Translations under genes and position numbers: made by a program | Origin: Clostridiales bacterium | GTDB lineage: Bacteria > Bacillota > Clostridia > Christensenellales > CAG-314 | DNA length: 64,000 nt | Assembly: GCA_022508375.1 (NCBI GenBank) | Contig: JAFLVJ010000006.1 | Span: 1-64,000 of the forward strand | Direction: 5' to 3' | Shown here: positions 1 to 64,000 of the stretch, piece after piece | Numbering within the stretch: position 1 is the first letter of the stretch | How the letters are laid out: each line of letters starts with the position of its first letter | The notes under the pieces: model-generated | Databases searched by the model: none | Told to the model about the DNA's origin: nothing | Seen by the model: only the letters and a program-made list of their open reading frames with translations

Positions 1-83
1 GGCGTGTTATCTATACATGCTGCAAGCGACAAAACTATTAACGCAGACAACAGTATGCAAGTCATTATTTTGACAAATTTCAT
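1..83 (-). CDS. Lipoprotein, N-terminal fragment (cut by window edge)
   Basis: A start codon at 83 on the minus strand is preceded by the ribosome binding site AGGTGG and opens 27 codons that run off the left edge. The visible protein begins with Met-Lys, continues with a hydrophobic stretch rich in Leu, Ile and Val, and ends in the lipobox SLAAC followed by IDNT, which is a typical bacterial lipoprotein signal. The gene is divergent from the GH3 locus that starts at 309 and shares a 225-bp intergenic region with it. Nothing of the mature protein is visible, so its function cannot be given; a sugar-binding or glycan-binding lipoprotein would fit the neighbourhood but is only a guess. Confidence 0.75.
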   Translation of the reverse strand, partial: MKFVKIMTCILLSALIVLSLAACIDNT

Positions 84-104
84 GTTAAAACCACCTTTCG
101 AATC

Positions 105-133
105 ATCATAACACAAATATCAATTTAGCACAA
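105..133 (-). promoter_or_regulatory. Probable sigma-70-type promoter for the edge lipoprotein
   Basis: On the minus strand TTGTGC (128-133) lies 17 bp upstream of TATGAT (105-110), about 22 bp before the start codon at 83. The -10 box is good and the -35 box is weak. Confidence 0.4.
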
Positions 134-241
134 CTTATTTATTTTTGATTACATATAAAGCTTGTTTGTTTGTTCATTTCTGCTCAAAATATGGGCTATT
201 TTTGCTTATTTGTCTTTTTACTGATCAAATTTTTGAAAGTA

Positions 242-270
242 TTGACATGATATGCTCACAATGCTAAGAT
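242..270 (+). promoter_or_regulatory. Probable promoter of GH3 locus A
   Basis: TTGACA (242-247) is followed after 17 bp by TAAGAT (265-270), 38 bp upstream of the GH3 start codon. A second TATAAT at 278-283 lacks a convincing -35 box. The rest of 84-241 is AT-rich and shows no gene. Confidence 0.55.
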
Positions 271-308
271 TATTATGTATAATTATATATACTATATAAG
301 GAGGCAAG

Positions 309-3300
309 ATGAAATTCTGGCGATATTTTTTGCGAGGCGTTTGTTGTTTCTGCGCGTTGCTGTGCGCTCTGTGTTACGGAGCGGAAGTCATTGCGGGCGC
401 AGGAGACTACAAGAACCTTGTAGATGACTTCCTTGGCGGAAGTAGCGCTTCGGCAGGCAGTGTGGATACGTACGCATTTCAATCCGACTACGATTCGCTT
501 GAGGACATGCTTACGGCGCGCAAACAAATTGCGGAGCAAATTGCAGAAGAAGGCGTAGTGCTCCTCAAAAACGAAGAAATTGCAGAGGGCAAAACGTCCC
601 TTCCCCTTCGTCAAAAGGGACAAAGCGGTCAAATTCGCGCAACGGTACTCGGTTCGCGCGCATATACCTACAAGGAAGACGGCGTAACCTTGCGCGATAC
701 GTCGCTCACCTTTTACGGCGGTATTACTGGTAGCAAAATATACGAGCAGACGGTAACGCTGAACGACGGTTCAACCTTACGCCTACCTGTCACTATGGAC
801 AGGGCGCTTGCTACTCAGGATATTATCATAAACCCCAATATGGTTAGTTTCTACTCCAATAAACCCTTCCCGACCATTCTTACAGGTAGTGAGGGTAGCG
901 GAAACTCGGGTGCTGCGTATGCTGTCAATGAACCTGCAATTACCATCAACGACGTTGCAGAGCGTAACAGCTACAATGACGTTTGTTTCGTAGTTATCGG
1001 TCGGTGCAGTGGTGAAGGCAGAGATTACTTCCCCGGTGCTACGGGAGTATTTGCCAGCGACAGTCAAAAGAGCGCTATCGGACTTAGCGCCGAGGAGCTC
1101 AACCTGATTGCGGTAGCAAACGAAATATCCGACAACGTTGTGGTTGTTATCAACAGTGCGATTACTATGGAAATCGATGAATTGGCAAATGACGAACGCG
1201 TCGATTCCATAGTGTGGATAGGACTTCCCGGCAGTTACGGTCTTAACGGTGTTGCAAGGGTTTTAAGCGGCGAGGCTGCTCCTTCGGGACACCTGTCGGA
1301 CACTTACGCAGTGGAAGCGAAAAACTCTCCCGCAGCGCAAAACTTTGGCGTTTATACGCAAACTAATACAAACGATTTGTTTACTTGGTCGAGAAGCTCG
1401 TCTTCGCGTACCGGTACGGACGACTCCCACTACGTAGTGCTTGCCGAGGGACTTTACACCGGTTACAGTTACTACGAAACTCGTTACTACGATACCGTTC
1501 TCGGTCAAGGTAATGCGTCTGCACCTGTTGGTGCTTCGGGTGGCGCGAGTAGCTGGGCGTACGAAAATGAAGTTACTTATCCGTTCGGCTATGGTATGAG
1601 TTATACAACTTTCGAACAGCAAATCGTTGCCAATTCCTTCCGCTACAACGGCGTTGACAAGACGGTATCGCTAAACGTTATCGTAACAAACGTGGGCGAC
1701 TATCCCGCAAAGGACGTTGTACAGCTGTACGTTTCTACGCCATATACGGCTTACGACAAGGCAAACGGTGTGGAAAAACCCGCAATTCAACTTATTTCAT
1801 TCGGTAAAACACAGACGCTTGCGCCCGGTGAGGAAGAGGAAATCGTACTTACCGCCGACATTAAATACTTCGCTTCCTACGACAAGACGGCAAGTCACGA
1901 CGGTTTGACGGGCGGTTACATTATGGAGACGGGCGATTACTACTTTGCAATAGGTAATGGTGCACACGAAGCGGTTAACAATGTACTTGCTGCAAATGCA
2001 AGCGTTGACTCATCTAAGATTGTATCGCTAAACGGAGTAGCGCCCGATGCCGACAAGGCGTACGTGTGGTCGCTCGGTAGCGCCTCTGCCGAAACTGGCA
2101 CGGACTTCAGCTTTAGTAACGGCGTGGATGTCACGTACTTCTCCCGTTCGGATAACGGCACGGTTATATCCAATCAGATGGCGGACGCCGATTACAACTA
2201 TTTCAAAGAGGGTACAGTAACATACCTATCCCGTAGCGATTGGGCGGGTACCTTCCCCAAATCCTACACTTTCCTCGATGAGACGCCGGCAATGAAGAAA
2301 TATCTCGACGACCATGTTTATGAATTCGGCACTTCCGGCACGACCAACGTAGAGTTCGGCGTGGACCACAGCGAGGAAGAGGATGAAAACGGAGTTCCTG
2401 CCGAGAACATGTCGCTAGCGGAACTTAAACTGGCAGCTTTTGACGACAATAGGTGGGATTACCTGCTTTCGCAGATTACATTTGACGAGGCGTGGATGTT
2501 CTCACCGTACGGCGGCTCGAGTTGTATTGCATTTACTTCGGTCAATGCGCCCGAGGTTTGGCAGATAGACGGTCCCAACGGTAACGTTACCCGCGGTTAC
2601 GGCTCTAAGGCGCCCGAATCCGGCTATCTCGGAGTTTCCAAAACAAATCCCAATGCAGGTTACTACAGCGCGGATATGCCCTGTGCGCCCATGACTGCGG
2701 CAACGTTTAACCGTGAACTGCTGGAAGAACAGGGCAAGATTTACGGCGAGGACAACCTGTGGAGCCGCAATCCCATAATGTGGGCGCCCGGTATGAACTT
2801 GCACCGTACTCCCTTCAACTCGAGAAACCACGAGTACTACAGCGAAGACCCCATGCTGACAAACTTGCTCGGTACGGCGTTTGTGCGCGGCGGCGTGCAA
2901 AAAGGCTCTATCCTTGCGGCTAAGCACTTTGCTTTCAACACGCAGGAATCATTCCGTGAAGGTCTGGCTCAATTTATGGAGGAGCAATCGGCACGCGAAC
3001 ACGAGCTACGTGCTTTCCAAGGCTTGAGTGAGGACGTAGGCTACGTCAACGAAGCAGGAAACACTGTAAATGCGCTAGGACTTATGAGTTCGTTCTCACG
3101 TACAGGCGTATGCAACGTCAATGCGCACACAGGCGTTATTAAGAACATTCTCCGAAAGGAATGGGGCTTTAAAGGACTTATCTCTACCGACATGGTAGTT
3201 GGTGCCAATTATTCCAATCCGCAGGATAGCGTTGTTAACAACGTAACTTTCATGGCGACGTCCAATGCCGGCAACTTGCTCAACACGGCAGATTGGCAGG

Positions 3301-3599
3301 ACTACAACAACAAGAGTAAAGTGCGCAACGATCCCAACATGGTCAACGCGCTGTACGACAACATGCATTACTACATGTATTCCATTGCAAACAGCATTGC
3401 GTTAAACGGTATCGCCCCCGGCGACGTTATACAAACGGGCGTGAAATCCTGGTGGGAGTACATGCTCATCGGTCTGGGAAGCGGTTTTGCCGCACTCACG
3501 TTTGTAGCAGGTAGTTTGCTTATCGTTGCCGACGTTCGCAACAAGGCTGCTGACGTTGGCGACAATAAAGATGAAACAAAGGAGGAACAACATGAGTAA
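309..3599 (+). CDS. Membrane-tethered family 3 glycoside hydrolase with permuted domains (locus A)
   Basis: This 1096-residue protein belongs to the beta-glucosidase/xylosidase family GH3. The usual domain order is reversed. The alpha/beta-sandwich domain, marked by EEGVVLLKN near residue 80 and by the SGEGRDY motif whose Glu236 is the likely acid/base, comes first. A fibronectin-III-like domain with VVQLYVS follows. The TIM-barrel domain comes last, with DGPNG, NLHRTPFNSRNHEYYSEDP, AKHFAFNTQES and the nucleophile motif GLISTDM (Asp961). An N-terminal hydrophobic helix (about 6-27) and a C-terminal helix (about 1049-1071) before a charged tail place the enzyme outside, anchored at both ends. 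The start has AAGGAGG at 298-304. Reversed order is known from some ruminal beta-glucosidases; the double anchoring is less usual. Substrate is not readable. The gene overlaps the next by 8 bp. Confidence 0.9.
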   Translation: MKFWRYFLRGVCCFCALLCALCYGAEVIAGAGDYKNLVDDFLGGSSASAGSVDTYAFQSDYDSLEDMLTARKQIAEQIAEEGVVLLKNEEIAEGKTSLPLRQKGQSGQIRATVLGSRAYTYKEDGVTLRDTSLTFYGGITGSKIYEQTVTLNDGSTLRLPVTMDRALATQDIIINPNMVSFYSNKPFPTILTGSEGSGNSGAAYAVNEPAITINDVAERNSYNDVCFVVIGRCSGEGRDYFPGATGVFASDSQKSAIGLSAEELNLIAVANEISDNVVVVINSAITMEIDELANDERVDSIVWIGLPGSYGLNGVARVLSGEAAPSGHLSDTYAVEAKNSPAAQNFGVYTQTNTNDLFTWSRSSSSRTGTDDSHYVVLAEGLYTGYSYYETRYYDTVLGQGNASAPVGASGGASSWAYENEVTYPFGYGMSYTTFEQQIVANSFRYNGVDKTVSLNVIVTNVGDYPAKDVVQLYVSTPYTAYDKANGVEKPAIQLISFGKTQTLAPGEEEEIVLTADIKYFASYDKTASHDGLTGGYIMETGDYYFAIGNGAHEAVNNVLAANASVDSSKIVSLNGVAPDADKAYVWSLGSASAETGTDFSFSNGVDVTYFSRSDNGTVISNQMADADYNYFKEGTVTYLSRSDWAGTFPKSYTFLDETPAMKKYLDDHVYEFGTSGTTNVEFGVDHSEEEDENGVPAENMSLAELKLAAFDDNRWDYLLSQITFDEAWMFSPYGGSSCIAFTSVNAPEVWQIDGPNGNVTRGYGSKAPESGYLGVSKTNPNAGYYSADMPCAPMTAATFNRELLEEQGKIYGEDNLWSRNPIMWAPGMNLHRTPFNSRNHEYYSEDPMLTNLLGTAFVRGGVQKGSILAAKHFAFNTQESFREGLAQFMEEQSAREHELRAFQGLSEDVGYVNEAGNTVNALGLMSSFSRTGVCNVNAHTGVIKNILRKEWGFKGLISTDMVVGANYSNPQDSVVNNVTFMATSNAGNLLNTADWQDYNNKSKVRNDPNMVNALYDNMHYYMYSIANSIALNGIAPGDVIQTGVKSWWEYMLIGLGSGFAALTFVAGSLLIVADVRNKAADVGDNKDETKEEQHE

Positions 3600-4086
3600 G
3601 CGACAAATTAGAATCCCGTTTTTGGGACTAAGTATCTTGTCGGTATCGTGGATTTGCACGCTTGTGGCGTTTATTATGTCCTTTAAAGTGTACAAGATAT
3701 TCGGCTATGCAACCAATAGATGGGCAGTGTTCCTTTCCTTTGCCGCTTTATGGTTGATAACGTTCCTCATGGTAAATTCGCTGTTTGCAGGGGAAAAACC
3801 ATTTTGGGCGGATCTACTGTACGTGGCAGTTTGCGTGGCTTTAACGTTTGCGGCGATTTTGTTTATTCAACCTTGCCTTGCGCCTATGGGTATCTATTTC
3901 ACCGTCGGCAACATGGGTGACGTCGAAGCTAACGCTGCGGGTGTGCCTCGCGCAATTGCAACAGTGGCTTTGTATATTGTAGCCCTTCTCGGCATGCTTA
4001 TTGCAGCGTTTGTTCCGGCATTTATCGGTATCAGGAAAAAAGACGCCGTAAGTCCTGCTACTAACAAAGACGAGGTGGCGCTATGA
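3592..4086 (+). CDS. Four-helix membrane protein partnering the GH3 (locus A)
   Basis: I chose the start at 3592, inside the end of the GH3 gene, because GGAGG lies just before it; this gives 164 residues. Four hydrophobic helices are visible at about 10-32, 44-66, 73-93 and 121-147. The segment between helices 3 and 4 (94-120) contains PCLAPMG, IYFTVGNMGDVEAN and GVPRAIA. The same protein forms the C-terminal part of the locus B GH3 (16,481-20,146), where this loop is the best conserved stretch. By the positive-inside rule the loop faces outward, on the same side as the GH3 catalytic domains. I do not recognise a named family. A structural anchor, a sugar-handling membrane partner or a scaffold are all possible; the fusion makes a physical link to the GH3 very likely. 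Confidence 0.85.
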   Translation: MSKRQIRIPFLGLSILSVSWICTLVAFIMSFKVYKIFGYATNRWAVFLSFAALWLITFLMVNSLFAGEKPFWADLLYVAVCVALTFAAILFIQPCLAPMGIYFTVGNMGDVEANAAGVPRAIATVALYIVALLGMLIAAFVPAFIGIRKKDAVSPATNKDEVAL

Positions 4087-5549
4087 CAACTACTGCAAAT
4101 AACAATTCCGAGAAATTCATGGGTAGATATATCAGTTCTATTGCCTACGCCATATTCGGCGTTGTAACGTTAATTATCTTCGGCGCGCTGATAATATGGA
4201 GCGCTCTCGGCGTAAAGGAAGGAGTTGTCAATATCTACGAAGTACCGCTTGAAATTACGGAACAAGTGGAAGTAGTTGACGGCGTAACGGTGACTAAGAC
4301 CGTACAGACCGAGTATCTTGTAGGGCAAAAATTTAACCCCGATTGTATATCGCTCAATATAGGTTCGGATAAAAAGCCAGATTTGATTCCCGCTTCGGAG
4401 TGCGTAATAGACGCAGACTTTTCCAGCGGTGGAAACAAGCGTGTTACCATCACATACTCGCCTGACGCTTACACAAGCTACAAGGGATATCTCAACGTTT
4501 CCGTATATTTCGTGCGCGGACTTGAGGTAGTTACACAACCCACGAGCGTTGACGTTGCCGAAGACGGAAGTTTCACTTGTGACGATAATTTCAAGATTCT
4601 TGCGCATCTCAATACTATGCCGAGCGATACGGACAAGTTTGAGCCGGCAGGGGATAACACCGTTGTTCTTACGCCCGCAATGTACACGGCGTTGGCGGTG
4701 GAGAGCAAGCAAATCAGCAGTTACTACACAGGTTCGATTTATTGCGGAAACTTGACCTATTCGTTCAATTTCTTCAACGGCGCGGGACGTACATTCATTA
4801 TCAACTCGGAAAGGAACATCGTAACCTACGAAAACACTAACGCAAACTCGTCTGCGACGTTGACCCTCATCGTTACGGACGCGCCCGACACCTACCAACA
4901 CGAAAGCGTAGGTAACACTGTGGGATATTACATCTACACAAGTGAAAGCGGGCAAACAAGCGTACACGAGTTCGCCTATGAACTCACCGAAAAGCAGGAA
5001 ATCTTTACTTCCGACGGCTTTAGCGAGGCGCATACGGGCGACGCTTATACGGCAACCTACGGAGGCCAAACGTTTACCACAACGTCTAACCTGTTCCAAA
5101 GCGCGGTAGTCAACGGTATTATTCTCCAAGACGGTCCGTATCTGTTTGTTGTGGAATCGGCGGACAGAACGTTGGAGTTCACCCGCGTAACAAACGATAC
5201 TCCCCAACCGGGTCAAACCGTTCCGACACTCAAGGTGTATGTAACCTACTACGAATTCAACATGAGCACTGGTAGCGGCGTATCAACGGGATTTTACGTA
5301 TATACCGACGCCAACGGAGCCAAATACAAGATTCCCTTCTACCTGCAGACGTGGGTGTGGGACTACGTACCTCTTTCGGCAGGTCACGCTACCGATCCCA
5401 ATCAGCAGATTGTTGACTACTTAGAGGCGCAATACATTGGCGCAATTCACGCAGAGGTCAATATTTATTCAAGGTCGATGGGCTGGGTTAAAGACCATTT
5501 CAGGGCGGAGTTCACCGATATTCGGTACGCTGCCTACAACACCCACTAA
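4083..5549 (+). CDS. Membrane-anchored protein with Ig-like extracellular domain (locus A)
   Basis: The 488-residue protein starts within the previous stop codon (ATGA overlap). One transmembrane helix at about 16-40 is followed by an extracellular part. Residues of about 65-145 (TEYLVGQKFNPDCISL, then a run ending in YKGYLNVSVYFV) resemble the bug_3 type of bacterial Ig-like domain, which is common in Gram-positive surface proteins. The rest is beta-rich, with no catalytic motif that I recognise. The product of 20,130-21,098 is a shorter paralogue at the same position in locus B, sharing the anchor, EYLVGQ and the Ig-like part. It probably forms part of a surface assembly with the GH3 and the four-helix protein; a glycan-binding or scaffold role is inference. 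Confidence 0.8.
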   Translation: MTTTANNNSEKFMGRYISSIAYAIFGVVTLIIFGALIIWSALGVKEGVVNIYEVPLEITEQVEVVDGVTVTKTVQTEYLVGQKFNPDCISLNIGSDKKPDLIPASECVIDADFSSGGNKRVTITYSPDAYTSYKGYLNVSVYFVRGLEVVTQPTSVDVAEDGSFTCDDNFKILAHLNTMPSDTDKFEPAGDNTVVLTPAMYTALAVESKQISSYYTGSIYCGNLTYSFNFFNGAGRTFIINSERNIVTYENTNANSSATLTLIVTDAPDTYQHESVGNTVGYYIYTSESGQTSVHEFAYELTEKQEIFTSDGFSEAHTGDAYTATYGGQTFTTTSNLFQSAVVNGIILQDGPYLFVVESADRTLEFTRVTNDTPQPGQTVPTLKVYVTYYEFNMSTGSGVSTGFYVYTDANGAKYKIPFYLQTWVWDYVPLSAGHATDPNQQIVDYLEAQYIGAIHAEVNIYSRSMGWVKDHFRAEFTDIRYAAYNTH

Positions 5550-5561
5550 AAGGAGGAGCGC

Positions 5562-6278
5562 ATGAAAAAGTTTTTATCTATTACTATAGCTGTGCTGATT
5601 GCATTTTCCGCGCTTGTTTTACTTGTGGGTTGCAAGGATGAAAACAATACCCAACCTACGGAAAAAAGCGGACTTATCGGTACGTTCACCTATTCGGAAT
5701 CAATTCGTACCAGCGAAATTGTAAGTGACAACCCATTCGAAAGCGCATTGCGTTTGTACGGTAGCGAGCAGGACGCTGCAAACGGAAATCTTTGGTGTGA
5801 TGTTTATCCGTTTAACGGAATACAAGGCTCGCGAGTTAGCTACACCTACGACCAACGTCTTCAGCTTAAACGGGACTTTACCTATATATACCAATACACG
5901 ATTACGTTGACCAACTCGGAGGATTGGGGAAACGATTTCGCCCGCATGACTATCGTTATGGAAGGTAATTACAGTTATCAGGATAGCGGTTCGGGCGTAT
6001 ATACAGTAACTCTTACCGATCCTTATGCGGGAACGCAGACGGTTTACGGCGCAACAGCAGTCAGACCGGGCGACGTTTACGGTTGGACAATCAATTCCTC
6101 CGCCACTTACGTTGAAGACGTAGTAGCAGAACTTTCGCAAAATGCCGACTACAGTTATAACCGCTACCTCAAGGGGCGCGACCTTGTAGTTAACAAGGAG
6201 GATAAGTCCGTTATCGACAACATCTTTTACCGTGACATAATGAACGATATCGCAGTTTACAGCGATTACACTTTTTGA
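5562..6278 (+). CDS. Small lipoprotein of unknown function (locus A)
   Basis: The 238-residue product has a clear lipoprotein signal ending in LLVGC (Cys at about 24) and starts 8 bp after AGGAGG. The mature part opens with LIGTFTYSES and contains YTYDQRLQLKRDFTYIYQY. The locus B protein at 21,254-21,937 has the matching LRGTFTYSET and IDQRLKLNRDFTYNYDY, so the two are paralogues occupying the same slot. The family is not one I can name. Its beta-rich composition, small size and placement between the Ig-like membrane protein and a large secreted protein suggest a structural or binding subunit of the surface complex. Confidence 0.8.
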   Translation: MKKFLSITIAVLIAFSALVLLVGCKDENNTQPTEKSGLIGTFTYSESIRTSEIVSDNPFESALRLYGSEQDAANGNLWCDVYPFNGIQGSRVSYTYDQRLQLKRDFTYIYQYTITLTNSEDWGNDFARMTIVMEGNYSYQDSGSGVYTVTLTDPYAGTQTVYGATAVRPGDVYGWTINSSATYVEDVVAELSQNADYSYNRYLKGRDLVVNKEDKSVIDNIFYRDIMNDIAVYSDYTF

Positions 6279-6305
6279 AATAGAACAAGCTAAAAAGGGG
6301 AAAAT

Positions 6306-8804
6306 ATGGTGACAAAACGTTATTTAAAAACAACATTACTTGTCCTCTGCATAGTTGCGTTTGTGACGTCGGTCGCATTGTTGGGACTGTGTTTTGCAAG
6401 CGAAACAAATGCGGAGCAACAGGTATTTAAGGACGTAACCGTACGTGTTGACAACGGAATTCGTGTTGATTACACGGTAAATTTACCCGAAGGTTACACG
6501 GCGCCGTCGCTTCAAATCGAGCGAGGCAGTCAAACTGTTACGCTCACGTCCTACGTGAAAACAGCCGAAGGCATCGTATTTACTTACGGTGGCGTACGAG
6601 CGGCGGTTATGGATCAAGAAATCACAGCCACGCTTTATGCTAACAATGCAAGCGGCGAAAAGGTATCTGTGGAAGAAAATACCTTCACTGTTTCCGATTA
6701 CTTTAATACGCTTTTGGCAAAGACTGCCGAGGAATCGGGCATTACGAACAATTTCGTATATCAGGCGCAACGTGCCTACGCTGCCAATATCCTTAACTTA
6801 GGTGAAAAAGCAACGGGTAACAGTTTGCTTTCTCTTTCGAGTGACGAACGCAAATTGATTGTATTTACCGACGAAAACAAATACAACGGTAGCGATTGGC
6901 CATTGCGTGACAGCCTTACGAAAATCGAAGGAACGGACGCTACAGGCTTTGCTTGGGTGGGACTGCCTGTTTTCGACTTGAATCAAGGTTTTTACCTTCG
7001 TTACAGTTTTACGGCAACCAACGCCATTGCAAGTGATCTTCGAGTAAAGATTGACTTGCAGGACAACACACACTGGACTATCCCTGTGCAGATCGGGGAG
7101 CAAAACGGTGTTCCCGTTTACGGCTTCGGTTACGGCGTTGACGCTACCGAATTTTGCTTCGACGCACAAGTAACGGTATATAGCGGCGATACTCCGATAA
7201 GTGCAACTATCGGCTACAGCATGAACCGCGCCCTTGCGTACGGCGCTACGTTTGGCGACAGAGATACTAGGGCGCTTGCAAGCGCGGCTTGGTCGTTAGG
7301 TAAGGCGGTAGTGTGGTACGAATACGCAGAGGAAATGGATTATGTTTTCCTGCCCAATATGACGGACAACGGAATATATGCAGGATTTATGTTCGACTAC
7401 GTATATGACAGTAATCTTATGATTGCCGAAAGTATGGGTAAATCCAATCCCGCAATTTGGCTTAACGGAACGGGCTATTCCGCCGAGGAACTGTCCGATA
7501 CAACCGTTGAAGACGGATATACTGTTGCTTACGAACAAGACCTATTCACAGTTACTCTTGACGGAGTTGGGGATGTTTCGGGTATTGTTGTTCCAAGTGG
7601 GGATTTGCGTATCGCGGTGAATGCCGACAGTTCTGTTTCGGGAGGCTTTTATCGCAACTGGGACGACAAAAACAGTCGCACCGTCAGTACTGTAGGCACA
7701 ACGGAAAATATTACCATTGTCGGTAGCAACGGCTCAACGCTTACGGTTAACGGCAGGCTGTTAACTGACGGAAACGTCACAGTCGAGGGCAACGTTAACG
7801 TAGTTGTGGTAATTGACAAATCCGACATGAACGGTTTGGAAGCACATACGCTTACCGTTTCGGACGGTGCCAAATTGACGCTACGTTACGTTGGTACAGA
7901 GCCTGCGCGCAACGCAGGAATTCGCACAATTTCCGATATATCTGTTGTTGATGCGCAACTTGATATTAACAGTTTCATGTACGGAATACAGTTCGGCGGA
8001 GATCAAGACAACCGTGAAATTGACTTTACCGTTACAAACTCCGTAATTTCCATTGTAAGTGACGACTACGGTGTGACGGCGGTGGAAATCCCCGGTGCCG
8101 ATTGGAACGGATGGCAAGCAACGCGTTGGACGGTTACGCTGGCTCTTAGCCAAGGCAGCAAGATGAATATCGACGGTGGACGTGGCACACGCTTTGTCAA
8201 CATCGTACTCGGTAATGCAGCTCTCACAGTCAACGCAATATACAACGGTATCGGCGACGAATGGACTCCCGCTACGCTAACTACCACAAGCGGAAACTAC
8301 GAAGTGGGAACGCTCACGGTTACGGTAGCCAACACAAATACGGGCGCGTACGCAATGGTTGCGAGCGCTATGGACTTGAACGGCGGTACAATTACCTTTG
8401 TTTCAGGCAATATGGAAGGCGTTTTAAAGACGACCAACCGCAGTGTATGGAACCTTGAAAACTGTGACGTATTTGTGAAAACGACCTCCGTCAGCAAACC
8501 CGTCACCGATTGGGAAGGTAACGTCAGTATTGCCCGTACCTGGGGTATTAACGCTCAGTCGGGTGGTGAACAAATCAACATCGACACGAGTGCGCGACTG
8601 ATAGTGCAGGATTGTGACATCGCTTTTGCATGCTGGGTAGATACCGCATGGTCACCTGATCCGCCTGTTGCAGTCAAGGTACTTGGCTATTTACAAATAG
8701 ATAACTTCTTTGTTCCGCAGTGGGATTGGGGACTTACGGCTCAGTTCTCAGACGGGGAAGGAAACCCTGTAAACATTATCTACACCAACCAACGTTTTGA
8801 ATAA
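6306..8804 (+). CDS. Large secreted beta-rich protein, unknown function
   Basis: The 832-residue product has an N-terminal signal (hydrophobic core about 10-30) with a likely signal peptidase I site after ETNA, and no lipobox. Residues 35-460 show no motif I recognise. From about 465 to 800 there are short repeating strands rich in Val, Thr, Asn and Gly (for example NITIVGSNGSTLTVNG and LTVSDGAKLTLRYVG), the look of a right-handed beta-helix or similar solenoid. Many such folds bind or cleave polysaccharides. It lies between two lipoprotein genes of locus A. It occupies the slot filled in locus B by the beta-helix lipoprotein at 21,940, but I see no clear sequence similarity between the two. 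AAAAGGGG precedes the start codon. Confidence 0.7.
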   Translation: MVTKRYLKTTLLVLCIVAFVTSVALLGLCFASETNAEQQVFKDVTVRVDNGIRVDYTVNLPEGYTAPSLQIERGSQTVTLTSYVKTAEGIVFTYGGVRAAVMDQEITATLYANNASGEKVSVEENTFTVSDYFNTLLAKTAEESGITNNFVYQAQRAYAANILNLGEKATGNSLLSLSSDERKLIVFTDENKYNGSDWPLRDSLTKIEGTDATGFAWVGLPVFDLNQGFYLRYSFTATNAIASDLRVKIDLQDNTHWTIPVQIGEQNGVPVYGFGYGVDATEFCFDAQVTVYSGDTPISATIGYSMNRALAYGATFGDRDTRALASAAWSLGKAVVWYEYAEEMDYVFLPNMTDNGIYAGFMFDYVYDSNLMIAESMGKSNPAIWLNGTGYSAEELSDTTVEDGYTVAYEQDLFTVTLDGVGDVSGIVVPSGDLRIAVNADSSVSGGFYRNWDDKNSRTVSTVGTTENITIVGSNGSTLTVNGRLLTDGNVTVEGNVNVVVVIDKSDMNGLEAHTLTVSDGAKLTLRYVGTEPARNAGIRTISDISVVDAQLDINSFMYGIQFGGDQDNREIDFTVTNSVISIVSDDYGVTAVEIPGADWNGWQATRWTVTLALSQGSKMNIDGGRGTRFVNIVLGNAALTVNAIYNGIGDEWTPATLTTTSGNYEVGTLTVTVANTNTGAYAMVASAMDLNGGTITFVSGNMEGVLKTTNRSVWNLENCDVFVKTTSVSKPVTDWEGNVSIARTWGINAQSGGEQINIDTSARLIVQDCDIAFACWVDTAWSPDPPVAVKVLGYLQIDNFFVPQWDWGLTAQFSDGEGNPVNIIYTNQRFE

Positions 8805-8823
8805 TAGTAAAGGGATAAACAAA

Positions 8824-10923
8824 ATGAAAAAAATCAGATTATTTGGATTGTTACTGCTGGTTATGATTCTTTGTCTGACGCTCACCGCGTGCGCTAAGAA
8901 ACTTATCGGCATAACGTTAAATACCGATAACGTGAAAAAGGAATTTACCGTTGGCGATGCTTTCAGTTACGACGGACTCATCGTAACGGCACATTACAAC
9001 CGTAACCGTTCGGAAGCTGTCAAGGATTTCACCGTATCGACGCCGGACATGGCAACTGCGGGCTCAAAGACGGTAACCGTCACCTACAGCGATATGACGG
9101 CTGACTATCAAATAACCGTGTCGGAACCTGTGGTAAAACCCGATCCCAACCACGTGTTGGATAGTATCACCATAAATACCGATAACGTGACGAAAACGTT
9201 TGCCGTAGGTGATACATTTACCTACGCAGGTCTTGTCGTTACGGGACATTTCCAAACAGAGCCTCTCACCGAGGTGATTGAAACGGGATACACGGTTTCT
9301 ACACCCGATATGAGCACGGCAGGCAACAAAACTGTCACTGTCACATATCTCGGCAAAACGGCAGATTATACTATTTACGTTGCGCCTCGTGTACTCCAAA
9401 GTATTTCTTTGAATGTAAGTAACGTCAAGCGCGATTATACCGTAAATGACGCGTTTACCTATCAGGGACTTGTAGTCACCGCGCATTACAATTCGGCGCC
9501 ACTTACCGAAACGGTTACCGACTATACAGTCAACGTTGACGAACTGGATATGTCTTGTGCAGGACAAAAGACAGTCGTTATTACCTATCAAGGTAAGATG
9601 GCAAGCTACGAAATTGTAGTACATGAACCTGTGTTGGTGCTTGACCGAATCGAAGTGGACGCCACCAACGCGAAAAAGACGTTTGTTGTCGGTGATGTTT
9701 TCTCGGCATCCGGTATTGTAGTTACTGCGTATTATCTCAACGGTAATCCCGCAACAGTCAAGGACTACGAGGTAAGTAAACCCGATATGACTACCTCCGG
9801 AACCAAGACGGTAACCGTCCGCTATCAGGGTAAAACGGCGAACTACCAAATTACGGTCAACGAACCTGCGCTAACCAGCATAGCGGTAGATGCAAGCGGA
9901 GCAACGACTGTGTTTACTGTGGGAAGCCAATTCAGTTATGAAGGTATAGTAGTTACCGCTCGTTACAGCAACAAAACTTACAAAGAAGTTACCGATTACA
10001 CAGTCAACGTAAACGAACTGGATATGGATACTCCCGGTGTCAAGACGGTAACGGTTACCTATCAAGGATTAAATGCAACCTACGATATTACGGTAAAAGC
10101 AGGCGAGCTTGTCAGTATCGAAGTAGATTATAGCCTTGCCAAGACGGAATACTTTGTTGGGGAAATATTTACCGCGCGGGGAATTGTTGTCACGGCATAC
10201 TATGACGACGAAAGCTCCGAAACGGTAACAGGTTACAGCGTATCCGAGCCGGATATGAATACCGTCGGTATCAAGACTGTAAAGGTCAGTTATCAGGGCA
10301 AGGAAGCCGAGTACTCGATTACCGTTGAGGAAGCGCCCATCGAAACCTTCCCCGAGGTATATGACGGTCAAGAGTTGTTCCTTGAGGCGGAGCTATCCAT
10401 TCGTGAAGGCAGTTGCGACGTGCAGAGAAGCATGGGACGCGGTGGAGCGTTCGTCGGTAACATTGCCAACGGCGACAAACTTACCTTCGCATTTAAATCC
10501 AACGTTACGGCAACCGTCGAAATATATCTGGCAATATCTCACGGCAACAGCGGTATTGCAAACGCCTTGGACGTATCTGTAAACGGCGACAAGTTAAGCT
10601 CGTATGACGTGGTTAATTCGGGCAGTTGGCAAACAATCAAGGAATTTCTCGTGTGCAAGGCGGAGCTTAAGGCGGGATTAAATATTATCGTAATCGATGC
10701 TGTCAACACCAAGAGAGAAGTCAACATTGACTACCTAAAGATTGCGCCATCAACAACTGACCAAGGAAATCAAGGCGGTGTCAATGATAACGAAATGACA
10801 ACCAATGGCGGAAGCATGTTGAAACTTGCTTACAATAACGTTTCGTTAGCCGCTTGGGATTCGTCGGCAAGCTTAAAAGCGCGCATATTACGCGATTGTG
10901 ATTATTGCGTTGTTCCACGTTAA
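8824..10923 (+). CDS. Lipoprotein with six bug_3-type Ig repeats and a CBM6/35-like domain
   Basis: I placed the start at 8824, where the Met-Lys-Lys signal begins, giving 699 residues. The lipobox is LTAC. Six Ig-like repeats of about 75 residues fill roughly 25-510. Each shows the pattern TVGD.F.Y.GL.VTA.Y, then PDM.T.G.KTVTVTY.GK.A.Y.ITV. At about 518-640 there is a beta-sandwich with EAELS, GGAFVGNI, GLNIIVIDAVN and VNIDYLKIA, which resembles carbohydrate-binding modules of families 6/35. The product of 23,988-26,567 is the locus B counterpart. Odd feature: the last 40 or so residues end in a Cys- and Arg-containing tail unlike the rest. This is probably a surface glycan-capture protein held away from the membrane by the Ig stalk. 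Confidence 0.85.
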   Translation: MKKIRLFGLLLLVMILCLTLTACAKKLIGITLNTDNVKKEFTVGDAFSYDGLIVTAHYNRNRSEAVKDFTVSTPDMATAGSKTVTVTYSDMTADYQITVSEPVVKPDPNHVLDSITINTDNVTKTFAVGDTFTYAGLVVTGHFQTEPLTEVIETGYTVSTPDMSTAGNKTVTVTYLGKTADYTIYVAPRVLQSISLNVSNVKRDYTVNDAFTYQGLVVTAHYNSAPLTETVTDYTVNVDELDMSCAGQKTVVITYQGKMASYEIVVHEPVLVLDRIEVDATNAKKTFVVGDVFSASGIVVTAYYLNGNPATVKDYEVSKPDMTTSGTKTVTVRYQGKTANYQITVNEPALTSIAVDASGATTVFTVGSQFSYEGIVVTARYSNKTYKEVTDYTVNVNELDMDTPGVKTVTVTYQGLNATYDITVKAGELVSIEVDYSLAKTEYFVGEIFTARGIVVTAYYDDESSETVTGYSVSEPDMNTVGIKTVKVSYQGKEAEYSITVEEAPIETFPEVYDGQELFLEAELSIREGSCDVQRSMGRGGAFVGNIANGDKLTFAFKSNVTATVEIYLAISHGNSGIANALDVSVNGDKLSSYDVVNSGSWQTIKEFLVCKAELKAGLNIIVIDAVNTKREVNIDYLKIAPSTTDQGNQGGVNDNEMTTNGGSMLKLAYNNVSLAAWDSSASLKARILRDCDYCVVPR

Positions 10924-10960
10924 CGACTTGGCAGCAATAGCAATTCGTTTAAAACCCAAT

Positions 10961-10992
10961 AAAAACTCCCGAGAAAAGTCTCGGGAGTTTTT
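10961..10992. terminator. Bidirectional intrinsic terminator
   Basis: A perfect stem, AAACTCCCGAGA paired with TCTCGGGAGTTT around AAAG, is flanked by A and T runs. It can end both locus A transcripts and the convergent DeoR gene. Confidence 0.9.
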
Positions 10993-11004
10993 GTTTATCT
11001 TTTG

Positions 11005-11751
11005 TTATTCGTTTAAAACCTTGGGGTGAACTGCGCGAAGCTGTTCCAATTCCCCGTCCTCGGCGTCGGTGATGAGCATATCGTACGAGTCAAGCGAGGT
11101 AGTTAAAAAAGGCGAGTGTTCGTTTGCTTTCGTTCTGTCGAAGATCAATATGCTTTTTTTGCTTTTTTCGATTGCCGTACGCTTGATTAGCATGGAGTCG
11201 AGAGATAGCTCGTAGCAACCCTGTGTATCCACGGCCGAGCAGGATAGCAGTGCCAAGTCGAAACGGAAATCACTAAGCGCCGAAACGGTCATACCGCCCA
11301 TTACAGCAGTAGTGTGACCGCGAATTTCCCCGCCCGGCAGTATGAGTGTTACGCCGTCGTACTTGGAAATACGCATTGCAACTTGCAAGCCGTTGGTAAC
11401 AACCGTCTTGCGTGAAAAGTTCATACGTTCCACAAGCGCAAGGCAGGTGGAGGAGTTGTCTATGAACACCGTCTGGAAATCGGGAATGTTTTTGAGCGCG
11501 ATGGATACCGCTTTCATTTTTTCCTTGGCATTTTTCGTTTGCCTGATAAAAATGGACAGCTCATCCGAGTTTTCCGACAGTATTGCGCCACCGTGAGAGC
11601 GCTCTATCTGCCCGAGCTTTTGCATTTCGGTGAGGTCGCGCCTGATTGTCGCTTCGCTTACGTACAATATGTGCGCAAGCTGTTCAACGGATGCCGTTTT
11701 GTGTTCTTTTAGGTAGTCGATGATTTGAATACTTCTTTTTTTATACGACAT
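11005..11751 (-). CDS. DeoR-family transcriptional repressor
   Basis: The start at 11,751 (preceded by AAGGAA) gives 248 residues, the normal length for DeoR-family sugar regulators. The N-terminal winged helix is visible (KKRSIQIIDYLKEHKTASVE, then LYVSEATIRRDLTEMQKLG and the family RSHGGA). The C-terminal sensor domain has the isomerase-like fold motifs FIDNSSTCLALVE, TNGLQVA, LPGGEIRG and LIFDRTKANEHSP. Members bind phosphorylated sugars to relieve repression. The gene is divergent from the rhamnosidase and the downstream rha genes, so rhamnulose 1-phosphate is a reasonable inducer, by inference. A DeoR-type regulator for rhamnose, instead of an AraC-type RhaS/RhaR, is known in Gram-positive bacteria. 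Confidence 0.9.
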   Translation of the reverse strand: MSYKKRSIQIIDYLKEHKTASVEQLAHILYVSEATIRRDLTEMQKLGQIERSHGGAILSENSDELSIFIRQTKNAKEKMKAVSIALKNIPDFQTVFIDNSSTCLALVERMNFSRKTVVTNGLQVAMRISKYDGVTLILPGGEIRGHTTAVMGGMTVSALSDFRFDLALLSCSAVDTQGCYELSLDSMLIKRTAIEKSKKSILIFDRTKANEHSPFLTTSLDSYDMLITDAEDGELEQLRAVHPKVLNE

Positions 11752-11781
11752 TTGTTCATTTCCTTGCTCGAATTTGAGCGT

Positions 11782-11810
11782 ATTGTAGCATTTATTTTCA
11801 AATTTGTCAA
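11782..11810 (-). promoter_or_regulatory. Promoter of the DeoR gene
   Basis: On the minus strand TTGACA (11,805-11,810) and TACAAT (11,782-11,787) are separated by 17 bp, close to the ideal sigma-A promoter. Confidence 0.8.
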
Positions 11811-11844
11811 TATATCGCGCAAAATATAAATGAATATTGACAAA
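11803..11844. promoter_or_regulatory. Inverted repeat, candidate DeoR operator
   Basis: TTTGTCAATAT (11,803-11,813) and ATATTGACAAA (11,834-11,844) are perfect 11-bp inverted repeats with a 20-bp spacer. Each arm contains the -35 box of one of the two divergent promoters, so one bound repressor could block both. Part of the symmetry follows from having two TTGACA boxes facing away, but the matching flanks go beyond that. Confidence 0.6.
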
Positions 11845-11865
11845 AACAAGCAATGATGATATATT
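11837..11865 (+). promoter_or_regulatory. Promoter of the rhamnosidase/GH3/rha operon
   Basis: TTGACA (11,837-11,842), a 17-bp spacer and TATATT (11,860-11,865) lie 38 bp before the GH78 start. No other strong promoter or terminator is visible before 30,174 on this strand. Confidence 0.75.
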
Positions 11866-11902
11866 TATATAAATATATATATTGAGGTATATAAGGTAAG
11901 CA

Positions 11903-14452
11903 ATGAAGATTATTTCTTTTACAACCGAAAGTCTCACTAGCGGTTGCGTGACGGATAAATCCGCTCCGCGTTTTTCTTTTACCATTGATTCGGAGTTACA
12001 GGCAACGAAGCTTGCCGAAGCCACGCTTACTATGGGTAATTGGTCCCTAAAAACCTCCGAACAGGTTCTCGTACCGTACGACGGAGAGCCGCTTGAACCT
12101 TTTACAAAGTATGAAGTAAAGCTTACCGCAACGGACAACCATGGCGAAACGGATACTGCTACTACAACCTTTGAAACGGGCAGGATGTCCACCCCGTGGG
12201 AGGCGAAGTGGATAACCGACGGTAGTTACCGTTTCACCGAAAAGCGCGTTTCTCCCACTCCCATGCTGTTCCGTAAGCAAATCGTTACAGATAAGCCTAT
12301 TTCTCGCGCGGTTATATACAGTACCGCAATGGGAATATACGGCATTGACATAAACGGTGTGCGTGTGGGTAACGACTACTTTGCACCGGGATTTACGTCC
12401 TATAAGAGCTACTTGCAGTATCAGACCTACGACGTTACGGATATGCTTTCGGGGCAGGACACATTAACTGCTACGGTTGCAGGCGGCTGGGCGGTAGGTT
12501 CCTTTGTATTCACCCGAAAAAACCGTATCAGTGCCAATAGGCAAGCGCTTCTATTGGAATTGCGCATAACCTACGCCGACGGTACTCAGCAAGTTATCGG
12601 AACGGACGACAGTTGGGAAGTGACTATGGACGGCAACGTCCGTATGGCGGATTTCTACGACGGTGAAACGTACGACGCGACTGTTGACATTCAGCATGTT
12701 ACTTGGCGAAAGGCTTGCGTAGAAACACTGAAAATTCAACCGGAAATTACGGCAGAGTACGGTTCTCCCGTATGCGCGCACGAAGTGATGACGCCAACAT
12801 GCCGACAACTGGACAGCGGTGAGCTTGTTTATGACTTCGGACAGAATTTTGCAGGAGTTATCTGTGCCAAGATAAAGGGTCACAGCGGACAACAGGTTGT
12901 ATTTCGTCATGCCGAACTGCTTAAAGAGGACGGTTCGCCCAATATGGGGTTGCTACGCACGGCAAAGGCAACGGCGACCTATATATGCAAGGATGGGGAT
13001 CAAGTTTATTCTCCGCGCTACACCTATATGGGCTTCAGATACGTTGGAGTATCGGGTATAAGTAAGGACGACATCGAACTGACGGCACTGGCGCTATATT
13101 CGGATATCCAACAAACGGGAAGCTTTGAGTGTTCCAATGAACTTATCAATAAGTTGCAGTCCAATATCGTATGGAGCGCCAAGTCCAATTTCGTCGATAT
13201 TCCCACCGACTGTCCGCAACGCGACGAGCGTATGGGTTGGACGGGCGATATTGCCGTATTTGCCGATACTGCTTGTTACAACTTCGAAATTACGCGTTTC
13301 CTTGAAAAGTGGCTACGGGATTTACGCGCCGAACAGTTAAAAACGGGCGGAATTCCCAATACTATACCTGCGCAAGGTTACGGTTTCCCCGCGACGATGC
13401 CTAAGATGGCGATTGACTTTTGGGGGGATGCGTGCGTGCTCGTTCCATGGGCAATGTATCAGGCAAGCGGAAACGTGCAAATTCTTACAACTTCGTATGA
13501 ATCCATGAAAAAGTACGTAAAAGCTTGCGGATTTTGGGCGAGATTGTTGAGCGTAGGAAAACGCAGATACATCTGGCATACGCCATCTATGTTTCATTTC
13601 GGCGACTGGATTGCGCCGGATGTAAGTAAGATGAGCGCTTGGCAAAAGCGCAGTAAGTGGACGGCAACGGCAAGCTACGCTAATATGTGTCGAATGCTGT
13701 CGCGCATTGCAGGGATTCTCGGCAATAAAGAGGATGAACTTAAATACGAACAACTGTACAGGAAGATTTCCGACGCATACGTTTCCGTGTTTACCGACGG
13801 TAAGGGAAAGTTGAAGCAAGAGTTTCAGACGGCTTACGTATTGCCGTTGCAGTTCGGTATGTTTCCCGAAGAAGTTCGACTGCAAGCTGCGAAAAACCTT
13901 GCAACGATAGTGCAAAACAACGGTTACACAATTGCTACAGGTTTCCCCGGAACGCCGTATATTTTGTTCGCACTTGCCGATAACGGACAAGTAGAAACAG
14001 CCTTCAAAATGCTGGAAAACACACGTTGTCCTTCGTGGCTGTACGAAGTCAAGGCGGGCGGAACTACCATTTGGGAACGTTGGGACGGACTCAAGGAGGA
14101 CGGTACTCTCAATGCGGGAGAAAATGACGGCACAGGCGGTATGATATCCTTCAACCATTACGCGAGCGGAGCGGTGGGAGCGTTTTTGTATAGGCGCGTT
14201 GTCGGCATCGAGCCGTTGGAATGTGGATACAAAAAGTTTCGTATCAAGCCCATTGTTGCAGGCGATATCACCGCTGCAAAGGGCACGGTTACTACACCCT
14301 ACGGTGAAATCGTAAGCAGTTGGATTTTGACAAACGGCGTTTTCGAACTGCGCGTCCACGTTCCTGTTGGAACGGAGTGCGAAGTGACACTTCCTAACGG
14401 ACAAATACACGTATGTGAAAGCGGCAAATACACTTTTAGTTGTGAGAGATGA
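11903..14452 (+). CDS. Alpha-L-rhamnosidase, GH78, cytoplasmic
   Basis: This 849-residue enzyme cleaves terminal alpha-L-rhamnose from glycosides or oligosaccharides. The family N-terminal beta-sandwich domains are seen in WEAKWI, INGVRVG, PGFTSYKSYLQYQTYDVT and VAGGWAVG (about 95-205). The (alpha/alpha)6 catalytic domain has the signature DCPQRDERMGWTGD (436-449), with its acidic catalytic residues, and TIWERWDG around Glu725. Length is usual for the family. There is no signal peptide or membrane helix, so it acts inside on imported rhamnosides. It is first in a long unidirectional operon that ends with the rhamnose catabolic genes. The ribosome binding site is weak (AAGG). A dedicated rhamnoside importer is not seen in the window. 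Confidence 0.93.
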   Translation: MKIISFTTESLTSGCVTDKSAPRFSFTIDSELQATKLAEATLTMGNWSLKTSEQVLVPYDGEPLEPFTKYEVKLTATDNHGETDTATTTFETGRMSTPWEAKWITDGSYRFTEKRVSPTPMLFRKQIVTDKPISRAVIYSTAMGIYGIDINGVRVGNDYFAPGFTSYKSYLQYQTYDVTDMLSGQDTLTATVAGGWAVGSFVFTRKNRISANRQALLLELRITYADGTQQVIGTDDSWEVTMDGNVRMADFYDGETYDATVDIQHVTWRKACVETLKIQPEITAEYGSPVCAHEVMTPTCRQLDSGELVYDFGQNFAGVICAKIKGHSGQQVVFRHAELLKEDGSPNMGLLRTAKATATYICKDGDQVYSPRYTYMGFRYVGVSGISKDDIELTALALYSDIQQTGSFECSNELINKLQSNIVWSAKSNFVDIPTDCPQRDERMGWTGDIAVFADTACYNFEITRFLEKWLRDLRAEQLKTGGIPNTIPAQGYGFPATMPKMAIDFWGDACVLVPWAMYQASGNVQILTTSYESMKKYVKACGFWARLLSVGKRRYIWHTPSMFHFGDWIAPDVSKMSAWQKRSKWTATASYANMCRMLSRIAGILGNKEDELKYEQLYRKISDAYVSVFTDGKGKLKQEFQTAYVLPLQFGMFPEEVRLQAAKNLATIVQNNGYTIATGFPGTPYILFALADNGQVETAFKMLENTRCPSWLYEVKAGGTTIWERWDGLKEDGTLNAGENDGTGGMISFNHYASGAVGAFLYRRVVGIEPLECGYKKFRIKPIVAGDITAAKGTVTTPYGEIVSSWILTNGVFELRVHVPVGTECEVTLPNGQIHVCESGKYTFSCER

Positions 14453-14453
14453 T

Positions 14454-16415
14454 ATGAAAAAACTAACTATTTTGCTTGTGGCAGTTCTTTTGCTTAGTTG
14501 CATAGGTTGCCTCATAGCGTGTCAAGATGATACGCCGTTGGTTTCCTCCGTTAAGATTGACGTATCGTTAAGCTACTCTAACGGACAAACGGTACTTTCC
14601 TGGAATACGGTGGAAGGAGTCGATTACTCGGTTTACCGTGCGCCTTCCCGCTATGCCGAATTCGATTTCGTGCAGGATTGTAACGGAAATTTCGCGGATA
14701 ATACGCGCTACGCCTACTACAAGATATACGCACGGGACAAGGCAGGCAATCTTATCAAGATGTCCGACCCCGTGAGTGAGGAGTATAGTATATTCGAAGA
14801 TAATGCTTACGTTTTTGCTCCGACCGACGATATGACGCGTGTCAGTCGCATACTTTCGGACATTTACTCCGAGATGGAACGTTCGCATTTTACCAATACG
14901 CGCTATGCCGTATTTTTCAAGCCGGGCGACTACGGCGACCTTACTGTTAACGTACCATTTTTCACAACATTTGCGGGACTGGGCGAACAACCTGACGACG
15001 TGACGCTATCATCCCTCAATTGCGACGGCAAGTGGAACGGTAACGCTCTTGTCAATTTCTGGCGAGGCGTGGAAAACCTTTCTTTCAGCAATACGTCCCG
15101 TTGGTCAGTGTCGCAGGGCACGTTTATGCGTAGTGTAAACATAACGGGTGACTTGTATCTGTTTGACTGGGATAACTATCGCCCCGGACAAACGGGTGGC
15201 AACGAGGCGAGCGGCGGTTTTATCGCCGATTCACGTATAACCGGCAAGGTCAATTCCGGCTCGCAACAGCAGTGGTTCACCCGAAACTCCCAACTGAGCA
15301 GTTGGAGTGGTTGTGTGTGGAATATGGTTTTTGCAGGGGTTAACAATGCTCCGGCAGGCACCATGTTTACAAGTGTGGCAAATCTTCCCGTTCTTCGCGA
15401 AAAACCTCGCCTCGTATTCGGTCAGGACGGTTATTCCATTCTCGTTCCTGCATTGAGGCAAAACGCGTCCGACTGTGACTCGACCGAAGGTTCTAAGATT
15501 GCCATTGACAATATTTATTTCGCCAATGCGTCAAGGGATACGGCAACTACCATCAATGCGCAACTCAGTAGCGGTAAGAGCATAGTGTTTATGCCGGGTG
15601 TTTACAGGCTTTCGCAGCCTATTAAAGTTAACAACAGCGGTGCGGTTCTGCTTGGAACAGGGTTAGCGACTCTCATACCTACGGCAGGAAACTCCTGCAT
15701 AGAAGTAGGCGATGTTGACGGCGTGACAGTAGGTGGGCTGTTGTTTGACGCAGGCACTAAACAATCGGAAACGCTACTCAAAGTAGGTGAAAGCGGTGGT
15801 AACCATTCAAGTAACCCAATCTTTTTGTTCGATTGTTTCTTCCGCGTGGGTGGCAATTCTTCACAAAATAGCTACGCTACGACGTCCTTGCAAATTAACG
15901 CAAACGACACAGTAGTGGATAACTGTTGGCTGTGGCGCGCCGATCACGGTTCGGGCGTAGGTTGGGACAAAAACAACGGCGACTACGGCGCTGTTATTGT
16001 CGGCGACAGAGTGAAATGCTACGGACTGTTTGCCGAACACTACAAAAAACATAACGTCAGTTGGAGCGGAAACGACGGGTATCTCGTATTTTATCAAAGC
16101 GAACTTGCTTACGACGTTCCGTCTAACGAAGCTTGGCGTTCCGACGACGGAAACGGTTACGCTTCATTGCGCGTCCACGACAACGTGACGAAATTTGAAA
16201 GTTACGGATTGGGAATATATTCCAATTTCGAAACGGATGGAATCGTGCTCGATTGCGCCATGCGCATACCTGCGCAAGGCAATATCTACGTTGGATATCT
16301 GTGCTCTTACGCCATGAGCTTGAAAGGGACGGTCAACAACCTTATCAACGAAGACGGTCTTTATATCAATTCCGCTCAACGATTCCGTTCCGTACGCAAT
16401 TACGGTACTAAGTAA
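14454..16415 (+). CDS. Beta-helix lipoprotein with N-terminal FnIII-like domain
   Basis: The start at 14,454, one base after the rhamnosidase stop, gives a lipoprotein signal (lipobox LIAC) and 653 residues. Residues of about 35-110 look like a fibronectin-III domain (TVLSWNTVEGVDYSVYRAPS). The rest is a right-handed beta-helix of pectate-lyase type, with conserved motifs NFWRGVENLSFSNTS, SGSQQQWFTRNS, VWNMVFAGV, PVLREKP, FMPGVYRL, LLFDAGTK, LWRADHGSGVGWD and YGLFAEHYKK. Its close paralogue is at 21,940-23,937. From memory the pattern resembles secreted actinobacterial beta-helix proteins often mislabelled as adenylyl cyclase and distantly like GH55; I cannot confirm this here. A polysaccharide hydrolase or lyase is plausible, but the catalytic residues are not assigned. 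Confidence 0.8.
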   Translation: MKKLTILLVAVLLLSCIGCLIACQDDTPLVSSVKIDVSLSYSNGQTVLSWNTVEGVDYSVYRAPSRYAEFDFVQDCNGNFADNTRYAYYKIYARDKAGNLIKMSDPVSEEYSIFEDNAYVFAPTDDMTRVSRILSDIYSEMERSHFTNTRYAVFFKPGDYGDLTVNVPFFTTFAGLGEQPDDVTLSSLNCDGKWNGNALVNFWRGVENLSFSNTSRWSVSQGTFMRSVNITGDLYLFDWDNYRPGQTGGNEASGGFIADSRITGKVNSGSQQQWFTRNSQLSSWSGCVWNMVFAGVNNAPAGTMFTSVANLPVLREKPRLVFGQDGYSILVPALRQNASDCDSTEGSKIAIDNIYFANASRDTATTINAQLSSGKSIVFMPGVYRLSQPIKVNNSGAVLLGTGLATLIPTAGNSCIEVGDVDGVTVGGLLFDAGTKQSETLLKVGESGGNHSSNPIFLFDCFFRVGGNSSQNSYATTSLQINANDTVVDNCWLWRADHGSGVGWDKNNGDYGAVIVGDRVKCYGLFAEHYKKHNVSWSGNDGYLVFYQSELAYDVPSNEAWRSDDGNGYASLRVHDNVTKFESYGLGIYSNFETDGIVLDCAMRIPAQGNIYVGYLCSYAMSLKGTVNNLINEDGLYINSAQRFRSVRNYGTK

Positions 16416-16480
16416 TAATTAACACAACTTTTTTCGACAAACACAAACACGACTATTTCGCCAAATAAAGGAGGAATGAC

Positions 16481-19400
16481 ATGAATTTTGGGTATAGGTT
16501 ACTTCGTGGATTTACAGTCACGTGCGCCTTTTTGTGTGCGCTTGTAATTGGCGCAGTGGGAATTGGCAATATCAGTGACTATAAAGCCATGATCAACGAC
16601 GTATTGGGAGTAAGTTCGTCCTATTCGGGTAGCGCCGAGGACTACGCGTTTACTTCCGACTACGAGGATACAATATCTCTGTTAACGGAGCGTAAGCGCA
16701 TTGCGGAGCAGATTGGCGAGGAGGGGTGTGTTTTGCTTAAAAACGACGGCAACAACACATTGCCTTTGAATGCTACGTCCGCCTCCCCCAAGAAGGTAAC
16801 GGTATTAGGCTCTCGCGCTTATACCTACGACGAAAACGGCAACCTGCGCGACAGTTCGCTTTCATTCTACGGCGGTATTGTGGGCAGTCCCATACGTCAG
16901 CAGACGGTCACCGTTAAGGAAGGGAAAATCAGCCTTCCCATTACGCTGGAAAATGCCTTTACATCCGAGCATATGGAAATTAACCCTGCGCTTGTTCGCA
17001 CCTACTCGAAAAAGAACTTCCCCAGTCTTGTTGTGGGTAGCGAGGCAAATGGCAGCTCGGGCGGACCATTTGCAATCAACGAGCCGAGCCTGTCCCTCAA
17101 TGAATGCGGTAATTACGCCAATTATTCCGACGCTTGTTTTGTAGTAATTGGCAGAACAAGCGGTGAGGGCCGAGAGTACCTTCCCGGACAACTCGGTATT
17201 GCCGACAAAAACGACGGCTCCAAGAGCGCATTGGGACTGAGTAACGCCGAGCGCAATCTTATTACGCTTGCAAACGAAATTGCTCCCGGTAAAGTTATCG
17301 TACTTATCAACAGCGCCGTCGCAATGGAAATAGACGAACTGAAAAACAGCGACATTGTTAACGCCGTATTGTGGATCGGTCTTCCCGGTAGCTACGGAAT
17401 GAACGGCGTTGCGCGCGTAATCAGCGGAACGGCGTCCCCTTCGGGACATCTGTCCGATACCTACGCTGTTGACGCTTCGGTATCACCTGCCGCAGTAAAC
17501 TTCGGCGTAAACAGTGCAGACGGCGGATCTTTTACCTGGTCCGACAACCGTTTCAACAATAACGACAACGCTCACTACGTCGTACTTGCCGAGGATTTAT
17601 ACACAGGTTACTTCTATTACGAAACGCGTTACAATGATATAGTGGAGAACCGCGGAAACGCCTCCAAGCCTGTAGGTATGGGCTACGGCGAACCGAATGG
17701 CGCCACGGAGTGGAAATACGAAAACGAAGTGTCCTATTCGTTCGGCTACGGCTTGAGTTACTCCACGTTTGAGCAAAGTATCGTGCCCAATTCCTTTACG
17801 GCGGACTACGAAAATAAGACCGTATCGGTAGATGTGCTTGTAAAAAACACCGGGTCGGTTACGGCAAAGAGTGTTGTTCAGCTGTATATGCAATCGCCCT
17901 ATACCACCTATGATGTCAGTCATGGAGTAGAGAAGTCGGCTATTCAGTTAGTCGCAGTGGATAAAGTGGAGCTTGCTGCGGGCGAGGAAACAACCGTCAC
18001 GCTGCAAACCTACATGAAGTATCTGGGTAGCTATGACAAGACGGTATCCCACGACGGCGTTACCGGCGGATATATCTTGGAAAACGACGATTACTACTTC
18101 GCAATCGGTAACGGTGCGCACGAGGCGCTCAACAACGTACTTGCAGCGCGCGGTTACGGCGTTGACAGGCTGTTCCTTGAGGAGGGCAGTGCCATCAATG
18201 ATAAAGGTACGGTATCGTGGCGCCCCGAGATTGAATTTAACAGCGCGGGAATTAACGCAACGTTGCTTTCCGTAAGCGAAGGCGGAAAAACTATCGAAAA
18301 TCAGTTAGCTGACGCTGACTATAACTATTTCAACAACAATACAGTTACTTATCTGTCGAGAAACGCATGGGATACAACCTTCCCTGTGGCTTATACAAGA
18401 CTGGGCGTGACAAGCGCAATGGAACTGTATCTTAACAATAGGGTTTATCAGTTGAAGTCCGGTTCAAGCAATGTGGAGTTCGGCGTAGATCACTCGGAGG
18501 ACGAGGATGAAAACGGCGTTCCTTATCGAAATCTTACCATTGCCGATATGAAGCTTGCCGCCTTCGACGACGAGCGTTGGGATTACCTCATTGCGCAAAT
18601 CACGTTTGATGAGGCATGGGCGCTTGCACCTTATGGCGGAACTTCCTGCAATATGTTCCTATCCGTCAATGCGCCCGAGGTGTGGCAGATTGACGGTCCC
18701 AACGGCAACATTACGCGTTCGCTGGGCAACAAGGCGAATAAGAGCGGTAACATGATGGTGGTGGAAAACAGCGATCCCAATGCGGACTATATGTCTGCGG
18801 ATATGCCCTGCGAACCCATGACTGCGGCAACATTTAACCCCAATCTTTTGGAGGAGCAGGGTAAAGCCTACGGCGAAGATATGCTGTGGAGTCGCAACGG
18901 TATGATTTGGGCGCCCGGCATGAACCTGCATCGCACGCCCTTCAACTCCCGTAACCACGAATACTACAGTGAAGACCCAATGCTTACAAATATTATGGGT
19001 ACGTACTTTGTCCGCGGCGGACTTAGTAAGGGCGCGATTCTCGCTGCTAAGCACTTCGCTTTCAACACGCAGGAATCATTCCGTGAAGGCTTGAGCCAAA
19101 TGATGGAAGAACAGTCCGCACGCGAGTTGGAACTTCGCGCTTTCCAGGGAATATTCGAGGACGTCAATTACGTTAATCCGACAAGTGGAACGGAGCACGA
19201 CGCGCTGGGACTGATGAGCTCATTCTCCCGCATAGGTGTGTGTGGCGTAAACGCGCATACAGGACTTATGAAAAACATTCTTCGCGGAGAGTGGGGCTTT
19301 AAGGGGCTTAGTTCTACCGATATGGTTGTAGGCGGAAGGTTTTTCAATCCGCAGGACGCGGTTATTAACAACGTCACATTCATGGCGACATCTAACGGCG

Positions 19401-20146
19401 ACAACCTGCTCAACAGCTATTGGCCCGAATATAACAACAAGGACAACGTGAAAAACGATCCTGCATTGTGTCAGGCACTGCAAGAAAACATGCATTACTA
19501 CATGTATGCTATAGCTAACAGTAGCGCGCTCAACGGTATATCGCCCGATACGGTGATGTCGGAGCCGGTCTATTGGTGGCAGACAGCCCTAATTGTTAGT
19601 AGCGTAGTGTTCGGTTTGGCAACGGTTGGGTTTATGGTTTGGGGCGCAGTCATACAATTGCGCCGAAAAGAGAACGCCTTGGATATCAAGTTCAGACCCA
19701 AGAAACCGCGGTTCGGTTTTATACTGCTAGCGATAGGACTTATCTTTGCGACTGTTGCGTTTGCGCTATATTTCGCAACGTACGGCGCATTGGGATACAA
19801 TCAAGATTACTGGGTAATTGCAACGATGGTCTTTGCACTGTGGAGCTTTGTATGTCTGCTCGTCAACGGCTTCATTGCAGGTAATAAACCCTTCTTCATG
19901 GATATCTTTTACGTGATAGCAATATTTGCTTTGACGTATGCAACAATCAGGTTCATTACGCCGTGTCTGTCGCCTATCGGTATCTACTTCACCGTTCACA
20001 ACATGGGCGACGTCGAGGCAAATGCAATCGGCGTGCCGCGCGCAATTGCGGGAGTAGTGTTCTACTTGCTTTCCATTGTGTGCGTTCGCGTGGCATCGTT
20101 TGTCAATCTTTCGAAAAGGGAGGTTAACAATGGCAAAAAGAATTAA
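16481..20146 (+). CDS. GH3 hydrolase fused to a four-helix membrane domain (locus B)
   Basis: This 1221-residue paralogue of the locus A GH3 has the same permuted order: a sandwich domain with EEGCVLLKN and RTSGEGREY (Glu229), an FnIII-like domain, then the barrel with DGPNG, NLHRTPFNSRNHEYYSEDP, AKHFAFNTQES and GLSSTDM (nucleophile Asp947). After the C-terminal anchor helix (1031-1055) a basic linker leads into four more helices at about 1078-1100, 1110-1133, 1139-1162 and 1187-1208. This part matches the separate 164-residue protein of locus A, including GIYFTVHNMGDVEAN. With the N-terminal helix the whole protein has six membrane segments and the GH3 outside. AAAGGAGG at 16,467-16,474 marks the start. 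Such a fused GH3 is one I do not know from described families. Confidence 0.9.
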   Translation: MNFGYRLLRGFTVTCAFLCALVIGAVGIGNISDYKAMINDVLGVSSSYSGSAEDYAFTSDYEDTISLLTERKRIAEQIGEEGCVLLKNDGNNTLPLNATSASPKKVTVLGSRAYTYDENGNLRDSSLSFYGGIVGSPIRQQTVTVKEGKISLPITLENAFTSEHMEINPALVRTYSKKNFPSLVVGSEANGSSGGPFAINEPSLSLNECGNYANYSDACFVVIGRTSGEGREYLPGQLGIADKNDGSKSALGLSNAERNLITLANEIAPGKVIVLINSAVAMEIDELKNSDIVNAVLWIGLPGSYGMNGVARVISGTASPSGHLSDTYAVDASVSPAAVNFGVNSADGGSFTWSDNRFNNNDNAHYVVLAEDLYTGYFYYETRYNDIVENRGNASKPVGMGYGEPNGATEWKYENEVSYSFGYGLSYSTFEQSIVPNSFTADYENKTVSVDVLVKNTGSVTAKSVVQLYMQSPYTTYDVSHGVEKSAIQLVAVDKVELAAGEETTVTLQTYMKYLGSYDKTVSHDGVTGGYILENDDYYFAIGNGAHEALNNVLAARGYGVDRLFLEEGSAINDKGTVSWRPEIEFNSAGINATLLSVSEGGKTIENQLADADYNYFNNNTVTYLSRNAWDTTFPVAYTRLGVTSAMELYLNNRVYQLKSGSSNVEFGVDHSEDEDENGVPYRNLTIADMKLAAFDDERWDYLIAQITFDEAWALAPYGGTSCNMFLSVNAPEVWQIDGPNGNITRSLGNKANKSGNMMVVENSDPNADYMSADMPCEPMTAATFNPNLLEEQGKAYGEDMLWSRNGMIWAPGMNLHRTPFNSRNHEYYSEDPMLTNIMGTYFVRGGLSKGAILAAKHFAFNTQESFREGLSQMMEEQSARELELRAFQGIFEDVNYVNPTSGTEHDALGLMSSFSRIGVCGVNAHTGLMKNILRGEWGFKGLSSTDMVVGGRFFNPQDAVINNVTFMATSNGDNLLNSYWPEYNNKDNVKNDPALCQALQENMHYYMYAIANSSALNGISPDTVMSEPVYWWQTALIVSSVVFGLATVGFMVWGAVIQLRRKENALDIKFRPKKPRFGFILLAIGLIFATVAFALYFATYGALGYNQDYWVIATMVFALWSFVCLLVNGFIAGNKPFFMDIFYVIAIFALTYATIRFITPCLSPIGIYFTVHNMGDVEANAIGVPRAIAGVVFYLLSIVCVRVASFVNLSKREVNNGKKN

Positions 20147-21098
20147 ATTTTCCTACGTTTTCTATTTGACTATTGCTCTCATAACCGCTGTGCTTGTTAT
20201 TTCTTTCACAGTGTGGGCGGCAAAAGGCGCGGCAATCGAGCAGGTTAACGTTATCGAGGGCGAAGTGTTGCTTGAGGACGTTCGCAACGAATACCTCGTC
20301 GGGCAAGATATCGACAGCACGGGCGTAAGCCTTAAAGTAGGCGATAAAACGTATTCGAGCGAGGAGCTTGAATTTGCCGTCGATAATCAATCGGCAGGTA
20401 GCAAAGCGGTGGAAGTATATCGCCGCGACGGAAACGATTACTACCGCGGATATTACTTGGTAACTTACTTTGCAATACGTCACCTCGACATGCACAAAGC
20501 ACCTACAAGCGTCAAGTTCGATTCGGATGGCAACGTGTCGGTGGAAGGTATGGAGCTGTGGGCGGAACTGTCAGGTAAACCTACGAGTTTTGTTCAACCG
20601 GACGACCCAAACTTGGATTCGGTAATAATTCTCGACAAGGATAACTACACGCTCGAGGTTGATGCGCAGGACGAAAACGGCGGATACCTTGCCAAAATCA
20701 TCTGCGGAAAGCTTTCCGTCAATATTTACTTCATTGACGTCAACGGCGAAATGGTTATTCTCGAAAGCGCAAACCGCGTAGCGACATTCACCAACGAAAA
20801 CGGAACCAATGAAACTCTTGCGCTGTATATCACCAGCCGAGGCGGCAGTTCCGAAGGCAAAATCAACGTAGCAGTAGGTTTCTTTATCTACCGTGATGCA
20901 AACGGAGTGGCGCACAAACTTCAATTCGACTACTTCATGAGCAGTGTGGATTGGAGCAGCAATTTCCACTCGGATGATATTGCCACACTCTATCGCAGGG
21001 GCGAAGCTGACGACTTGGTAGTGCAAATAGGCAACTTAATATTCAGCACTTCGAGAAGCAGTTGGTGTCTTGCCATACTGGACAATCCCAATCCATAA
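20130..21098 (+). CDS. Membrane-anchored Ig-like protein (locus B)
   Basis: The start at 20,130, within the end of the GH3 gene and 5 bp after GGGAGGT, gives 322 residues. A single transmembrane helix spans about 7-31, and NEYLVGQDIDSTGVSLKVGD opens a bug_3-like Ig domain, as in the locus A protein at 4083-5549. It is about 165 residues shorter than that paralogue, mainly in the C-terminal half. The end (SRSSWCLAILDNPNP) differs from the locus A protein. No enzyme motif is visible. The 17-bp overlap with the GH3 gene suggests coupled translation and a shared complex. A structured repeat starts right after the stop codon. Confidence 0.8.
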   Translation: MAKRIKFSYVFYLTIALITAVLVISFTVWAAKGAAIEQVNVIEGEVLLEDVRNEYLVGQDIDSTGVSLKVGDKTYSSEELEFAVDNQSAGSKAVEVYRRDGNDYYRGYYLVTYFAIRHLDMHKAPTSVKFDSDGNVSVEGMELWAELSGKPTSFVQPDDPNLDSVIILDKDNYTLEVDAQDENGGYLAKIICGKLSVNIYFIDVNGEMVILESANRVATFTNENGTNETLALYITSRGGSSEGKINVAVGFFIYRDANGVAHKLQFDYFMSSVDWSSNFHSDDIATLYRRGEADDLVVQIGNLIFSTSRSSWCLAILDNPNP

Positions 21099-21224
21099 TT
21101 TGAAAGCGTATTCATCGCGTTATGTAGGCTACGTGCGTCATCTGCCTCAGTCGTGTACGCTCAGTACGCTTCCTGCGGACAGTTGACACCAGTTGCCTGC
21201 CTACCGCGCGACTACACTTTCAAA
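21099..21224. repeat. Intergenic element with terminal inverted repeats
   Basis: TTTGAAAG at 21,099 and CTTTCAAA at 21,217-21,224 are inverted ends of a 126-bp segment that begins right after a stop codon. Its left part (ATTCATCGCG) and right part (CGCGCGACT before the end) recur in a 37-bp element at 43,484-43,520 that lacks the middle. Internal hairpins are visible (GTACGCTCAGTAC). It may be a small non-autonomous element. Confidence 0.55.
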
Positions 21225-21253
21225 TAAGTTTATCAAAGTAAAGGTAATCAAAT

Positions 21254-21937
21254 ATGAAACGAACATTTAGTATATTTGCAATTGTAATGATAGTAATGCT
21301 TTCGGTAACGCTGCTTGCTGCATGCGGCGGTAACAATGATACCCAAGAGCAAAGCGCGCTGCGAGGCACGTTCACCTACAGCGAAACTATCAATCAGGGA
21401 CTTAGGGTTACTAACAAGTTGCCCGGCGACGTCGAAGTAAACAACAAGCAGTATTTGTTCAGCAACGTTTATCCCATCAATTACGGAAACGAAGGTATGG
21501 CAATTGCATACGGAATCGACCAGCGACTTAAGCTTAACAGGGATTTCACGTACAATTACGACTATACAATCCTTATATCCAACCCGCGTGATTGGGGTGG
21601 CACAAACGCAAGACTTGTGGTGAGCATTACCGGTACGTTTGTGTATGCGGAAGGCGCAAATGCCAACGAGTATTCAGTACTGTTGTCCAACCCGACGGGC
21701 GGTACCGAGCAACTGTTTGGCGCAACAATCACCAGTCAGGACAACTACGGTTGGTATATACACAGCCAACCTGACTTGACTCTCGATTATTCCGTTTTGT
21801 CAAAGTTAGCCTCCTATCAATACGACCAATACGTATGTAGTCGCGTGGTTAGCGTTAACAAAACAACGAAGTTGCTATCGGATAACGTTTTCTACCCCGA
21901 AATTCTCAATTATATAGCGATGTACAGCAATTACTGA
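21254..21937 (+). CDS. Small lipoprotein of unknown function (locus B)
   Basis: The 227-residue product has the lipobox LLAAC and, in the mature part, LRGTFTYSETI and IDQRLKLNRDFTYNYDYTI. It is the paralogue of the lipoprotein at 5562-6278 and sits in the same order after the Ig-like membrane protein. The start has AAAGGT upstream. The conserved Arg/Lys/Asp-rich block within an otherwise beta-rich protein suggests a specific binding surface, but there is no known family to cite. It follows the 126-bp structured element, which might alter its expression relative to the upstream genes. Confidence 0.8.
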   Translation: MKRTFSIFAIVMIVMLSVTLLAACGGNNDTQEQSALRGTFTYSETINQGLRVTNKLPGDVEVNNKQYLFSNVYPINYGNEGMAIAYGIDQRLKLNRDFTYNYDYTILISNPRDWGGTNARLVVSITGTFVYAEGANANEYSVLLSNPTGGTEQLFGATITSQDNYGWYIHSQPDLTLDYSVLSKLASYQYDQYVCSRVVSVNKTTKLLSDNVFYPEILNYIAMYSNY

Positions 21938-21939
21938 TT

Positions 21940-23937
21940 ATGAAAAAATGGATTATTTTTGCCGTAGCGCTACTTGCGTTGACGCTTGTAACCGTTGCGG
22001 CATGTGATGATGGGAAAACCGATATTCCCGTAGTTAACTCTCCCGTTGAGGTGAAGCTTACCTTGACAACAGAGGACGGCAACACGCGACTTGGGTGGCA
22101 AACACAGCCCGACGTGCTGTATGACGTTTACCGTGCGCCTTCACGCTATGCCAGTTATCAGGTAATAGCCGCAGCAGAGGGGAGTTATACGGATACCGAG
22201 CGTTATTGCTACTACAAGGTGGCGGCGAAAAATTCCGAGGGTAAGATTCTCGGCATTTCGGACGTCGTTAGCGAGGAAATGACTTTGTTCGGCGACAACG
22301 TATATATATTTGCCCCCACCGACAACCCCGCCGAAGTGCGAAACGTAATCAACTCCGTCTATTCCAAGATGGAAACGGCGCATTTCACAAACGACCGATA
22401 TGCGTTCTTCTTCAAGAGCGGCGCTTACGACAGGAATATTTCGCTACGTGTGCCTTTCTTCACTACGTTTGCCGGTCTGGGAGTAAATCAGGACGATACG
22501 ACGGTGGGCGCAATCAACTGCGAGGGTGATTGGAACCATACCAGCCTTGTCAACTTTTGGCGGGGCGTCGAAAATCTTACATTTAGCAACACCTCCAAGT
22601 GGGCTGTGTCGCAAGGAACCTATTTGCGTGACGTTCACGTGAAGGGGGATTTGTACCTGTACGATACCGATACCAAGGGCGATTACCTTACGGCAAGCGG
22701 CGGGTTTTTGGCTAACTCACGCGTGGACGGTACGGTTTATTCCGGTTCACAACAGCAGTGGTTTACCCGTAATGCGAATATTGGCAGCTGGCAGGGCGGA
22801 GTGTGGAATATGGTATTTGCAGGAGTGAAAAACGCCCCTCAAGGCAGTGTTTATACCTCTGTGAACGCTTTGCCTGTGCTTCGCGAAAAGCCCTACCTCG
22901 TTTACGAAAACGGTAATTACGCAATCAAGGTGCCTGCGCTCAAGTACGAATCGGCTAACTACGAAAGCAATGCAACGGCGAAGACAATCAGTTTCGACAA
23001 TATATATTTCGCACGCGCCGATCGCGATAACGCGGCGACAATCAATGCCAATATCGTATCGGGCAAGCACATCGTCTTTTTGCCCGGCGTATATGAACTG
23101 GAAGCGCCCATCGTAGTAAACAGAGCGGATACCGTTTTGTTAGGTACGGGACTTGCAACTCTCGTTTCAACTAAAGGCAACAGCTGTCTTGAAGTCGGCG
23201 ACGTTGACGGCGTAAGTGTATCGGGATTGCTATTTGACGCAGGAACTAAGGCTACGGATACGCTTGTCAAGGTGGGCAATAGTGGCGGTGTTCATGCTGA
23301 TAATCCGACTTTTCTTTACGATTGTTTTTTCCGCGTGGGTGGCAACGTCAAGGACAACACGTACGCTGATATTTCATTGGAAATAAACGCCAACAACTGC
23401 GTTACGGACAATATCTGGCTGTGGCGCGCCGATCATGGCGACGGAGTAGGTTGGGACAGTAACAACGGCGATTTCGGCGCAGTAGTGAACGGCGACAACG
23501 TCAAGTGTTACGGACTGTTTGGCGAGCACTACAAGAAAAACAATATCCTATGGCGCGGAAACGGCGGTTACGTTGTATTTTATCAAAGTGAGATTGCCTA
23601 CGACGTTCCCTCTAACGAGCGTTGGGCAAATGGCGGTACTAAGGGTTTTGCGTCCTTCGAGGTCAGTGAAGATGTCACGCAATTTACCGCTTTCGGAATG
23701 GGCATTTATTCCAATTTTTGGGTGGATGGCATAGAGCTTGACTCAGCGTTGCGCGTTCCCGATGCAAGCGGAATCCGTTTAACGTACGTTTGCGCTTTTG
23801 CCATGAGTAGAAAGGGAATCGTTCACAATGTCATCAATTCGGACGGATTATTCTTCGACCAATCGGATATAAATGCCGGTACGCATTTCAGGCAGATACC
23901 GTTTTACGGCAGGTTTGAAAGCACATTCACCGTATGA
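21940..23937 (+). CDS. Beta-helix lipoprotein with FnIII-like domain (paralogue)
   Basis: The 665-residue protein starts 2 bp after the previous stop with no clear ribosome binding site, so translation is probably coupled. It has the lipobox VAAC, an FnIII-like domain (TRLGWQTQPDVLYDVYRAPS) and the same beta-helix as the product of 14,454-16,415, with NFWRGVENLTFSNTS, SGSQQQWFTRN, VWNMVFAGV, PVLREKP, FLPGVYEL, LLFDAGTK, LWRADHGDGVGWD and YGLFGEHYKK all kept. Two copies in one operon suggest related but different substrates or linkages. The conserved Asp, His and Trp residues in the WRADHG.GVGWD segment are good candidates for an active site. This is inference from conservation. Confidence 0.8.
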   Translation: MKKWIIFAVALLALTLVTVAACDDGKTDIPVVNSPVEVKLTLTTEDGNTRLGWQTQPDVLYDVYRAPSRYASYQVIAAAEGSYTDTERYCYYKVAAKNSEGKILGISDVVSEEMTLFGDNVYIFAPTDNPAEVRNVINSVYSKMETAHFTNDRYAFFFKSGAYDRNISLRVPFFTTFAGLGVNQDDTTVGAINCEGDWNHTSLVNFWRGVENLTFSNTSKWAVSQGTYLRDVHVKGDLYLYDTDTKGDYLTASGGFLANSRVDGTVYSGSQQQWFTRNANIGSWQGGVWNMVFAGVKNAPQGSVYTSVNALPVLREKPYLVYENGNYAIKVPALKYESANYESNATAKTISFDNIYFARADRDNAATINANIVSGKHIVFLPGVYELEAPIVVNRADTVLLGTGLATLVSTKGNSCLEVGDVDGVSVSGLLFDAGTKATDTLVKVGNSGGVHADNPTFLYDCFFRVGGNVKDNTYADISLEINANNCVTDNIWLWRADHGDGVGWDSNNGDFGAVVNGDNVKCYGLFGEHYKKNNILWRGNGGYVVFYQSEIAYDVPSNERWANGGTKGFASFEVSEDVTQFTAFGMGIYSNFWVDGIELDSALRVPDASGIRLTYVCAFAMSRKGIVHNVINSDGLFFDQSDINAGTHFRQIPFYGRFESTFTV

Positions 23938-23987
23938 GCTGTGAGTTCACTTTCAAACATTTTGCAACAAGGAGGTCATGTGTAAAA

Positions 23988-26567
23988 ATGAAATCAAATA
24001 TCAAACAAGGCGCGTTCATTGTGTTGATTATAGTAGTATTGTCGTCGCTGTGCGGTGTGTTGCTTGTCGGCTGTACGGATAACACCGTCGATGAGCAGGA
24101 AAAGGTTGTTACGGGCATCACGTTGGATGTACGTAATGCTCAAACGGAATTTTTTGTAGGCGACAAGTTTTCTACGTTGGGACTTGGTATTGTCGTTAGT
24201 TACCAAGACGGCAGTCAAGGTCTCATGCTTGCAAGTGGCGAGGACGTCGATATCCTCGAGCCTGCACTTGATTCAATCGGAAGAAAAAAAGTCTCCGTGC
24301 AGTACAAGGGCTTTTTGGCGGAATATACCGTCAACGTATCACGTCTGGACGGAATAGAACTTGGTCTTTCCAACGTTCAGGTTGATTATACCGTTGGCGA
24401 TGAGTTTTCCGCTTACGGACTTACGGTATCCGCGAAGATAACTACGCTCAACGATTTAAACGAGGAAGTTACCTCTTACAAGACGCTTAGCGCTACCGAC
24501 TATACGGTAACCGCCCCCGATATGTCAACAGCGGGGCAAAAGACCGTTACCGTAACCTACAAGGACAAGACGGCGAATTACACAGTTACCGTTAACGCCG
24601 CGCCCGTTCTTGAATCAATTACCGTTGACGCTTCCAAAGCTAAGACGAAATTCCGCGTCGGCGATACCTTTACCTACGACGGATTAGTAGTTACGGCAAT
24701 ATACAGTGACAATAACGAAAAGGTTGTCGCTGACTATACGGTTACTGCGCCCGACATGTCAACGGTCGGAGTAAAGACGGTCACCGTTACCTACGAAGGG
24801 AAGACAGCCAACTACACAATCAACGTGTTAGGTGAAGATTCCGACCCGATCCTTACGGGAATCAGGCTTGACGTTAGTTCGGTAAAACTTGTATATCGCG
24901 CAGGCGACCCACTGGATACAACAGGACTTGTAGTTACCGGCACTTATGACGTAGGACAGGATCAAACGCTTAATTCAACCGACTACACAGTCAACGCCGA
25001 CCTGTCGCAAGCAGGCGAGATAGCCGTTACCGTTGCAGCTCAAGGATTCGAACAGCACTACACAGTATATGTTCTTCCCAAAGCTTCAGACGTGTGGAAC
25101 ACGCTTGAAACGGAAGCTCAAGGCGGTTCGAACAATAAGCTGACTATATACGCCCTTTCCTGTACGGGTAACGGCAACGGAACGCCGTCTCTGACGCAAG
25201 GCTGGAGTTTCTTCGAACTTGCAAACGGCGGTTACCGCTTGCTACCCTTCACATGCGACCACCTCGGTCCAAACGGCGGATGGGGAACCAACTTCCCGTC
25301 AAACGGTGAAGCCACAACAAGTATCGGTAGCAGTGGCGAGCTTGTAGTCGTCTATGGAGGAGTAACCTACACGGCGGAGGAGAATTACTGGCATGCAAGG
25401 ATTCTTGACTGGACGAATGAGGCAACTATCGTTACACTTACTACCGACGGCGAATTGAGTTACGTTGTAGGCTCCGAGTTTAATTGGCAAGTGACTGCGG
25501 TTGTGGCAAATCTTAAAACAGGCAGCAAAAACGTAGATATTACCGACAAATGCGTCATCACTGTGTCACAACCGAATATGTCCGAAATCGGCGCAACCAC
25601 AGTTACAGTGACTATTGTATATACCTACGATGATTTCGGTATTACACGCACGCAAACCGTTACCGAACGCTACGCAGTGCTCATACGTCCCGACGTAGAA
25701 ACTGCGGATACCATAGTGTTCGATACTGTCAACGGCGCAACGTTGGAATTATTCGTTACCGAGCGTAACGTTGACGGAATAGCAACCAAGGGCGTAATTT
25801 TCTACAAGAGCGCAGGCGGCGTGTATGAAGTTATCGGCTTTACCTATGCCGATGGCGAGCTTACCGTCGGTTCCGAGCAATGGACGGCGTCGTTTGACCA
25901 AGAGGGTAACTTGACTGTTGCAAATGCGGACGTACAGTTCACCTGTACTGCGGCAATCGTCAACACTGTGTTGTTGAAGGAGGAAAAAACTCTGCTTGGT
26001 ATTTTCTGGAATGAAAAGCGTGAATACGTTGTCGGCTCCGCGTTCGAATTCAATCCCGTGCGCAAGTATTCCGACGGCTCTACCGAACCGCTTGCTACAG
26101 ATGAGTACACGGCAACCGAGCCGGATATGAACACTATCGGCGTTAAGACAGTTACGCTCAGCTACCTTGCTGACAGCAGTTACGATATCACCTTCCAAAT
26201 TTACTGTATTCCCAGTGTAAATTGGGATACCAATAAGCTTGACTTCGGTACGGATACAAACGGCAGCGGTGCAACGCTTGAGTTGTTTATTACCGAACGC
26301 AGTACGGCAGTCGGCGGTTGGGGCTGGGCAGACCAAAATACAAAAGGTTGGCTCCTCGTTAAAAACACCGACGGCACCTATGAGATGTACGAATACGCGT
26401 TTTATCTTGGTTGGGACGTTTCAAGTCATCCTTATCCGGACGGCGCACCCGAAGGTCTTAATTCCTATCTTAACGATGGCGGAAACCTTGTAATTGAAAT
26501 AAACGGCAAGACGTTTATAGCTTGGAACAACGACTTGTGGCACTTGATTGTCATCGGTTGGCAATAA
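23988..26567 (+). CDS. Lipoprotein with alternating Ig repeats and three copies of an unknown domain (locus B)
   Basis: I chose 23,988 because GGAGGT lies 11 bp upstream and the lipoprotein signal (lipobox LLVGC) begins there; the product has 859 residues. Four bug_3-type Ig repeats cover about 37-362. Two more at about 477-565 and 667-742 are interleaved with three copies of a domain of about 100 residues (366-470, 572-665, 743-859). Copies 2 and 3 share the phrase LELFVTER or LELFITER, then TKG and a short run ending in YE; copy 1 has the related LTIYALS. I do not recognise that domain; a repeated carbohydrate-binding module is the natural guess. It is the locus B counterpart of the lipoprotein at 8824-10,923. 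Confidence 0.8.
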   Translation: MKSNIKQGAFIVLIIVVLSSLCGVLLVGCTDNTVDEQEKVVTGITLDVRNAQTEFFVGDKFSTLGLGIVVSYQDGSQGLMLASGEDVDILEPALDSIGRKKVSVQYKGFLAEYTVNVSRLDGIELGLSNVQVDYTVGDEFSAYGLTVSAKITTLNDLNEEVTSYKTLSATDYTVTAPDMSTAGQKTVTVTYKDKTANYTVTVNAAPVLESITVDASKAKTKFRVGDTFTYDGLVVTAIYSDNNEKVVADYTVTAPDMSTVGVKTVTVTYEGKTANYTINVLGEDSDPILTGIRLDVSSVKLVYRAGDPLDTTGLVVTGTYDVGQDQTLNSTDYTVNADLSQAGEIAVTVAAQGFEQHYTVYVLPKASDVWNTLETEAQGGSNNKLTIYALSCTGNGNGTPSLTQGWSFFELANGGYRLLPFTCDHLGPNGGWGTNFPSNGEATTSIGSSGELVVVYGGVTYTAEENYWHARILDWTNEATIVTLTTDGELSYVVGSEFNWQVTAVVANLKTGSKNVDITDKCVITVSQPNMSEIGATTVTVTIVYTYDDFGITRTQTVTERYAVLIRPDVETADTIVFDTVNGATLELFVTERNVDGIATKGVIFYKSAGGVYEVIGFTYADGELTVGSEQWTASFDQEGNLTVANADVQFTCTAAIVNTVLLKEEKTLLGIFWNEKREYVVGSAFEFNPVRKYSDGSTEPLATDEYTATEPDMNTIGVKTVTLSYLADSSYDITFQIYCIPSVNWDTNKLDFGTDTNGSGATLELFITERSTAVGGWGWADQNTKGWLLVKNTDGTYEMYEYAFYLGWDVSSHPYPDGAPEGLNSYLNDGGNLVIEINGKTFIAWNNDLWHLIVIGWQ

Positions 26568-26582
26568 ACTTTAAATTGAATT

Positions 26583-27992
26583 ATGAAATACTTTCTTGCA
26601 ATAGATATAGGTGCGTCAAGCGGTCGGCATATCGTCGGCTGGCTTGACAACGGCAAACTTAATACCGAAGAAGTGTATCGATTTACTAACGGCGCCGAGC
26701 AGCGCTCAGGACGGCTTTGTTGGAACGCCGACAAGTTGTTTGACGAGATACTAAACGGACTTGTAAAGGCTAAGGAAGCGGGCAAGGCGCCAACCTACGT
26801 TGGCATTGACACCTGGGCGGTAGATTACGCCCTATTGGACGGCAGTGACAATCGCATAGGCGAAGTTTACTGTTACCGTGACAACCGTACGGCACAGCAT
26901 ATCGACAGTGTACACAGGATTGTTCCGTTTGATGAGCTTTACAGTCGTACGGGCATACAGTTTCAACCGTTTAACACGGTTTACCAACTGTACGATGACA
27001 AAGTCAGCGGTAAACTTAATGGTGCGAAGTCATTTTTGATGCTGCCCGATTACCTCAATTTTTTGTTGACAGGTGTAAAGAAACAGGAATACACTAACGC
27101 TACGAGCACGGGACTTGTAAATGCAACAACCCACACTTGGGACAAAGACATTTGCGATATGCTGGGGCTTAAGAGCGATTTGTTTGGGGATTTGACCCAA
27201 CCGGGTACAACTGTTGGCAATTTCAAGCAGGAAATAGCGGATAAACTGGGTTATACTGCTACGGTAGTGTTGCCCGCAACTCACGACACGGCTTCGGCGG
27301 TTATTGCCACGCCGTTGGAAGCACAAACTCCGTATATTTCCAGTGGCACATGGTCTTTACTGGGCGTTGAGCAAAACGAGGCGCACACGGATAAGCAATC
27401 ACAGCTCGTCAACTATTCCAACGAGGGCGGACCCAACTTTACCTTCCGCTATCAAAAGAATATCATGGGATTGTGGATTATTCAGTCGGTAAAACGCGAG
27501 TTGAAGGATGAATACACCTTCCCACAGTTGGCGCAATGTGCACAAAGTCAACCGTCCGGCGAACTGATTGACGTAAACGACAACCGTTTCCTTGCTCCTA
27601 AGAGTATGTGCGACGAAATTGACAATGCGGTTGGTAAAAAACTGTCAATAGCCAAGCGCATGCGCGTAATATACGACAGTCTTGCATTGAGTTACGCCAC
27701 GGCAATCAAGGAGCTGGAGCACAATACGCAGCAAACCTACGATACCATCAATATTATCGGAGGTGGCTCCCGTGATAAGTTTCTTAACGAGCTGACGGCA
27801 CAAGCCACCGGGAAAAAGATAATTGCAGGTCCAATCGAGGCTACGGCAATAGGTAACTTGGCAATGCAGATGATAGGCACAGGTGAAATAAAGGATATTT
27901 CCACTGCGCGCAAGATAATTAAGCAATCTTTTGAAATCAATATTGAGGGACTTCCCCAAAAAATAACACGAGGTATAAAATGTACGAATTAG
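26583..27992 (+). CDS. rhaB: L-rhamnulokinase
   Basis: The 469-residue enzyme phosphorylates L-rhamnulose to L-rhamnulose 1-phosphate in the cytoplasm. It is an FGGY-family kinase: the N-terminal phosphate loop IDIGASSGRH (6-15), GIDTWAVDYALL near 75, YCYRDNRTA, SSGTWSLLG and NIIGGGSRDKFLN are all in place and the length is normal. It follows the locus B lipoprotein by 15 bp with a poor ribosome binding site and overlaps rhaA by 13 bp. Expression probably comes from the distant promoter at 11,837. Confidence 0.95.
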   Translation: MKYFLAIDIGASSGRHIVGWLDNGKLNTEEVYRFTNGAEQRSGRLCWNADKLFDEILNGLVKAKEAGKAPTYVGIDTWAVDYALLDGSDNRIGEVYCYRDNRTAQHIDSVHRIVPFDELYSRTGIQFQPFNTVYQLYDDKVSGKLNGAKSFLMLPDYLNFLLTGVKKQEYTNATSTGLVNATTHTWDKDICDMLGLKSDLFGDLTQPGTTVGNFKQEIADKLGYTATVVLPATHDTASAVIATPLEAQTPYISSGTWSLLGVEQNEAHTDKQSQLVNYSNEGGPNFTFRYQKNIMGLWIIQSVKRELKDEYTFPQLAQCAQSQPSGELIDVNDNRFLAPKSMCDEIDNAVGKKLSIAKRMRVIYDSLALSYATAIKELEHNTQQTYDTINIIGGGSRDKFLNELTAQATGKKIIAGPIEATAIGNLAMQMIGTGEIKDISTARKIIKQSFEINIEGLPQKITRGIKCTN

Positions 27993-29215
27993 CAAAAGCA
28001 GAGTATGCCAAGTACGGCATAGACACGGAAAAAGCAATAGAGCAACTGTCAAATATTCCAATTTCTGTTCACTGTTGGCAGGGCGACGACGTTGTAGGAC
28101 TGGACGGTGGCGGAAGCCTTTCGGGCGGTATCCAAACGACGGGTAATTACCCCGGCAGGGCAAGGAATTTCGACGAACTCACCGCGGATATAAAAAAGGC
28201 GTTTTCACTTATGCCCGGAAACAAGCGCCTCAATCTTCACGCAAGCTACGCGGTTGTTAACGGCGAACAGGTCGATAGAGATAACTACCAACCCAAGCAC
28301 TTTGCACCGTGGGTTAAGTTTGCCAAGAAAAACGGTATTACGGGTATTGACTTCAACCCGACGCTGTTCTCTCACGCAAATGTCAAGGACGGCTTGACGC
28401 TTTCCTCACCTGACGCTGATATTCGCAAGTTTTGGATAGCCCACTGCAAGGCATGTATTCGTATATCCGAGTATCTTGCAACGGAAATGGGCACCCATTG
28501 CCTGATGAATATATGGATTCCCGACGGTTTCAAGGACGTTCCCGCCGATAGGCTGTCACCGAGATTGAGATTGAAGGATGCGCTAGACGAAATTCTCAGC
28601 GAACCGTACGACAAGAGCAAGGTTATCATTGCAGTAGAAAGCAAGGTGTTCGGTATAGGCATAGAGAGTTATACCGTAGGTAGCAACGAATTTTACCAAA
28701 ACTATGCTGCTACACGCAACGTTTGTTGCTTGTTGGACAACGGGCATTATCATCCGCTTGAGTACGTCAGCGACAAGATTCCGTCATTGCTTGCTTTTTA
28801 CGACAAGGTAGCGTTGCACATTACACGCGGCGTACGTTGGGACAGCGACCACGTAGTATTGCTCGAAGACGAACTAAAGGAAATTGCCAAGGAAATCGTT
28901 CGCAACAACGCTATTGACAAGGTGATGATTGGGTTGGACTACTTCGACGCAAGCATCAATAGGCTTTCCGCTTGGGTAACGGGTCAGCGTTCCATGCAAA
29001 AGGCGTTGCTTACTGCTTTGCTGCTACCTCACGATCAACTAAGGAAGCTGCAAGATACAGCGCAGTTTACCGAACTCATGGTATTGCAGGAGGAATACAA
29101 AACGTTGCCCCTAGGCGCAGTATGGCAGGAATATCTTGCTCGCCAAGGTATAGCCAGCGACTACCTGACTGCAATAAAGAAATACGAAAACAAAGTATTG
29201 AAGGAGAGAGTATAG
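27980..29215 (+). CDS. rhaA: L-rhamnose isomerase
   Basis: The 411-residue enzyme interconverts L-rhamnose and L-rhamnulose. It is a metal-dependent TIM-barrel isomerase. Family motifs are clear: SVHCWQGDDVVG near the N-terminus, NLHASYAV, DFNPTLFSH, VAVESKVFGIG, LLDNGHYHP and RGVRWDSDHV, the last three carrying the usual metal-binding Glu, Asp and His residues. Length agrees with the family (about 415-420). It lies between rhaB and rhaD in the standard catabolic order. No rhamnose mutarotase or lactaldehyde reductase gene is seen nearby. Confidence 0.96.
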   Translation: MYELAKAEYAKYGIDTEKAIEQLSNIPISVHCWQGDDVVGLDGGGSLSGGIQTTGNYPGRARNFDELTADIKKAFSLMPGNKRLNLHASYAVVNGEQVDRDNYQPKHFAPWVKFAKKNGITGIDFNPTLFSHANVKDGLTLSSPDADIRKFWIAHCKACIRISEYLATEMGTHCLMNIWIPDGFKDVPADRLSPRLRLKDALDEILSEPYDKSKVIIAVESKVFGIGIESYTVGSNEFYQNYAATRNVCCLLDNGHYHPLEYVSDKIPSLLAFYDKVALHITRGVRWDSDHVVLLEDELKEIAKEIVRNNAIDKVMIGLDYFDASINRLSAWVTGQRSMQKALLTALLLPHDQLRKLQDTAQFTELMVLQEEYKTLPLGAVWQEYLARQGIASDYLTAIKKYENKVLKERV

Positions 29216-29216
29216 T

Positions 29217-30101
29217 ATGGGATTGATTGAAGGCATCAAGAAAGCAGGCAAGGAACTTGCTCGCGAACTTAAAGATATAAAACAAGCTCCATTCGTACAG
29301 GAAATGTGCAAGACAGCTTCCAACATGTACCGTCTGGGTTGGGATGAACGCAACGGTGGCAATATCAGTTATCTGCTAGATGAAAAGGAAGTAGCAGAGT
29401 ATCTTGATTTAACCAAGGTTCTTCGCACACTGCCGTTTATGGGTTGGAACGAGACCGAGTTCGACGCAAAACCTATCGAGGGTAAAATCTTCATAGTAAC
29501 GGGCACGGGAAAATACTTCAAAAACGTGCAGGACGATCCCGAAACTAACCTCGGCATTATAAGAATAGCCAAAGGCGGCAAAGGTATCGAACTTTTGTGG
29601 GGGTACAAGGATGGTGGTAGAACTACGAGTGAGCTTCCTGCACATTTGATGTGTCATATGGCAAGGCTTGCTATCGATCCCGAAAACCGTGTCATAATGC
29701 ACAGTCATCCGACTTACACGCTTGCAATGAACTACGTTCACGAACTTGACGAAATGAAACTTACGCACACTCTTTGGGAAATGTGCACCGAGTGTATAGC
29801 CGTATTTCCTGACGGCGTTGGAGTGTTACCGTGGATGGTTTGCGGAACAAACGAGATAGGCATTGCAACCGCAGAAAAGATGAAAGAGTTTCGCTTGGTG
29901 GTGTGGAGCATGCACGGAATCTACGGCGCTGGCAAAACTATGGACGAAACGTTCGGTTTAATTGAAACAGTAGAAAAGGCTGCTCAAATCTATATGCTGA
30001 CTGCTCACCTTCCGCGTATAAACACAATCAAGGACGAAGACATGGTCAAACTTGCCGAGTACTTCGGTGTCAAGTACCGCAAGGACTTCCTTAACCTGTA
30101 A
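29217..30101 (+). CDS. rhaD: Rhamnulose-1-phosphate aldolase
   Basis: The 294-residue class II aldolase splits L-rhamnulose 1-phosphate into dihydroxyacetone phosphate and L-lactaldehyde. The zinc-binding His pair is in MHSHPTYTL (about 160-168), a third His is in SMHGIYGAG near 233, and the catalytic Glu is in SELPAH near 140. NGGNISYLL and IVTGTGKYFKN are phosphate-site motifs. Length is slightly above the 274 residues of the enterobacterial enzyme. A good ribosome binding site (AAGGAGAG) precedes the start, one base after the rhaA stop. It is the last gene of the operon, before the terminator at 30,174. Confidence 0.95.
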   Translation: MGLIEGIKKAGKELARELKDIKQAPFVQEMCKTASNMYRLGWDERNGGNISYLLDEKEVAEYLDLTKVLRTLPFMGWNETEFDAKPIEGKIFIVTGTGKYFKNVQDDPETNLGIIRIAKGGKGIELLWGYKDGGRTTSELPAHLMCHMARLAIDPENRVIMHSHPTYTLAMNYVHELDEMKLTHTLWEMCTECIAVFPDGVGVLPWMVCGTNEIGIATAEKMKEFRLVVWSMHGIYGAGKTMDETFGLIETVEKAAQIYMLTAHLPRINTIKDEDMVKLAEYFGVKYRKDFLNL

Positions 30102-30173
30102 AAGTGGTGAAACTAAAAAGATAGATTCATAAATTTATTGCGCTGCTTTTTCGATACATACAACGGCTCATAT

Positions 30174-30212
30174 ATCCTCCGAATAATAAATTTCGGAGGA
30201 TAATTTTGTTTT
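30174..30212 (+). terminator. Intrinsic terminator after rhaD
   Basis: ATCCTCCGAA pairs with TTCGGAGGAT (30,174-30,201), followed by AATTTTGTTTT. Confidence 0.8.
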
Positions 30213-30253
30213 CATTTGCCACAAATCTAAGGTAAGTCACGCAAGATATGCTA

Positions 30254-30282
30254 TTGACTTTTGGGCAAGCAGCGGATACAAT
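30254..30282 (+). promoter_or_regulatory. Promoter of the phosphatase-like lipoprotein gene
   Basis: TTGACT (30,254-30,259), a 17-bp spacer and TACAAT (30,277-30,282) lie 30 bp before the start codon. Confidence 0.8.
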
Positions 30283-30311
30283 ATTTTTAACGATTTTATT
30301 CGGAGAATGTG

Positions 30312-31445
30312 ATGTTAAACAGCAAAAGGATAATTTCAACGTTAGGCATAGTCTTGTGCATACTGCTCGTTTTGTGCGGATGTAATCCCGGTAAAACCGT
30401 TAAATGCGGTTGGGATATGGTGGATTTGGGCGACGACGTAGATATTCACACGCTCGAGCAAGGTTCATACCTTGCGGACGACTACGCCAAAATTGCCTCT
30501 TACGCCAAGGGGACGCAGGAGCTGAGCCGTCCTCAATCGGTGCAACTTATTTGGCTTGCGGAGCCGCAAGAGCAAGTGGCGGTTGCGTATTATATCGTGG
30601 AAATCGAGGACGTAAACGGACTGTACGCTCCTATATCCATAGATACCGCAACTACGTGTATCGACGTGTTCAACTTGTGCGTTGGAACGAAATACGTATG
30701 GCGCGTTACGGCTAACTTCGCCGACGGACGAAAAAGCTCGTCCATGTGGTCGCGCTTTACGACAAAGGACGTTGCTCCGCGCAACATTTACGTTGACGGC
30801 GTTACCAACGTGCGAGATCTGGGCGGTTGGGCTACTCCCGAGGGCAAGGTACGTCAAGGCATGATGTACCGTTGCGGAAGGCTGAACAAGAGCGAAACGC
30901 CGGACGTGATTATCGAAATTACCCAATCGGGAATAGATACAATGCGCAACGTGCTTGCAATCCGCACGGAAATTGATTTGCGTACGCCCAACAATCACAA
31001 CACGGAAACGGGCGGTATCACGTCAAGTCCGCTGGGCGAGGATGTCAATTACGTCAACTGCCCATTGGAGTGGGATACGGGCAACTACCTTACAAATAAC
31101 ATCAATTCCGTACGGGAGTTTTTTGCTCTGGCTGCGGATATTAACAACTATCCGCTTATTTTCCATTGCAATATCGGCACGGACAGGACGGGTATGTTCG
31201 CGTTTTTAATCAACGGACTCTTGGGCGTGGCGGAAGAAGATTTGTATCGCGACTATCTTTTTTCAAATTTCGGACAAATCAATACCGCAAGGTCGCTGAG
31301 CAATATCAAGAACAACTATCTTACTACTATCAATAAGTATCAGGGCGCCACCCTGAGCGAACGTATCGAAAACTGTCTGATTGAGTTGGTGGGAGTACCT
31401 CAGGCGGATATTGAAGCTATAAAAAGCATAATGTTGCAGTACTAA
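30312..31445 (+). CDS. Lipoprotein with FnIII-like and tyrosine-phosphatase-like domains
   Basis: The start at 30,312 follows GGAG by 6 bp and gives 377 residues with lipobox LCGC. Residues of about 70-155 form an FnIII-like domain (VQLIWLAEPQEQVAVAYYIV, then KYVWRVTANFADG). The C-terminal half is a PTP-type phosphatase of the Y_phosphatase3 kind, with NVRDLGGW, a Cys-x5-Arg loop in HCNIGTDRTGMF (Cys286, Arg292) and an upstream EIDLRTP segment. It sits outside the membrane, so protein-tyrosine signalling is unlikely. A phosphate ester on a glycan, inositol phosphate or lipid is a better guess. It is monocistronic, with its own promoter and terminator. Confidence 0.85.
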   Translation: MLNSKRIISTLGIVLCILLVLCGCNPGKTVKCGWDMVDLGDDVDIHTLEQGSYLADDYAKIASYAKGTQELSRPQSVQLIWLAEPQEQVAVAYYIVEIEDVNGLYAPISIDTATTCIDVFNLCVGTKYVWRVTANFADGRKSSSMWSRFTTKDVAPRNIYVDGVTNVRDLGGWATPEGKVRQGMMYRCGRLNKSETPDVIIEITQSGIDTMRNVLAIRTEIDLRTPNNHNTETGGITSSPLGEDVNYVNCPLEWDTGNYLTNNINSVREFFALAADINNYPLIFHCNIGTDRTGMFAFLINGLLGVAEEDLYRDYLFSNFGQINTARSLSNIKNNYLTTINKYQGATLSERIENCLIELVGVPQADIEAIKSIMLQY

Positions 31446-31459
31446 CCTGTTACCCGATT

Positions 31460-31488
31460 GAGCCCTACGTCATCGTAGGGCTTTTTTT
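31460..31488 (+). terminator. Intrinsic terminator
   Basis: AGCCCTACG pairs with CGTAGGGCT around TCAT, followed by seven T. Confidence 0.9.
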
Positions 31489-31660
31489 ATTGTGATATGT
31501 ATAAAGGTAAATTATTGTATATAAATAGGTAAAGTCCATATCATATCCGCAAGGGGGCTTTTCGATGTCTTGCACGGATTATCCTTATATGTCTCGGTTC
31601 AAGGTTGTTTTAAGGTTTTGATAAAAAAATCGTTTAATTTTTCATTTTTAAATTTTAGTA

Positions 31661-31689
31661 TTGAATATTAGACAGGAAAGGTGTAGAAT
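31661..31689 (+). promoter_or_regulatory. Promoter of the sugar ABC transporter operon
   Basis: TTGAAT (31,661-31,666), a 17-bp spacer and TAGAAT (31,684-31,689) leave a leader of about 150 nt before the start at 31,846. The leader holds AAGGT/ACCTT (31,759-31,773) and TAGGGT/ACCCTA (31,797-31,811) hairpins. The rest of the 31,489-31,660 stretch is AT-rich with no gene. Confidence 0.65.
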
Positions 31690-31723
31690 TTATACGCCGA
31701 ATTATTTCTATTTAAAAAAACAT

Positions 31724-31737
31724 GAACGTTTGCGTTC
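31724..31737. promoter_or_regulatory. Inverted repeat in leader, candidate LacI-type operator
   Basis: GAACGTTTGCGTTC is a perfect 5-bp inverted repeat with a 4-bp spacer, about 35 bp past the -10 box. The AACG-N4-CGTT form resembles LacI-family maltose operators. Confidence 0.4.
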
Positions 31738-31845
31738 GAATATGGATATAATCAGTTGAAGGTTAAATACCTTTCGGCGACGTCAATTTAGGTAACTAGG
31801 GTCTCACCCTAAAAATAAAAAAATCTTTTAGATAAGGAGAAAAAC

Positions 31846-33453
31846 ATGAAAAAGACAAGAAAAATAGTTGCTCTTGTAGTAGCAATCGTCATGATCTTTG
31901 CAGTAAGCGTTGTTATGCTTGCAGCTTGCAAACCCAAGGACGACGGCGCTTACAACATCACTGTTTGGACTTCCGAAGTTGAAGGTGTATCCGATCAATT
32001 CGCTGCACAAATCAAGAAGTTCAACGAGACCAACGAATGGGGCTACAAATTCAACGCAGTAGTTGAAGGCGTAGGCGAAGGCGACGCTGCAACACAAATG
32101 ATCAGCGACGTTGCAACCGGCGCAGATTTGTTCTGCTTTGCTCAGGACCAAACTGCTCGTCTTGTACAGGCAGGCGCTCTTGCTCAACCCGGCAAAGCAG
32201 CACAAGAAACGATCAAAGCAAGTCACGATGCAGGCGCAATCAAGGCTGTTACAATCGGTGAAGCTGATGGTGAACCAATAATCCGCGCTTATCCTCTTAC
32301 AAGCGACAACGGTTACTTCATGTATTACAATACAAGCGTTATCAAGGCTGAACACCTTGACAGTCTCGAAGATATCATCGCCGACTGCGAAGCAGCAGGT
32401 ATGAACTTCTCAATGGAACTTGACGGTAACGCATGGTACGTAGCAGGTTTCTTCTTTGGAACAGGCTGCCACAGCGAGTACGCGTACGATGATGAAGGTA
32501 AACCCAAATCCATTGATGACGACTTCAACAGTGACAAGGGTGTCATTGCAATGAAAGGTATGCAAAAGTTGATGAAATCCAGCGTTTACGTATCTTCCGC
32601 TAAGGCTGCCGACTTCGACGCTGCAACTCCCTCCGCAGTAGTTGTCTCCGGTACTTGGGACGTTAACGTTGCGAAGACCGCTCTTGGTGAAAACTTCGGC
32701 GTAACGGATCTTCCTTCCTTCACAGTAGATGGAAACTCTTACCACATTGGTTCTTTCTCCGGTAACAAACTTCTTGGTGTAAAGCCCACCAGCGACGCTA
32801 AGAAAGCCGCTGCTCTTCACCAATTGGCTCTTTACCTCACAAATGCTGAAAACCAACTTGCTCGTTTCAACGAATTCGGTTGGGGTCCCTCTAACCTTGA
32901 AGCTCAACAAGACGAAGCTGTAAAGGCAGACGAAGCACTTTCCGCATTGGCTAAGCAAAACGCATACGCTACACCGCAAGGCAACATCGACGGTGGTTGG
33001 TGGGATATTGCCAAAGTTCTTGGACCGGACGCTCAAGCTGCAGATTTGAACGATGACGCTGCTCTTAAAGCCGCTCTTGAAAAATATGATGCATCAATTT
33101 CAGCATCTATCGAGAAGAAGCAAAATCAATCAGACGCTGAAGCAAAAGCATGGACAGTTATCGGTTCCATCAATGGCGACGAATGGAAAATCGACCTTGA
33201 AATGGTAGAAAGCCCTGCTAACACTTGGACTACGAAAGAGGCTTACGACATTACCGAAACTGATCAATTCAAAGTTCGTCAAGGTAAAGACTGGAAAGTT
33301 AACCTTGGTCTCAACGGCGAGTTGGACGGTGGAAACATCACGCTTGCAGGACTTGGTCTTTCGGCAGGAAAATACAAGATCCAGGTTGTTTTGACCGTTA
33401 ATGACAGTGGTGCTGTAACAGGTGGAACAATTAATTTGATACCCGCTGAATAA
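31846..33453 (+). CDS. Sugar-binding lipoprotein fused to a SusE/SusF-like domain
   Basis: The 535-residue protein is the binding component of the ABC transporter encoded downstream. Lipobox LAAC; the family 1 solute-binding fold runs from about 30 to 420 (ITVWTSEVEGVSDQFAAQIK, GADLFCFAQDQ, YPLTSDNGYFMYYNTSV, SGTWDVNVAKTA). Residues 434-535 add a separate beta-sandwich: WTVIGSINGDEWKIDLEM, FKVRQGKDWKVNLG, GNITLAGLGLSAGKYKIQV. This resembles the starch-binding modules of Bacteroidetes SusE/SusF proteins. The pairing with alpha-amylase and pullulanase genes suggests maltodextrin as ligand. Codon use looks highly adapted, as expected for an abundant protein. Confidence 0.9.
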   Translation: MKKTRKIVALVVAIVMIFAVSVVMLAACKPKDDGAYNITVWTSEVEGVSDQFAAQIKKFNETNEWGYKFNAVVEGVGEGDAATQMISDVATGADLFCFAQDQTARLVQAGALAQPGKAAQETIKASHDAGAIKAVTIGEADGEPIIRAYPLTSDNGYFMYYNTSVIKAEHLDSLEDIIADCEAAGMNFSMELDGNAWYVAGFFFGTGCHSEYAYDDEGKPKSIDDDFNSDKGVIAMKGMQKLMKSSVYVSSAKAADFDAATPSAVVVSGTWDVNVAKTALGENFGVTDLPSFTVDGNSYHIGSFSGNKLLGVKPTSDAKKAAALHQLALYLTNAENQLARFNEFGWGPSNLEAQQDEAVKADEALSALAKQNAYATPQGNIDGGWWDIAKVLGPDAQAADLNDDAALKAALEKYDASISASIEKKQNQSDAEAKAWTVIGSINGDEWKIDLEMVESPANTWTTKEAYDITETDQFKVRQGKDWKVNLGLNGELDGGNITLAGLGLSAGKYKIQVVLTVNDSGAVTGGTINLIPAE

Positions 33454-33467
33454 CAATTGATAGCATT

Positions 33468-33505
33468 AGACCGAGTTGGCGAGTTCTCAACTCGGTCTTT
33501 TGTCT
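33468..33505 (+). terminator. Intercistronic terminator/attenuator
   Basis: AGACCGAGTTG pairs with CAACTCGGTCT, then TTTTG. Lying between the binding-protein and permease genes, it would make the binding protein more abundant than the permeases. Confidence 0.75.
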
Positions 33506-33541
33506 TTACAGTACTTACAATAACACTTAAAAGGAGTAAAT

Positions 33542-35092
33542 ATGAAACAACTGGAAGTTCTGGACTATCTGAAACTAAACGGATGGCAGCGTTTCCTTTA
33601 CAATCTCAAGTGCTTCTTTTGCGGTATTCCCGGTTGGTTTGTAAACCTCTGCAAAAAAATCGGCAGATGGGTCAAAAAGGCCGGTATTGCCATTTGGGAA
33701 AATCTCAAAGATTTGTACTTGACCTTAGTAAAAGGTAAGTGGCAAACAAAAGTATCATTTTTGATTATGGGATTCGGTAGCTTATGCTACGGGCAAGTTC
33801 TTCGCGGAGTGCTGTTCCTGCTGTTCGAAATAATATTTGTTTTGTATATGGTATTTTGGGGAGGCAGTTGGCTATCCCTGTTCGGTTCGTTGGGTAAAAC
33901 CCCAATGCAAAAGGACGTATATGACGAAGTGCTGGACCAATATGTAAATATCCCGGGTGATGATTCGTTCAAGATCATGCTTTACGGTCTTCTTTCGATA
34001 GCATTTATCATTGCGCTTGTATATACTTGGCGTCTGCAAATAAAGCAATGCCGTATTAACGAAGAAATAATGGCAAGCGGCAAAAAGGTCAAGAGCACCA
34101 AGGACGACATGAAGTCGCTATTGGACAATCAGTATCACAAGACGCTGTTGGCTCTGCCCGTAACCGGTATAATGATCTTTACCGTTATACCCATTATCTT
34201 CATGATTTTGGTTGCGTTTACCAACTACAACGCAGTTGACGCCGACGGTTACAACAATCTGTTCCACTGGGTAGGATTGAAAAACTTCAACGAACTGGTT
34301 AATTTCGAATCCAACATTCCCGGAGTAAAACCGTTCTCGGTAACATTCGGCGAAGTTCTCGGTTGGACCTTGATGTGGGCGGTATTTGCAACGTTTACTA
34401 ACTACTTCCTTGGTATGTTCGTTGCAATGATGATCAACAAGAAGGGAATTCAGTTCAAGAAAGGTTTCCGTACTATATTGGTCATGACGATAGCAATTCC
34501 GCAGTTTATTTCGTTGATGTACGTATCCAAGATGTTTGCATCCAACGGTATTATAAACGGCGCTTTGCTCAACTTGGGAATTATCAATTCGCCCATTCAC
34601 TTCTTTGACGATCAGGCAAATCCGAACGTTGCGCGTTTGATGGTAATACTCATCAACGTTTGGATAGGAATTCCGTACTTGATGCTTATTGCGACGGGAA
34701 TACTCATGAATATTCCTGCCGACCTGTACGAATCGGCTAAGATCGACGGCGCAAGCGGATTTCAACAATTTGGCAAGATCACGCTTCCCTACATGTTGTT
34801 TGTTACGGGTCCGTACCTGCTCACAAGCTTTACCGGTAACCTTAACAACTTCAACGTTATATTCCTGTTGACGGGAGGTGCGCCGGTCAAGACGGACGCG
34901 TCGGCTGTCGGTGGGGCAGTAGGTGACACCGACTTGCTGATTACGTGGCTATTCAATATGACGACGGGTGTAAGCGGCAAGTACTACTTAGCGTCGGTTA
35001 TCGGTATCATGATATTCATTGTCGTTGCCGTGCTGTCGCTCATTGTGTACAACGTACTGCCATCCAATAAAAACGAGGGGGATTTCTCATGA
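33542..35092 (+). CDS. malF: Sugar ABC transporter permease, MalF type
   Basis: The 516-residue membrane protein has several hydrophobic helices and the coupling EAA loop in ESAKIDGASGFQQFGKITLP (about 398-417), through which the ATPase drives transport. The N-terminal 200 residues before the conserved permease core (from LLALPVTGIMIFTVIPIIF) are an extension with two or three extra helices and basic stretches, similar to the MalF-specific extension of maltose systems. AAGGAG precedes the start. It overlaps the next gene by ATGA. Sugar specificity rests on the neighbourhood. Confidence 0.9.
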   Translation: MKQLEVLDYLKLNGWQRFLYNLKCFFCGIPGWFVNLCKKIGRWVKKAGIAIWENLKDLYLTLVKGKWQTKVSFLIMGFGSLCYGQVLRGVLFLLFEIIFVLYMVFWGGSWLSLFGSLGKTPMQKDVYDEVLDQYVNIPGDDSFKIMLYGLLSIAFIIALVYTWRLQIKQCRINEEIMASGKKVKSTKDDMKSLLDNQYHKTLLALPVTGIMIFTVIPIIFMILVAFTNYNAVDADGYNNLFHWVGLKNFNELVNFESNIPGVKPFSVTFGEVLGWTLMWAVFATFTNYFLGMFVAMMINKKGIQFKKGFRTILVMTIAIPQFISLMYVSKMFASNGIINGALLNLGIINSPIHFFDDQANPNVARLMVILINVWIGIPYLMLIATGILMNIPADLYESAKIDGASGFQQFGKITLPYMLFVTGPYLLTSFTGNLNNFNVIFLLTGGAPVKTDASAVGGAVGDTDLLITWLFNMTTGVSGKYYLASVIGIMIFIVVAVLSLIVYNVLPSNKNEGDFS

Positions 35093-36147
35093 CAGATACT
35101 AAGAAATATTTGATTGAAATCGAAACTCCCGACGGAGCGCTAGTTTCAAGCGAACAACACGAAACTGTTGGCAAGAAATACGACGTAAGCGTCGAATTGC
35201 CCGAAGGTTACGTAGTTGCGGAAAGCGGCGAAGTGGAAGCTCCTTCTCATGCTGCACCTGAGTACGTAGAGCCGATGCTTGAACAAAAGCGTCAACACAT
35301 GGGCATTAAAGCCAAGAGAATAATATCAAATACCATTATTTACATAGTGCTTATTGCCATGAGTATCCTTTGGCTTGTACCCTTTGTGTGCATAGTGTTT
35401 GAATCCTTCCGCGTGGAGTCCACTTGGCAGGTTGGATACGTAATCCCCAAGCAGTGGGGCTTCGATAACTATATTAACCTGTTTACGAAAACAGATTTCC
35501 CAAGATGGCTGTTAAACACCTTTATTATGGGTGTGGCTGTGGCTGTATTGCAAACGATAATCGTACTTGCAATGAGTTACGTACTGTCGAGAATGCGTTT
35601 CAGAGGCAGAAAAGGCCTTATGAACTTCATGCTTGTTCTCGGCATGTTCCCGGGCTTTTTAACCTTGATACTGCTGTATAAGCTGCTTAGCGACCTGCAT
35701 ATGACAGGTAACAATTCGATCTTCGGCTTGATACTGGTGTATATAGGTTCTAGCGGTATGGGTTACTACATATCTAAGGGATTCTTCGATACCATTCCCA
35801 AGTCGCTGGACGAAGCGGCGCGCGTAGATGGCGCAACGAGAGCGCAAGTTATGTTCAAGGTAATATTGCCCTTGGCTAAACCCATCGTAATATACACAAT
35901 CTTGATGGGTTTCATGGCGCCTTGGGGCGATTTCGTCCTTGCTAAGTACATTGCGCACAACACCAGCAAGGGTATGAACGTTGCGGTAGGCTTGCAAAAC
36001 TTAATTGCTTCGAATGCAACGCTTTCTACCAACTACACAATGTTCTGCGCAGGCGGTGTAGTCGTTGCTATTCCTATTACGATATTGTTCATGTGCTTGC
36101 AAAAGTACTACGTAGAAGGCGTCACCGGTGGCGCAGTTAAGGGTTAA
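35089..36147 (+). CDS. malG: Sugar ABC transporter permease, MalG type
   Basis: The 352-residue protein contains the MalG-type core from about residue 82 (NTIIYIVLIAMSILWLVPFV) and the EAA loop EAARVDGATRAQVMFKVILP near 242-261. The first 80 residues are an unusual cytosolic extension (LIEIETPDGALVSSEQHET, then VELPEGYVVAES). It looks like a small beta-rich domain ending in a charged linker (EPMLEQKRQHMGIKAKR). Ordinary MalG proteins are about 280-300 residues. Start and translation are coupled to malF by the ATGA overlap. Confidence 0.9.
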   Translation: MTDTKKYLIEIETPDGALVSSEQHETVGKKYDVSVELPEGYVVAESGEVEAPSHAAPEYVEPMLEQKRQHMGIKAKRIISNTIIYIVLIAMSILWLVPFVCIVFESFRVESTWQVGYVIPKQWGFDNYINLFTKTDFPRWLLNTFIMGVAVAVLQTIIVLAMSYVLSRMRFRGRKGLMNFMLVLGMFPGFLTLILLYKLLSDLHMTGNNSIFGLILVYIGSSGMGYYISKGFFDTIPKSLDEAARVDGATRAQVMFKVILPLAKPIVIYTILMGFMAPWGDFVLAKYIAHNTSKGMNVAVGLQNLIASNATLSTNYTMFCAGGVVVAIPITILFMCLQKYYVEGVTGGAVKG

Positions 36148-36161
36148 AAGGAGATTATTTT

Positions 36162-37508
36162 ATGGCTACAGTAAAACTGACCGATGTAAAAAAGATTTAC
36201 GACAACAAGGTTGTAGCGGTACACGAGTTCAACCTTGAAATAAAAGACAAAGAGTTCGTCGTTTTCGTTGGTCCCTCCGGTTGCGGTAAATCTACAACCT
36301 TGCGTATGATTGCAGGTTTGGAAGATATTTCCGAAGGTACAATTGAAATTGACGGAAAGGTAGTAAACGACTTGCAACCTCGCGACAGAGATATTGCAAT
36401 GGTATTCCAAAACTACGCATTGTATCCCCACTTGACGGTATTTGAAAACATGGCGTTCCCTTTAAGGCTCAGACGTTTCCCTGTTGAAGTAGAGGGAGAA
36501 CCTGCTGAAGGAGAAAAAGAACCTGTTGAAAATAAAGAGGGCGAAGAAGACTCCAAAGAAAAGAAAATCCAATATGTCAAACTTTCGCAGGATGAAATAT
36601 ACAAGCGCGTAACGGAAGCTGCCGAAATATTGGGTATTACCGAGTACCTCACACGTAAGCCCCGCGCACTTTCCGGTGGACAACGTCAGCGTGTTGCAAT
36701 CGGACGTGCAATGGTGCGTGAAAGCAAGGTGTTCTTGATGGACGAACCTCTTAGTAACTTGGACGCGAAGTTGCGTAACCAAATGAGAGCGGAAATCATC
36801 ATGCTCCGTCAAAAGATTGACTCGACATTCGTTTACGTTACACACGACCAAACGGAAGCTATGACGCTTGGTGACCGTATCGTCATCATGAAGGACGGCT
36901 TTATCCAACAGGTCGGCACGCCTAACGAAGTATTCGAGATGCCCGACAACCTGTTCGTTGCAGAGTTTATCGGCGCTCCCAAGATGAACATTATACATAC
37001 CGAGCTTGTAAACGAAGGCGGTAAATACAGCGTTGTTCCTTACGGCACCAAGATTCCCGTTGACGGTTACAAGGGCGAATTGCTTGCTAGCAAAAACGTG
37101 GAAAGTCAACAAATCCTGCTTGGCGTTCGTCCCGAACATATCGTGTTGACGGCTAAGTCCAACCCCGCTGCAATCCCCTGCACAATCCAAGTAAACGAAA
37201 TGATGGGTAGCGAACTGCACCTGCACGTTGTAACGGACCAAGGTGGCGAACAGTTGATCGTACGCGTTCCCACAATCGACCTTACCCCCGCTCAACGCGC
37301 CGCTATGGTTTCGGGAGCGAAAGTGTTCATTACCTTCGAAGGCAAGGTTATGCATTTCTTCAACAAGGAAACGGAAATCAGTCTTATTACCGACAATGAA
37401 AACGTTCCCGTGGCAACTCACAAGGACGAAACTGATGACGTTGTTAAGGAAGAACAACCCGCTAAGAAGTCGCTATTTGCTAAATTCCGCAAAAACAAAG
37501 GCGAATAA
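36162..37508 (+). CDS. Sugar ABC transporter ATPase with acidic insertion
   Basis: The 448-residue ATPase powers the permease pair. Walker A GPSGCGKST (37-45), Q-loop MVFQNYALYPHLTVFENM, signature LSGGQRQR (about 170), Walker B VFLMDEP (about 190) and the His switch THDQTEAM are all present. TOBE-like beta domains follow, as in MalK, UgpC and MsmX. Odd feature: between RLRRF and DEIYKRVTE there is an insertion of about 40 residues rich in Glu and Lys (EGEPAEGEKEPVENKEGEED). It sits in the helical subdomain where the family normally has a few residues. The C-terminus also has a short basic tail. A shared MsmX-like role for several importers is possible. Confidence 0.93.
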   Translation: MATVKLTDVKKIYDNKVVAVHEFNLEIKDKEFVVFVGPSGCGKSTTLRMIAGLEDISEGTIEIDGKVVNDLQPRDRDIAMVFQNYALYPHLTVFENMAFPLRLRRFPVEVEGEPAEGEKEPVENKEGEEDSKEKKIQYVKLSQDEIYKRVTEAAEILGITEYLTRKPRALSGGQRQRVAIGRAMVRESKVFLMDEPLSNLDAKLRNQMRAEIIMLRQKIDSTFVYVTHDQTEAMTLGDRIVIMKDGFIQQVGTPNEVFEMPDNLFVAEFIGAPKMNIIHTELVNEGGKYSVVPYGTKIPVDGYKGELLASKNVESQQILLGVRPEHIVLTAKSNPAAIPCTIQVNEMMGSELHLHVVTDQGGEQLIVRVPTIDLTPAQRAAMVSGAKVFITFEGKVMHFFNKETEISLITDNENVPVATHKDETDDVVKEEQPAKKSLFAKFRKNKGE

Positions 37509-37541
37509 TAGTATATTGTGTAACTGAAACTTAATACACGT

Positions 37542-37581
37542 AAAAAACACGACTCTGCTTTAATGCAGAGCCGTGTTTTTT
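37542..37581. terminator. Bidirectional terminator between transporter and amylase genes
   Basis: AAAAAACACGACTCTGC pairs with GCAGAGCCGTGTTTTTT around TTTAAT. It serves both converging operons. Confidence 0.9.
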
Positions 37582-37595
37582 GTTGTTTGATTTAA

Positions 37596-39164
37596 TTACT
37601 TGACAATTACGCTTGTCTGTCCGCCAATCTTTAGTTGGCCTCTGGAAATCTTGGCTTTATTCAATCCAATAACTTCGCACAGTTGGGTAAATCCTTCAGG
37701 CAAGTTGATTGTAACCGCTTCCGTACTGTTGTTGTGGATTATAGCTATGATTGATCCGTTGTAGTCAACCTTGAAGGCGCACATTGTTTCCTGTGGCATT
37801 TCCAACACGGTATATGTTCCGCGCGCAATTTCGGGATATCTGACGCGAATGTTTATTAACTTGGAGTAGTGGTTTAACAGGCTGTTTTTGTCCTCTAACT
37901 GGCTAGCCACCGTTCCGTTGATTTGATACTTGATGTTGAAAATTGCGCCTGCAGGGTCTTCTACCGGGTCGAGGTCGCCCCACAGCATTGCAAGACGTCT
38001 ATTGGCGTCGGTGTTGCCGTTACGGGTACCCTTCATGCCGATTTCTTCACCGTAGTAGATAAAGGGTGAACCGGGTGTCATAATCAACAGGTTTGCTGCC
38101 ATGTACGCGTTACCGTTGGCAACTTCCAAGAACCCTGCTGCGCGGTTGTTGTCGTGGTTTGTCAGGAAGGGAATAAACATTCCTTCGGGGTTCGCCTCGC
38201 GAATAGACGCCTGTATGTTGGATACGTAATTGGCATACGTTTCCATATCATTGTTGCGTACTGCGCTGGCAATCTTGCCACGGTCATCTGTTCCGGCGGA
38301 AAAAGCGAAACAATTGAGGGCGGGGTAGTATTTAAGAATTTCACTATCCGGCGACCAACACTCACCAACGGTGTAGATATCGGGGTTTATCGCTTTTAGC
38401 TCGTCCATGTACCATTTCCAAAAATTCACCGATGAAGTCGTGTCGTTGTAGTAGATGTACTTTACCGCGTCGAAACGGAATCCGTCAATACCCATATCGA
38501 GGTAGTATTTGGCAATCTTGACTGCTTCGGCGCGCACAGTGTCGCTGTCGTAGTTCAGTTCAGGCATGCCGCTTTCGAAGTTGCCTTCGTAGTACCATTG
38601 GGTACTGGGTATAGGATAGTACGCCCTGCCCGATACACGCTGTGCAGCGGTTACACATGTGTAGTAGTCGTAATACGGATTATCTTCGTCGCCGTTCTGT
38701 CTGGCTTTTCTAAACTCCTTAAACCACTCATTTGATGTTGCAGTGTGGTTTAGTACCAAGTCCAATATAACCTTGACGTTGCGACTGTGGCACAGTTCAA
38801 CAAGTTCCTTCAAGTCCTCTTCCGTGCCGAAGTCGTAGTCAATGGCGTAGTAGTCGGTTACGTCGTACTTGTGGTAGGTGGGAGATTCGAATATGGGCGA
38901 CAGCCACAGACCTTGTACGCCCAGACTTTTGCCGGAGTTTATATCGCCGTCATTGATATAATCCATGCGGTTGATAATTCCTCGCAAATCGCCTATTCCG
39001 TCCCCGTCCGAGTCGGAGAACGAACCAACGAAAATTTGATAAAACACACGGTAGTTATCGTCTGTGGGGTCGGGAGCAGGATCTGCTTTTTTCTTGCATG
39101 CCGACAACACAAGTAGCGTTGGTAACAATACAATTATCAGTAGTAATATTATTATTTTTTTCAT
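37596..39164 (-). CDS. Alpha-amylase-type GH13 lipoprotein
   Basis: The 522-residue secreted enzyme has lipobox LSAC followed by a Lys-rich linker. GH13 region motifs are in order: GDGIGDLRGI, DLVLNHTA, GFRFDAVKY (nucleophile Asp232), YTVGECW (acid/base Glu268) and FLTNHDNNR (Asp338). A short C-terminal beta domain follows. It cleaves alpha-1,4-glucosidic bonds of starch or maltodextrins at the cell surface; the exact subfamily cannot be set here. AAAGGAG precedes the start. It is second in an operon with the galactanase gene, which is an odd pair because the two polymers differ. Confidence 0.93.
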   Translation of the reverse strand: MKKIIILLLIIVLLPTLLVLSACKKKADPAPDPTDDNYRVFYQIFVGSFSDSDGDGIGDLRGIINRMDYINDGDINSGKSLGVQGLWLSPIFESPTYHKYDVTDYYAIDYDFGTEEDLKELVELCHSRNVKVILDLVLNHTATSNEWFKEFRKARQNGDEDNPYYDYYTCVTAAQRVSGRAYYPIPSTQWYYEGNFESGMPELNYDSDTVRAEAVKIAKYYLDMGIDGFRFDAVKYIYYNDTTSSVNFWKWYMDELKAINPDIYTVGECWSPDSEILKYYPALNCFAFSAGTDDRGKIASAVRNNDMETYANYVSNIQASIREANPEGMFIPFLTNHDNNRAAGFLEVANGNAYMAANLLIMTPGSPFIYYGEEIGMKGTRNGNTDANRRLAMLWGDLDPVEDPAGAIFNIKYQINGTVASQLEDKNSLLNHYSKLINIRVRYPEIARGTYTVLEMPQETMCAFKVDYNGSIIAIIHNNSTEAVTINLPEGFTQLCEVIGLNKAKISRGQLKIGGQTSVIVK

Positions 39165-39193
39165 GTTGTCTATTAAAAACTCCTTTACAAAGC

Positions 39194-41170
39194 CTAATTT
39201 GCGCTTACAAGATTGAACAGTGCGTCGTCAATCTTGCCCCAAGCGCCTGCGCCTGCGCACTCGACGTGGATACCGACAACGATTGTTTCTGTTCCGGTGT
39301 ATTCGATGCCTTCAATGAGTACAGTGTCCCAACTGTCGTACACGGTTATTGTCAGTTTCTCTTGCTTAACAATAACACCGTTTACCTTGACGTATGCATA
39401 CACGTTGGTTGTGCCGCAGTCGCCACCCATTATCGAAATGGAGTACTTGTAAGTGCCTGCTACCAAACCTGTTACTTGTTGTTCTAGCTCGAAATTGATG
39501 CTATTTGCCGATGCTCCGTAAAAGTGGTAGTGTTTTGTACCGGTCAACGAGTCGGTAACTTTATCTTCTACCCACAGTTCATTGCTGTTACCCTTTTCCG
39601 TTACAGTCCAACCTGTAGGTTGCTTGGTTTTGTTGGCGTCGTCTTCGAAGCTGTAATTTGTTAAATAGTTGTACTCTACCATGGATACGTAGCAGTGTAC
39701 GGTCATTCCGTCTGCCGTGCCCTTGATATCGTACTTAGCTACACCGCCTGCAAACATTTCGGCTTTTTTAGCTTCGGTTATTTCCCAAACGACGTCAACC
39801 TGTTGCTTACTGTCGTCAAGCATTACGGCATTGACTTTTGCGGGGAGTTCGATGGTTTTTGAGTTTAGGTCAATCATCAAGTTGACGTCCTCAAGTGCGT
39901 CAGCCTTGTTTGCAACAATGTTTCCGTTGCGGGCAAGTCCAAATACCTTAAGGGACTCTAGCGGCTTGCCGTTTTTGTCGAAAAACGCCTGATTATCTAC
40001 TGCGCAACCGCCGTACCATTTGCCGGCGTCGTCGGGGTCATATACCTTAGCGTATGAGCTTGCCCAGCCGGAGCCGTGTTTTTCCCAAATGGCGGAGTTT
40101 TCTTCCCACGAACTGCCACCTACGGTAATCCAAGTGCCTTCCCAGTAGCAAACGCCAATACCGTTTGTTGTGTGAGCAACCGTGTCGATGATGTCACGTA
40201 TGCAGTTGGACTGTCCTTGAACGGTGTAGGGGTAATTCTTGGTAACGCTGCCACCTTCGCCTATCGTATTGCCGAAGAAGTCAGTATCTTCAGTTGTAAA
40301 CGCGTAAGACGTTTCCGCAACCATTACCTTTTTACCGTAAGTTTCGGCAATGTCACCCAGTACAGTGGAAAGGTTTTCCAACGTTCCGTGCCAGTAGGGG
40401 TAGTAGGATGAACCGAATACGTCGTAGTCAACGCCGTAATAGTCCAAGTTCTTGGCGTAACTTACGTAGTTGGTAACTTTTTCAGGGTTGGCAAAGTGCA
40501 GTACGACTTGTGCCTTGGGGAAAACTTCACGGACGGCTTTGGAGCCTGCAGACATCAACTGAGCAATGTTAGCCCATTTGTTTTCGCCGCACATAAACGC
40601 GTTGGTTTCGTTGCCTACCTGAACCATGCTAACCTTGACTTTGGCATCTTTGAGCGTTTGAAGGCTTTCCTTAGTGTATTGGTAGAGCGCCTCGCTCTTT
40701 TGTTCAATATTCATACCTTTCCATGCGCGCGGTACCATTTGTTTAGCGGGATCCGCCCAAAAGTCGGAGTAATGGAAGTCAACCATCAATCCCATATTGT
40801 ATTTTGTGGCGCGTTTGCCGATTTCCACAGCGGTGTTTATATCGCAGTTACCGCCACCGAAGCCGTTGCCGTTACTGTCGTACGGGTCATTCCATACGCG
40901 TACACGAATGGTGTTGATACCGTTATCGGCAAGCACCTTGAACACGTCTGCTTCATTGCCGTCGAAGTCGTAGTACTTAACGCCACTGTCTTCCAGTGAA
41001 ATTACGCTGGAAGCATCCATGCCCATTACAAAATCCTTGCTTAATCCGTCCACCTTTTTTACGTAAAGAGTGTCGGACGCTACTTTTGTGCTACAAGCTG
41101 CAATTGTAAGTAGGCACGTTGCCATCATCACAATACAAATTACTACACAAGTAAGTTTTCTGGTTTTCAT
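39194..41170 (-). CDS. Secreted endo-beta-1,4-galactanase (GH53) with Ig-like and CBM61-like domains
   Basis: The 658-residue lipoprotein (lipobox IAAC) carries a GH53 catalytic domain at about 45-405. The motifs are FVMGMDASSV, IRVRVWNDP, DFHYSDFWADPAKQ, the acid/base in VQVGNETN (Glu188) and the nucleophile in VAETSYAF (Glu286), then CYWEGTW. An Ig-like domain follows (VVWEITEAKKAEMFAGG). The C-terminal 150 residues, with NYSFEDD, TGTKHYHFYGASAN and AGAWGKIDDALF, resemble the galactan-binding CBM61 often found on GH53. It would cut beta-1,4-galactan side chains of pectin (rhamnogalacturonan I). The second GH53, at 43,553, is cytoplasmic. Confidence 0.94.
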   Translation of the reverse strand: MKTRKLTCVVICIVMMATCLLTIAACSTKVASDTLYVKKVDGLSKDFVMGMDASSVISLEDSGVKYYDFDGNEADVFKVLADNGINTIRVRVWNDPYDSNGNGFGGGNCDINTAVEIGKRATKYNMGLMVDFHYSDFWADPAKQMVPRAWKGMNIEQKSEALYQYTKESLQTLKDAKVKVSMVQVGNETNAFMCGENKWANIAQLMSAGSKAVREVFPKAQVVLHFANPEKVTNYVSYAKNLDYYGVDYDVFGSSYYPYWHGTLENLSTVLGDIAETYGKKVMVAETSYAFTTEDTDFFGNTIGEGGSVTKNYPYTVQGQSNCIRDIIDTVAHTTNGIGVCYWEGTWITVGGSSWEENSAIWEKHGSGWASSYAKVYDPDDAGKWYGGCAVDNQAFFDKNGKPLESLKVFGLARNGNIVANKADALEDVNLMIDLNSKTIELPAKVNAVMLDDSKQQVDVVWEITEAKKAEMFAGGVAKYDIKGTADGMTVHCYVSMVEYNYLTNYSFEDDANKTKQPTGWTVTEKGNSNELWVEDKVTDSLTGTKHYHFYGASANSINFELEQQVTGLVAGTYKYSISIMGGDCGTTNVYAYVKVNGVIVKQEKLTITVYDSWDTVLIEGIEYTGTETIVVGIHVECAGAGAWGKIDDALFNLVSAN

Positions 41171-41189
41171 TTTTCTCTCCTTTATATTT

Positions 41190-41206
41190 GTTCGATTTGT
41201 TCGAAC
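41190..41206. promoter_or_regulatory. Operator-like palindrome upstream of galactanase
   Basis: GTTCGATTTGTTCGAAC is a perfect 6-bp inverted repeat (GTTCGA/TCGAAC) with a 5-bp spacer, between the -10 box and the ribosome binding site. This position is typical of a repressor site. Confidence 0.6.
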
Positions 41207-41216
41207 TTACGTAGAT

Positions 41217-41245
41217 AGTTTAACACAAAAAAACGCATATAGCAA
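41217..41245 (-). promoter_or_regulatory. Promoter of the galactanase/amylase operon
   Basis: On the minus strand TTGCTA (41,240-41,245), 17 bp, then TAAACT (41,217-41,222). AAAGGAGAG lies just before the start codon at 41,170. Confidence 0.55.
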
Positions 41246-41343
41246 TATTGAATTTATTATTTATATATATTTATATACAAATTTATAATTGCAAGCAGCT
41301 GTTAAAAAATTGATATTGGAACACTTTTTATTTTCAAAGTGTA

Positions 41344-41372
41344 TTGTATTAAATTTAATGATATGATATAAT
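41344..41372 (+). promoter_or_regulatory. Promoter of the intracellular enzyme operon
   Basis: TTGTAT (41,344-41,349), a 17-bp spacer and TATAAT (41,367-41,372) lie 69 bp before the start at 41,442. Confidence 0.75.
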
Positions 41373-41441
41373 TAAACAGATGGTCCTGCTTTCAAATATT
41401 TGTGAGAGCGGAATAGTAATAACGTTAGTTTCGGAGCAATA

Positions 41442-43253
41442 ATGAACAAATTAGCATTAAACATAATTCACCGTCCCGAGCTTTCTCCCGAATACGCCGA
41501 GCGCGCGCTTGGCGGTAGAAAAGACGTAAGGGACGAGTCGCTGGATATATTCCTTTTTCAACAGCAGTCTGCTCACGAACAGGGACTCAAAACAACTATA
41601 CAAATAACTTACGCGTCGTTGTTTTCGGACAAAATCGTGGAAATTGCCAAGGAACATCACGATAAATACGGCGATGAAATAGGATTGTCATTATTGGGAT
41701 TGCCGTGTAAGCAATTTCGCGAAAAATATAACACTGAGGATTTCTGCATTTGGATGTTCGACGAACAAACCAAGATGGATATCGTTGACGATTGTTTTTC
41801 GCTGTTTTACGAGAAGTTCGGTTTTTATCCCGAATCGACAGGCAGTTATTTTCTTGACGCTTTTACTATCAATTATATCAAGGATAAATATCCTAGTGTA
41901 AAATGCGCTGTGGCAACATGCTGGGAGGAAGGTCCCAAGGCATACCACACGTGTAATAACAGTTGGTACACTTTTATGGATGGCGGGCCATGGAATCCGT
42001 GGATACCCTCCAAGGTTAATTCACACTGTCCTGCAAGTAATAAGTCCGACGACAGCGGAATAGTTGCAATCCCGCACCTTTCGCGCGATTTGATGGCTTG
42101 TTTTGACGGAAACGGCTCCAACTTCGGCACGCATCCGCAAAACGTATTGCGCGGTATGATTTACTACAAGGACGGTAACACGGTAGAGTATCCGTATCTG
42201 TACAATCTTATCGACCAGTACAGACACCTTGAAAAATATAACGACGGTTACAGCTACAACATGGTATTTGTAGGTCCGGGATGGCTCAATCGTGCCGGAC
42301 GTTGGGAAGCGCCGTACGAGCTGCTTGCCAAGTCCTATGTGGACTGCATGAAGTATTACGGCAAACTCAAGCGTGAGGGAAAGGTGCTTGATCTCACGAT
42401 GAGCGAATTTGCCGATTTCTACCGTGAACGTCACCCCGACTACAGTCGTGCGGAATGTGCACTGTGGAAAGATATTCTGTACGGAAGCGACAAGGAGTAT
42501 TTTTGGTATGCGGACTCGAACATGCGTACCTGTCTGGACTTCAACCAAGGCGGCGCAATGATTGACTTGCGTCCGTACGTTGCCCGTCTGCCGCAAAATA
42601 CAGGTATAGGCACGGATAACGTATATGACGCGTCATATCCGTATCTTATTCAGATAAACTATCGGGCAGGGTACTTTACCCACTACGCCGGAGCAGGCAC
42701 AATCAAGTCGTGCCGAATTAGCTATCACGGACAAAGCGCGGATTTGTGTTTGTGCCGTACAATGGCAAGGTACGAAAAGGTTACAAACGGCGTTCGTCTG
42801 ATAGCGAATCCCGTAACGGTAACTTTGGACGGATTGGATATCGTTATACAATCAACCTTCACTTTCGAACAGGGTAGCGGTCGAGTAATTACAAGGCGCG
42901 AAATACTTAACGACCTTCACGGCGAAGAAATTACAATAGAGGAGTATTTCACAGGCGCGTTTGGCACAACCGAATATCAAGCGGATATGACCAAGCTCAC
43001 CTTAGGTGTAGGCAGTGAAATAATCAACTATACATATCACGGCAAAAAGATAGAAAAAGCGCACAACAAAGCGCCTTTAACGGCTTATGTTGTCATTCCC
43101 GACGTGATGACGAAAGTGGAAATGGGTGGTGACGCCGACAAATTCAAGGTGGAGGAAGGAATTGCCTTCTCACCGGTGTATCACCTCAGCCTCACAAAGA
43201 CACTAACAAAAGGAGCAGTTGAAACATGGCTCAGGCTAGCAAAGGCAAACTAA
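41442..43253 (+). CDS. Cytoplasmic enzyme-like protein, family not recognised
   Basis: The 603-residue protein has no signal or membrane helix. The N-terminal half reads like a deacetylase/GH57-type barrel: SAHEQGLKTTIQITYASLF, YGDEIGLSLLG, FYPESTGSYFLDAFTINYIK, VATCWEEGPKAYHTCNNSWY and DGGPWNPWIPSKVNSHCPA. The C-terminal half is beta-rich. It may belong to the uncharacterised DUF3863-type gut families, but I am not sure of that match. It is the first gene of an operon with a zinc-ribbon protein and a cytoplasmic GH53, which points to processing of imported galacto-oligosaccharides. CGGAG precedes the start. Confidence 0.75.
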   Translation: MNKLALNIIHRPELSPEYAERALGGRKDVRDESLDIFLFQQQSAHEQGLKTTIQITYASLFSDKIVEIAKEHHDKYGDEIGLSLLGLPCKQFREKYNTEDFCIWMFDEQTKMDIVDDCFSLFYEKFGFYPESTGSYFLDAFTINYIKDKYPSVKCAVATCWEEGPKAYHTCNNSWYTFMDGGPWNPWIPSKVNSHCPASNKSDDSGIVAIPHLSRDLMACFDGNGSNFGTHPQNVLRGMIYYKDGNTVEYPYLYNLIDQYRHLEKYNDGYSYNMVFVGPGWLNRAGRWEAPYELLAKSYVDCMKYYGKLKREGKVLDLTMSEFADFYRERHPDYSRAECALWKDILYGSDKEYFWYADSNMRTCLDFNQGGAMIDLRPYVARLPQNTGIGTDNVYDASYPYLIQINYRAGYFTHYAGAGTIKSCRISYHGQSADLCLCRTMARYEKVTNGVRLIANPVTVTLDGLDIVIQSTFTFEQGSGRVITRREILNDLHGEEITIEEYFTGAFGTTEYQADMTKLTLGVGSEIINYTYHGKKIEKAHNKAPLTAYVVIPDVMTKVEMGGDADKFKVEEGIAFSPVYHLSLTKTLTKGAVETWLRLAKAN

Positions 43254-43486
43254 ACTTTCGCTGTCCTCGTTGCTTTATGAGGGACATCGACGTGGATATG
43301 TTTTACGACAGTGACAAAAAGGAATATTACTGTCTGCGTTGCAACTATCGCGGTAGCGAAGCGGACGTTGAAAAGCTCAACGAACAGGTAAAGGAGCGCT
43401 ATGGACGTTTGAAAATGCGTGTTGTGAGCTTTGGCGAAGACAACGAACCGCCTGTATTTCAAGCGCACAAGCGTGGCGAGCAGTGA
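43226..43486 (+). CDS. Small zinc-ribbon protein
   Basis: The 86-residue product has a two-knuckle zinc ribbon, CPRC and CLRC, separated by about 20 residues (FRCPRCFMRDIDVDMFYDSD and YYCLRCNYRGSE), followed by a basic helical tail. AAAGGAG precedes the start, which lies 28 bp inside the previous gene, so the two are probably coupled. No enzymatic motif is present. A role in binding nucleic acid or assisting a partner protein is possible. Codon use and frame make a real gene likely. Confidence 0.75.
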   Translation: MAQASKGKLNFRCPRCFMRDIDVDMFYDSDKKEYYCLRCNYRGSEADVEKLNEQVKERYGRLKMRVVSFGEDNEPPVFQAHKRGEQ

Positions 43487-43520
43487 AAGTACATTCATCA
43501 CGCGCGACTGTACTTTCAAA
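43484..43520. repeat. Short inverted-repeat element, internally deleted copy
   Basis: TGAAAGTACA (43,484-43,493) and TGTACTTTCA (43,509-43,518) are perfect 10-bp arms. The core ATTCATCACGCGCGACT joins the outer parts of the 126-bp element at 21,099-21,224. The following 20 bp also resemble the sequence after CTTTCAAA at 23,950-23,957. It could act as a hairpin between the coupled genes. Confidence 0.6.
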
Positions 43521-43552
43521 GAATTTGTGACAAGGAGTTTGTCTTCATCAGT

Positions 43553-44662
43553 ATGAAGTTAGGTATTGACGTATCGACGTATTTCGAAGAGTTAGCACAC
43601 GGTGCGAAGTACTTCGACGGTGATAAGCGTGTAGAACCGTTGGATTTATTCCGTGCAAACGGTGTGGACTATATGCGAATACGCTTGTGGGTAAACCCCA
43701 ACAGCGACAAGGGCGAACCGTATCTTGCGGGAAACTGCGACTTAGCTAACTTTTTGAAGTTGGCAGCGCTTGCCGAGAGCAAGGGATATTCCATCATGTT
43801 GGATATCCATTACTCGGATTTTTGGGCGGACCCCGGCAAGCAGTTTATTCCCAAGGCTTGGGCGAGCTTGACTTTAGACGAACTTGTACATAAGGTTTAC
43901 GAATACACTAAGGAAACTCTCGTCACTATTGCGGAGCACGGTATCAAGCTCAGTTACATTCAGGTTGGTAACGAAATAACAAACGGCATGCTTTGGCCGC
44001 TTGGTAAGCTCGTCGAACAGCCTGACGGTTCGCGCACCAACTATGCAAGTTTGATACGACTTCTCAAGTCAGGCATCAAGGCATGTCGGGAAATTACGCC
44101 TAAATCGGCTATTATCTTGCATTTGGAAAAGAGCTACGACCAAGTCATTTACAACGAGTACTTTACCCAGATGGAGCAAGCGGGCGTTGACTACGACGTT
44201 ATCGGTTACTCCTACTATCCGTACTGGCACGGAACGTTTGAGCAATTTTACGCCAACGTGGACTTTTGCAAAAAGTTCGGTAAGCGTCAGATGGTGGTGG
44301 AACTTGGATACGCTTTTACTGTGGAAGACTACATCAAGCACGACCACGGCGGAGCGCATCTTGTGGTAAGCAATGAAAACATGGATTCCCTTGGTTTTAC
44401 ACAGGAGTACCCTATTTCTCGTGAAGGGCAAAAGCGCTTTACCGAAAGGTTTTTGCAACTTGCCGAGGAGCACGGGATTGAGGGCGTGTATTGGTGGGAG
44501 CCGTTGTGGATACCCGGCGAAGGAATATGTTGGGCATCCGAAGCCGCCATGAAGTACATCAACGAGGAAGGCAAATCAATGCGTAACGAATGGGCAAATC
44601 AATGTCTGTTCGATTACCAAGGACAAAAGTTGCCTGCCTTTGACGCTTTTAGAAAAAAGTAA
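43553..44662 (+). CDS. Intracellular GH53 beta-1,4-galactanase
   Basis: The 369-residue protein is a GH53 catalytic domain alone, without signal peptide or extra modules. LGIDVSTYFEEL, MRIRLWVNP, DIHYSDFWADPGKQFIPKAW, the acid/base in IQVGNEITNGM (Glu141), the nucleophile in VVELGYAF (Glu250) and YWWEPLWIPG are all present. Being cytoplasmic, it probably trims short imported galacto-oligosaccharides made by the secreted GH53 (39,194-41,170). It is third in an operon with the unrecognised enzyme and the zinc ribbon. AAGGAG lies 14 bp upstream of the start. Confidence 0.92.
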   Translation: MKLGIDVSTYFEELAHGAKYFDGDKRVEPLDLFRANGVDYMRIRLWVNPNSDKGEPYLAGNCDLANFLKLAALAESKGYSIMLDIHYSDFWADPGKQFIPKAWASLTLDELVHKVYEYTKETLVTIAEHGIKLSYIQVGNEITNGMLWPLGKLVEQPDGSRTNYASLIRLLKSGIKACREITPKSAIILHLEKSYDQVIYNEYFTQMEQAGVDYDVIGYSYYPYWHGTFEQFYANVDFCKKFGKRQMVVELGYAFTVEDYIKHDHGGAHLVVSNENMDSLGFTQEYPISREGQKRFTERFLQLAEEHGIEGVYWWEPLWIPGEGICWASEAAMKYINEEGKSMRNEWANQCLFDYQGQKLPAFDAFRKK

Positions 44663-44741
44663 ACGTGATAAAAACAAAGCAAACCTAAACAAGTATTTTA
44701 ACTGATTGAATAATCAGCTCAAAAATAAAATGGAGGTAAAT

Positions 44742-47414
44742 ATGAAGAAAAAAATTGCAATCATTGTGTTGGCAACAGTTTTAGCGCTAAGTGTAATCTT
44801 AGTTGTTGCCTGCAATAAAGTAAAAGGTGAATTTACCTTTTTCCCTTCATCGGCAAGTGGAGTAAAAACCGGTAACGCCGAGAAGGTTATGCCTACGGAA
44901 TTTGCCGAAACGGCAGACGAACCCAGCGTAATGATTCACTACTGGCGTAGCAAGGCCAACGACTACAAGAGTTGGGGATTCTGGCTGTGGGCAGATGGCA
45001 AGGAGGGAGAAGTATATCCCATTCAGTACCAAGACGAATACGGCAGCGTAACAATTGTCAAGCTTTCCACACTGGGCGTGACGGAAACGGGCAAGATCGG
45101 TATTATCGCTCGCGAGCAGGACGCTTGGAACAAGGACACCGAAGCGGACAGATTTATTAACCTTCCCGAGTACGCGAAAGACGCCAATAACTACTATCAC
45201 GTGTACCTGTATCAAGGTGATAAAAACCTGTACAAGGATATTGATGAACTGACTCACGGTTTGAGCGCAACGTTTAGCGACGAAACGAGAATCACCATCA
45301 AATCCAAGGCGGCAGTAAGCCACGTCGAACTGCTCGAAGGCGACACTGTTATAGGTACAGGCGATACTGAAGGTTCCAGCACAATCACATTTGACTTTGC
45401 ATCAGGACAAAAACCCGACATTACCAAAGCTTATACGGTAAAAGCTGTGTTTAAAGCAGATAACTACAGCGCAGAATGCAATGTAGAAATTACTTCTTTG
45501 TACGATACGGAAATGTTTAACGAATTTTACTACGACGGAGAGCTTGGCGCAATCTACTCGGCTAAGCAAACTGAATTTAAAGTGTGGTCTCCTGTTTCCA
45601 GCAAGATAGTGCTGAACGTCTATGAAAAGGGCGACGGTGAAGAAACTCCCAAAACATACGAAATGAAACTGGGCAAAAAACAGGAAAAGGGTGTTTTCTC
45701 CGTTACAGTTAAGGGTGATTTAGCAGGAAAGTACTACACCTATACCGTATATAACTATCAACATCCCACCGGCGCAGAAATCGTTGACCCCTACGCTAAG
45801 AGCGCAGGATTAAACGGTGCAAGAGGACAAATCGTCAACTTCGCCGATACTAATCCCGACGGATGGGACCGCGTAAAAGCTTACGCTTACGACGCTAACG
45901 AACTTGTCGTATGGGAAACTCACGTTGCCGATGTAACTTCGTCCGAAACATGGACGGGAACGGAAGCCAACCGCAAAAAGTTCCTCGGTATGATCGAATC
46001 CGGCACAACCTATAATGGAGTCAAGACGGGTTATGACCACATCGTAGAACTGGGCGTAAACGCAGTGCAATTGGTTCCCATCTTCGACCAAGCCAACAAC
46101 GAAGCTAACGTTTCCTTCAACTGGGGTTACAACCCGTTGAACTACAACGTACTTGAAGGCGCATATTCGTCTAACGCTTCCGACGGTTACGTTCGTATTA
46201 AGGAATTTAAGCAACTTGTTCAAAAGTTTAACGACGCAGGCATCAATATCATCATGGACGTAGTTTATAACCACGTCAACGCTGCAATCGGATCCAACTT
46301 CGACGTTCTTATGCCCGGTTACTACTACCGTTACGACGGTTCCGGCGACATGTCAAACGGTTCAGGTTGCGGTAACGAAACGGCAAGCGATCACTACATG
46401 TTCCGTAAGTTCATGATTGACTCGGTATGCTTCTGGGCGAAAGAGTACAAACTCGGCGGTTTCCGTTTCGACTTGATGGGATTGCACGATATCGAAACTA
46501 TGGATATGCTTACAGCCGCTCTCAAGAAGATTAACCCTGCAATCGTCGTTTACGGTGAGCCTTGGACGGGTGGCACAACCACGTTGAAATCCGAATTGCA
46601 AGCTAAGCAAGCCAACGCTAATAAATTCGTAGGTTACGGACAATTTAACGATCAAATGCGCGACGCGCTCATTAAGGGCGGTTTGAGCGGCGCTTCCGAA
46701 AAAGGTTGGGCAACAGGCGGCACATCAACAGCCAACCTTGTAAACGGTCTCATGGGCTACACAGGCGGTACAATCAAGGATCTGTACAAGACCGTTAACT
46801 ATGTAACCTGTCACGATAACTACACGTTGCATGACCGTATTATTGCTACGGGACAATTCGGCACGGCAGCAGACGTCTTCAGCGGAGCTATTGAGTTGAC
46901 CGAAGAGCAGCAAGCAACTATTAAAAAGATGGCAATGCTGGCTAACTCGGTTGTGTTCAGCTCCAACGGCGTAAACTTCATGCTTGCAGGCGAGGAGTTC
47001 CTTCGCAGTAAGGCAGCAGGCGGTGCAGTGGGTGAACAAGTTCACAACTCCTACAACGCAAGCTACAAGGTAAACGAACTGGATTATGCGTTGAAGGTTG
47101 ACAATTACGATATGTTTGTAAACTATCAAAAACTCATCGCTTTCAAGAAGATGTTTGTCAAGGATTTCGGCTTGAACAGCAATGAAGCGGTTACAAGCAA
47201 ATACAGCGCTAAATTAGTCAACAACATGATTGAAATTACAATTTCAGCAGAGAACGGCAAGACGTGGAAGATAGTTCACGCTAACGGCTCGGTAGCGCAA
47301 GATGCTACAGCTGACTTTGCAGGATACACGCTTTACCTCAACACGGTTGGCGGCGTAACGCTCAGCGCAAATACAAGCATACAAGCTTACCAAACAATTA
47401 TTGCAAGTAAATAA
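44742..47414 (+). CDS. pulA: Type I pullulanase lipoprotein
   Basis: Starting at 44,742 (GGAGGT upstream) the product has 890 residues and lipobox VVAC. A CBM41-type starch-binding domain is seen at about 65-150 (IHYWRSKANDYKSWGFWLW). A CBM48/N-terminal pullulanase domain starts near 275 (YSAKQTEFKVWSPVSSKIVL). The GH13 catalytic domain has the pullulanase motif FNWGYNPLNYN (usual form YNWGYDP), VVYNHVN, GFRFDLMG (Asp577), YGEPWTGG (Glu606) and CHDNYTLHD (Asp692). It hydrolyses alpha-1,6 branches of pullulan or starch at the cell surface. With the amylase and the transporter it completes a starch pathway. Confidence 0.95.
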   Translation: MKKKIAIIVLATVLALSVILVVACNKVKGEFTFFPSSASGVKTGNAEKVMPTEFAETADEPSVMIHYWRSKANDYKSWGFWLWADGKEGEVYPIQYQDEYGSVTIVKLSTLGVTETGKIGIIAREQDAWNKDTEADRFINLPEYAKDANNYYHVYLYQGDKNLYKDIDELTHGLSATFSDETRITIKSKAAVSHVELLEGDTVIGTGDTEGSSTITFDFASGQKPDITKAYTVKAVFKADNYSAECNVEITSLYDTEMFNEFYYDGELGAIYSAKQTEFKVWSPVSSKIVLNVYEKGDGEETPKTYEMKLGKKQEKGVFSVTVKGDLAGKYYTYTVYNYQHPTGAEIVDPYAKSAGLNGARGQIVNFADTNPDGWDRVKAYAYDANELVVWETHVADVTSSETWTGTEANRKKFLGMIESGTTYNGVKTGYDHIVELGVNAVQLVPIFDQANNEANVSFNWGYNPLNYNVLEGAYSSNASDGYVRIKEFKQLVQKFNDAGINIIMDVVYNHVNAAIGSNFDVLMPGYYYRYDGSGDMSNGSGCGNETASDHYMFRKFMIDSVCFWAKEYKLGGFRFDLMGLHDIETMDMLTAALKKINPAIVVYGEPWTGGTTTLKSELQAKQANANKFVGYGQFNDQMRDALIKGGLSGASEKGWATGGTSTANLVNGLMGYTGGTIKDLYKTVNYVTCHDNYTLHDRIIATGQFGTAADVFSGAIELTEEQQATIKKMAMLANSVVFSSNGVNFMLAGEEFLRSKAAGGAVGEQVHNSYNASYKVNELDYALKVDNYDMFVNYQKLIAFKKMFVKDFGLNSNEAVTSKYSAKLVNNMIEITISAENGKTWKIVHANGSVAQDATADFAGYTLYLNTVGGVTLSANTSIQAYQTIIASK

Positions 47415-47456
47415 TTGTAAAGCAACACAGTAAGGCAGCTAAAAGCTTTTACTAAA

Positions 47457-47496
47457 CAAAAACAGGAAGAACCTTTGGTTTCTTCCTGTTTTTTTG
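47457..47496 (+). terminator. Intrinsic terminator after the pullulanase gene
   Basis: AACAGGAAGAACC pairs with GGTTTCTTCCTGTT, then a T run. The A run on its left makes it usable from both sides, including for comF on the minus strand. Confidence 0.88.
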
Positions 47497-47594
47497 TAAT
47501 GCAATAACAATATAAGTATATTTGTCAATATGCGAATAGTTTTCGTTGGCTATAATCGATAATAAGTACTTTAGTCGGATTTCTATTGTGTATT

Positions 47595-48341
47595 TTATTC
47601 GTATTGAAAGTGTTCCTTGCGCGACGCAACGGTCAGTCCATATACGGCTGTTGCTCCTGCACGTTTCAGCACCTTGGCGCATTCGTTGAGCGTTGCGCCC
47701 GTTGTTTTTACGTCGTCAATTACCAGTACGCGTTTACCTTTGACATCCGCATTGATTTTGTATGCTCCGATAAGGTTTGTTTTGCGTTGGGCTTTATCCA
47801 ATTGCTCTTGCGCCTCCGTTTCCTTGTGCTTGACGATGGCTTCAACTAACAATTCATCTTTGTTTTGTAAGTTGCAAAAGTACTTTGCCAATAGTTGCGC
47901 TTGATTGTATCTGCGCTTGCGTAACGACTTGCGACTCATGGGTGCGAAGGTTACAATGTCGTAATCTAAGTTGGCATTTCGCGCCATAAATACAAGATAC
48001 GGAGCAAAAGCTTTGGCGTGAGTTCCAAGATTGTTGAATTTCATTGCCAGGATCGCTTTTTGTACAGCGCCTTCGTAACTGAATACCGAATATGCCTTGT
48101 CGAAGTATATCTTGTCAAAGGCACAATTCTCGCAGTAGTCCTCCTCGCCGTCAATGCCTACGCCACAACGCTTGCAGGTTTTGCCGTTATTATAGATGAC
48201 GTCTTTGGAACAATCCGCGCAAAAGCTCGTTGCGTCGAAAACGTCCTTACCGCACACAACGCAACGACACGTAGGCGCAAACATCTCAGTCAGTGCGTGC
48301 GATATGCTACGTGTAAATTTGTTTATAGAACGTGGTTTCAT
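47595..48341 (-). CDS. comF: ComF-family phosphoribosyltransferase-like protein
   Basis: The 248-residue protein has the N-terminal zinc ribbons (CRCVVCGKD, CADC, CKRCG, CENC) and the C-terminal PRT fold with the PRPP-loop motif VLVIDDVKTTGAT. In naturally competent Bacillota ComF supports uptake of single-stranded DNA; in others its role is unclear. APMSRKSLRKRRYNQAQLLA is the usual family motif. The start is one base after the stop of the upstream XRE gene, so the pair is co-transcribed on the minus strand. Confidence 0.93.
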   Translation of the reverse strand: MKPRSINKFTRSISHALTEMFAPTCRCVVCGKDVFDATSFCADCSKDVIYNNGKTCKRCGVGIDGEEDYCENCAFDKIYFDKAYSVFSYEGAVQKAILAMKFNNLGTHAKAFAPYLVFMARNANLDYDIVTFAPMSRKSLRKRRYNQAQLLAKYFCNLQNKDELLVEAIVKHKETEAQEQLDKAQRKTNLIGAYKINADVKGKRVLVIDDVKTTGATLNECAKVLKRAGATAVYGLTVASRKEHFQYE

Positions 48342-48342
48342 C

Positions 48343-48543
48343 TTAATAGTCGGTATTACCCAGTAGATAGTCGCAACTTACTCCAAAAAATCTGGCAATT
48401 TGTACTAACATTGCGAAACTTGTTTCATGTCCATTATTTTCCCACTTCACTAAAGTGGTACGGTCAACTTTTAAAATATCAGCTAATTGCTGCTGACTCA
48501 AACCTTTTTCAAGGCGCAATTCTTTTATTCTTTCTGCAAACAT
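48343..48543 (-). CDS. Small XRE-family DNA-binding protein
   Basis: The helix-turn-helix is plain: ERIKELRLEKGLSQQQLADI, then LKVDRTTLVKWENNGHE and FFGVSCDYLLGNT. I prefer the start at 48,543 (66 residues), where such domains usually begin. An in-frame Met at 48,579 would add 12 residues; neither has a good ribosome binding site. The protein is only a DNA-binding domain, so it probably represses its own promoter and comF. A palindrome lies just upstream. Confidence 0.85.
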   Translation of the reverse strand: MFAERIKELRLEKGLSQQQLADILKVDRTTLVKWENNGHETSFAMLVQIARFFGVSCDYLLGNTDY

Positions 48544-48555
48544 ACATTTATTATG

Positions 48556-48566
48556 AGACAAATTGT
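48556..48566. promoter_or_regulatory. Palindrome upstream of the XRE gene, candidate autoregulatory site
   Basis: GACAAATTGTC is a perfect inverted repeat (5-bp arms, 1-bp centre). A second imperfect pair, ACCAT/ATGGT, lies at about 48,575-48,595. Confidence 0.4.
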
Positions 48567-48665
48567 CACACATTACCATATGTGTGGGAAATGGTCACAT
48601 ACGATACGCGTATATAGTGGTAAATTCACGGTTGATATTATTTTATAATAAAATAGTGTAAACAC

Positions 48666-48694
48666 TTGAATTTAAACAATAAATATGTTACTAT
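48666..48694 (+). promoter_or_regulatory. Promoter of the manganese riboswitch transcript
   Basis: TTGAAT (48,666-48,671), 17 bp, then TACTAT (48,689-48,694). Transcription would start near 48,701, at the 5' edge of the riboswitch. Confidence 0.65.
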
Positions 48695-48700
48695 TGTTAT

Positions 48701-48836
48701 ACTCGTAAGGGAGTAGTTCGCTAGTTAATAGTTGTCGCGCCTACATTATGGAGTATCCAGGTTCGACATTGAAGAACGAGACTTATGCTGACTCAAGCCA
48801 CTTGTGGCTATCGTTAGTGTAGTCTCGCTTTTTTTA
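48701..48836 (+). promoter_or_regulatory. yybP-ykoY-type manganese riboswitch with terminator
   Basis: The leader begins with the family motif GTAAGGGAGTAG (about 48,705-48,716) and later has ATGCTGACTCAAGCC (about 48,785-48,799), the two conserved internal-loop strands of yybP-ykoY RNAs. It ends in a terminator in which CGAGACT (48,777-48,783) pairs with AGTCTCG (48,821-48,827), followed by seven T. Both downstream genes belong to families that this riboswitch commonly controls, namely MntP and cation exchangers. In known members Mn2+ binding prevents termination and so turns on efflux. Confidence 0.85.
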
Positions 48837-48870
48837 ACTGCCAAGCAACTTCTTTATCGTGGAGGTACAA

Positions 48871-49923
48871 ATGGTAGATTTACTCAACAAATGGATAAGC
48901 AACTGGCACGTCGGGTTGCAAATAGCAATGTTCGTCGTTGGACTTGCCTTGGGCGTTTTTTGTTTGGTCAAGTTTTGCGACATGTTTGTGGATTCGTCCA
49001 GCGCCATTGCCAAGAAACTCAAGATTTCACCACTCATTATAGGCTTGACGATAGTGGCAATGGGTACGTCTTTACCCGAACTGGCGGTGTCGGTATCCGA
49101 CTCGATATCCAATATAGGCGGAGGTAACTCTAACGTTGCAATCGGTAACGTCGTAGGTTCCAATATATGCAATATTTTGTTGGTGTTGGGATTCTCGTTG
49201 GTGTTTACGCCAATTGTGGTAAAAAAGAGCGTTTGCAAGCGTGAAATGCCTATTTTGCTGGGTGTAACGGCCATTACTGCAATATTTGTGTGCTTGTTCG
49301 GACTTGGCTCGGTTACGGGTAACTTCGCCATCACACGTTGGGAAGGCATCATTCTCGTTGTGTTGATATTTGTCTATATCGGCTATTTGGTGTTTATGGC
49401 AAAGCGTCACCCCGAGGAGCTTGACGAGGCCGATGACGTAAAGGACATGCCGTGGTGGAAAGCAATCTTGTTTGTATTGTTGGGAGCTGCGGGCATAATC
49501 CTTGGCGGACAGTTTGTCGTTTTCGGTGCTAAGGGCTTGGCGTTGCAAGGTGCAGACGCCTTGAATGTGGACCATGATTTGGCGGAGTCACTTGTCGGCT
49601 TGACAATAGTGGCAGTGGGTACTTCGTTACCCGAACTTGTAACAAGCACAATCGCGGCGAAAAAGGGACAAAACGAACTTGCGCTCGGTAATGTTATAGG
49701 AAGCAACATTTTCAATTCGTTGTTTGTGTTGGGTATTTCTTCAACAGTCAACCCGCTAACCACGGGTAGTCAGGTGCTTGTTGACGTTTTTGTGATGTTG
49801 GGTGTCACAGCAATGCTGTTTGTGTTCAGTCTCAGTGGCAAATTGCGTAAAGCGCACGGTTGGGTGCTGCTTGGATGCTATTTGGTGTATTTGACTTATC
49901 TTATCGTACGTACACTAATATAA
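48871..49923 (+). CDS. Calcium/sodium antiporter, CaCA family (YrbG-like)
   Basis: The start at 48,871 follows GGAGG by 5 bp and gives 350 residues. The two inverted halves each carry the alpha-repeat signature, GLTIVAMGTSLPELAVS (with GNVVGSNICNILLVLG) and GLTIVAVGTSLPELVTS (with GNVIGSNIFNSLFVLG). About ten hydrophobic helices are visible. Members exchange Ca2+ for Na+ or H+. Control by a manganese riboswitch suggests that this one may help remove Mn2+ or respond to linked metal stress. It forms an operon with mntP, 19 bp downstream. Confidence 0.92.
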   Translation: MVDLLNKWISNWHVGLQIAMFVVGLALGVFCLVKFCDMFVDSSSAIAKKLKISPLIIGLTIVAMGTSLPELAVSVSDSISNIGGGNSNVAIGNVVGSNICNILLVLGFSLVFTPIVVKKSVCKREMPILLGVTAITAIFVCLFGLGSVTGNFAITRWEGIILVVLIFVYIGYLVFMAKRHPEELDEADDVKDMPWWKAILFVLLGAAGIILGGQFVVFGAKGLALQGADALNVDHDLAESLVGLTIVAVGTSLPELVTSTIAAKKGQNELALGNVIGSNIFNSLFVLGISSTVNPLTTGSQVLVDVFVMLGVTAMLFVFSLSGKLRKAHGWVLLGCYLVYLTYLIVRTLI

Positions 49924-49942
49924 TGTAAGTGGAGTTACTGGC

Positions 49943-50581
49943 ATGTGGGAACTGGTTGTTGTCAGTCTTGGCTTGGGCGTCGGTTTGGCGATGGATGCTT
50001 GCGCCGTATCTATGACTAACGGAATGAACGAACCGCAAATGAAATTAGGCAAAGCAACGCTTATTGCCTTTATGTATGCGTTTTTTCAGGCGTTGATGCC
50101 CATGATTGGTTGGGTGTGCGTCAGTCTGGTTGCAACCAACTTTGCTCGGTTTGCCAAGTGGGTACCGTATATAGCGTTGGTGTTGTTGGCTATTATTGGC
50201 GGCAAGATGCTTTTCGACGGTATCAAGGAGGCTCACCAAGCGAAAAAATCCACAACGCAACCCGATGATACACAAAGCAACGGTACGGGTCGCAAATTGA
50301 CCTTCGGTTTGTTGATAGTGCAAGCAATAGCCACAAGTATCGACGCGCTTTCAACGGGTTTTTCGCTTGCCAAGATTGCCGGCGATAATGCAGCAACCGA
50401 CTGGTGGAAGGCACTGATATCCGCAGGATTGATTGCTATTGTAACATTTGCTATTTGTTTTGTGGCAGTGCGCTTGGGCAAGAAGTTCGGCAACAAGCTG
50501 GGCAACAAAGCGCAAATTCTCGGTGGTGTAATATTGATTGCAATTGGTCTCGAAATTTTCATCACAGGCGTGTTTTTCTAG
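49943..50581 (+). CDS. mntP: Manganese efflux pump MntP
   Basis: The 212-residue membrane protein has six predicted helices and the MntP family repeats GLAMDACAVSMTNG and IATSIDALSTGFSL, which carry the conserved Asp residues used for Mn2+ transport. A hydrophilic loop of about 25 residues (KKSTTQPDDTQSNGTGRK) joins the halves. GGAG precedes the start. Placement behind the yybP-ykoY-type riboswitch matches the known circuit in which excess Mn2+ induces its own export. Confidence 0.93.
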   Translation: MWELVVVSLGLGVGLAMDACAVSMTNGMNEPQMKLGKATLIAFMYAFFQALMPMIGWVCVSLVATNFARFAKWVPYIALVLLAIIGGKMLFDGIKEAHQAKKSTTQPDDTQSNGTGRKLTFGLLIVQAIATSIDALSTGFSLAKIAGDNAATDWWKALISAGLIAIVTFAICFVAVRLGKKFGNKLGNKAQILGGVILIAIGLEIFITGVFF

Positions 50582-50650
50582 TCTAATGTTTTAACCGCTT
50601 GTAAAATATTTGACAATAAATCCAAAGTAGTGTAACATAAAACAAGCGTA

Positions 50651-50806
50651 ATACGGAAGCGTATTTCGTCCGCATGGGCGAACGAAGGTTGCACTTTGTG
50701 CAAGCGAGCGTGGCGAGGGCATTGCCCGACCCCCAGCGGATTTCGAAGAAAACGCGTGAGTGGTCCTTATCCGAACGAAGTGAACGCCGACCACGGTTGA
50801 ATTATA
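50651..50806. other. Structured noncoding stretch before tRNA-Ser
   Basis: The 15-bp sequence AATACGGAAGCGTAT at 50,651-50,665 is repeated exactly at 50,849-50,863, where it spans the 5' end of the tRNA. The segment between is GC-richer and has several hairpins (TTGCACTTTGTGCAA, GGGCATTGCCC, GTGGTC with GACCAC). There is no gene. It may be a repeat element or a damaged tRNA-type remnant. Confidence 0.45.
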
Positions 50807-50853
50807 CAACTAAATAAGCGAGCAAAAACAACAAATAACAATAAAGTAAATAC

Positions 50854-50945
50854 GGAAGCGTATCGAAGTGGTCATAACGGCCCGCACTCGAAATGCGGTT
50901 ACCGCCTCAAGCGGTACGTGGGTTCGAATCCCACCGCTTCCGCCA
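50854..50945 (+). tRNA. tRNA-Ser (anticodon CGA)
   Basis: The acceptor stem GGAAGCG pairs with CGCTTCC, followed by G and an encoded CCA. The anticodon arm CCGCA-CTCGAAA-TGCGG gives anticodon CGA, the variable arm is long (ACCGCCTCAAGCGGT) as in serine tRNAs, and the T arm is GTGGG-TTCGAAT-CCCAC. Length is 92 nt with CCA. Confidence 0.95.
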
Positions 50946-50951
50946 GTAGCA

Positions 50952-50992
50952 AATAATACGAACCCATGGATAAGTGAGTTCGTATTATTTTT
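50952..50992 (+). terminator. Terminator of tRNA-Ser
   Basis: AATAATACGAAC pairs with GTTCGTATTATT, ending in a T run. A similar hairpin follows the tRNA-3'-like sequence at 60,143. Confidence 0.8.
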
Positions 50993-51157
50993 TGCAAGAG
51001 ATTGCTTTGGCGTGTGCGTCAGTATGAAAATCGAATCTCCGAAGCAGCAAGCAAAGGCAGACCGATTGAAACAACGTTTACGATTGAAGGTGTTTCCTAC
51101 AAAGCCTTGAAAGTGGGCGACAAAATCTATGTGCCAGATAAGACACAAATAGTTTAA
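50993..51157 (+). pseudogene. C-terminal reading-frame remnant next to the tRNA
   Basis: In one frame 54 codons end at a stop at 51,155-51,157 and give protein-like sequence, including RISEAASKGRPIETTFTIEG and KALKVGDKIYVPDKTQIV. No start with a ribosome binding site is visible and the frame runs back into the terminator. It looks like the end of a gene whose front was lost at the island junction. The family is not recognised. Confidence 0.35.
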
Positions 51158-51173
51158 TTTGACACTCAAAGTT

Positions 51174-51210
51174 AAAGCCGGGAATCCTTGTGGGTTCTCG
51201 GCTTCTATTG
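51174..51210. terminator. Terminator at the end of the restriction operon
   Basis: AAAGCCGGGAATCC pairs with GGGTTCTCGGCTT. The stop codon of the 51,205-52,287 gene lies within the right arm, so the hairpin can end that operon and the remnant from the other side. Confidence 0.6.
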
Positions 51211-52287
51211 TTGAATTTTAGGAAAAGGTTTTTTAATTACAAAATCATTCAGATAATTTGACAACGTCAATAATAGATCACTTAAAACTTGACTGACTTC
51301 GGCAATGGGTAGCTTAAATTGTGCCTCAAACGCCTCTACAACAGGATCACTTTCCCAACACATATCTTGATAATCATAATGGGCGCAGTATTTACGAAGC
51401 TTACTTGTGCAATATTTTCTATTTATATTTGATATAAATTTTTCAAATTCACAGTCAATTTCCAAATGAATATTATTTGCTCTACAATGATTTATTAAAT
51501 TTTTTGTTCCTACGATTCCGCAAAACAAAGTCAAATATTTTATCTTTAAGTCAAGCACTTTTTCAAGATTAAACTTGGTTAAAATTTCATTGTACGCATT
51601 CACAGAACAGAGAATATCCATAAAAGCCATCAAAACGGGAGGATTGTTCTGTATTCCAAAATTAACATAATTATAAGCCATATTTATGTCATAATAAACA
51701 GCTTCATCAAATGTAATTTTAGTAGTATTAGGTTCAATCTTTAGATGAGCAGCAGTAATCACATTTCCAATAAAACTAACCATCTGATAAATAAACGTTT
51801 GAATTTGAGGTTGTATGTCATCAACGTATGAGCCAATTTCGCAACCTAAAGAAAGGCTGCTTAAATGATAATTATCAACAGGCTTATCGTTTATACACGC
51901 TATATAATAGTTATTGAACCGCCCAGCTTGATTCGGCCGCAAATTCGGAAATTCTTTACGAAGAAATTTATTGTATTCACTTTTATTGAAGTCGTTTAAG
52001 CACCAATAAGTATTCTGTTGATCTAATTCTGCATACTGTTTCAAAAATATCGATCTTGCCTTTCCAACTTTAGTTTTAAGAGGTTTATTTTCGAAATTAT
52101 ATTTTGCCTTCTTATTATCAAAATATTCTTGTCCTGCATAAACAAAAACACACAAATATGGCACAACAGCGGCATAAATTGCAGCCCCTACATTATTGAA
52201 CAAGCAACTTGATAAACATTCCGCAATTGCTTTGTAATCAAATGCTATTTCTGCACACGAATAGTCTTGCAATTCTTCTCTTGTCAT
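51205..52287 (-). CDS. Unknown protein, last gene of the restriction operon
   Basis: The 360-residue protein has no signal peptide and I recognise no family. It has a hydrophobic stretch near 27-52 (NNVGAAIYAAVVPYLCVFVY) that might touch a membrane, a basic segment (FENKPLKTKVGKARSIFLKQ) and a long helical C-terminal half. Base composition is AT-rich with AT-ending codons, unlike the glycan genes. The start lies one base after the stop of the 23-residue microprotein gene, and there is no other promoter, so it is probably made with the restriction genes. An effector or accessory defence role is inference from the operon. Confidence 0.7.
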   Translation of the reverse strand: MTREELQDYSCAEIAFDYKAIAECLSSCLFNNVGAAIYAAVVPYLCVFVYAGQEYFDNKKAKYNFENKPLKTKVGKARSIFLKQYAELDQQNTYWCLNDFNKSEYNKFLRKEFPNLRPNQAGRFNNYYIACINDKPVDNYHLSSLSLGCEIGSYVDDIQPQIQTFIYQMVSFIGNVITAAHLKIEPNTTKITFDEAVYYDINMAYNYVNFGIQNNPPVLMAFMDILCSVNAYNEILTKFNLEKVLDLKIKYLTLFCGIVGTKNLINHCRANNIHLEIDCEFEKFISNINRKYCTSKLRKYCAHYDYQDMCWESDPVVEAFEAQFKLPIAEVSQVLSDLLLTLSNYLNDFVIKKPFPKIQQ

Positions 52288-52288
52288 A

Positions 52289-52360
52289 TTATTTGTTATT
52301 TTTCATAAGTTGGGCGAAAAAGCCTATTATTAACGCAATTATACATACAATTATCCACAT
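52289..52360 (-). CDS. 23-residue single-helix membrane microprotein
   Basis: Between two island genes an ATG at 52,360, 10 nt after GGAG, opens 23 codons ending at TAA (52,289-52,291), one base before the next start. The product reads MWIIVCIIALIIGFFAQL, then a short basic end. This is one hydrophobic helix with a positively charged C-terminus, like small membrane toxins or regulators of membrane proteins. Tight spacing on both sides (19 bp and 1 bp) supports a real, coupled gene. It is too short for routine gene finders. It could also serve only to couple translation. Confidence 0.6.
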   Translation of the reverse strand: MWIIVCIIALIIGFFAQLMKNNK

Positions 52361-52379
52361 AATGTTCAATCTCCAACAC

Positions 52380-53174
52380 TCACCAATGCAAGTTAGTTGC
52401 TATGTAGGGCAATACTGCAATTCCAACCTCGATAGTTTTATCAAATATATATTGCAAAACATTTTTTGCTTTTTCCCAAATAGACGTTTTATTTTTCTTC
52501 TTGCGTGCATCATCAAACTCGTTTAACATTTTCATTAAAGTTACAATTTCTTCATCTGATAAACCAGCATTTTGAACTTCCTCTATAACCTGATTAAGAG
52601 TTATTTCAACGCTTTGATTTTGACTTTGCGATTGATTTTGGGTAATGATAAACTGCGGAACAGCTTGTCTTGATGCTTCAATTTTAATTTCAGCTATAAC
52701 ATTTTCCAAAACAGCTATAACCTTATTCACTTCCTCGATATAATTCTCTGGATCAGCTTTTGCTGTTCTCAAAAGACCAAGAATAGTTCTAACGTCAGTT
52801 ACTACATTTGCGGGCAAATCTTTATTGAATGCAGAAAATACTTCATTTATTGCTTGACAAATAGCGGATTGATCGCTCGAGGTTTTTATTGCTTCCAGTT
52901 TAGCAATGTATTTTTCTATTAGTTTTATTTTATCGTAATATGCACCGTACATTTCTTGTTCCTTTTGGTCAAAGTAGTATTTGCCCTTTTGTTGTAAAAT
53001 TGCTGCGGCGTTGTTTAATCCACAACAATATAAAACATAACCTTGGGCAGCCAACGACTTAACAGCACTAATGGCGTCAGACAAAGGCACGTCATCAAAA
53101 TGGATAGGGACGCTTTGCTCTGTGTTTTGCGAAATAATGTGTCTTAATATTCTTTCTTCTAATGGGTTTAACAT
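52380..53174 (-). CDS. Unknown helical protein with Gln/Ser-rich linker and C-terminal hydrophobic helix
   Basis: The 264-residue protein starts 2 bp after the helicase gene. Residues 1-60 look like a winged-helix domain (LEERILRHIISQNTEQSVPI, then AVKSLAAQGYVLYC). A helical middle part is followed by a linker TQNQSQSQNQSVEITLNQV near 175-195. The C-terminal segment has IWEKAKNVLQYIFDKTIEVG and a hydrophobic end. A Gln/Ser linker followed by such an end is a layout I associate with abortive-infection type proteins, without a firm family match. It probably helps or regulates the restriction enzyme. Confidence 0.7.
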   Translation of the reverse strand: MLNPLEERILRHIISQNTEQSVPIHFDDVPLSDAISAVKSLAAQGYVLYCCGLNNAAAILQQKGKYYFDQKEQEMYGAYYDKIKLIEKYIAKLEAIKTSSDQSAICQAINEVFSAFNKDLPANVVTDVRTILGLLRTAKADPENYIEEVNKVIAVLENVIAEIKIEASRQAVPQFIITQNQSQSQNQSVEITLNQVIEEVQNAGLSDEEIVTLMKMLNEFDDARKKKNKTSIWEKAKNVLQYIFDKTIEVGIAVLPYIATNLHW

Positions 53175-53176
53175 TT

Positions 53177-56100
53177 TTACTCCATTGGCGTAATCATTTT
53201 TTCAATATACTCGATTTCCCCTTTATCCAACTTATATCTCGCATACAGTTGTTTGTCTATTTGAGGTAGTTTGGCATTCCAATCAATAAGGTTATTCTGT
53301 GCAAAATCCTGTATTGGTGCAAACCCATAAGTGTCTCTTGTCATGTTCTTATTTTTACGAATGCCAACTAAAAATCTGAAGAATTTAGTTTTCATGTACT
53401 GTGCTACATTTGTTGCCTCAACTTTGGACGAGAACGGACCTATAGCCAAAAACGTTTCGGAACATACCATTCTTGGCTCGCCTAATTCAGCCTTACCTAT
53501 AATCCTTGCAGGAATAGGATTGCCTATTTGACCAGCAGCACCATCCGCTTTTGATATAAACACTTTCCAGCAATCAATTATTTCTATGTTTTTATCAATA
53601 GAAAAACTTGACGATACGTTTTTGATTTCACGTTTGTTATTAAAGCGCCCTAAAACCTTATATCCACCTTCAACAAATGTTTCAGTGATATAAGATTCGT
53701 CCACGTCGCTGATGCCAAACGGATTTCTCGGCAACACCAAATCACCAAACGAAGGCTCTTTTAATTCTCTTACTTTCATTAAAATTGAAAGGGCCGTTTC
53801 ATCTCTGACAAATATGTCGGTATTTTGCTCGTTCAAATATCTTTGAGAGTTAGTGGTTTGTCCGCTTTGTAAATGTGTGGTGATATCACATTGCCCTTCA
53901 TTGTTGCCATCCCAAAGGAAATAGCAAACACCCCCTTCGATTTGAACAGCAGGGAACACATCTCCAGCAAGCATGTAATCGTGCAAAACTCTGATATGGT
54001 GATCGTTAATCATGATATTTCTAAAATCATCCAAGCCCTTGCCGCCAGAGAACCAACGAGAAGGCATAATCATAGAAATATAATTTGGTTCGCATTGTTC
54101 AGCACACAATACGAATTTACCATAAATGGCTATTGAACTCGAGCCATGTCCGCCATCAACAATTTGATACGGTGGATTGCCAACTATTGCATCAAATTTC
54201 ATTTCCGTTCCGTCCTTTCCCCAAATTGAAGGGTTATTGATTTTTTTAACAGCCCACGATACATCTGTTCTCAAATGTTCAACTAAATAGGGTTGATAGT
54301 GGGTGTTTACAGGCGTATTGCCAAAGCCTGCCAACGTTCTGCGAGTAATGTGTTCCGCCATTTTTGTTTTACACAAGACAAATAAATTGTTTCTCAAAAC
54401 TTCAGCCCAAACAGCATTTTGTTCCTCCAACGTCATTTTATCTTCGGGCTTTATCAAATGATTGCGATACAAGGAATACGCAAGATATAGCGGATATACT
54501 CCGGATTTTGAGTTTATTTCCAATATCTTGCTATCATGACGGAATACCGCTGTTGTTACCTTACCATTATTTACATAGCGTGGCTCTTCAAGCGGATTTT
54601 GTGCATCAAATTGTTCGTTAAGGAAACAATAACCACCAAGCGTTTGGCTCATATGCATATTGACTACACGCCATGGTGTCAGTACAGTTTCCTTGTCAGG
54701 ATTGCGGAAGTGTCCGAACAGCTCTGTGATACGCTTTATTCTTTCTGTCGGTGGATATTCGTCAGCTTGTTTAACAAGCCTACGAATACGCAACCCAGCA
54801 CCCATCAGCACGTCCTCGTCAAAGTATTTGATGCTACGCATAAACGCTTCTTTCGTTATATCTTCAGGCAAAAATTCCTTCCAAGACTCGTCGTCAACAA
54901 GACTGGGGAACATATCCAAAGTAATCTTTTCCGTTAGCGGAACATTGGCGCCAAAAATAAGCAAAGGCAGACGTATTGCAATGTTACGCAACAAGCCAAT
55001 AAATTTCTGTCTTTCCTTTTGTTGAGCACGATATTTTTCTCTTGCTTCTCTTTCTTCTGGCGTTAAATCCTTTTGCGGTTTATGCTCGGCTTTTTTGGCT
55101 CTATCGTATTCTTCTTGCGTTAAGCCATTATCTGCCATTGTTACATGTTTTTGTTGGCTGGACTTTTTGTGTGCTGTTAGACGATTTTTCAAAAACTCAA
55201 AGAACTCTCTGTCTCTGTCGTCCATTACAATACCGGTTTCAACTTTGTAAATGGAATCGTCCTCAAAGCCAGATTTGATTGCAGCATCAACACTAATGCG
55301 TTTAATTTGACGCATCATAGAATTGACGTCATACTCGTTCATCTGTACGCCATCAACTGCGTAAACGGGGCAGTAGTTCAAGAATTGTCCTAATTCAGCT
55401 TTGAATTGTGCATCAGAGTTTTTGCCCTTCTTGGTTAGTTGGTGTGTTTCAGAAATAACCTTTAAGGCTCTATCTGGTGCAAAATCGAATACGTAGCAAT
55501 TCTCTTTTTGTTTGCCATCAATAACACCGGCAGACTGAACGCGGAAGATTGTTTGCATGTAACCCTTGGCATCTGTGTTGGCAGATCCCGCAAGCATCAT
55601 TACGGCAGACCACTCTTTAACAGTAACGCCTGTTGTAAGTTTTCCACACGAAAGTGTTATGGTGTATGGGTTATCTCGTATTGCTTCTTTTACGAGAGTC
55701 AACGCATTGTCATAAGGCAGTTCCTCGTCGCCTTCACCTGCAACATTTACAACTTGATAATGACTGAATACAGCGTGTTTTTTTAACAAAGCGGAAAGCG
55801 CCCTTGCTTCTTTAACGCCGGGCAGCATCCAAAACGTATGCTTAAATTCCTTTCGATACTCGTCTGTCGCGAAAGGATACTTTGTGTCTTTGCTTTCTTT
55901 TGTGATAATATCCAAGAATGCGCGGACGTCTTCTTCGTGAACAAAATCACCAACGTCTTGTCCTGACGGTATAGGTGCAAAATCTTTTTCGGCATCACCC
56001 GTCCAAACGCGGAAAAATTCTCTGAAATTGAATGCAGAAGTTTCCGTTTCAAAACGATAGGAAGTAGGCAAAGCCTTGCTCATGTCGAACGTAAAAATAT

Positions 56101-57259
56101 TCATCCTCGGCATATCTGCATAAGGATTGCGTTCGGTTGGGTGATTATAAGCCCACTCTGCTTTTGCGTTTTGTTCTTTTACATAATCCCAAGTGTAAAC
56201 GTTATCTTCATACTTATCCATTATGTTGTAGGGCGTACCCGACAATTCCAACACTTTGGGCGTTTTGCCCTTCTTGGGGCTTTCCAAAAGATTTTGTACT
56301 TTTTGACCTAATTCCGTTTGCGTGCCTTCGTGAGCTTCGTCGTATATGATTAAATCCCAATCCATATCGAACACAGCTTTGTTCTTATCAAACTTACCGC
56401 CTGCACGTTTAGAACCACGAAGGTCTTGCATTGATGCAAAGTATGTGAAATGGTCGCCACGAAGTGCAGCATTTCTCAATGCTGCATCGTTCTTTGTATC
56501 TGCATCAAAATCGAAATAATCTTCAGAGTAAAAGTAGCCTTGCTTTCTCATGAAGATATGAGAACTATCTTTGCCAAACAGCTTTTCGTGATCTTCGCGC
56601 CAACCTTCTTCAACTACCGGACGATGCGTAACAACAATCGTTTTTTGGAAATTGCCTTGTCTGATTAAATCATAGGCAGTCAAAGTTTTGCCGAAACGCA
56701 TTTTGCAGTTCCAAAGCATTTTGTCGCTATTATCAAAGATTTTAAGCGTTCTATCGACAGCTTCCGATTGCTCATCTCTTAATTGGATTGTTGGAGTGGC
56801 AAGCGTGCCTTTATCTTTTTCCGGAAGAAAATATTGATGGTTAATAACGGCTTCGATTGCCCTTTTGGCAGTTTCGACGTCGCAAGCAAACCATTCACGA
56901 TTTTTAATCCCGTTGGGATATGAACAAGAAATACCGCTATTTTTAAGTACAGCGTGAACGTCGTGGTCTCTAAATGAGTCCAAGACGACAACTCGGCTGT
57001 CATTGTAAACGTCCACTTTCTCACGAATAGCTAATACCGCCCAATGCAAATCCACCTTTACACCGGCAGTAAATGTATAGGATTTAATTCTTCCTTTATC
57101 TGCAGCTTCACGTAGCTCTTGGCAATTTGGCGTTAGTTCTCTATAACTCTTGCTTGTATGAATTGTGGCATCACCAATTTTGACAAGCCCTTTGTGTGCT
57201 TTGTCAGGGATGGTGAATATGTAAATCAACTTATATGAGCTTGTGCTGTAAATACTCAT
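53177..57259 (-). CDS. Restriction enzyme: GIY-YIG-like domain, SF2 helicase, methylase half
   Basis: The 1360-residue protein combines several parts. The N-terminal 110 residues (YKLIYIFTIPDKAHKGLVKI, HWAVLAIREKV) resemble the T5orf172/MUG113 branch of GIY-YIG nucleases. A superfamily 2 translocase follows, with FGKT (Lys191), DEAH (307-310), LELSGTPYNI and the QTIFRVQSA arginine motif. After a charged linker the C-terminal half has the N6-adenine methylase motif NPPY (1028-1031) and the target-recognition style region beyond it. The usual SAM motif (FxGxG type) before NPPY is not visible here; a similar block lies in the partner gene at 57,256. It starts by ATGA overlap with that gene. It is a restriction-modification enzyme of Eco57I/type IIG-like or type I-like style. 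Confidence 0.88.
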   Translation of the reverse strand: MSIYSTSSYKLIYIFTIPDKAHKGLVKIGDATIHTSKSYRELTPNCQELREAADKGRIKSYTFTAGVKVDLHWAVLAIREKVDVYNDSRVVVLDSFRDHDVHAVLKNSGISCSYPNGIKNREWFACDVETAKRAIEAVINHQYFLPEKDKGTLATPTIQLRDEQSEAVDRTLKIFDNSDKMLWNCKMRFGKTLTAYDLIRQGNFQKTIVVTHRPVVEEGWREDHEKLFGKDSSHIFMRKQGYFYSEDYFDFDADTKNDAALRNAALRGDHFTYFASMQDLRGSKRAGGKFDKNKAVFDMDWDLIIYDEAHEGTQTELGQKVQNLLESPKKGKTPKVLELSGTPYNIMDKYEDNVYTWDYVKEQNAKAEWAYNHPTERNPYADMPRMNIFTFDMSKALPTSYRFETETSAFNFREFFRVWTGDAEKDFAPIPSGQDVGDFVHEEDVRAFLDIITKESKDTKYPFATDEYRKEFKHTFWMLPGVKEARALSALLKKHAVFSHYQVVNVAGEGDEELPYDNALTLVKEAIRDNPYTITLSCGKLTTGVTVKEWSAVMMLAGSANTDAKGYMQTIFRVQSAGVIDGKQKENCYVFDFAPDRALKVISETHQLTKKGKNSDAQFKAELGQFLNYCPVYAVDGVQMNEYDVNSMMRQIKRISVDAAIKSGFEDDSIYKVETGIVMDDRDREFFEFLKNRLTAHKKSSQQKHVTMADNGLTQEEYDRAKKAEHKPQKDLTPEEREAREKYRAQQKERQKFIGLLRNIAIRLPLLIFGANVPLTEKITLDMFPSLVDDESWKEFLPEDITKEAFMRSIKYFDEDVLMGAGLRIRRLVKQADEYPPTERIKRITELFGHFRNPDKETVLTPWRVVNMHMSQTLGGYCFLNEQFDAQNPLEEPRYVNNGKVTTAVFRHDSKILEINSKSGVYPLYLAYSLYRNHLIKPEDKMTLEEQNAVWAEVLRNNLFVLCKTKMAEHITRRTLAGFGNTPVNTHYQPYLVEHLRTDVSWAVKKINNPSIWGKDGTEMKFDAIVGNPPYQIVDGGHGSSSIAIYGKFVLCAEQCEPNYISMIMPSRWFSGGKGLDDFRNIMINDHHIRVLHDYMLAGDVFPAVQIEGGVCYFLWDGNNEGQCDITTHLQSGQTTNSQRYLNEQNTDIFVRDETALSILMKVRELKEPSFGDLVLPRNPFGISDVDESYITETFVEGGYKVLGRFNNKREIKNVSSSFSIDKNIEIIDCWKVFISKADGAAGQIGNPIPARIIGKAELGEPRMVCSETFLAIGPFSSKVEATNVAQYMKTKFFRFLVGIRKNKNMTRDTYGFAPIQDFAQNNLIDWNAKLPQIDKQLYARYKLDKGEIEYIEKMITPME

Positions 57260-58233
57260 CTTTTGCCCCCATTCAACATTTCAACAAATTTGATGGTCTT
57301 GTTCTTTTCCCAATCCTTAATCTTGCAATAAATTCCCGTGTGCTTGTGGTTGTCGCCCTTCTTGCAACCTTCGCATTCTTCAAATTCTTCTTCGTCGTCA
57401 AACAAAGACATTTGCAATCTTGGTGTAGGCTTGCAACTATTTGGTATAACGTATTTCAATCCGTCCATCTGCCAAATATTCCACGAAAGAATCTCGGCAA
57501 TTTCCAATAGATACTCTTTGATAGGATATAATCCGAATTTTGCAATATAATTGTCTATGAACGTAAACAGTAGGTTTTCTCTTGCGAGTAATACATTGTC
57601 GCCTTGCCAATCAAAGCCGTATATGCTCTTAAACGCTTCCTTTACCCAAGCATACCACTCCTGTTCATCATCCACGTTTTCGCTTACTACACGCAATTTA
57701 CGGTCTAACAAGCCTATTCTTTCGCCTATTGCTATCGGTGCACCAGTTACGGTATCGTATCTACTTGCCAAATACGGCGATTCACCGCAGGACACTTCCA
57801 AACGAACGTCCTTCACATAGTCCTGCCAAGTTTTGCCGGAAGAAGTGGGGAACGCAATTTTTTCCGTTGTTGCAGTCCAGCCGTTGTCAGTTTCAACGTT
57901 GAATACGCCAACTTGCTCGAACCACGCATTGTCAATTAGGTTGTTTTGCTTATTACAAATCCAAGATGGTGTAAATACCTCTGCTTTGTTGCGTATTCTA
58001 CGCAGTTGCTCTTTTTGAGATTTTTCCGTGCGTGGTTTAATCAAACGCCCATTGTGTCCTGTAATGGACGGGACGGTTATTTGCTTGTCGGCATAATACT
58101 TTTCACCACGTTGTGCGTAGTCATTGGTTGCCCAAATTATATGTTTGCCCGAACTCCTATCCATAAGCAGGATTGTAAGAAGTTCCACATCAATCTTTTT
58201 TATTAAGTTTTCTTCAATGTCAATCTTGCTCAT
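57256..58233 (-). CDS. Methylase partner subunit carrying the SAM-binding half
   Basis: The 325-residue protein is the first gene of the restriction operon; GGAG lies 7 bp upstream. RNKAEVFTPSWICNK near 85-98 is the N-terminal motif of N6-adenine methylases. EVSCGESPYLASRYD (146-160) is in the place of motif I, and WQGDNVLLARENLL follows. NPPY is absent here but present in the 1360-residue partner, so the two proteins together would form one methylase. The C-terminus has a Cys cluster (ECEGCKKGDNHKHTGIYC) that could bind zinc. The order suggests modification and cleavage are linked. Confidence 0.8.
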   Translation of the reverse strand: MSKIDIEENLIKKIDVELLTILLMDRSSGKHIIWATNDYAQRGEKYYADKQITVPSITGHNGRLIKPRTEKSQKEQLRRIRNKAEVFTPSWICNKQNNLIDNAWFEQVGVFNVETDNGWTATTEKIAFPTSSGKTWQDYVKDVRLEVSCGESPYLASRYDTVTGAPIAIGERIGLLDRKLRVVSENVDDEQEWYAWVKEAFKSIYGFDWQGDNVLLARENLLFTFIDNYIAKFGLYPIKEYLLEIAEILSWNIWQMDGLKYVIPNSCKPTPRLQMSLFDDEEEFEECEGCKKGDNHKHTGIYCKIKDWEKNKTIKFVEMLNGGKR

Positions 58234-58270
58234 AGCTGCTCCGAAAAAGTGTCGAAAATATGCTTTTTAT

Positions 58271-58299
58271 ATTATAACACAAATAATTATTGAAAGCAA
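58271..58299 (-). promoter_or_regulatory. Promoter of the restriction operon
   Basis: On the minus strand TTGCTT (58,294-58,299), 17 bp, then TATAAT (58,271-58,276), 38 bp before the start at 58,233. Confidence 0.75.
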
Positions 58300-58327
58300 T
58301 AATGGTTTAGGGCTATTTTAATTATAG

Positions 58328-58350
58328 TTTAGGTTCGTATAAAGAGGAAA
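58328..58350 (+). repeat. 23-bp direct repeat, left copy
   Basis: These 23 bases (beginning TTTAGGTTCG, ending AGAGGAAA) recur exactly at 62,879-62,901. The two copies bracket an AT-rich 4.5-kb block of three genes. GCGCTCCGCCA, like the tRNA-Ser 3' end, follows at 58,351-58,361. Confidence 0.8.
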
Positions 58351-58391
58351 GCGCTCCGCCAGCGTCAGCGACTGCGCATTTAGGTCGTAAC

Positions 58392-58419
58392 AAAAAGAGC
58401 ACATTGTAGTGCTCTTTTT
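58392..58419. terminator. Hairpin terminator
   Basis: AAAAAGAGCAC pairs with GTGCTCTTTTT around ATTGTA. No gene on the plus strand ends just upstream; it follows the tRNA-3'-like tag. The 58,420-58,624 stretch is AT-rich and otherwise empty apart from the promoter region of the next gene. Confidence 0.75.
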
Positions 58420-58624
58420 CTATTGCTGTATTTTTGTTTCCATTAATTAGCGGCGATAATGTTCATCCTATAGTTATGTGTATGCCAAATTCATATTTTA
58501 CACATATATTCTACAATTTCTTGTGCATAAAACAATTTTTGAAAACTCGCTTAACTAATACGGTCCAATATAAGTATATTTTATAAGTTCGATTAAATTA
58601 AGCATAATTTTGGGGAGATACAAT

Positions 58625-60109
58625 ATGGATAAGAACGAACAAAACAACATGCACCATTCATGTACCATAAATGCAGAGTATCAATGTGCAAATTGTGGTA
58701 ATATGTCGCATTCGAAAATACAAGTAACGTTTGACTCGTTAATTGATGATGCTACCGCATATCCAACTATTACCTGTTCTCATTGTGGTACATCATCATT
58801 AATTCATGTTCCTTTTATATACTGGAATCGCAAAACAAATGAAATATATTATGTATTTCCTTCTCGCGATTTAAATAATTTTCAAAATACCCTTAGGTCA
58901 TTAGATTTGATATATAATGACTATAAAATTAATTTGGACATACCAACACAGAAGATGCTAAAGACGGCTCAAATTAGATATGTCGAATCTGGTTTATTTA
59001 ATGCAACATTAAATCATAAAAATGATGGCAATTTTGCTTTAGGCTTGCGAAATTTAAGAATTACCCCCACATTGGCAGTTCAAACTCCTGACGAATTCAA
59101 GTTTCTGTCGAAAGAAAAAAAATTACCATTACAATTCAATGATGTGGCATACTATGCTACAGGAATATCGGATTCAGATAAAGAATTTATTTCTGATGTA
59201 GAAAATGAAATAAAACGTCAGAGTGTTTCCATTAACATAAAACCTTTAATCGAAGAACAAAGTCCTTCATCTACTCATGGCATAATGTCGTTATTATTTA
59301 CTATAGGTAGTACTATTCTACTGCCAATTTTAATTCAAGTAATAGGGGATGTGATTTCACATAAAATTACAAATAAAAAGATTAGTGATAGAGATGAATT
59401 AACAGTTAAAATCAAAGAAAATAATTCACAAAACATATATTATTTTAATGGCTCGCCGCAAGCAGTCTTAGCTGCTATGGAAAAATGTAAAAAAGATACA
59501 GTCACCACAGTTAGCATACCAGGTGACTGTCATGTAGTTACGATGATTGACAATTTAGTTGCAGAACCGCATTTTAAGGGAATTAAAACTTTAGATAGCG
59601 CGGCAAAAGAATATGAAAACCATTTTGATAAACATTCTGCGTTAGAATTTGTCAATTCAGATACTGTTGAAGAAGTAATCGCAGCCAAAGCCAAATTTCT
59701 AATGGAAAATGGAGAGTATTTTAGAGCGTTAGCAATAATGATGCCCTATATGAATACCGCTAAAAATATAGAACTGATGTATAATTACGCTCTATGTTTA
59801 AAATGTTTAGGGGAAGAAGAACAGGCAAACGAATTATTCGTTTTTATAATAAAAAAATATTTACAACTGCCCAAATTAAAAGATATGGAGCTTTATTTAG
59901 GCAATTATACTCAAATGGAGATTGATAAAGCAGGGGAAAATATAAAGAATATTGTTGACGGTGAGAATGACACAAAATCCCGATCACAAAAAGCGAAAGA
60001 AGCAGAAGATTTTAGACGTATGGTTAATTCAATCTATGATTTTGATTTAAAACGGCTTTGTCGTGAAGCAGATGATAATATAGAAAAAATATTTCATAAG
60101 AAAAAGTAA
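58625..60109 (+). CDS. Membrane protein with CpXC-like zinc ribbon and TPR-like C-terminus
   Basis: The start at 58,625 (GGGGAGA 7 bp upstream) gives 494 residues. Four cysteines, Cys21/Cys24 and Cys51/Cys54, form a zinc ribbon whose surroundings (QVTFDSLIDD, ITCSHCGTSSLIHVPFIYWN) resemble the CpXC domain. A hydrophobic helix lies at about 218-245. The C-terminal part has helix-turn-helix repeats of TPR style (LMENGEYFRALAIMMPYM, then LMYNYALCLKCLGEEEQANE). The gene is strongly AT-rich. No enzymatic motif is seen. A sensor or adaptor role is inference. Confidence 0.7.
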   Translation: MDKNEQNNMHHSCTINAEYQCANCGNMSHSKIQVTFDSLIDDATAYPTITCSHCGTSSLIHVPFIYWNRKTNEIYYVFPSRDLNNFQNTLRSLDLIYNDYKINLDIPTQKMLKTAQIRYVESGLFNATLNHKNDGNFALGLRNLRITPTLAVQTPDEFKFLSKEKKLPLQFNDVAYYATGISDSDKEFISDVENEIKRQSVSINIKPLIEEQSPSSTHGIMSLLFTIGSTILLPILIQVIGDVISHKITNKKISDRDELTVKIKENNSQNIYYFNGSPQAVLAAMEKCKKDTVTTVSIPGDCHVVTMIDNLVAEPHFKGIKTLDSAAKEYENHFDKHSALEFVNSDTVEEVIAAKAKFLMENGEYFRALAIMMPYMNTAKNIELMYNYALCLKCLGEEEQANELFVFIIKKYLQLPKLKDMELYLGNYTQMEIDKAGENIKNIVDGENDTKSRSQKAKEAEDFRRMVNSIYDFDLKRLCREADDNIEKIFHKKK

Positions 60110-60142
60110 TAAAGATTGAATTTAATTCGATTTACGTTACTA

Positions 60143-60200
60143 CCGCTCCGCCACAAGAGAAAAGTACGAACTCACGGACAAGTGAGTTTGTACTTTTTCT
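60143..60200. repeat. tRNA-Ser 3'-end-like tag with hairpin
   Basis: CCGCTCCGCCA (60,143-60,153) matches the tRNA-Ser end CCGCTTCCGCCA except for one base. It is followed by a hairpin (AAAAGTACGAACTCAC with GTGAGTTTGTACTTTT, about 60,158-60,200) related to the tRNA terminator at 50,952. The hairpin also serves as terminator for the gene ending at 60,109. The 60,201-60,415 stretch that follows has no complete gene. Confidence 0.6.
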
Positions 60201-60415
60201 TTTGTACGAGAGTTTTGGAGTATGTTTGCCAATAACAAACATAAAACCAAAGCCACCTAAACCGACAGCGTGGCAGACTGCAAAATGCACCGAAAAAGGC
60301 AAATTTGCGAAATAAGAAGAAAGGCATACCACACAAGGCATGTCCCATTTTTATTGTCGGTTGTATGTTCAGTAATATAAACGCTCGTCACCGTGCCAAA
60401 TGCGATTTTTGATAG

Positions 60416-60444
60416 TTGTAAATATTGTATAATTACGCTATAAT
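60416..60444 (+). promoter_or_regulatory. Promoter of the alpha/beta hydrolase gene
   Basis: TTGTAA (60,416-60,421), 17 bp, then TATAAT (60,439-60,444), 39 bp before the start at 60,484. Confidence 0.65.
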
Positions 60445-60483
60445 TATTTTTACGATAAACGGTAATTTATAGGAGTAAACCTT

Positions 60484-61176
60484 ATGGTCGCGACTAGAAT
60501 AAATGTCGGCAATATCCCTGTAATTGTGTGGGGAGATAAAACCGAAAAAGTGTATCTATTTGTACATGGTAAAATGTCCTCTAAAGAATCAGCAGAAAGA
60601 TTTGCAGAAATAGCGAGCAAAAAAGGGTATCAAACAATTAGTTTTGACTTACCTCAACATGGAGAACGACAGGATGAAAATGACAGATGCGACATTTGGA
60701 ATGGAATGCGCGACCTTGCAGTGGTTGGAGATTATACTTTTGCTAACTGGAAAGAAGTATCAGTATTTGCGTGTAGTTTAGGGGCGTATTTCAGTTTAAA
60801 TGCTTACCATGCATACGATTTAAAGAAGTGTCTTTTTCAGTCTCCTATTTTAGATATGGAGTATCTAATTAAACAAATGATGGTATGGTTTGATATATCT
60901 GAAGAAAGACTTGCGCAAGAAAAATACGTGTTCACACCCATAGATGTTTTATCATGGGATTACTATCAATATGTAAAAGCACATCCAATACTGCAGTGGA
61001 ATATTCCAACCTATATTCTTTTTGGAGGGAAAGATAATTTACAATCATTGAACATTGTAAAGGATTTTGTCGATAGGTTTCATTGTGGACTTACTGTAGC
61101 GCAAAATAGTGAGCATCCTTTTATGGAGGAAAAGGATGCTCAGATTGTGGATCAGTGGTTACAAGATAATATATAA
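60484..61176 (+). CDS. Alpha/beta hydrolase
   Basis: The 230-residue cytoplasmic protein has the alpha/beta hydrolase core: an oxyanion-side FVHGKMSS, the nucleophile elbow ACSLGA (Ser98, with Ala-Cys in place of the usual Gly-x), the acid in LFGGKDNL and the His in NSEHPFMEE. SFDLPQHGERQ is typical of a common clostridial subfamily of unknown substrate. AGGAG precedes the start. It is AT-rich like its neighbours and is 39 bp upstream of the DUF2971 gene, so the two may be co-transcribed. Esterase or peptidase activity is plausible; the substrate is unknown. Confidence 0.85.
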   Translation: MVATRINVGNIPVIVWGDKTEKVYLFVHGKMSSKESAERFAEIASKKGYQTISFDLPQHGERQDENDRCDIWNGMRDLAVVGDYTFANWKEVSVFACSLGAYFSLNAYHAYDLKKCLFQSPILDMEYLIKQMMVWFDISEERLAQEKYVFTPIDVLSWDYYQYVKAHPILQWNIPTYILFGGKDNLQSLNIVKDFVDRFHCGLTVAQNSEHPFMEEKDAQIVDQWLQDNI

Positions 61177-61215
61177 TAAACTACTTTAGTTTATATAATC
61201 AAAAAGGATTTTGTT

Positions 61216-62850
61216 ATGGATCAAAATATCTCACAATTTATCAATACTTTAGAAATGTATAACCAAATGATGCACGAAATCAAAAAGTCTGGTGGGTTGT
61301 TCTATCAATACAGACCGTGCAATCGTTCTTATACAACAATTTATGATATAGACAACATTAGAAATGGCGTTGCTTTTGCTAGGCCGCCATTAGATATGAA
61401 CGATCCGTTTGATTCTCAAATAGGTTTTTCGGTAGAAGAATTATGCAATGAATGTATAAATATGGTATTGGAAAATGTTGAAGCGGGAGATTTCGTAAAA
61501 TCGCTTCTAACCGTTTTGTTGAAAAATAAAATATTGGGACGGTTCGCGGAATTACTAAAGGCAATAAATGACTTAAAACTATTTCTTATTAAACAGCGTA
61601 GAGCAATGTATCAAGTGTCTCTATCGTTAGAGAAATTTGTAAACCAATATGGTAAAATTTTGTACAACAAATCACCAGCAAGTGTAAAGCAAATCATTAC
61701 CAAAGATAATTTTCTGCTTATTTGTAAATTGGCGGCACATTTTGAGAATACAGAAATAACAGAAAAAAATCTATCTGCCTTTTTGCAAGTAGAAGAAATA
61801 TTGGATAATTTGCAACAGCAGATAGAACATCTTATGAACGAGAAATATCTTCCATTTTTAAGAAATCTTCTGTCAAAAATGCCGATTTCGTGTTTTAGTG
61901 CGGATGGTTGGGATTGTTCACTTATGTGGGCTCATTATGCTAATTCCTACAAAGGTATCTGTATTGAATATGATTTCAACCAACTTAAAGGGTTTATTGG
62001 TTTTGTCAAGCAAGTACAATACTCATTGCAAAGACCAACCATTTTGTTAAAAGATATGGGAATAGCAGGTTTTGCTTTTGGACAAGAAGAATCAGTAAAA
62101 TACACCGACCCCAACTTGGACAATATATTTAGATACTTGCTAACTAAAGATACCTGCTGGGATTATGAAAAAGAATGGCGAATAATTACTATATGTAATG
62201 AGCCAGTTAGTAAATATTTCTTCCCCGTGCCGTTTATCAAATCAATAACACTAGGTTTAAATGTTGATCACTTGTGTAAAAAACTAATTTTGGATGTTTG
62301 TCAAGAAAAAGAGATAGAGTGCTACCAGTTGAAGTTGGGGCATGATAATTTCATTTTAACAAGGGAGAAAATAGATGTAGCAGACACGGAATATGACGAA
62401 CAAACAGAACTTGACTATATACATTTTGTGTCAAACGATATATCTCGTAGTTGTGAATCCATAGAAAAACTATCTAATGAACTTATAGTTGATTTACAGA
62501 ATGGTGGATTAAACAGACTTTCATTGCAAGAAATCTTGAAAGATACATTGACATATTTTGAGAGCATCTATTTCTTAAAGTTATCTTGTAACAGATTTTG
62601 TTTAAATTCAAAAGATTTATCACAAGTTCCGCCAGAATTGCTTGAAAACATAAGTCAACTCGAAAGTGCATCAAGTAAGTTTCATGACGCAATTCTTAAT
62701 ATGGAGAATATAGTTCAACAAGCATTAGCTAATGGACAAATAAAGAAAGACACCTATAGCGATTTTATGAAATTAATAAAAACAATTAAGGATATGTACA
62801 TAAAATATCAAACAACTCCTTGGCATGATGCCTTAATAGACAATAATTAG
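61216..62850 (+). CDS. DUF2971 protein with helical extension
   Basis: The 544-residue protein contains the DUF2971 pattern: YQYRPCNRSY near the N-terminus, ARPPLDMNDPFDSQIGF, CSLMWAHYANSYKGICIEYD (about 234-253), TKDTCWDYEKEWRIIT near 310-325 and the end KSITLGLNVD. Between the first and second parts is a helical insert of about 130 residues, and about 150 helical residues follow the domain; ordinary members are near 250-300 residues. The family is of unknown biochemical role and is often found on mobile elements and in defence regions. AAAGGA precedes the start. Confidence 0.85.
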   Translation: MDQNISQFINTLEMYNQMMHEIKKSGGLFYQYRPCNRSYTTIYDIDNIRNGVAFARPPLDMNDPFDSQIGFSVEELCNECINMVLENVEAGDFVKSLLTVLLKNKILGRFAELLKAINDLKLFLIKQRRAMYQVSLSLEKFVNQYGKILYNKSPASVKQIITKDNFLLICKLAAHFENTEITEKNLSAFLQVEEILDNLQQQIEHLMNEKYLPFLRNLLSKMPISCFSADGWDCSLMWAHYANSYKGICIEYDFNQLKGFIGFVKQVQYSLQRPTILLKDMGIAGFAFGQEESVKYTDPNLDNIFRYLLTKDTCWDYEKEWRIITICNEPVSKYFFPVPFIKSITLGLNVDHLCKKLILDVCQEKEIECYQLKLGHDNFILTREKIDVADTEYDEQTELDYIHFVSNDISRSCESIEKLSNELIVDLQNGGLNRLSLQEILKDTLTYFESIYFLKLSCNRFCLNSKDLSQVPPELLENISQLESASSKFHDAILNMENIVQQALANGQIKKDTYSDFMKLIKTIKDMYIKYQTTPWHDALIDNN

Positions 62851-62878
62851 ATTAAAAAAGAGGAGTATTGTATAAGAA

Positions 62879-62901
62879 TTTAGGTTCGTATAAAGAGGAA
62901 A
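62879..62901 (+). repeat. 23-bp direct repeat, right copy
   Basis: Exact copy of 58,328-58,350. It is followed by CTCTTCACCA and a hairpin in which AAGAACCTAAA (62,915-62,925) pairs with TTTAGGTTCTT (62,938-62,948), repeating the tag-plus-hairpin layout of the other boundaries. Confidence 0.8.
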
Positions 62902-62962
62902 ACTCTTCACCAAGAAGAACCTAAAGTGAATTGAATGTTTAGGTTCTTTGTTGTAACATTAT

Positions 62963-62995
62963 AAAAAGGAAGCGTAATTAAGCGCTTCCTTTTTT
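62963..62995. terminator. Bidirectional intrinsic terminator
   Basis: AAAAAGGAAGCG pairs with CGCTTCCTTTTT around TAATTAAG. It separates the island from the convergent gene at 63,027. Confidence 0.88.
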
Positions 62996-63026
62996 GCCGT
63001 AATTTTTATTGAATTTTTATTTTTCT

Positions 63027-64000
63027 TTACGATTTTTTCTTTTGTTTGAAAGTTACAACTATTACCGCAGTGATGGCGCCGATTAGCGCAACGCCTAAGC
63101 CGATGGAAATGCCTAAGCCTGCCCAGTTGGTACCGTGGGTGTTACTAATTGTGCCTGTGGTTTTAATCATATCAAAGTTCATATCCTTTGCGTCGATTTC
63201 CACAAGGTGTTTGCCATCTTTCAGTCCTTCAATTATAAAGCTGGGGTTGCGGTTGTTGTCGTTAGCCTTGATTTCGTATGTTTTACCGTCAATTTTAATG
63301 GTGGATTTGGCGTTGGTGGCAAACAACATCATATTTGTGCCCGTCAGGTAGAATTTGACCTTGCCGCTGTCGGTGTGCATGGCCTTGCCGTTGATGTACA
63401 AACCGTTTACGTCGCTCCATTTGTTATCGTACCTGAGCGCTTGGTCGGCAGAAGAATAAACATTGTAGCTTGTGCCAAGGTCCAAGTTCTGAACAAATTC
63501 CATTTCCCTTATGTTGGTAAATCTTTGTCCGGACGAATTGCTCTTTACGACCAGTTTGACATACTTAGTGGATACCATACTATCAAACGGGATACTGAAA
63601 TTGCTTTGAGTTGTGTTGTTGCCTTCCGACAACTTGGTGTATTGTACACCGTCCTCACTTGTCCAAATTTCCCATTCGCCTATTGCGTAGTAGCCGGGTT
63701 GGAAATTGAAGTTGATTTGGTTGAATACAGCATCCTCGTCAAATTGAATAATGTAGTTGTGCGGATAGTTAGTGATCTGACCGTTCCAAGCGGTGTGGAA
63801 AGTTGTGGATGTGTCGCCGTCAAACATTGCCATAATGTCGGCGCCATTGACGGTTTTAACAGGGTTTCCTTCGTCGTCCAAACATTCGGCGCTTGTCGGC
63901 GTGAACTTGACGGAATTAGTGTAGAACTTGTTTATGTACAAGTTTCTGAAATCCACATACGCAGGATAAATGTTGGTTTCAGTCTTTCTGGCTTTCTCAA
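63027..64000 (-). CDS. Surface protein with discoidin-like (F5/8 type C) domain, C-terminal part
   Basis: The open frame continues to the right edge, so the N-terminus is outside the window; at least 323 residues are visible. A discoidin/CBM32-like beta-sandwich (MAMFDGDTSTTFHTAWNG, IIQFDEDAVFNQINFNFQPG, WEIWTSEDGVQYTKLSEG, TKYVKLVVKSNS, RFTNIREMEF) is followed by another small beta domain. A C-terminal membrane helix (GLGISIGLGVALIGAITAVI) and a basic tail anchor it. Such proteins bind glycans at the surface and often carry a glycosidase domain upstream. Composition is again like the glycan loci, so the island has ended. Confidence 0.85.
   Translation of the reverse strand, partial: EKARKTETNIYPAYVDFRNLYINKFYTNSVKFTPTSAECLDDEGNPVKTVNGADIMAMFDGDTSTTFHTAWNGQITNYPHNYIIQFDEDAVFNQINFNFQPGYYAIGEWEIWTSEDGVQYTKLSEGNNTTQSNFSIPFDSMVSTKYVKLVVKSNSSGQRFTNIREMEFVQNLDLGTSYNVYSSADQALRYDNKWSDVNGLYINGKAMHTDSGKVKFYLTGTNMMLFATNAKSTIKIDGKTYEIKANDNNRNPSFIIEGLKDGKHLVEIDAKDMNFDMIKTTGTISNTHGTNWAGLGISIGLGVALIGAITAVIVVTFKQKKKS

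Follow-up and report, generated by a model that had tools for sequence, protein, structure and literature searches.

A four-helix membrane protein encoded beside, and occasionally fused to, permuted GH3 glycosidases of gut bacteria

Permuted GH3 enzymes described to date

The nearest described relatives of the enzymes considered here are GlyA1 and other permuted GH3 beta-glycosidases (structures 5k6l-5k6o, PMC5104943; 5wvp of Paenibacillus barengoltzii; BrGH3A, PMC11233000). Gut and rumen bacteria often carry permuted GH3s, yet these have been studied as soluble enzymes. BrGH3A has no signal peptide (PMC11233000), and the word "transmembrane" is absent from the main texts of PMC5104943 and PMC11233000. 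In GlyA1, Glu-143 is the acid/base and Asp-709 the nucleophile (PMC5104943). For Butyrivibrio hungatei, a table entry (PMC5716241) lists bgl3D (bhn_I0706, 982 aa), a GH3 whose C-terminus carries a membrane helix, and the passages retrieved from that article discuss no partner protein. Both the permuted subfamily of GlyA1 type and GH3s annotated with C-terminal membrane helices are hence already known.

Two paralogous loci

The 64,000-nucleotide stretch of DNA that was analysed, referred to as the window, contains two paralogous clusters, loci A and B, each composed of a GH3, a four-helix part, a single-helix ectodomain protein and a small lipoprotein, followed by larger surface proteins (Table 1). 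An earlier note on this DNA had reported separate, overlapping GH3 and four-helix genes in locus A and one chain with six membrane segments in locus B, and its coordinates and sizes proved correct. GH3-A runs from an N-terminal membrane helix through GH3_C, an Fn3-like domain and GH3_N to a C-terminal membrane helix, in permuted order. Of the six hydrophobic segments of the GH3-B fusion, four belong to the module; the other two lie at the N-terminus and behind the catalytic part. The two GH3s share 59% identity and the two four-helix modules 44-47%, and a single-sequence search of the source genome recovered these two module copies alone.

Table 1. Positions of the features discussed (window coordinates unless a locus is named)
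Feature	Position	Strand	Remarks
GH3-A (1096 aa)	309..3599	+	Pfam order PF01915, PF14310, PF00933; hydrophobic segments
GH3-A predicted acid/base Glu236 (SGEGR)	1014..1016	+	GlyA1 Glu-143 equivalent via GH3-B alignment
GH3-A predicted nucleophile Asp961 (STDM)	3189..3191	+	GlyA1 Asp-709 equivalent via GH3-B alignment
Shine-Dalgarno-like AGGAGG of the four-helix gene	3580..3585	+	Within the GH3-A coding end
4TM-A, separate four-helix membrane protein (164 aa)	3592..4086	+	ATG start; overlaps GH3-A end by 8 nt
Third gene, locus A	4083..5549	+	One membrane helix and ectodomain; overlaps 4TM stop; orthologues found
Fourth gene, locus A	5562..6278	+	Small lipoprotein-like protein; kept in orthologous loci
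GH78 alpha-L-rhamnosidase	11903..14452	+	Between loci A and B; Pfam Bac_rhamnosid domains
GH3-B::4TM fusion (1221 aa)	16481..20146	+	Single open frame; six membrane segments
GH3-B predicted acid/base Glu229	17165..17167	+	Aligned with GlyA1 Glu-143
GH3-B predicted nucleophile Asp947	19319..19321	+	Aligned with GlyA1 Asp-709
Four-helix module within the fusion	19679..20143	+	From residue 1067
Third gene, locus B	20130..21098	+	One membrane helix and ectodomain; start inside the fusion gene's end
Fourth gene, locus B	21254..21937	+	Small lipoprotein-like protein
rhaB-, rhaA- and rhaD-like L-rhamnose catabolism genes	26583..30101	+	Pfam FGGY, RhaA, Aldolase_II
Four-helix module fused to further membrane helix and ectodomain	L075:1-5757, L066:3280-7074, L073:3923-6709
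Same, further loci	L103:7523-9720, L129:5752-7143, L092:3125-4300

The GH3 enzymes

Both enzymes belong to GH3, with scores for GH3-A and GH3-B of 60.8 and 56.6 bits for GH3_N (PF00933, cut-off 27) and of 79.6 and 79.7 bits for GH3_C (PF01915, cut-off 31). The GH3_C - Fn3 - GH3_N order in Pfam, together with the fold match to 5wvp and 5k6m, assigns them to the permuted subfamily of GlyA1 type. The model of the fused chain aligns with 5wvp over 733 residues (Z 33.6, rmsd 2.9) and also matches the GlyA1 structures. This model has a pLDDT of 87.9 and a pTM of 0.86, which are overall scores and give no view of part-to-part packing. Residue equivalences with GlyA1 were counted from the printed alignment; Glu229 and Asp947 of GH3-B are invariant in 18 sequences of relatives. 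Because the permuted fold is matched and the catalytic residues are intact, both GH3s are probably active retaining exo-glycosidases. The hydrophobic pattern and the flanking lysines would place the catalytic domain outside and both chain ends inside the cell.

The four-helix protein family

A search of the four-helix segment against protein families, proposed in the earlier note, found no Pfam or NCBIfam model that covers it, and no description of the family was found in the open-access literature. The MARVEL domain (PF01284) matched only 2 of 31 family members, with a best E of 0.0075, too little for an assignment to that domain. An AlphaFold2 model of the split module, based on an alignment of 42 relatives, contains helices at 11-37, 43-66, 71-104 and 111-140 (mean pLDDT 88.7). 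The extracellular beta sheet and GLW-C-C motif that define the claudin/PMP22 group were not found, the model being without strands and neither module containing GLW. A fold search with the model returned generic helical bundles, and neither PHROGs nor a sequence search of the PDB gave a usable result.

Detection of the family required a profile, because a single-sequence search of 60 relatives with the four-helix protein recovered the window copies alone. Iterated profiles place the family beside GH3 in Clostridia, Bacilli, Erysipelotrichaceae, Butyrivibrio, Bifidobacterium asteroides and Thermophilibacter. Its distribution in the phylum is patchy, since the copies in the window were all that a profile found among 398 evenly drawn genomes, with at most nine candidates scored per genome.

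The helix cores show no polar or charged residue that is conserved across the family, and small residues in the helices and lysines around their ends recur family-wide. In the window's clade, the segment between TM3 and TM4 (residues 93-115) shows 64% identity vs 35-39% for the helices, which makes it the best conserved long part of the protein, equalled by the four-residue inner loop; 19 of its 23 residues are the same in A and B. Across the whole family, this segment is variable. By the lysine and hydrophobic-pattern rule, it would lie outside, on the side of the enzyme. A variable outer segment combined with recurring small residues is what would be expected if the protein were a scaffold for packing whose outer face is specific to its partner.

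Association with GH3 genes

The profile was used to search 297 whole genomes of the order, blind to GH3 although built from GH3 neighbours, with at most 13 candidates scored per genome. At E<=1e-8 there were 36 matches: 35 of them either touch a GH3 gene or are fused with one, and the last is truncated at the end of its contig. Among 11 weaker matches (E 1e-6 to 1e-4), six adjoin a GH3, and the five unlinked ones match the profile only in part and lie within larger ORFs. Where the flanks are known, doubly anchored GH3s have the partner downstream in 76 cases, upstream in eight, on both sides in one and fused in two. The other 33 have none, which indicates that the partner is dispensable for some enzymes of this architecture. 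The partner was found beside none of the three anchorless full-length GH3s with known flanks. In a supported GH3 clade of 79 members, which spans several classes of gut bacteria, the partner is present in 78 of 78 informative members (in 75 it lies downstream, in two it is fused and in one it is on both sides). The other branch of the GH3 tree is mostly devoid of the partner but holds upstream cases. The adjacency of GH3 and four-helix genes is thus almost certainly general. The scenario of a four-helix protein found mostly away from GH3, envisaged in the earlier note, is refuted by this map of gene neighbourhoods, and its proposal that the two parts belong together extends far outside the window.

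In most split loci, the GH3 stop and the partner start overlap or nearly touch, with a Shine-Dalgarno sequence inside the GH3 end. This arrangement is consistent with translational coupling, which would balance the synthesis of the two proteins. In addition, the N-terminal helix of the GH3 has a WRGL-type motif at its inner end in 62 of the 79 rows with a downstream or fused partner, vs 1 of 33 partnerless rows. As a mark of the partner this motif is only suggestive, for it largely tracks one clade and shared descent could explain it.

Origin of the fusions

The clade of 79 contains two fusions, that of locus B and that of L065. The split state is the rule. Because the two fusions sit on separate branches, each beside split relatives, fusion is derived, with at least two origins on the tree, that of locus B being recent. 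The earlier note had presented the two loci as a natural fusion/fission pair; the natural fusion does exist but is rare and derived rather than one half of a balanced pair. A third fusion, L075, unites the GH3, the four helices and an ectodomain in one frame of 1918 residues and hints at a three-part complex.

The closest relatives of locus B are split (G238, 73% identity) and the locus comes from a metagenome assembly, so that an assembly or frameshift error could be suspected in what would be two truly split loci. Such an error is highly improbable: the junction is clean and lacks the Shine-Dalgarno sequence and ATG that the relatives have, the coupling to the third gene is kept, and a second fusion is present in L065.

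In ten loci (L008, L009, L013, L059, L064, L069, L080, L084, L097 and L111), one in-frame stop parts the GH3 from the four-helix ORF, and a single substitution could therefore fuse them. When GH3 and isolated four-helix rows were aligned together, the latter were misplaced, and this alignment was dropped; in its replacement, these ten loci were read through the single stop, as alignment rows only.

Genomic context and probable substrate

Orthologous clusters of both A and B type occur in the genomes of three other species (G238, G280 and G208) and a related cluster in a fourth (G077); the four-helix gene is separate in all of them. Genes similar to rhaBAD together with GH78 lie close to the clusters in G280 and G208, as does GH78 in G077. 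Because GH78 and rha genes lie by the loci in the window and in these relatives, the window GH3s probably act on a plant glycan or glycoside that contains rhamnose, from which the GH3 would remove a beta-linked sugar outside the cell. A lipoprotein encoded next to the rha genes, at 30309-31445, carries a tyrosine-phosphatase-like signature, HCNIGTDRTG, and a 55% identical relative of it adjoins the B-type locus of G238.

No close homologues of the carbohydrate island (window 1-47414) were found in the sampled congeners, yet the same contig carries an antiporter gene (48859-49923) that shares 84% identity with a congener's. The island was therefore probably acquired, and this antiporter also makes a binning error unlikely. 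Further along, a tRNA-Ser lies at 50854-50945, beyond which the G+C content drops to about 0.36-0.38 up to position 64000, and an ORF of 1360 aa resembling a helicase/methylase is found at 53177-57259. The region 50854-64000 looks like a defence or mobile island.

Proposed role of the four-helix protein and alternatives

Because the two genes are nearly always adjacent and occasionally fused, the pair is suggested to work as one surface machine. The reading that we favour, with reasonable though not high confidence, is that the four-helix protein serves as a membrane subunit dedicated to an exo-glycosidase of the permuted GH3 type that faces outward and is anchored at both ends. The N- and C-terminal helices of the GH3 would pack against those of the partner to make a unit of six helices, and the conserved outer segment may touch either the catalytic domain or the ectodomain protein of the third gene. 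Such a unit could keep the active site at the membrane, from where the freed sugar would reach a nearby permease.

With six membrane segments per unit, in one case in a single fused chain, the partner's helices and both anchors of the GH3 might instead form a channel or permease that cuts and imports sugar in one unit, and other neighbours differ by locus, so that no single transporter is always present. However, the four-helix protein is unlikely to be a transporter, because no polar residue is conserved in its helices and three loci have an MFS sugar permease next to them. These three neighbours, confirmed as MFS_2, are among the large multi-helix membrane proteins encoded within 3.5 kb in 22 of the 31 linked loci with room, and the window has its own genes for an ABC-type sugar transporter, as read from the sequence, at 31846-37508. 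A hydrolase-coupled uptake machine, in which the GH3 anchors and the partner would let the freed sugar cross the membrane or hand it directly to a permease, is likewise doubtful; if true, it would represent a type outside the Bacteroidota one, in gut bacteria.

Gene pairing and coupling alone would also suit a dedicated chaperone, that is, an assembly or folding factor that leaves the doubly anchored GH3 after insertion. We regard this as improbable, given that natural fusions keep the module attached for good and that the outer segment is so well conserved in the window's clade. Mere co-inheritance of a small gene that rides in the GH3 operon while the products never touch appears very unlikely: downstream order and partner are kept over deep GH3 divergence while other neighbours change, the four-helix gene also occurs upstream, and fusions arose more than once. 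If many permuted GH3s work in this way, truncated GH3 constructs may miss a functional part. The natural fusion provides a one-chain construct for structure work.

Comparison with known systems

Among tetraspans, the claudins and TARP/stargazin resemble the module as up-down four-helix membrane bundles (VIA Z 10-12). The match is generic, as scores at least as high are obtained with designed and soluble bundles, and a role as an auxiliary subunit could be drawn from these proteins by analogy only. Among GH3s, bgl3D is comparable to the window enzymes in its similar length and in its C-terminal membrane helix, as far as its table entry goes. The statement of the earlier note that no GH3 with an integral multi-helix partner had been described agrees with our searches of families and open-access papers, but its "new type of membrane-bound glycan processor" was overstated, the chemistry being that of an ordinary GH3. 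If many permuted GH3s are membrane complexes with a four-helix subunit, an unannotated small family would gain a role hypothesis. The window GH3s share with the GlyA1 type an (alpha/beta)6 sandwich - FnIII - barrel architecture (Z about 32-34 over about 730 residues) and an aligned catalytic Glu/Asp pair, but they are anchored at both ends and accompanied by a four-helix partner, whereas the GlyA1 and BrGH3A papers describe enzymes without mention of a partner.
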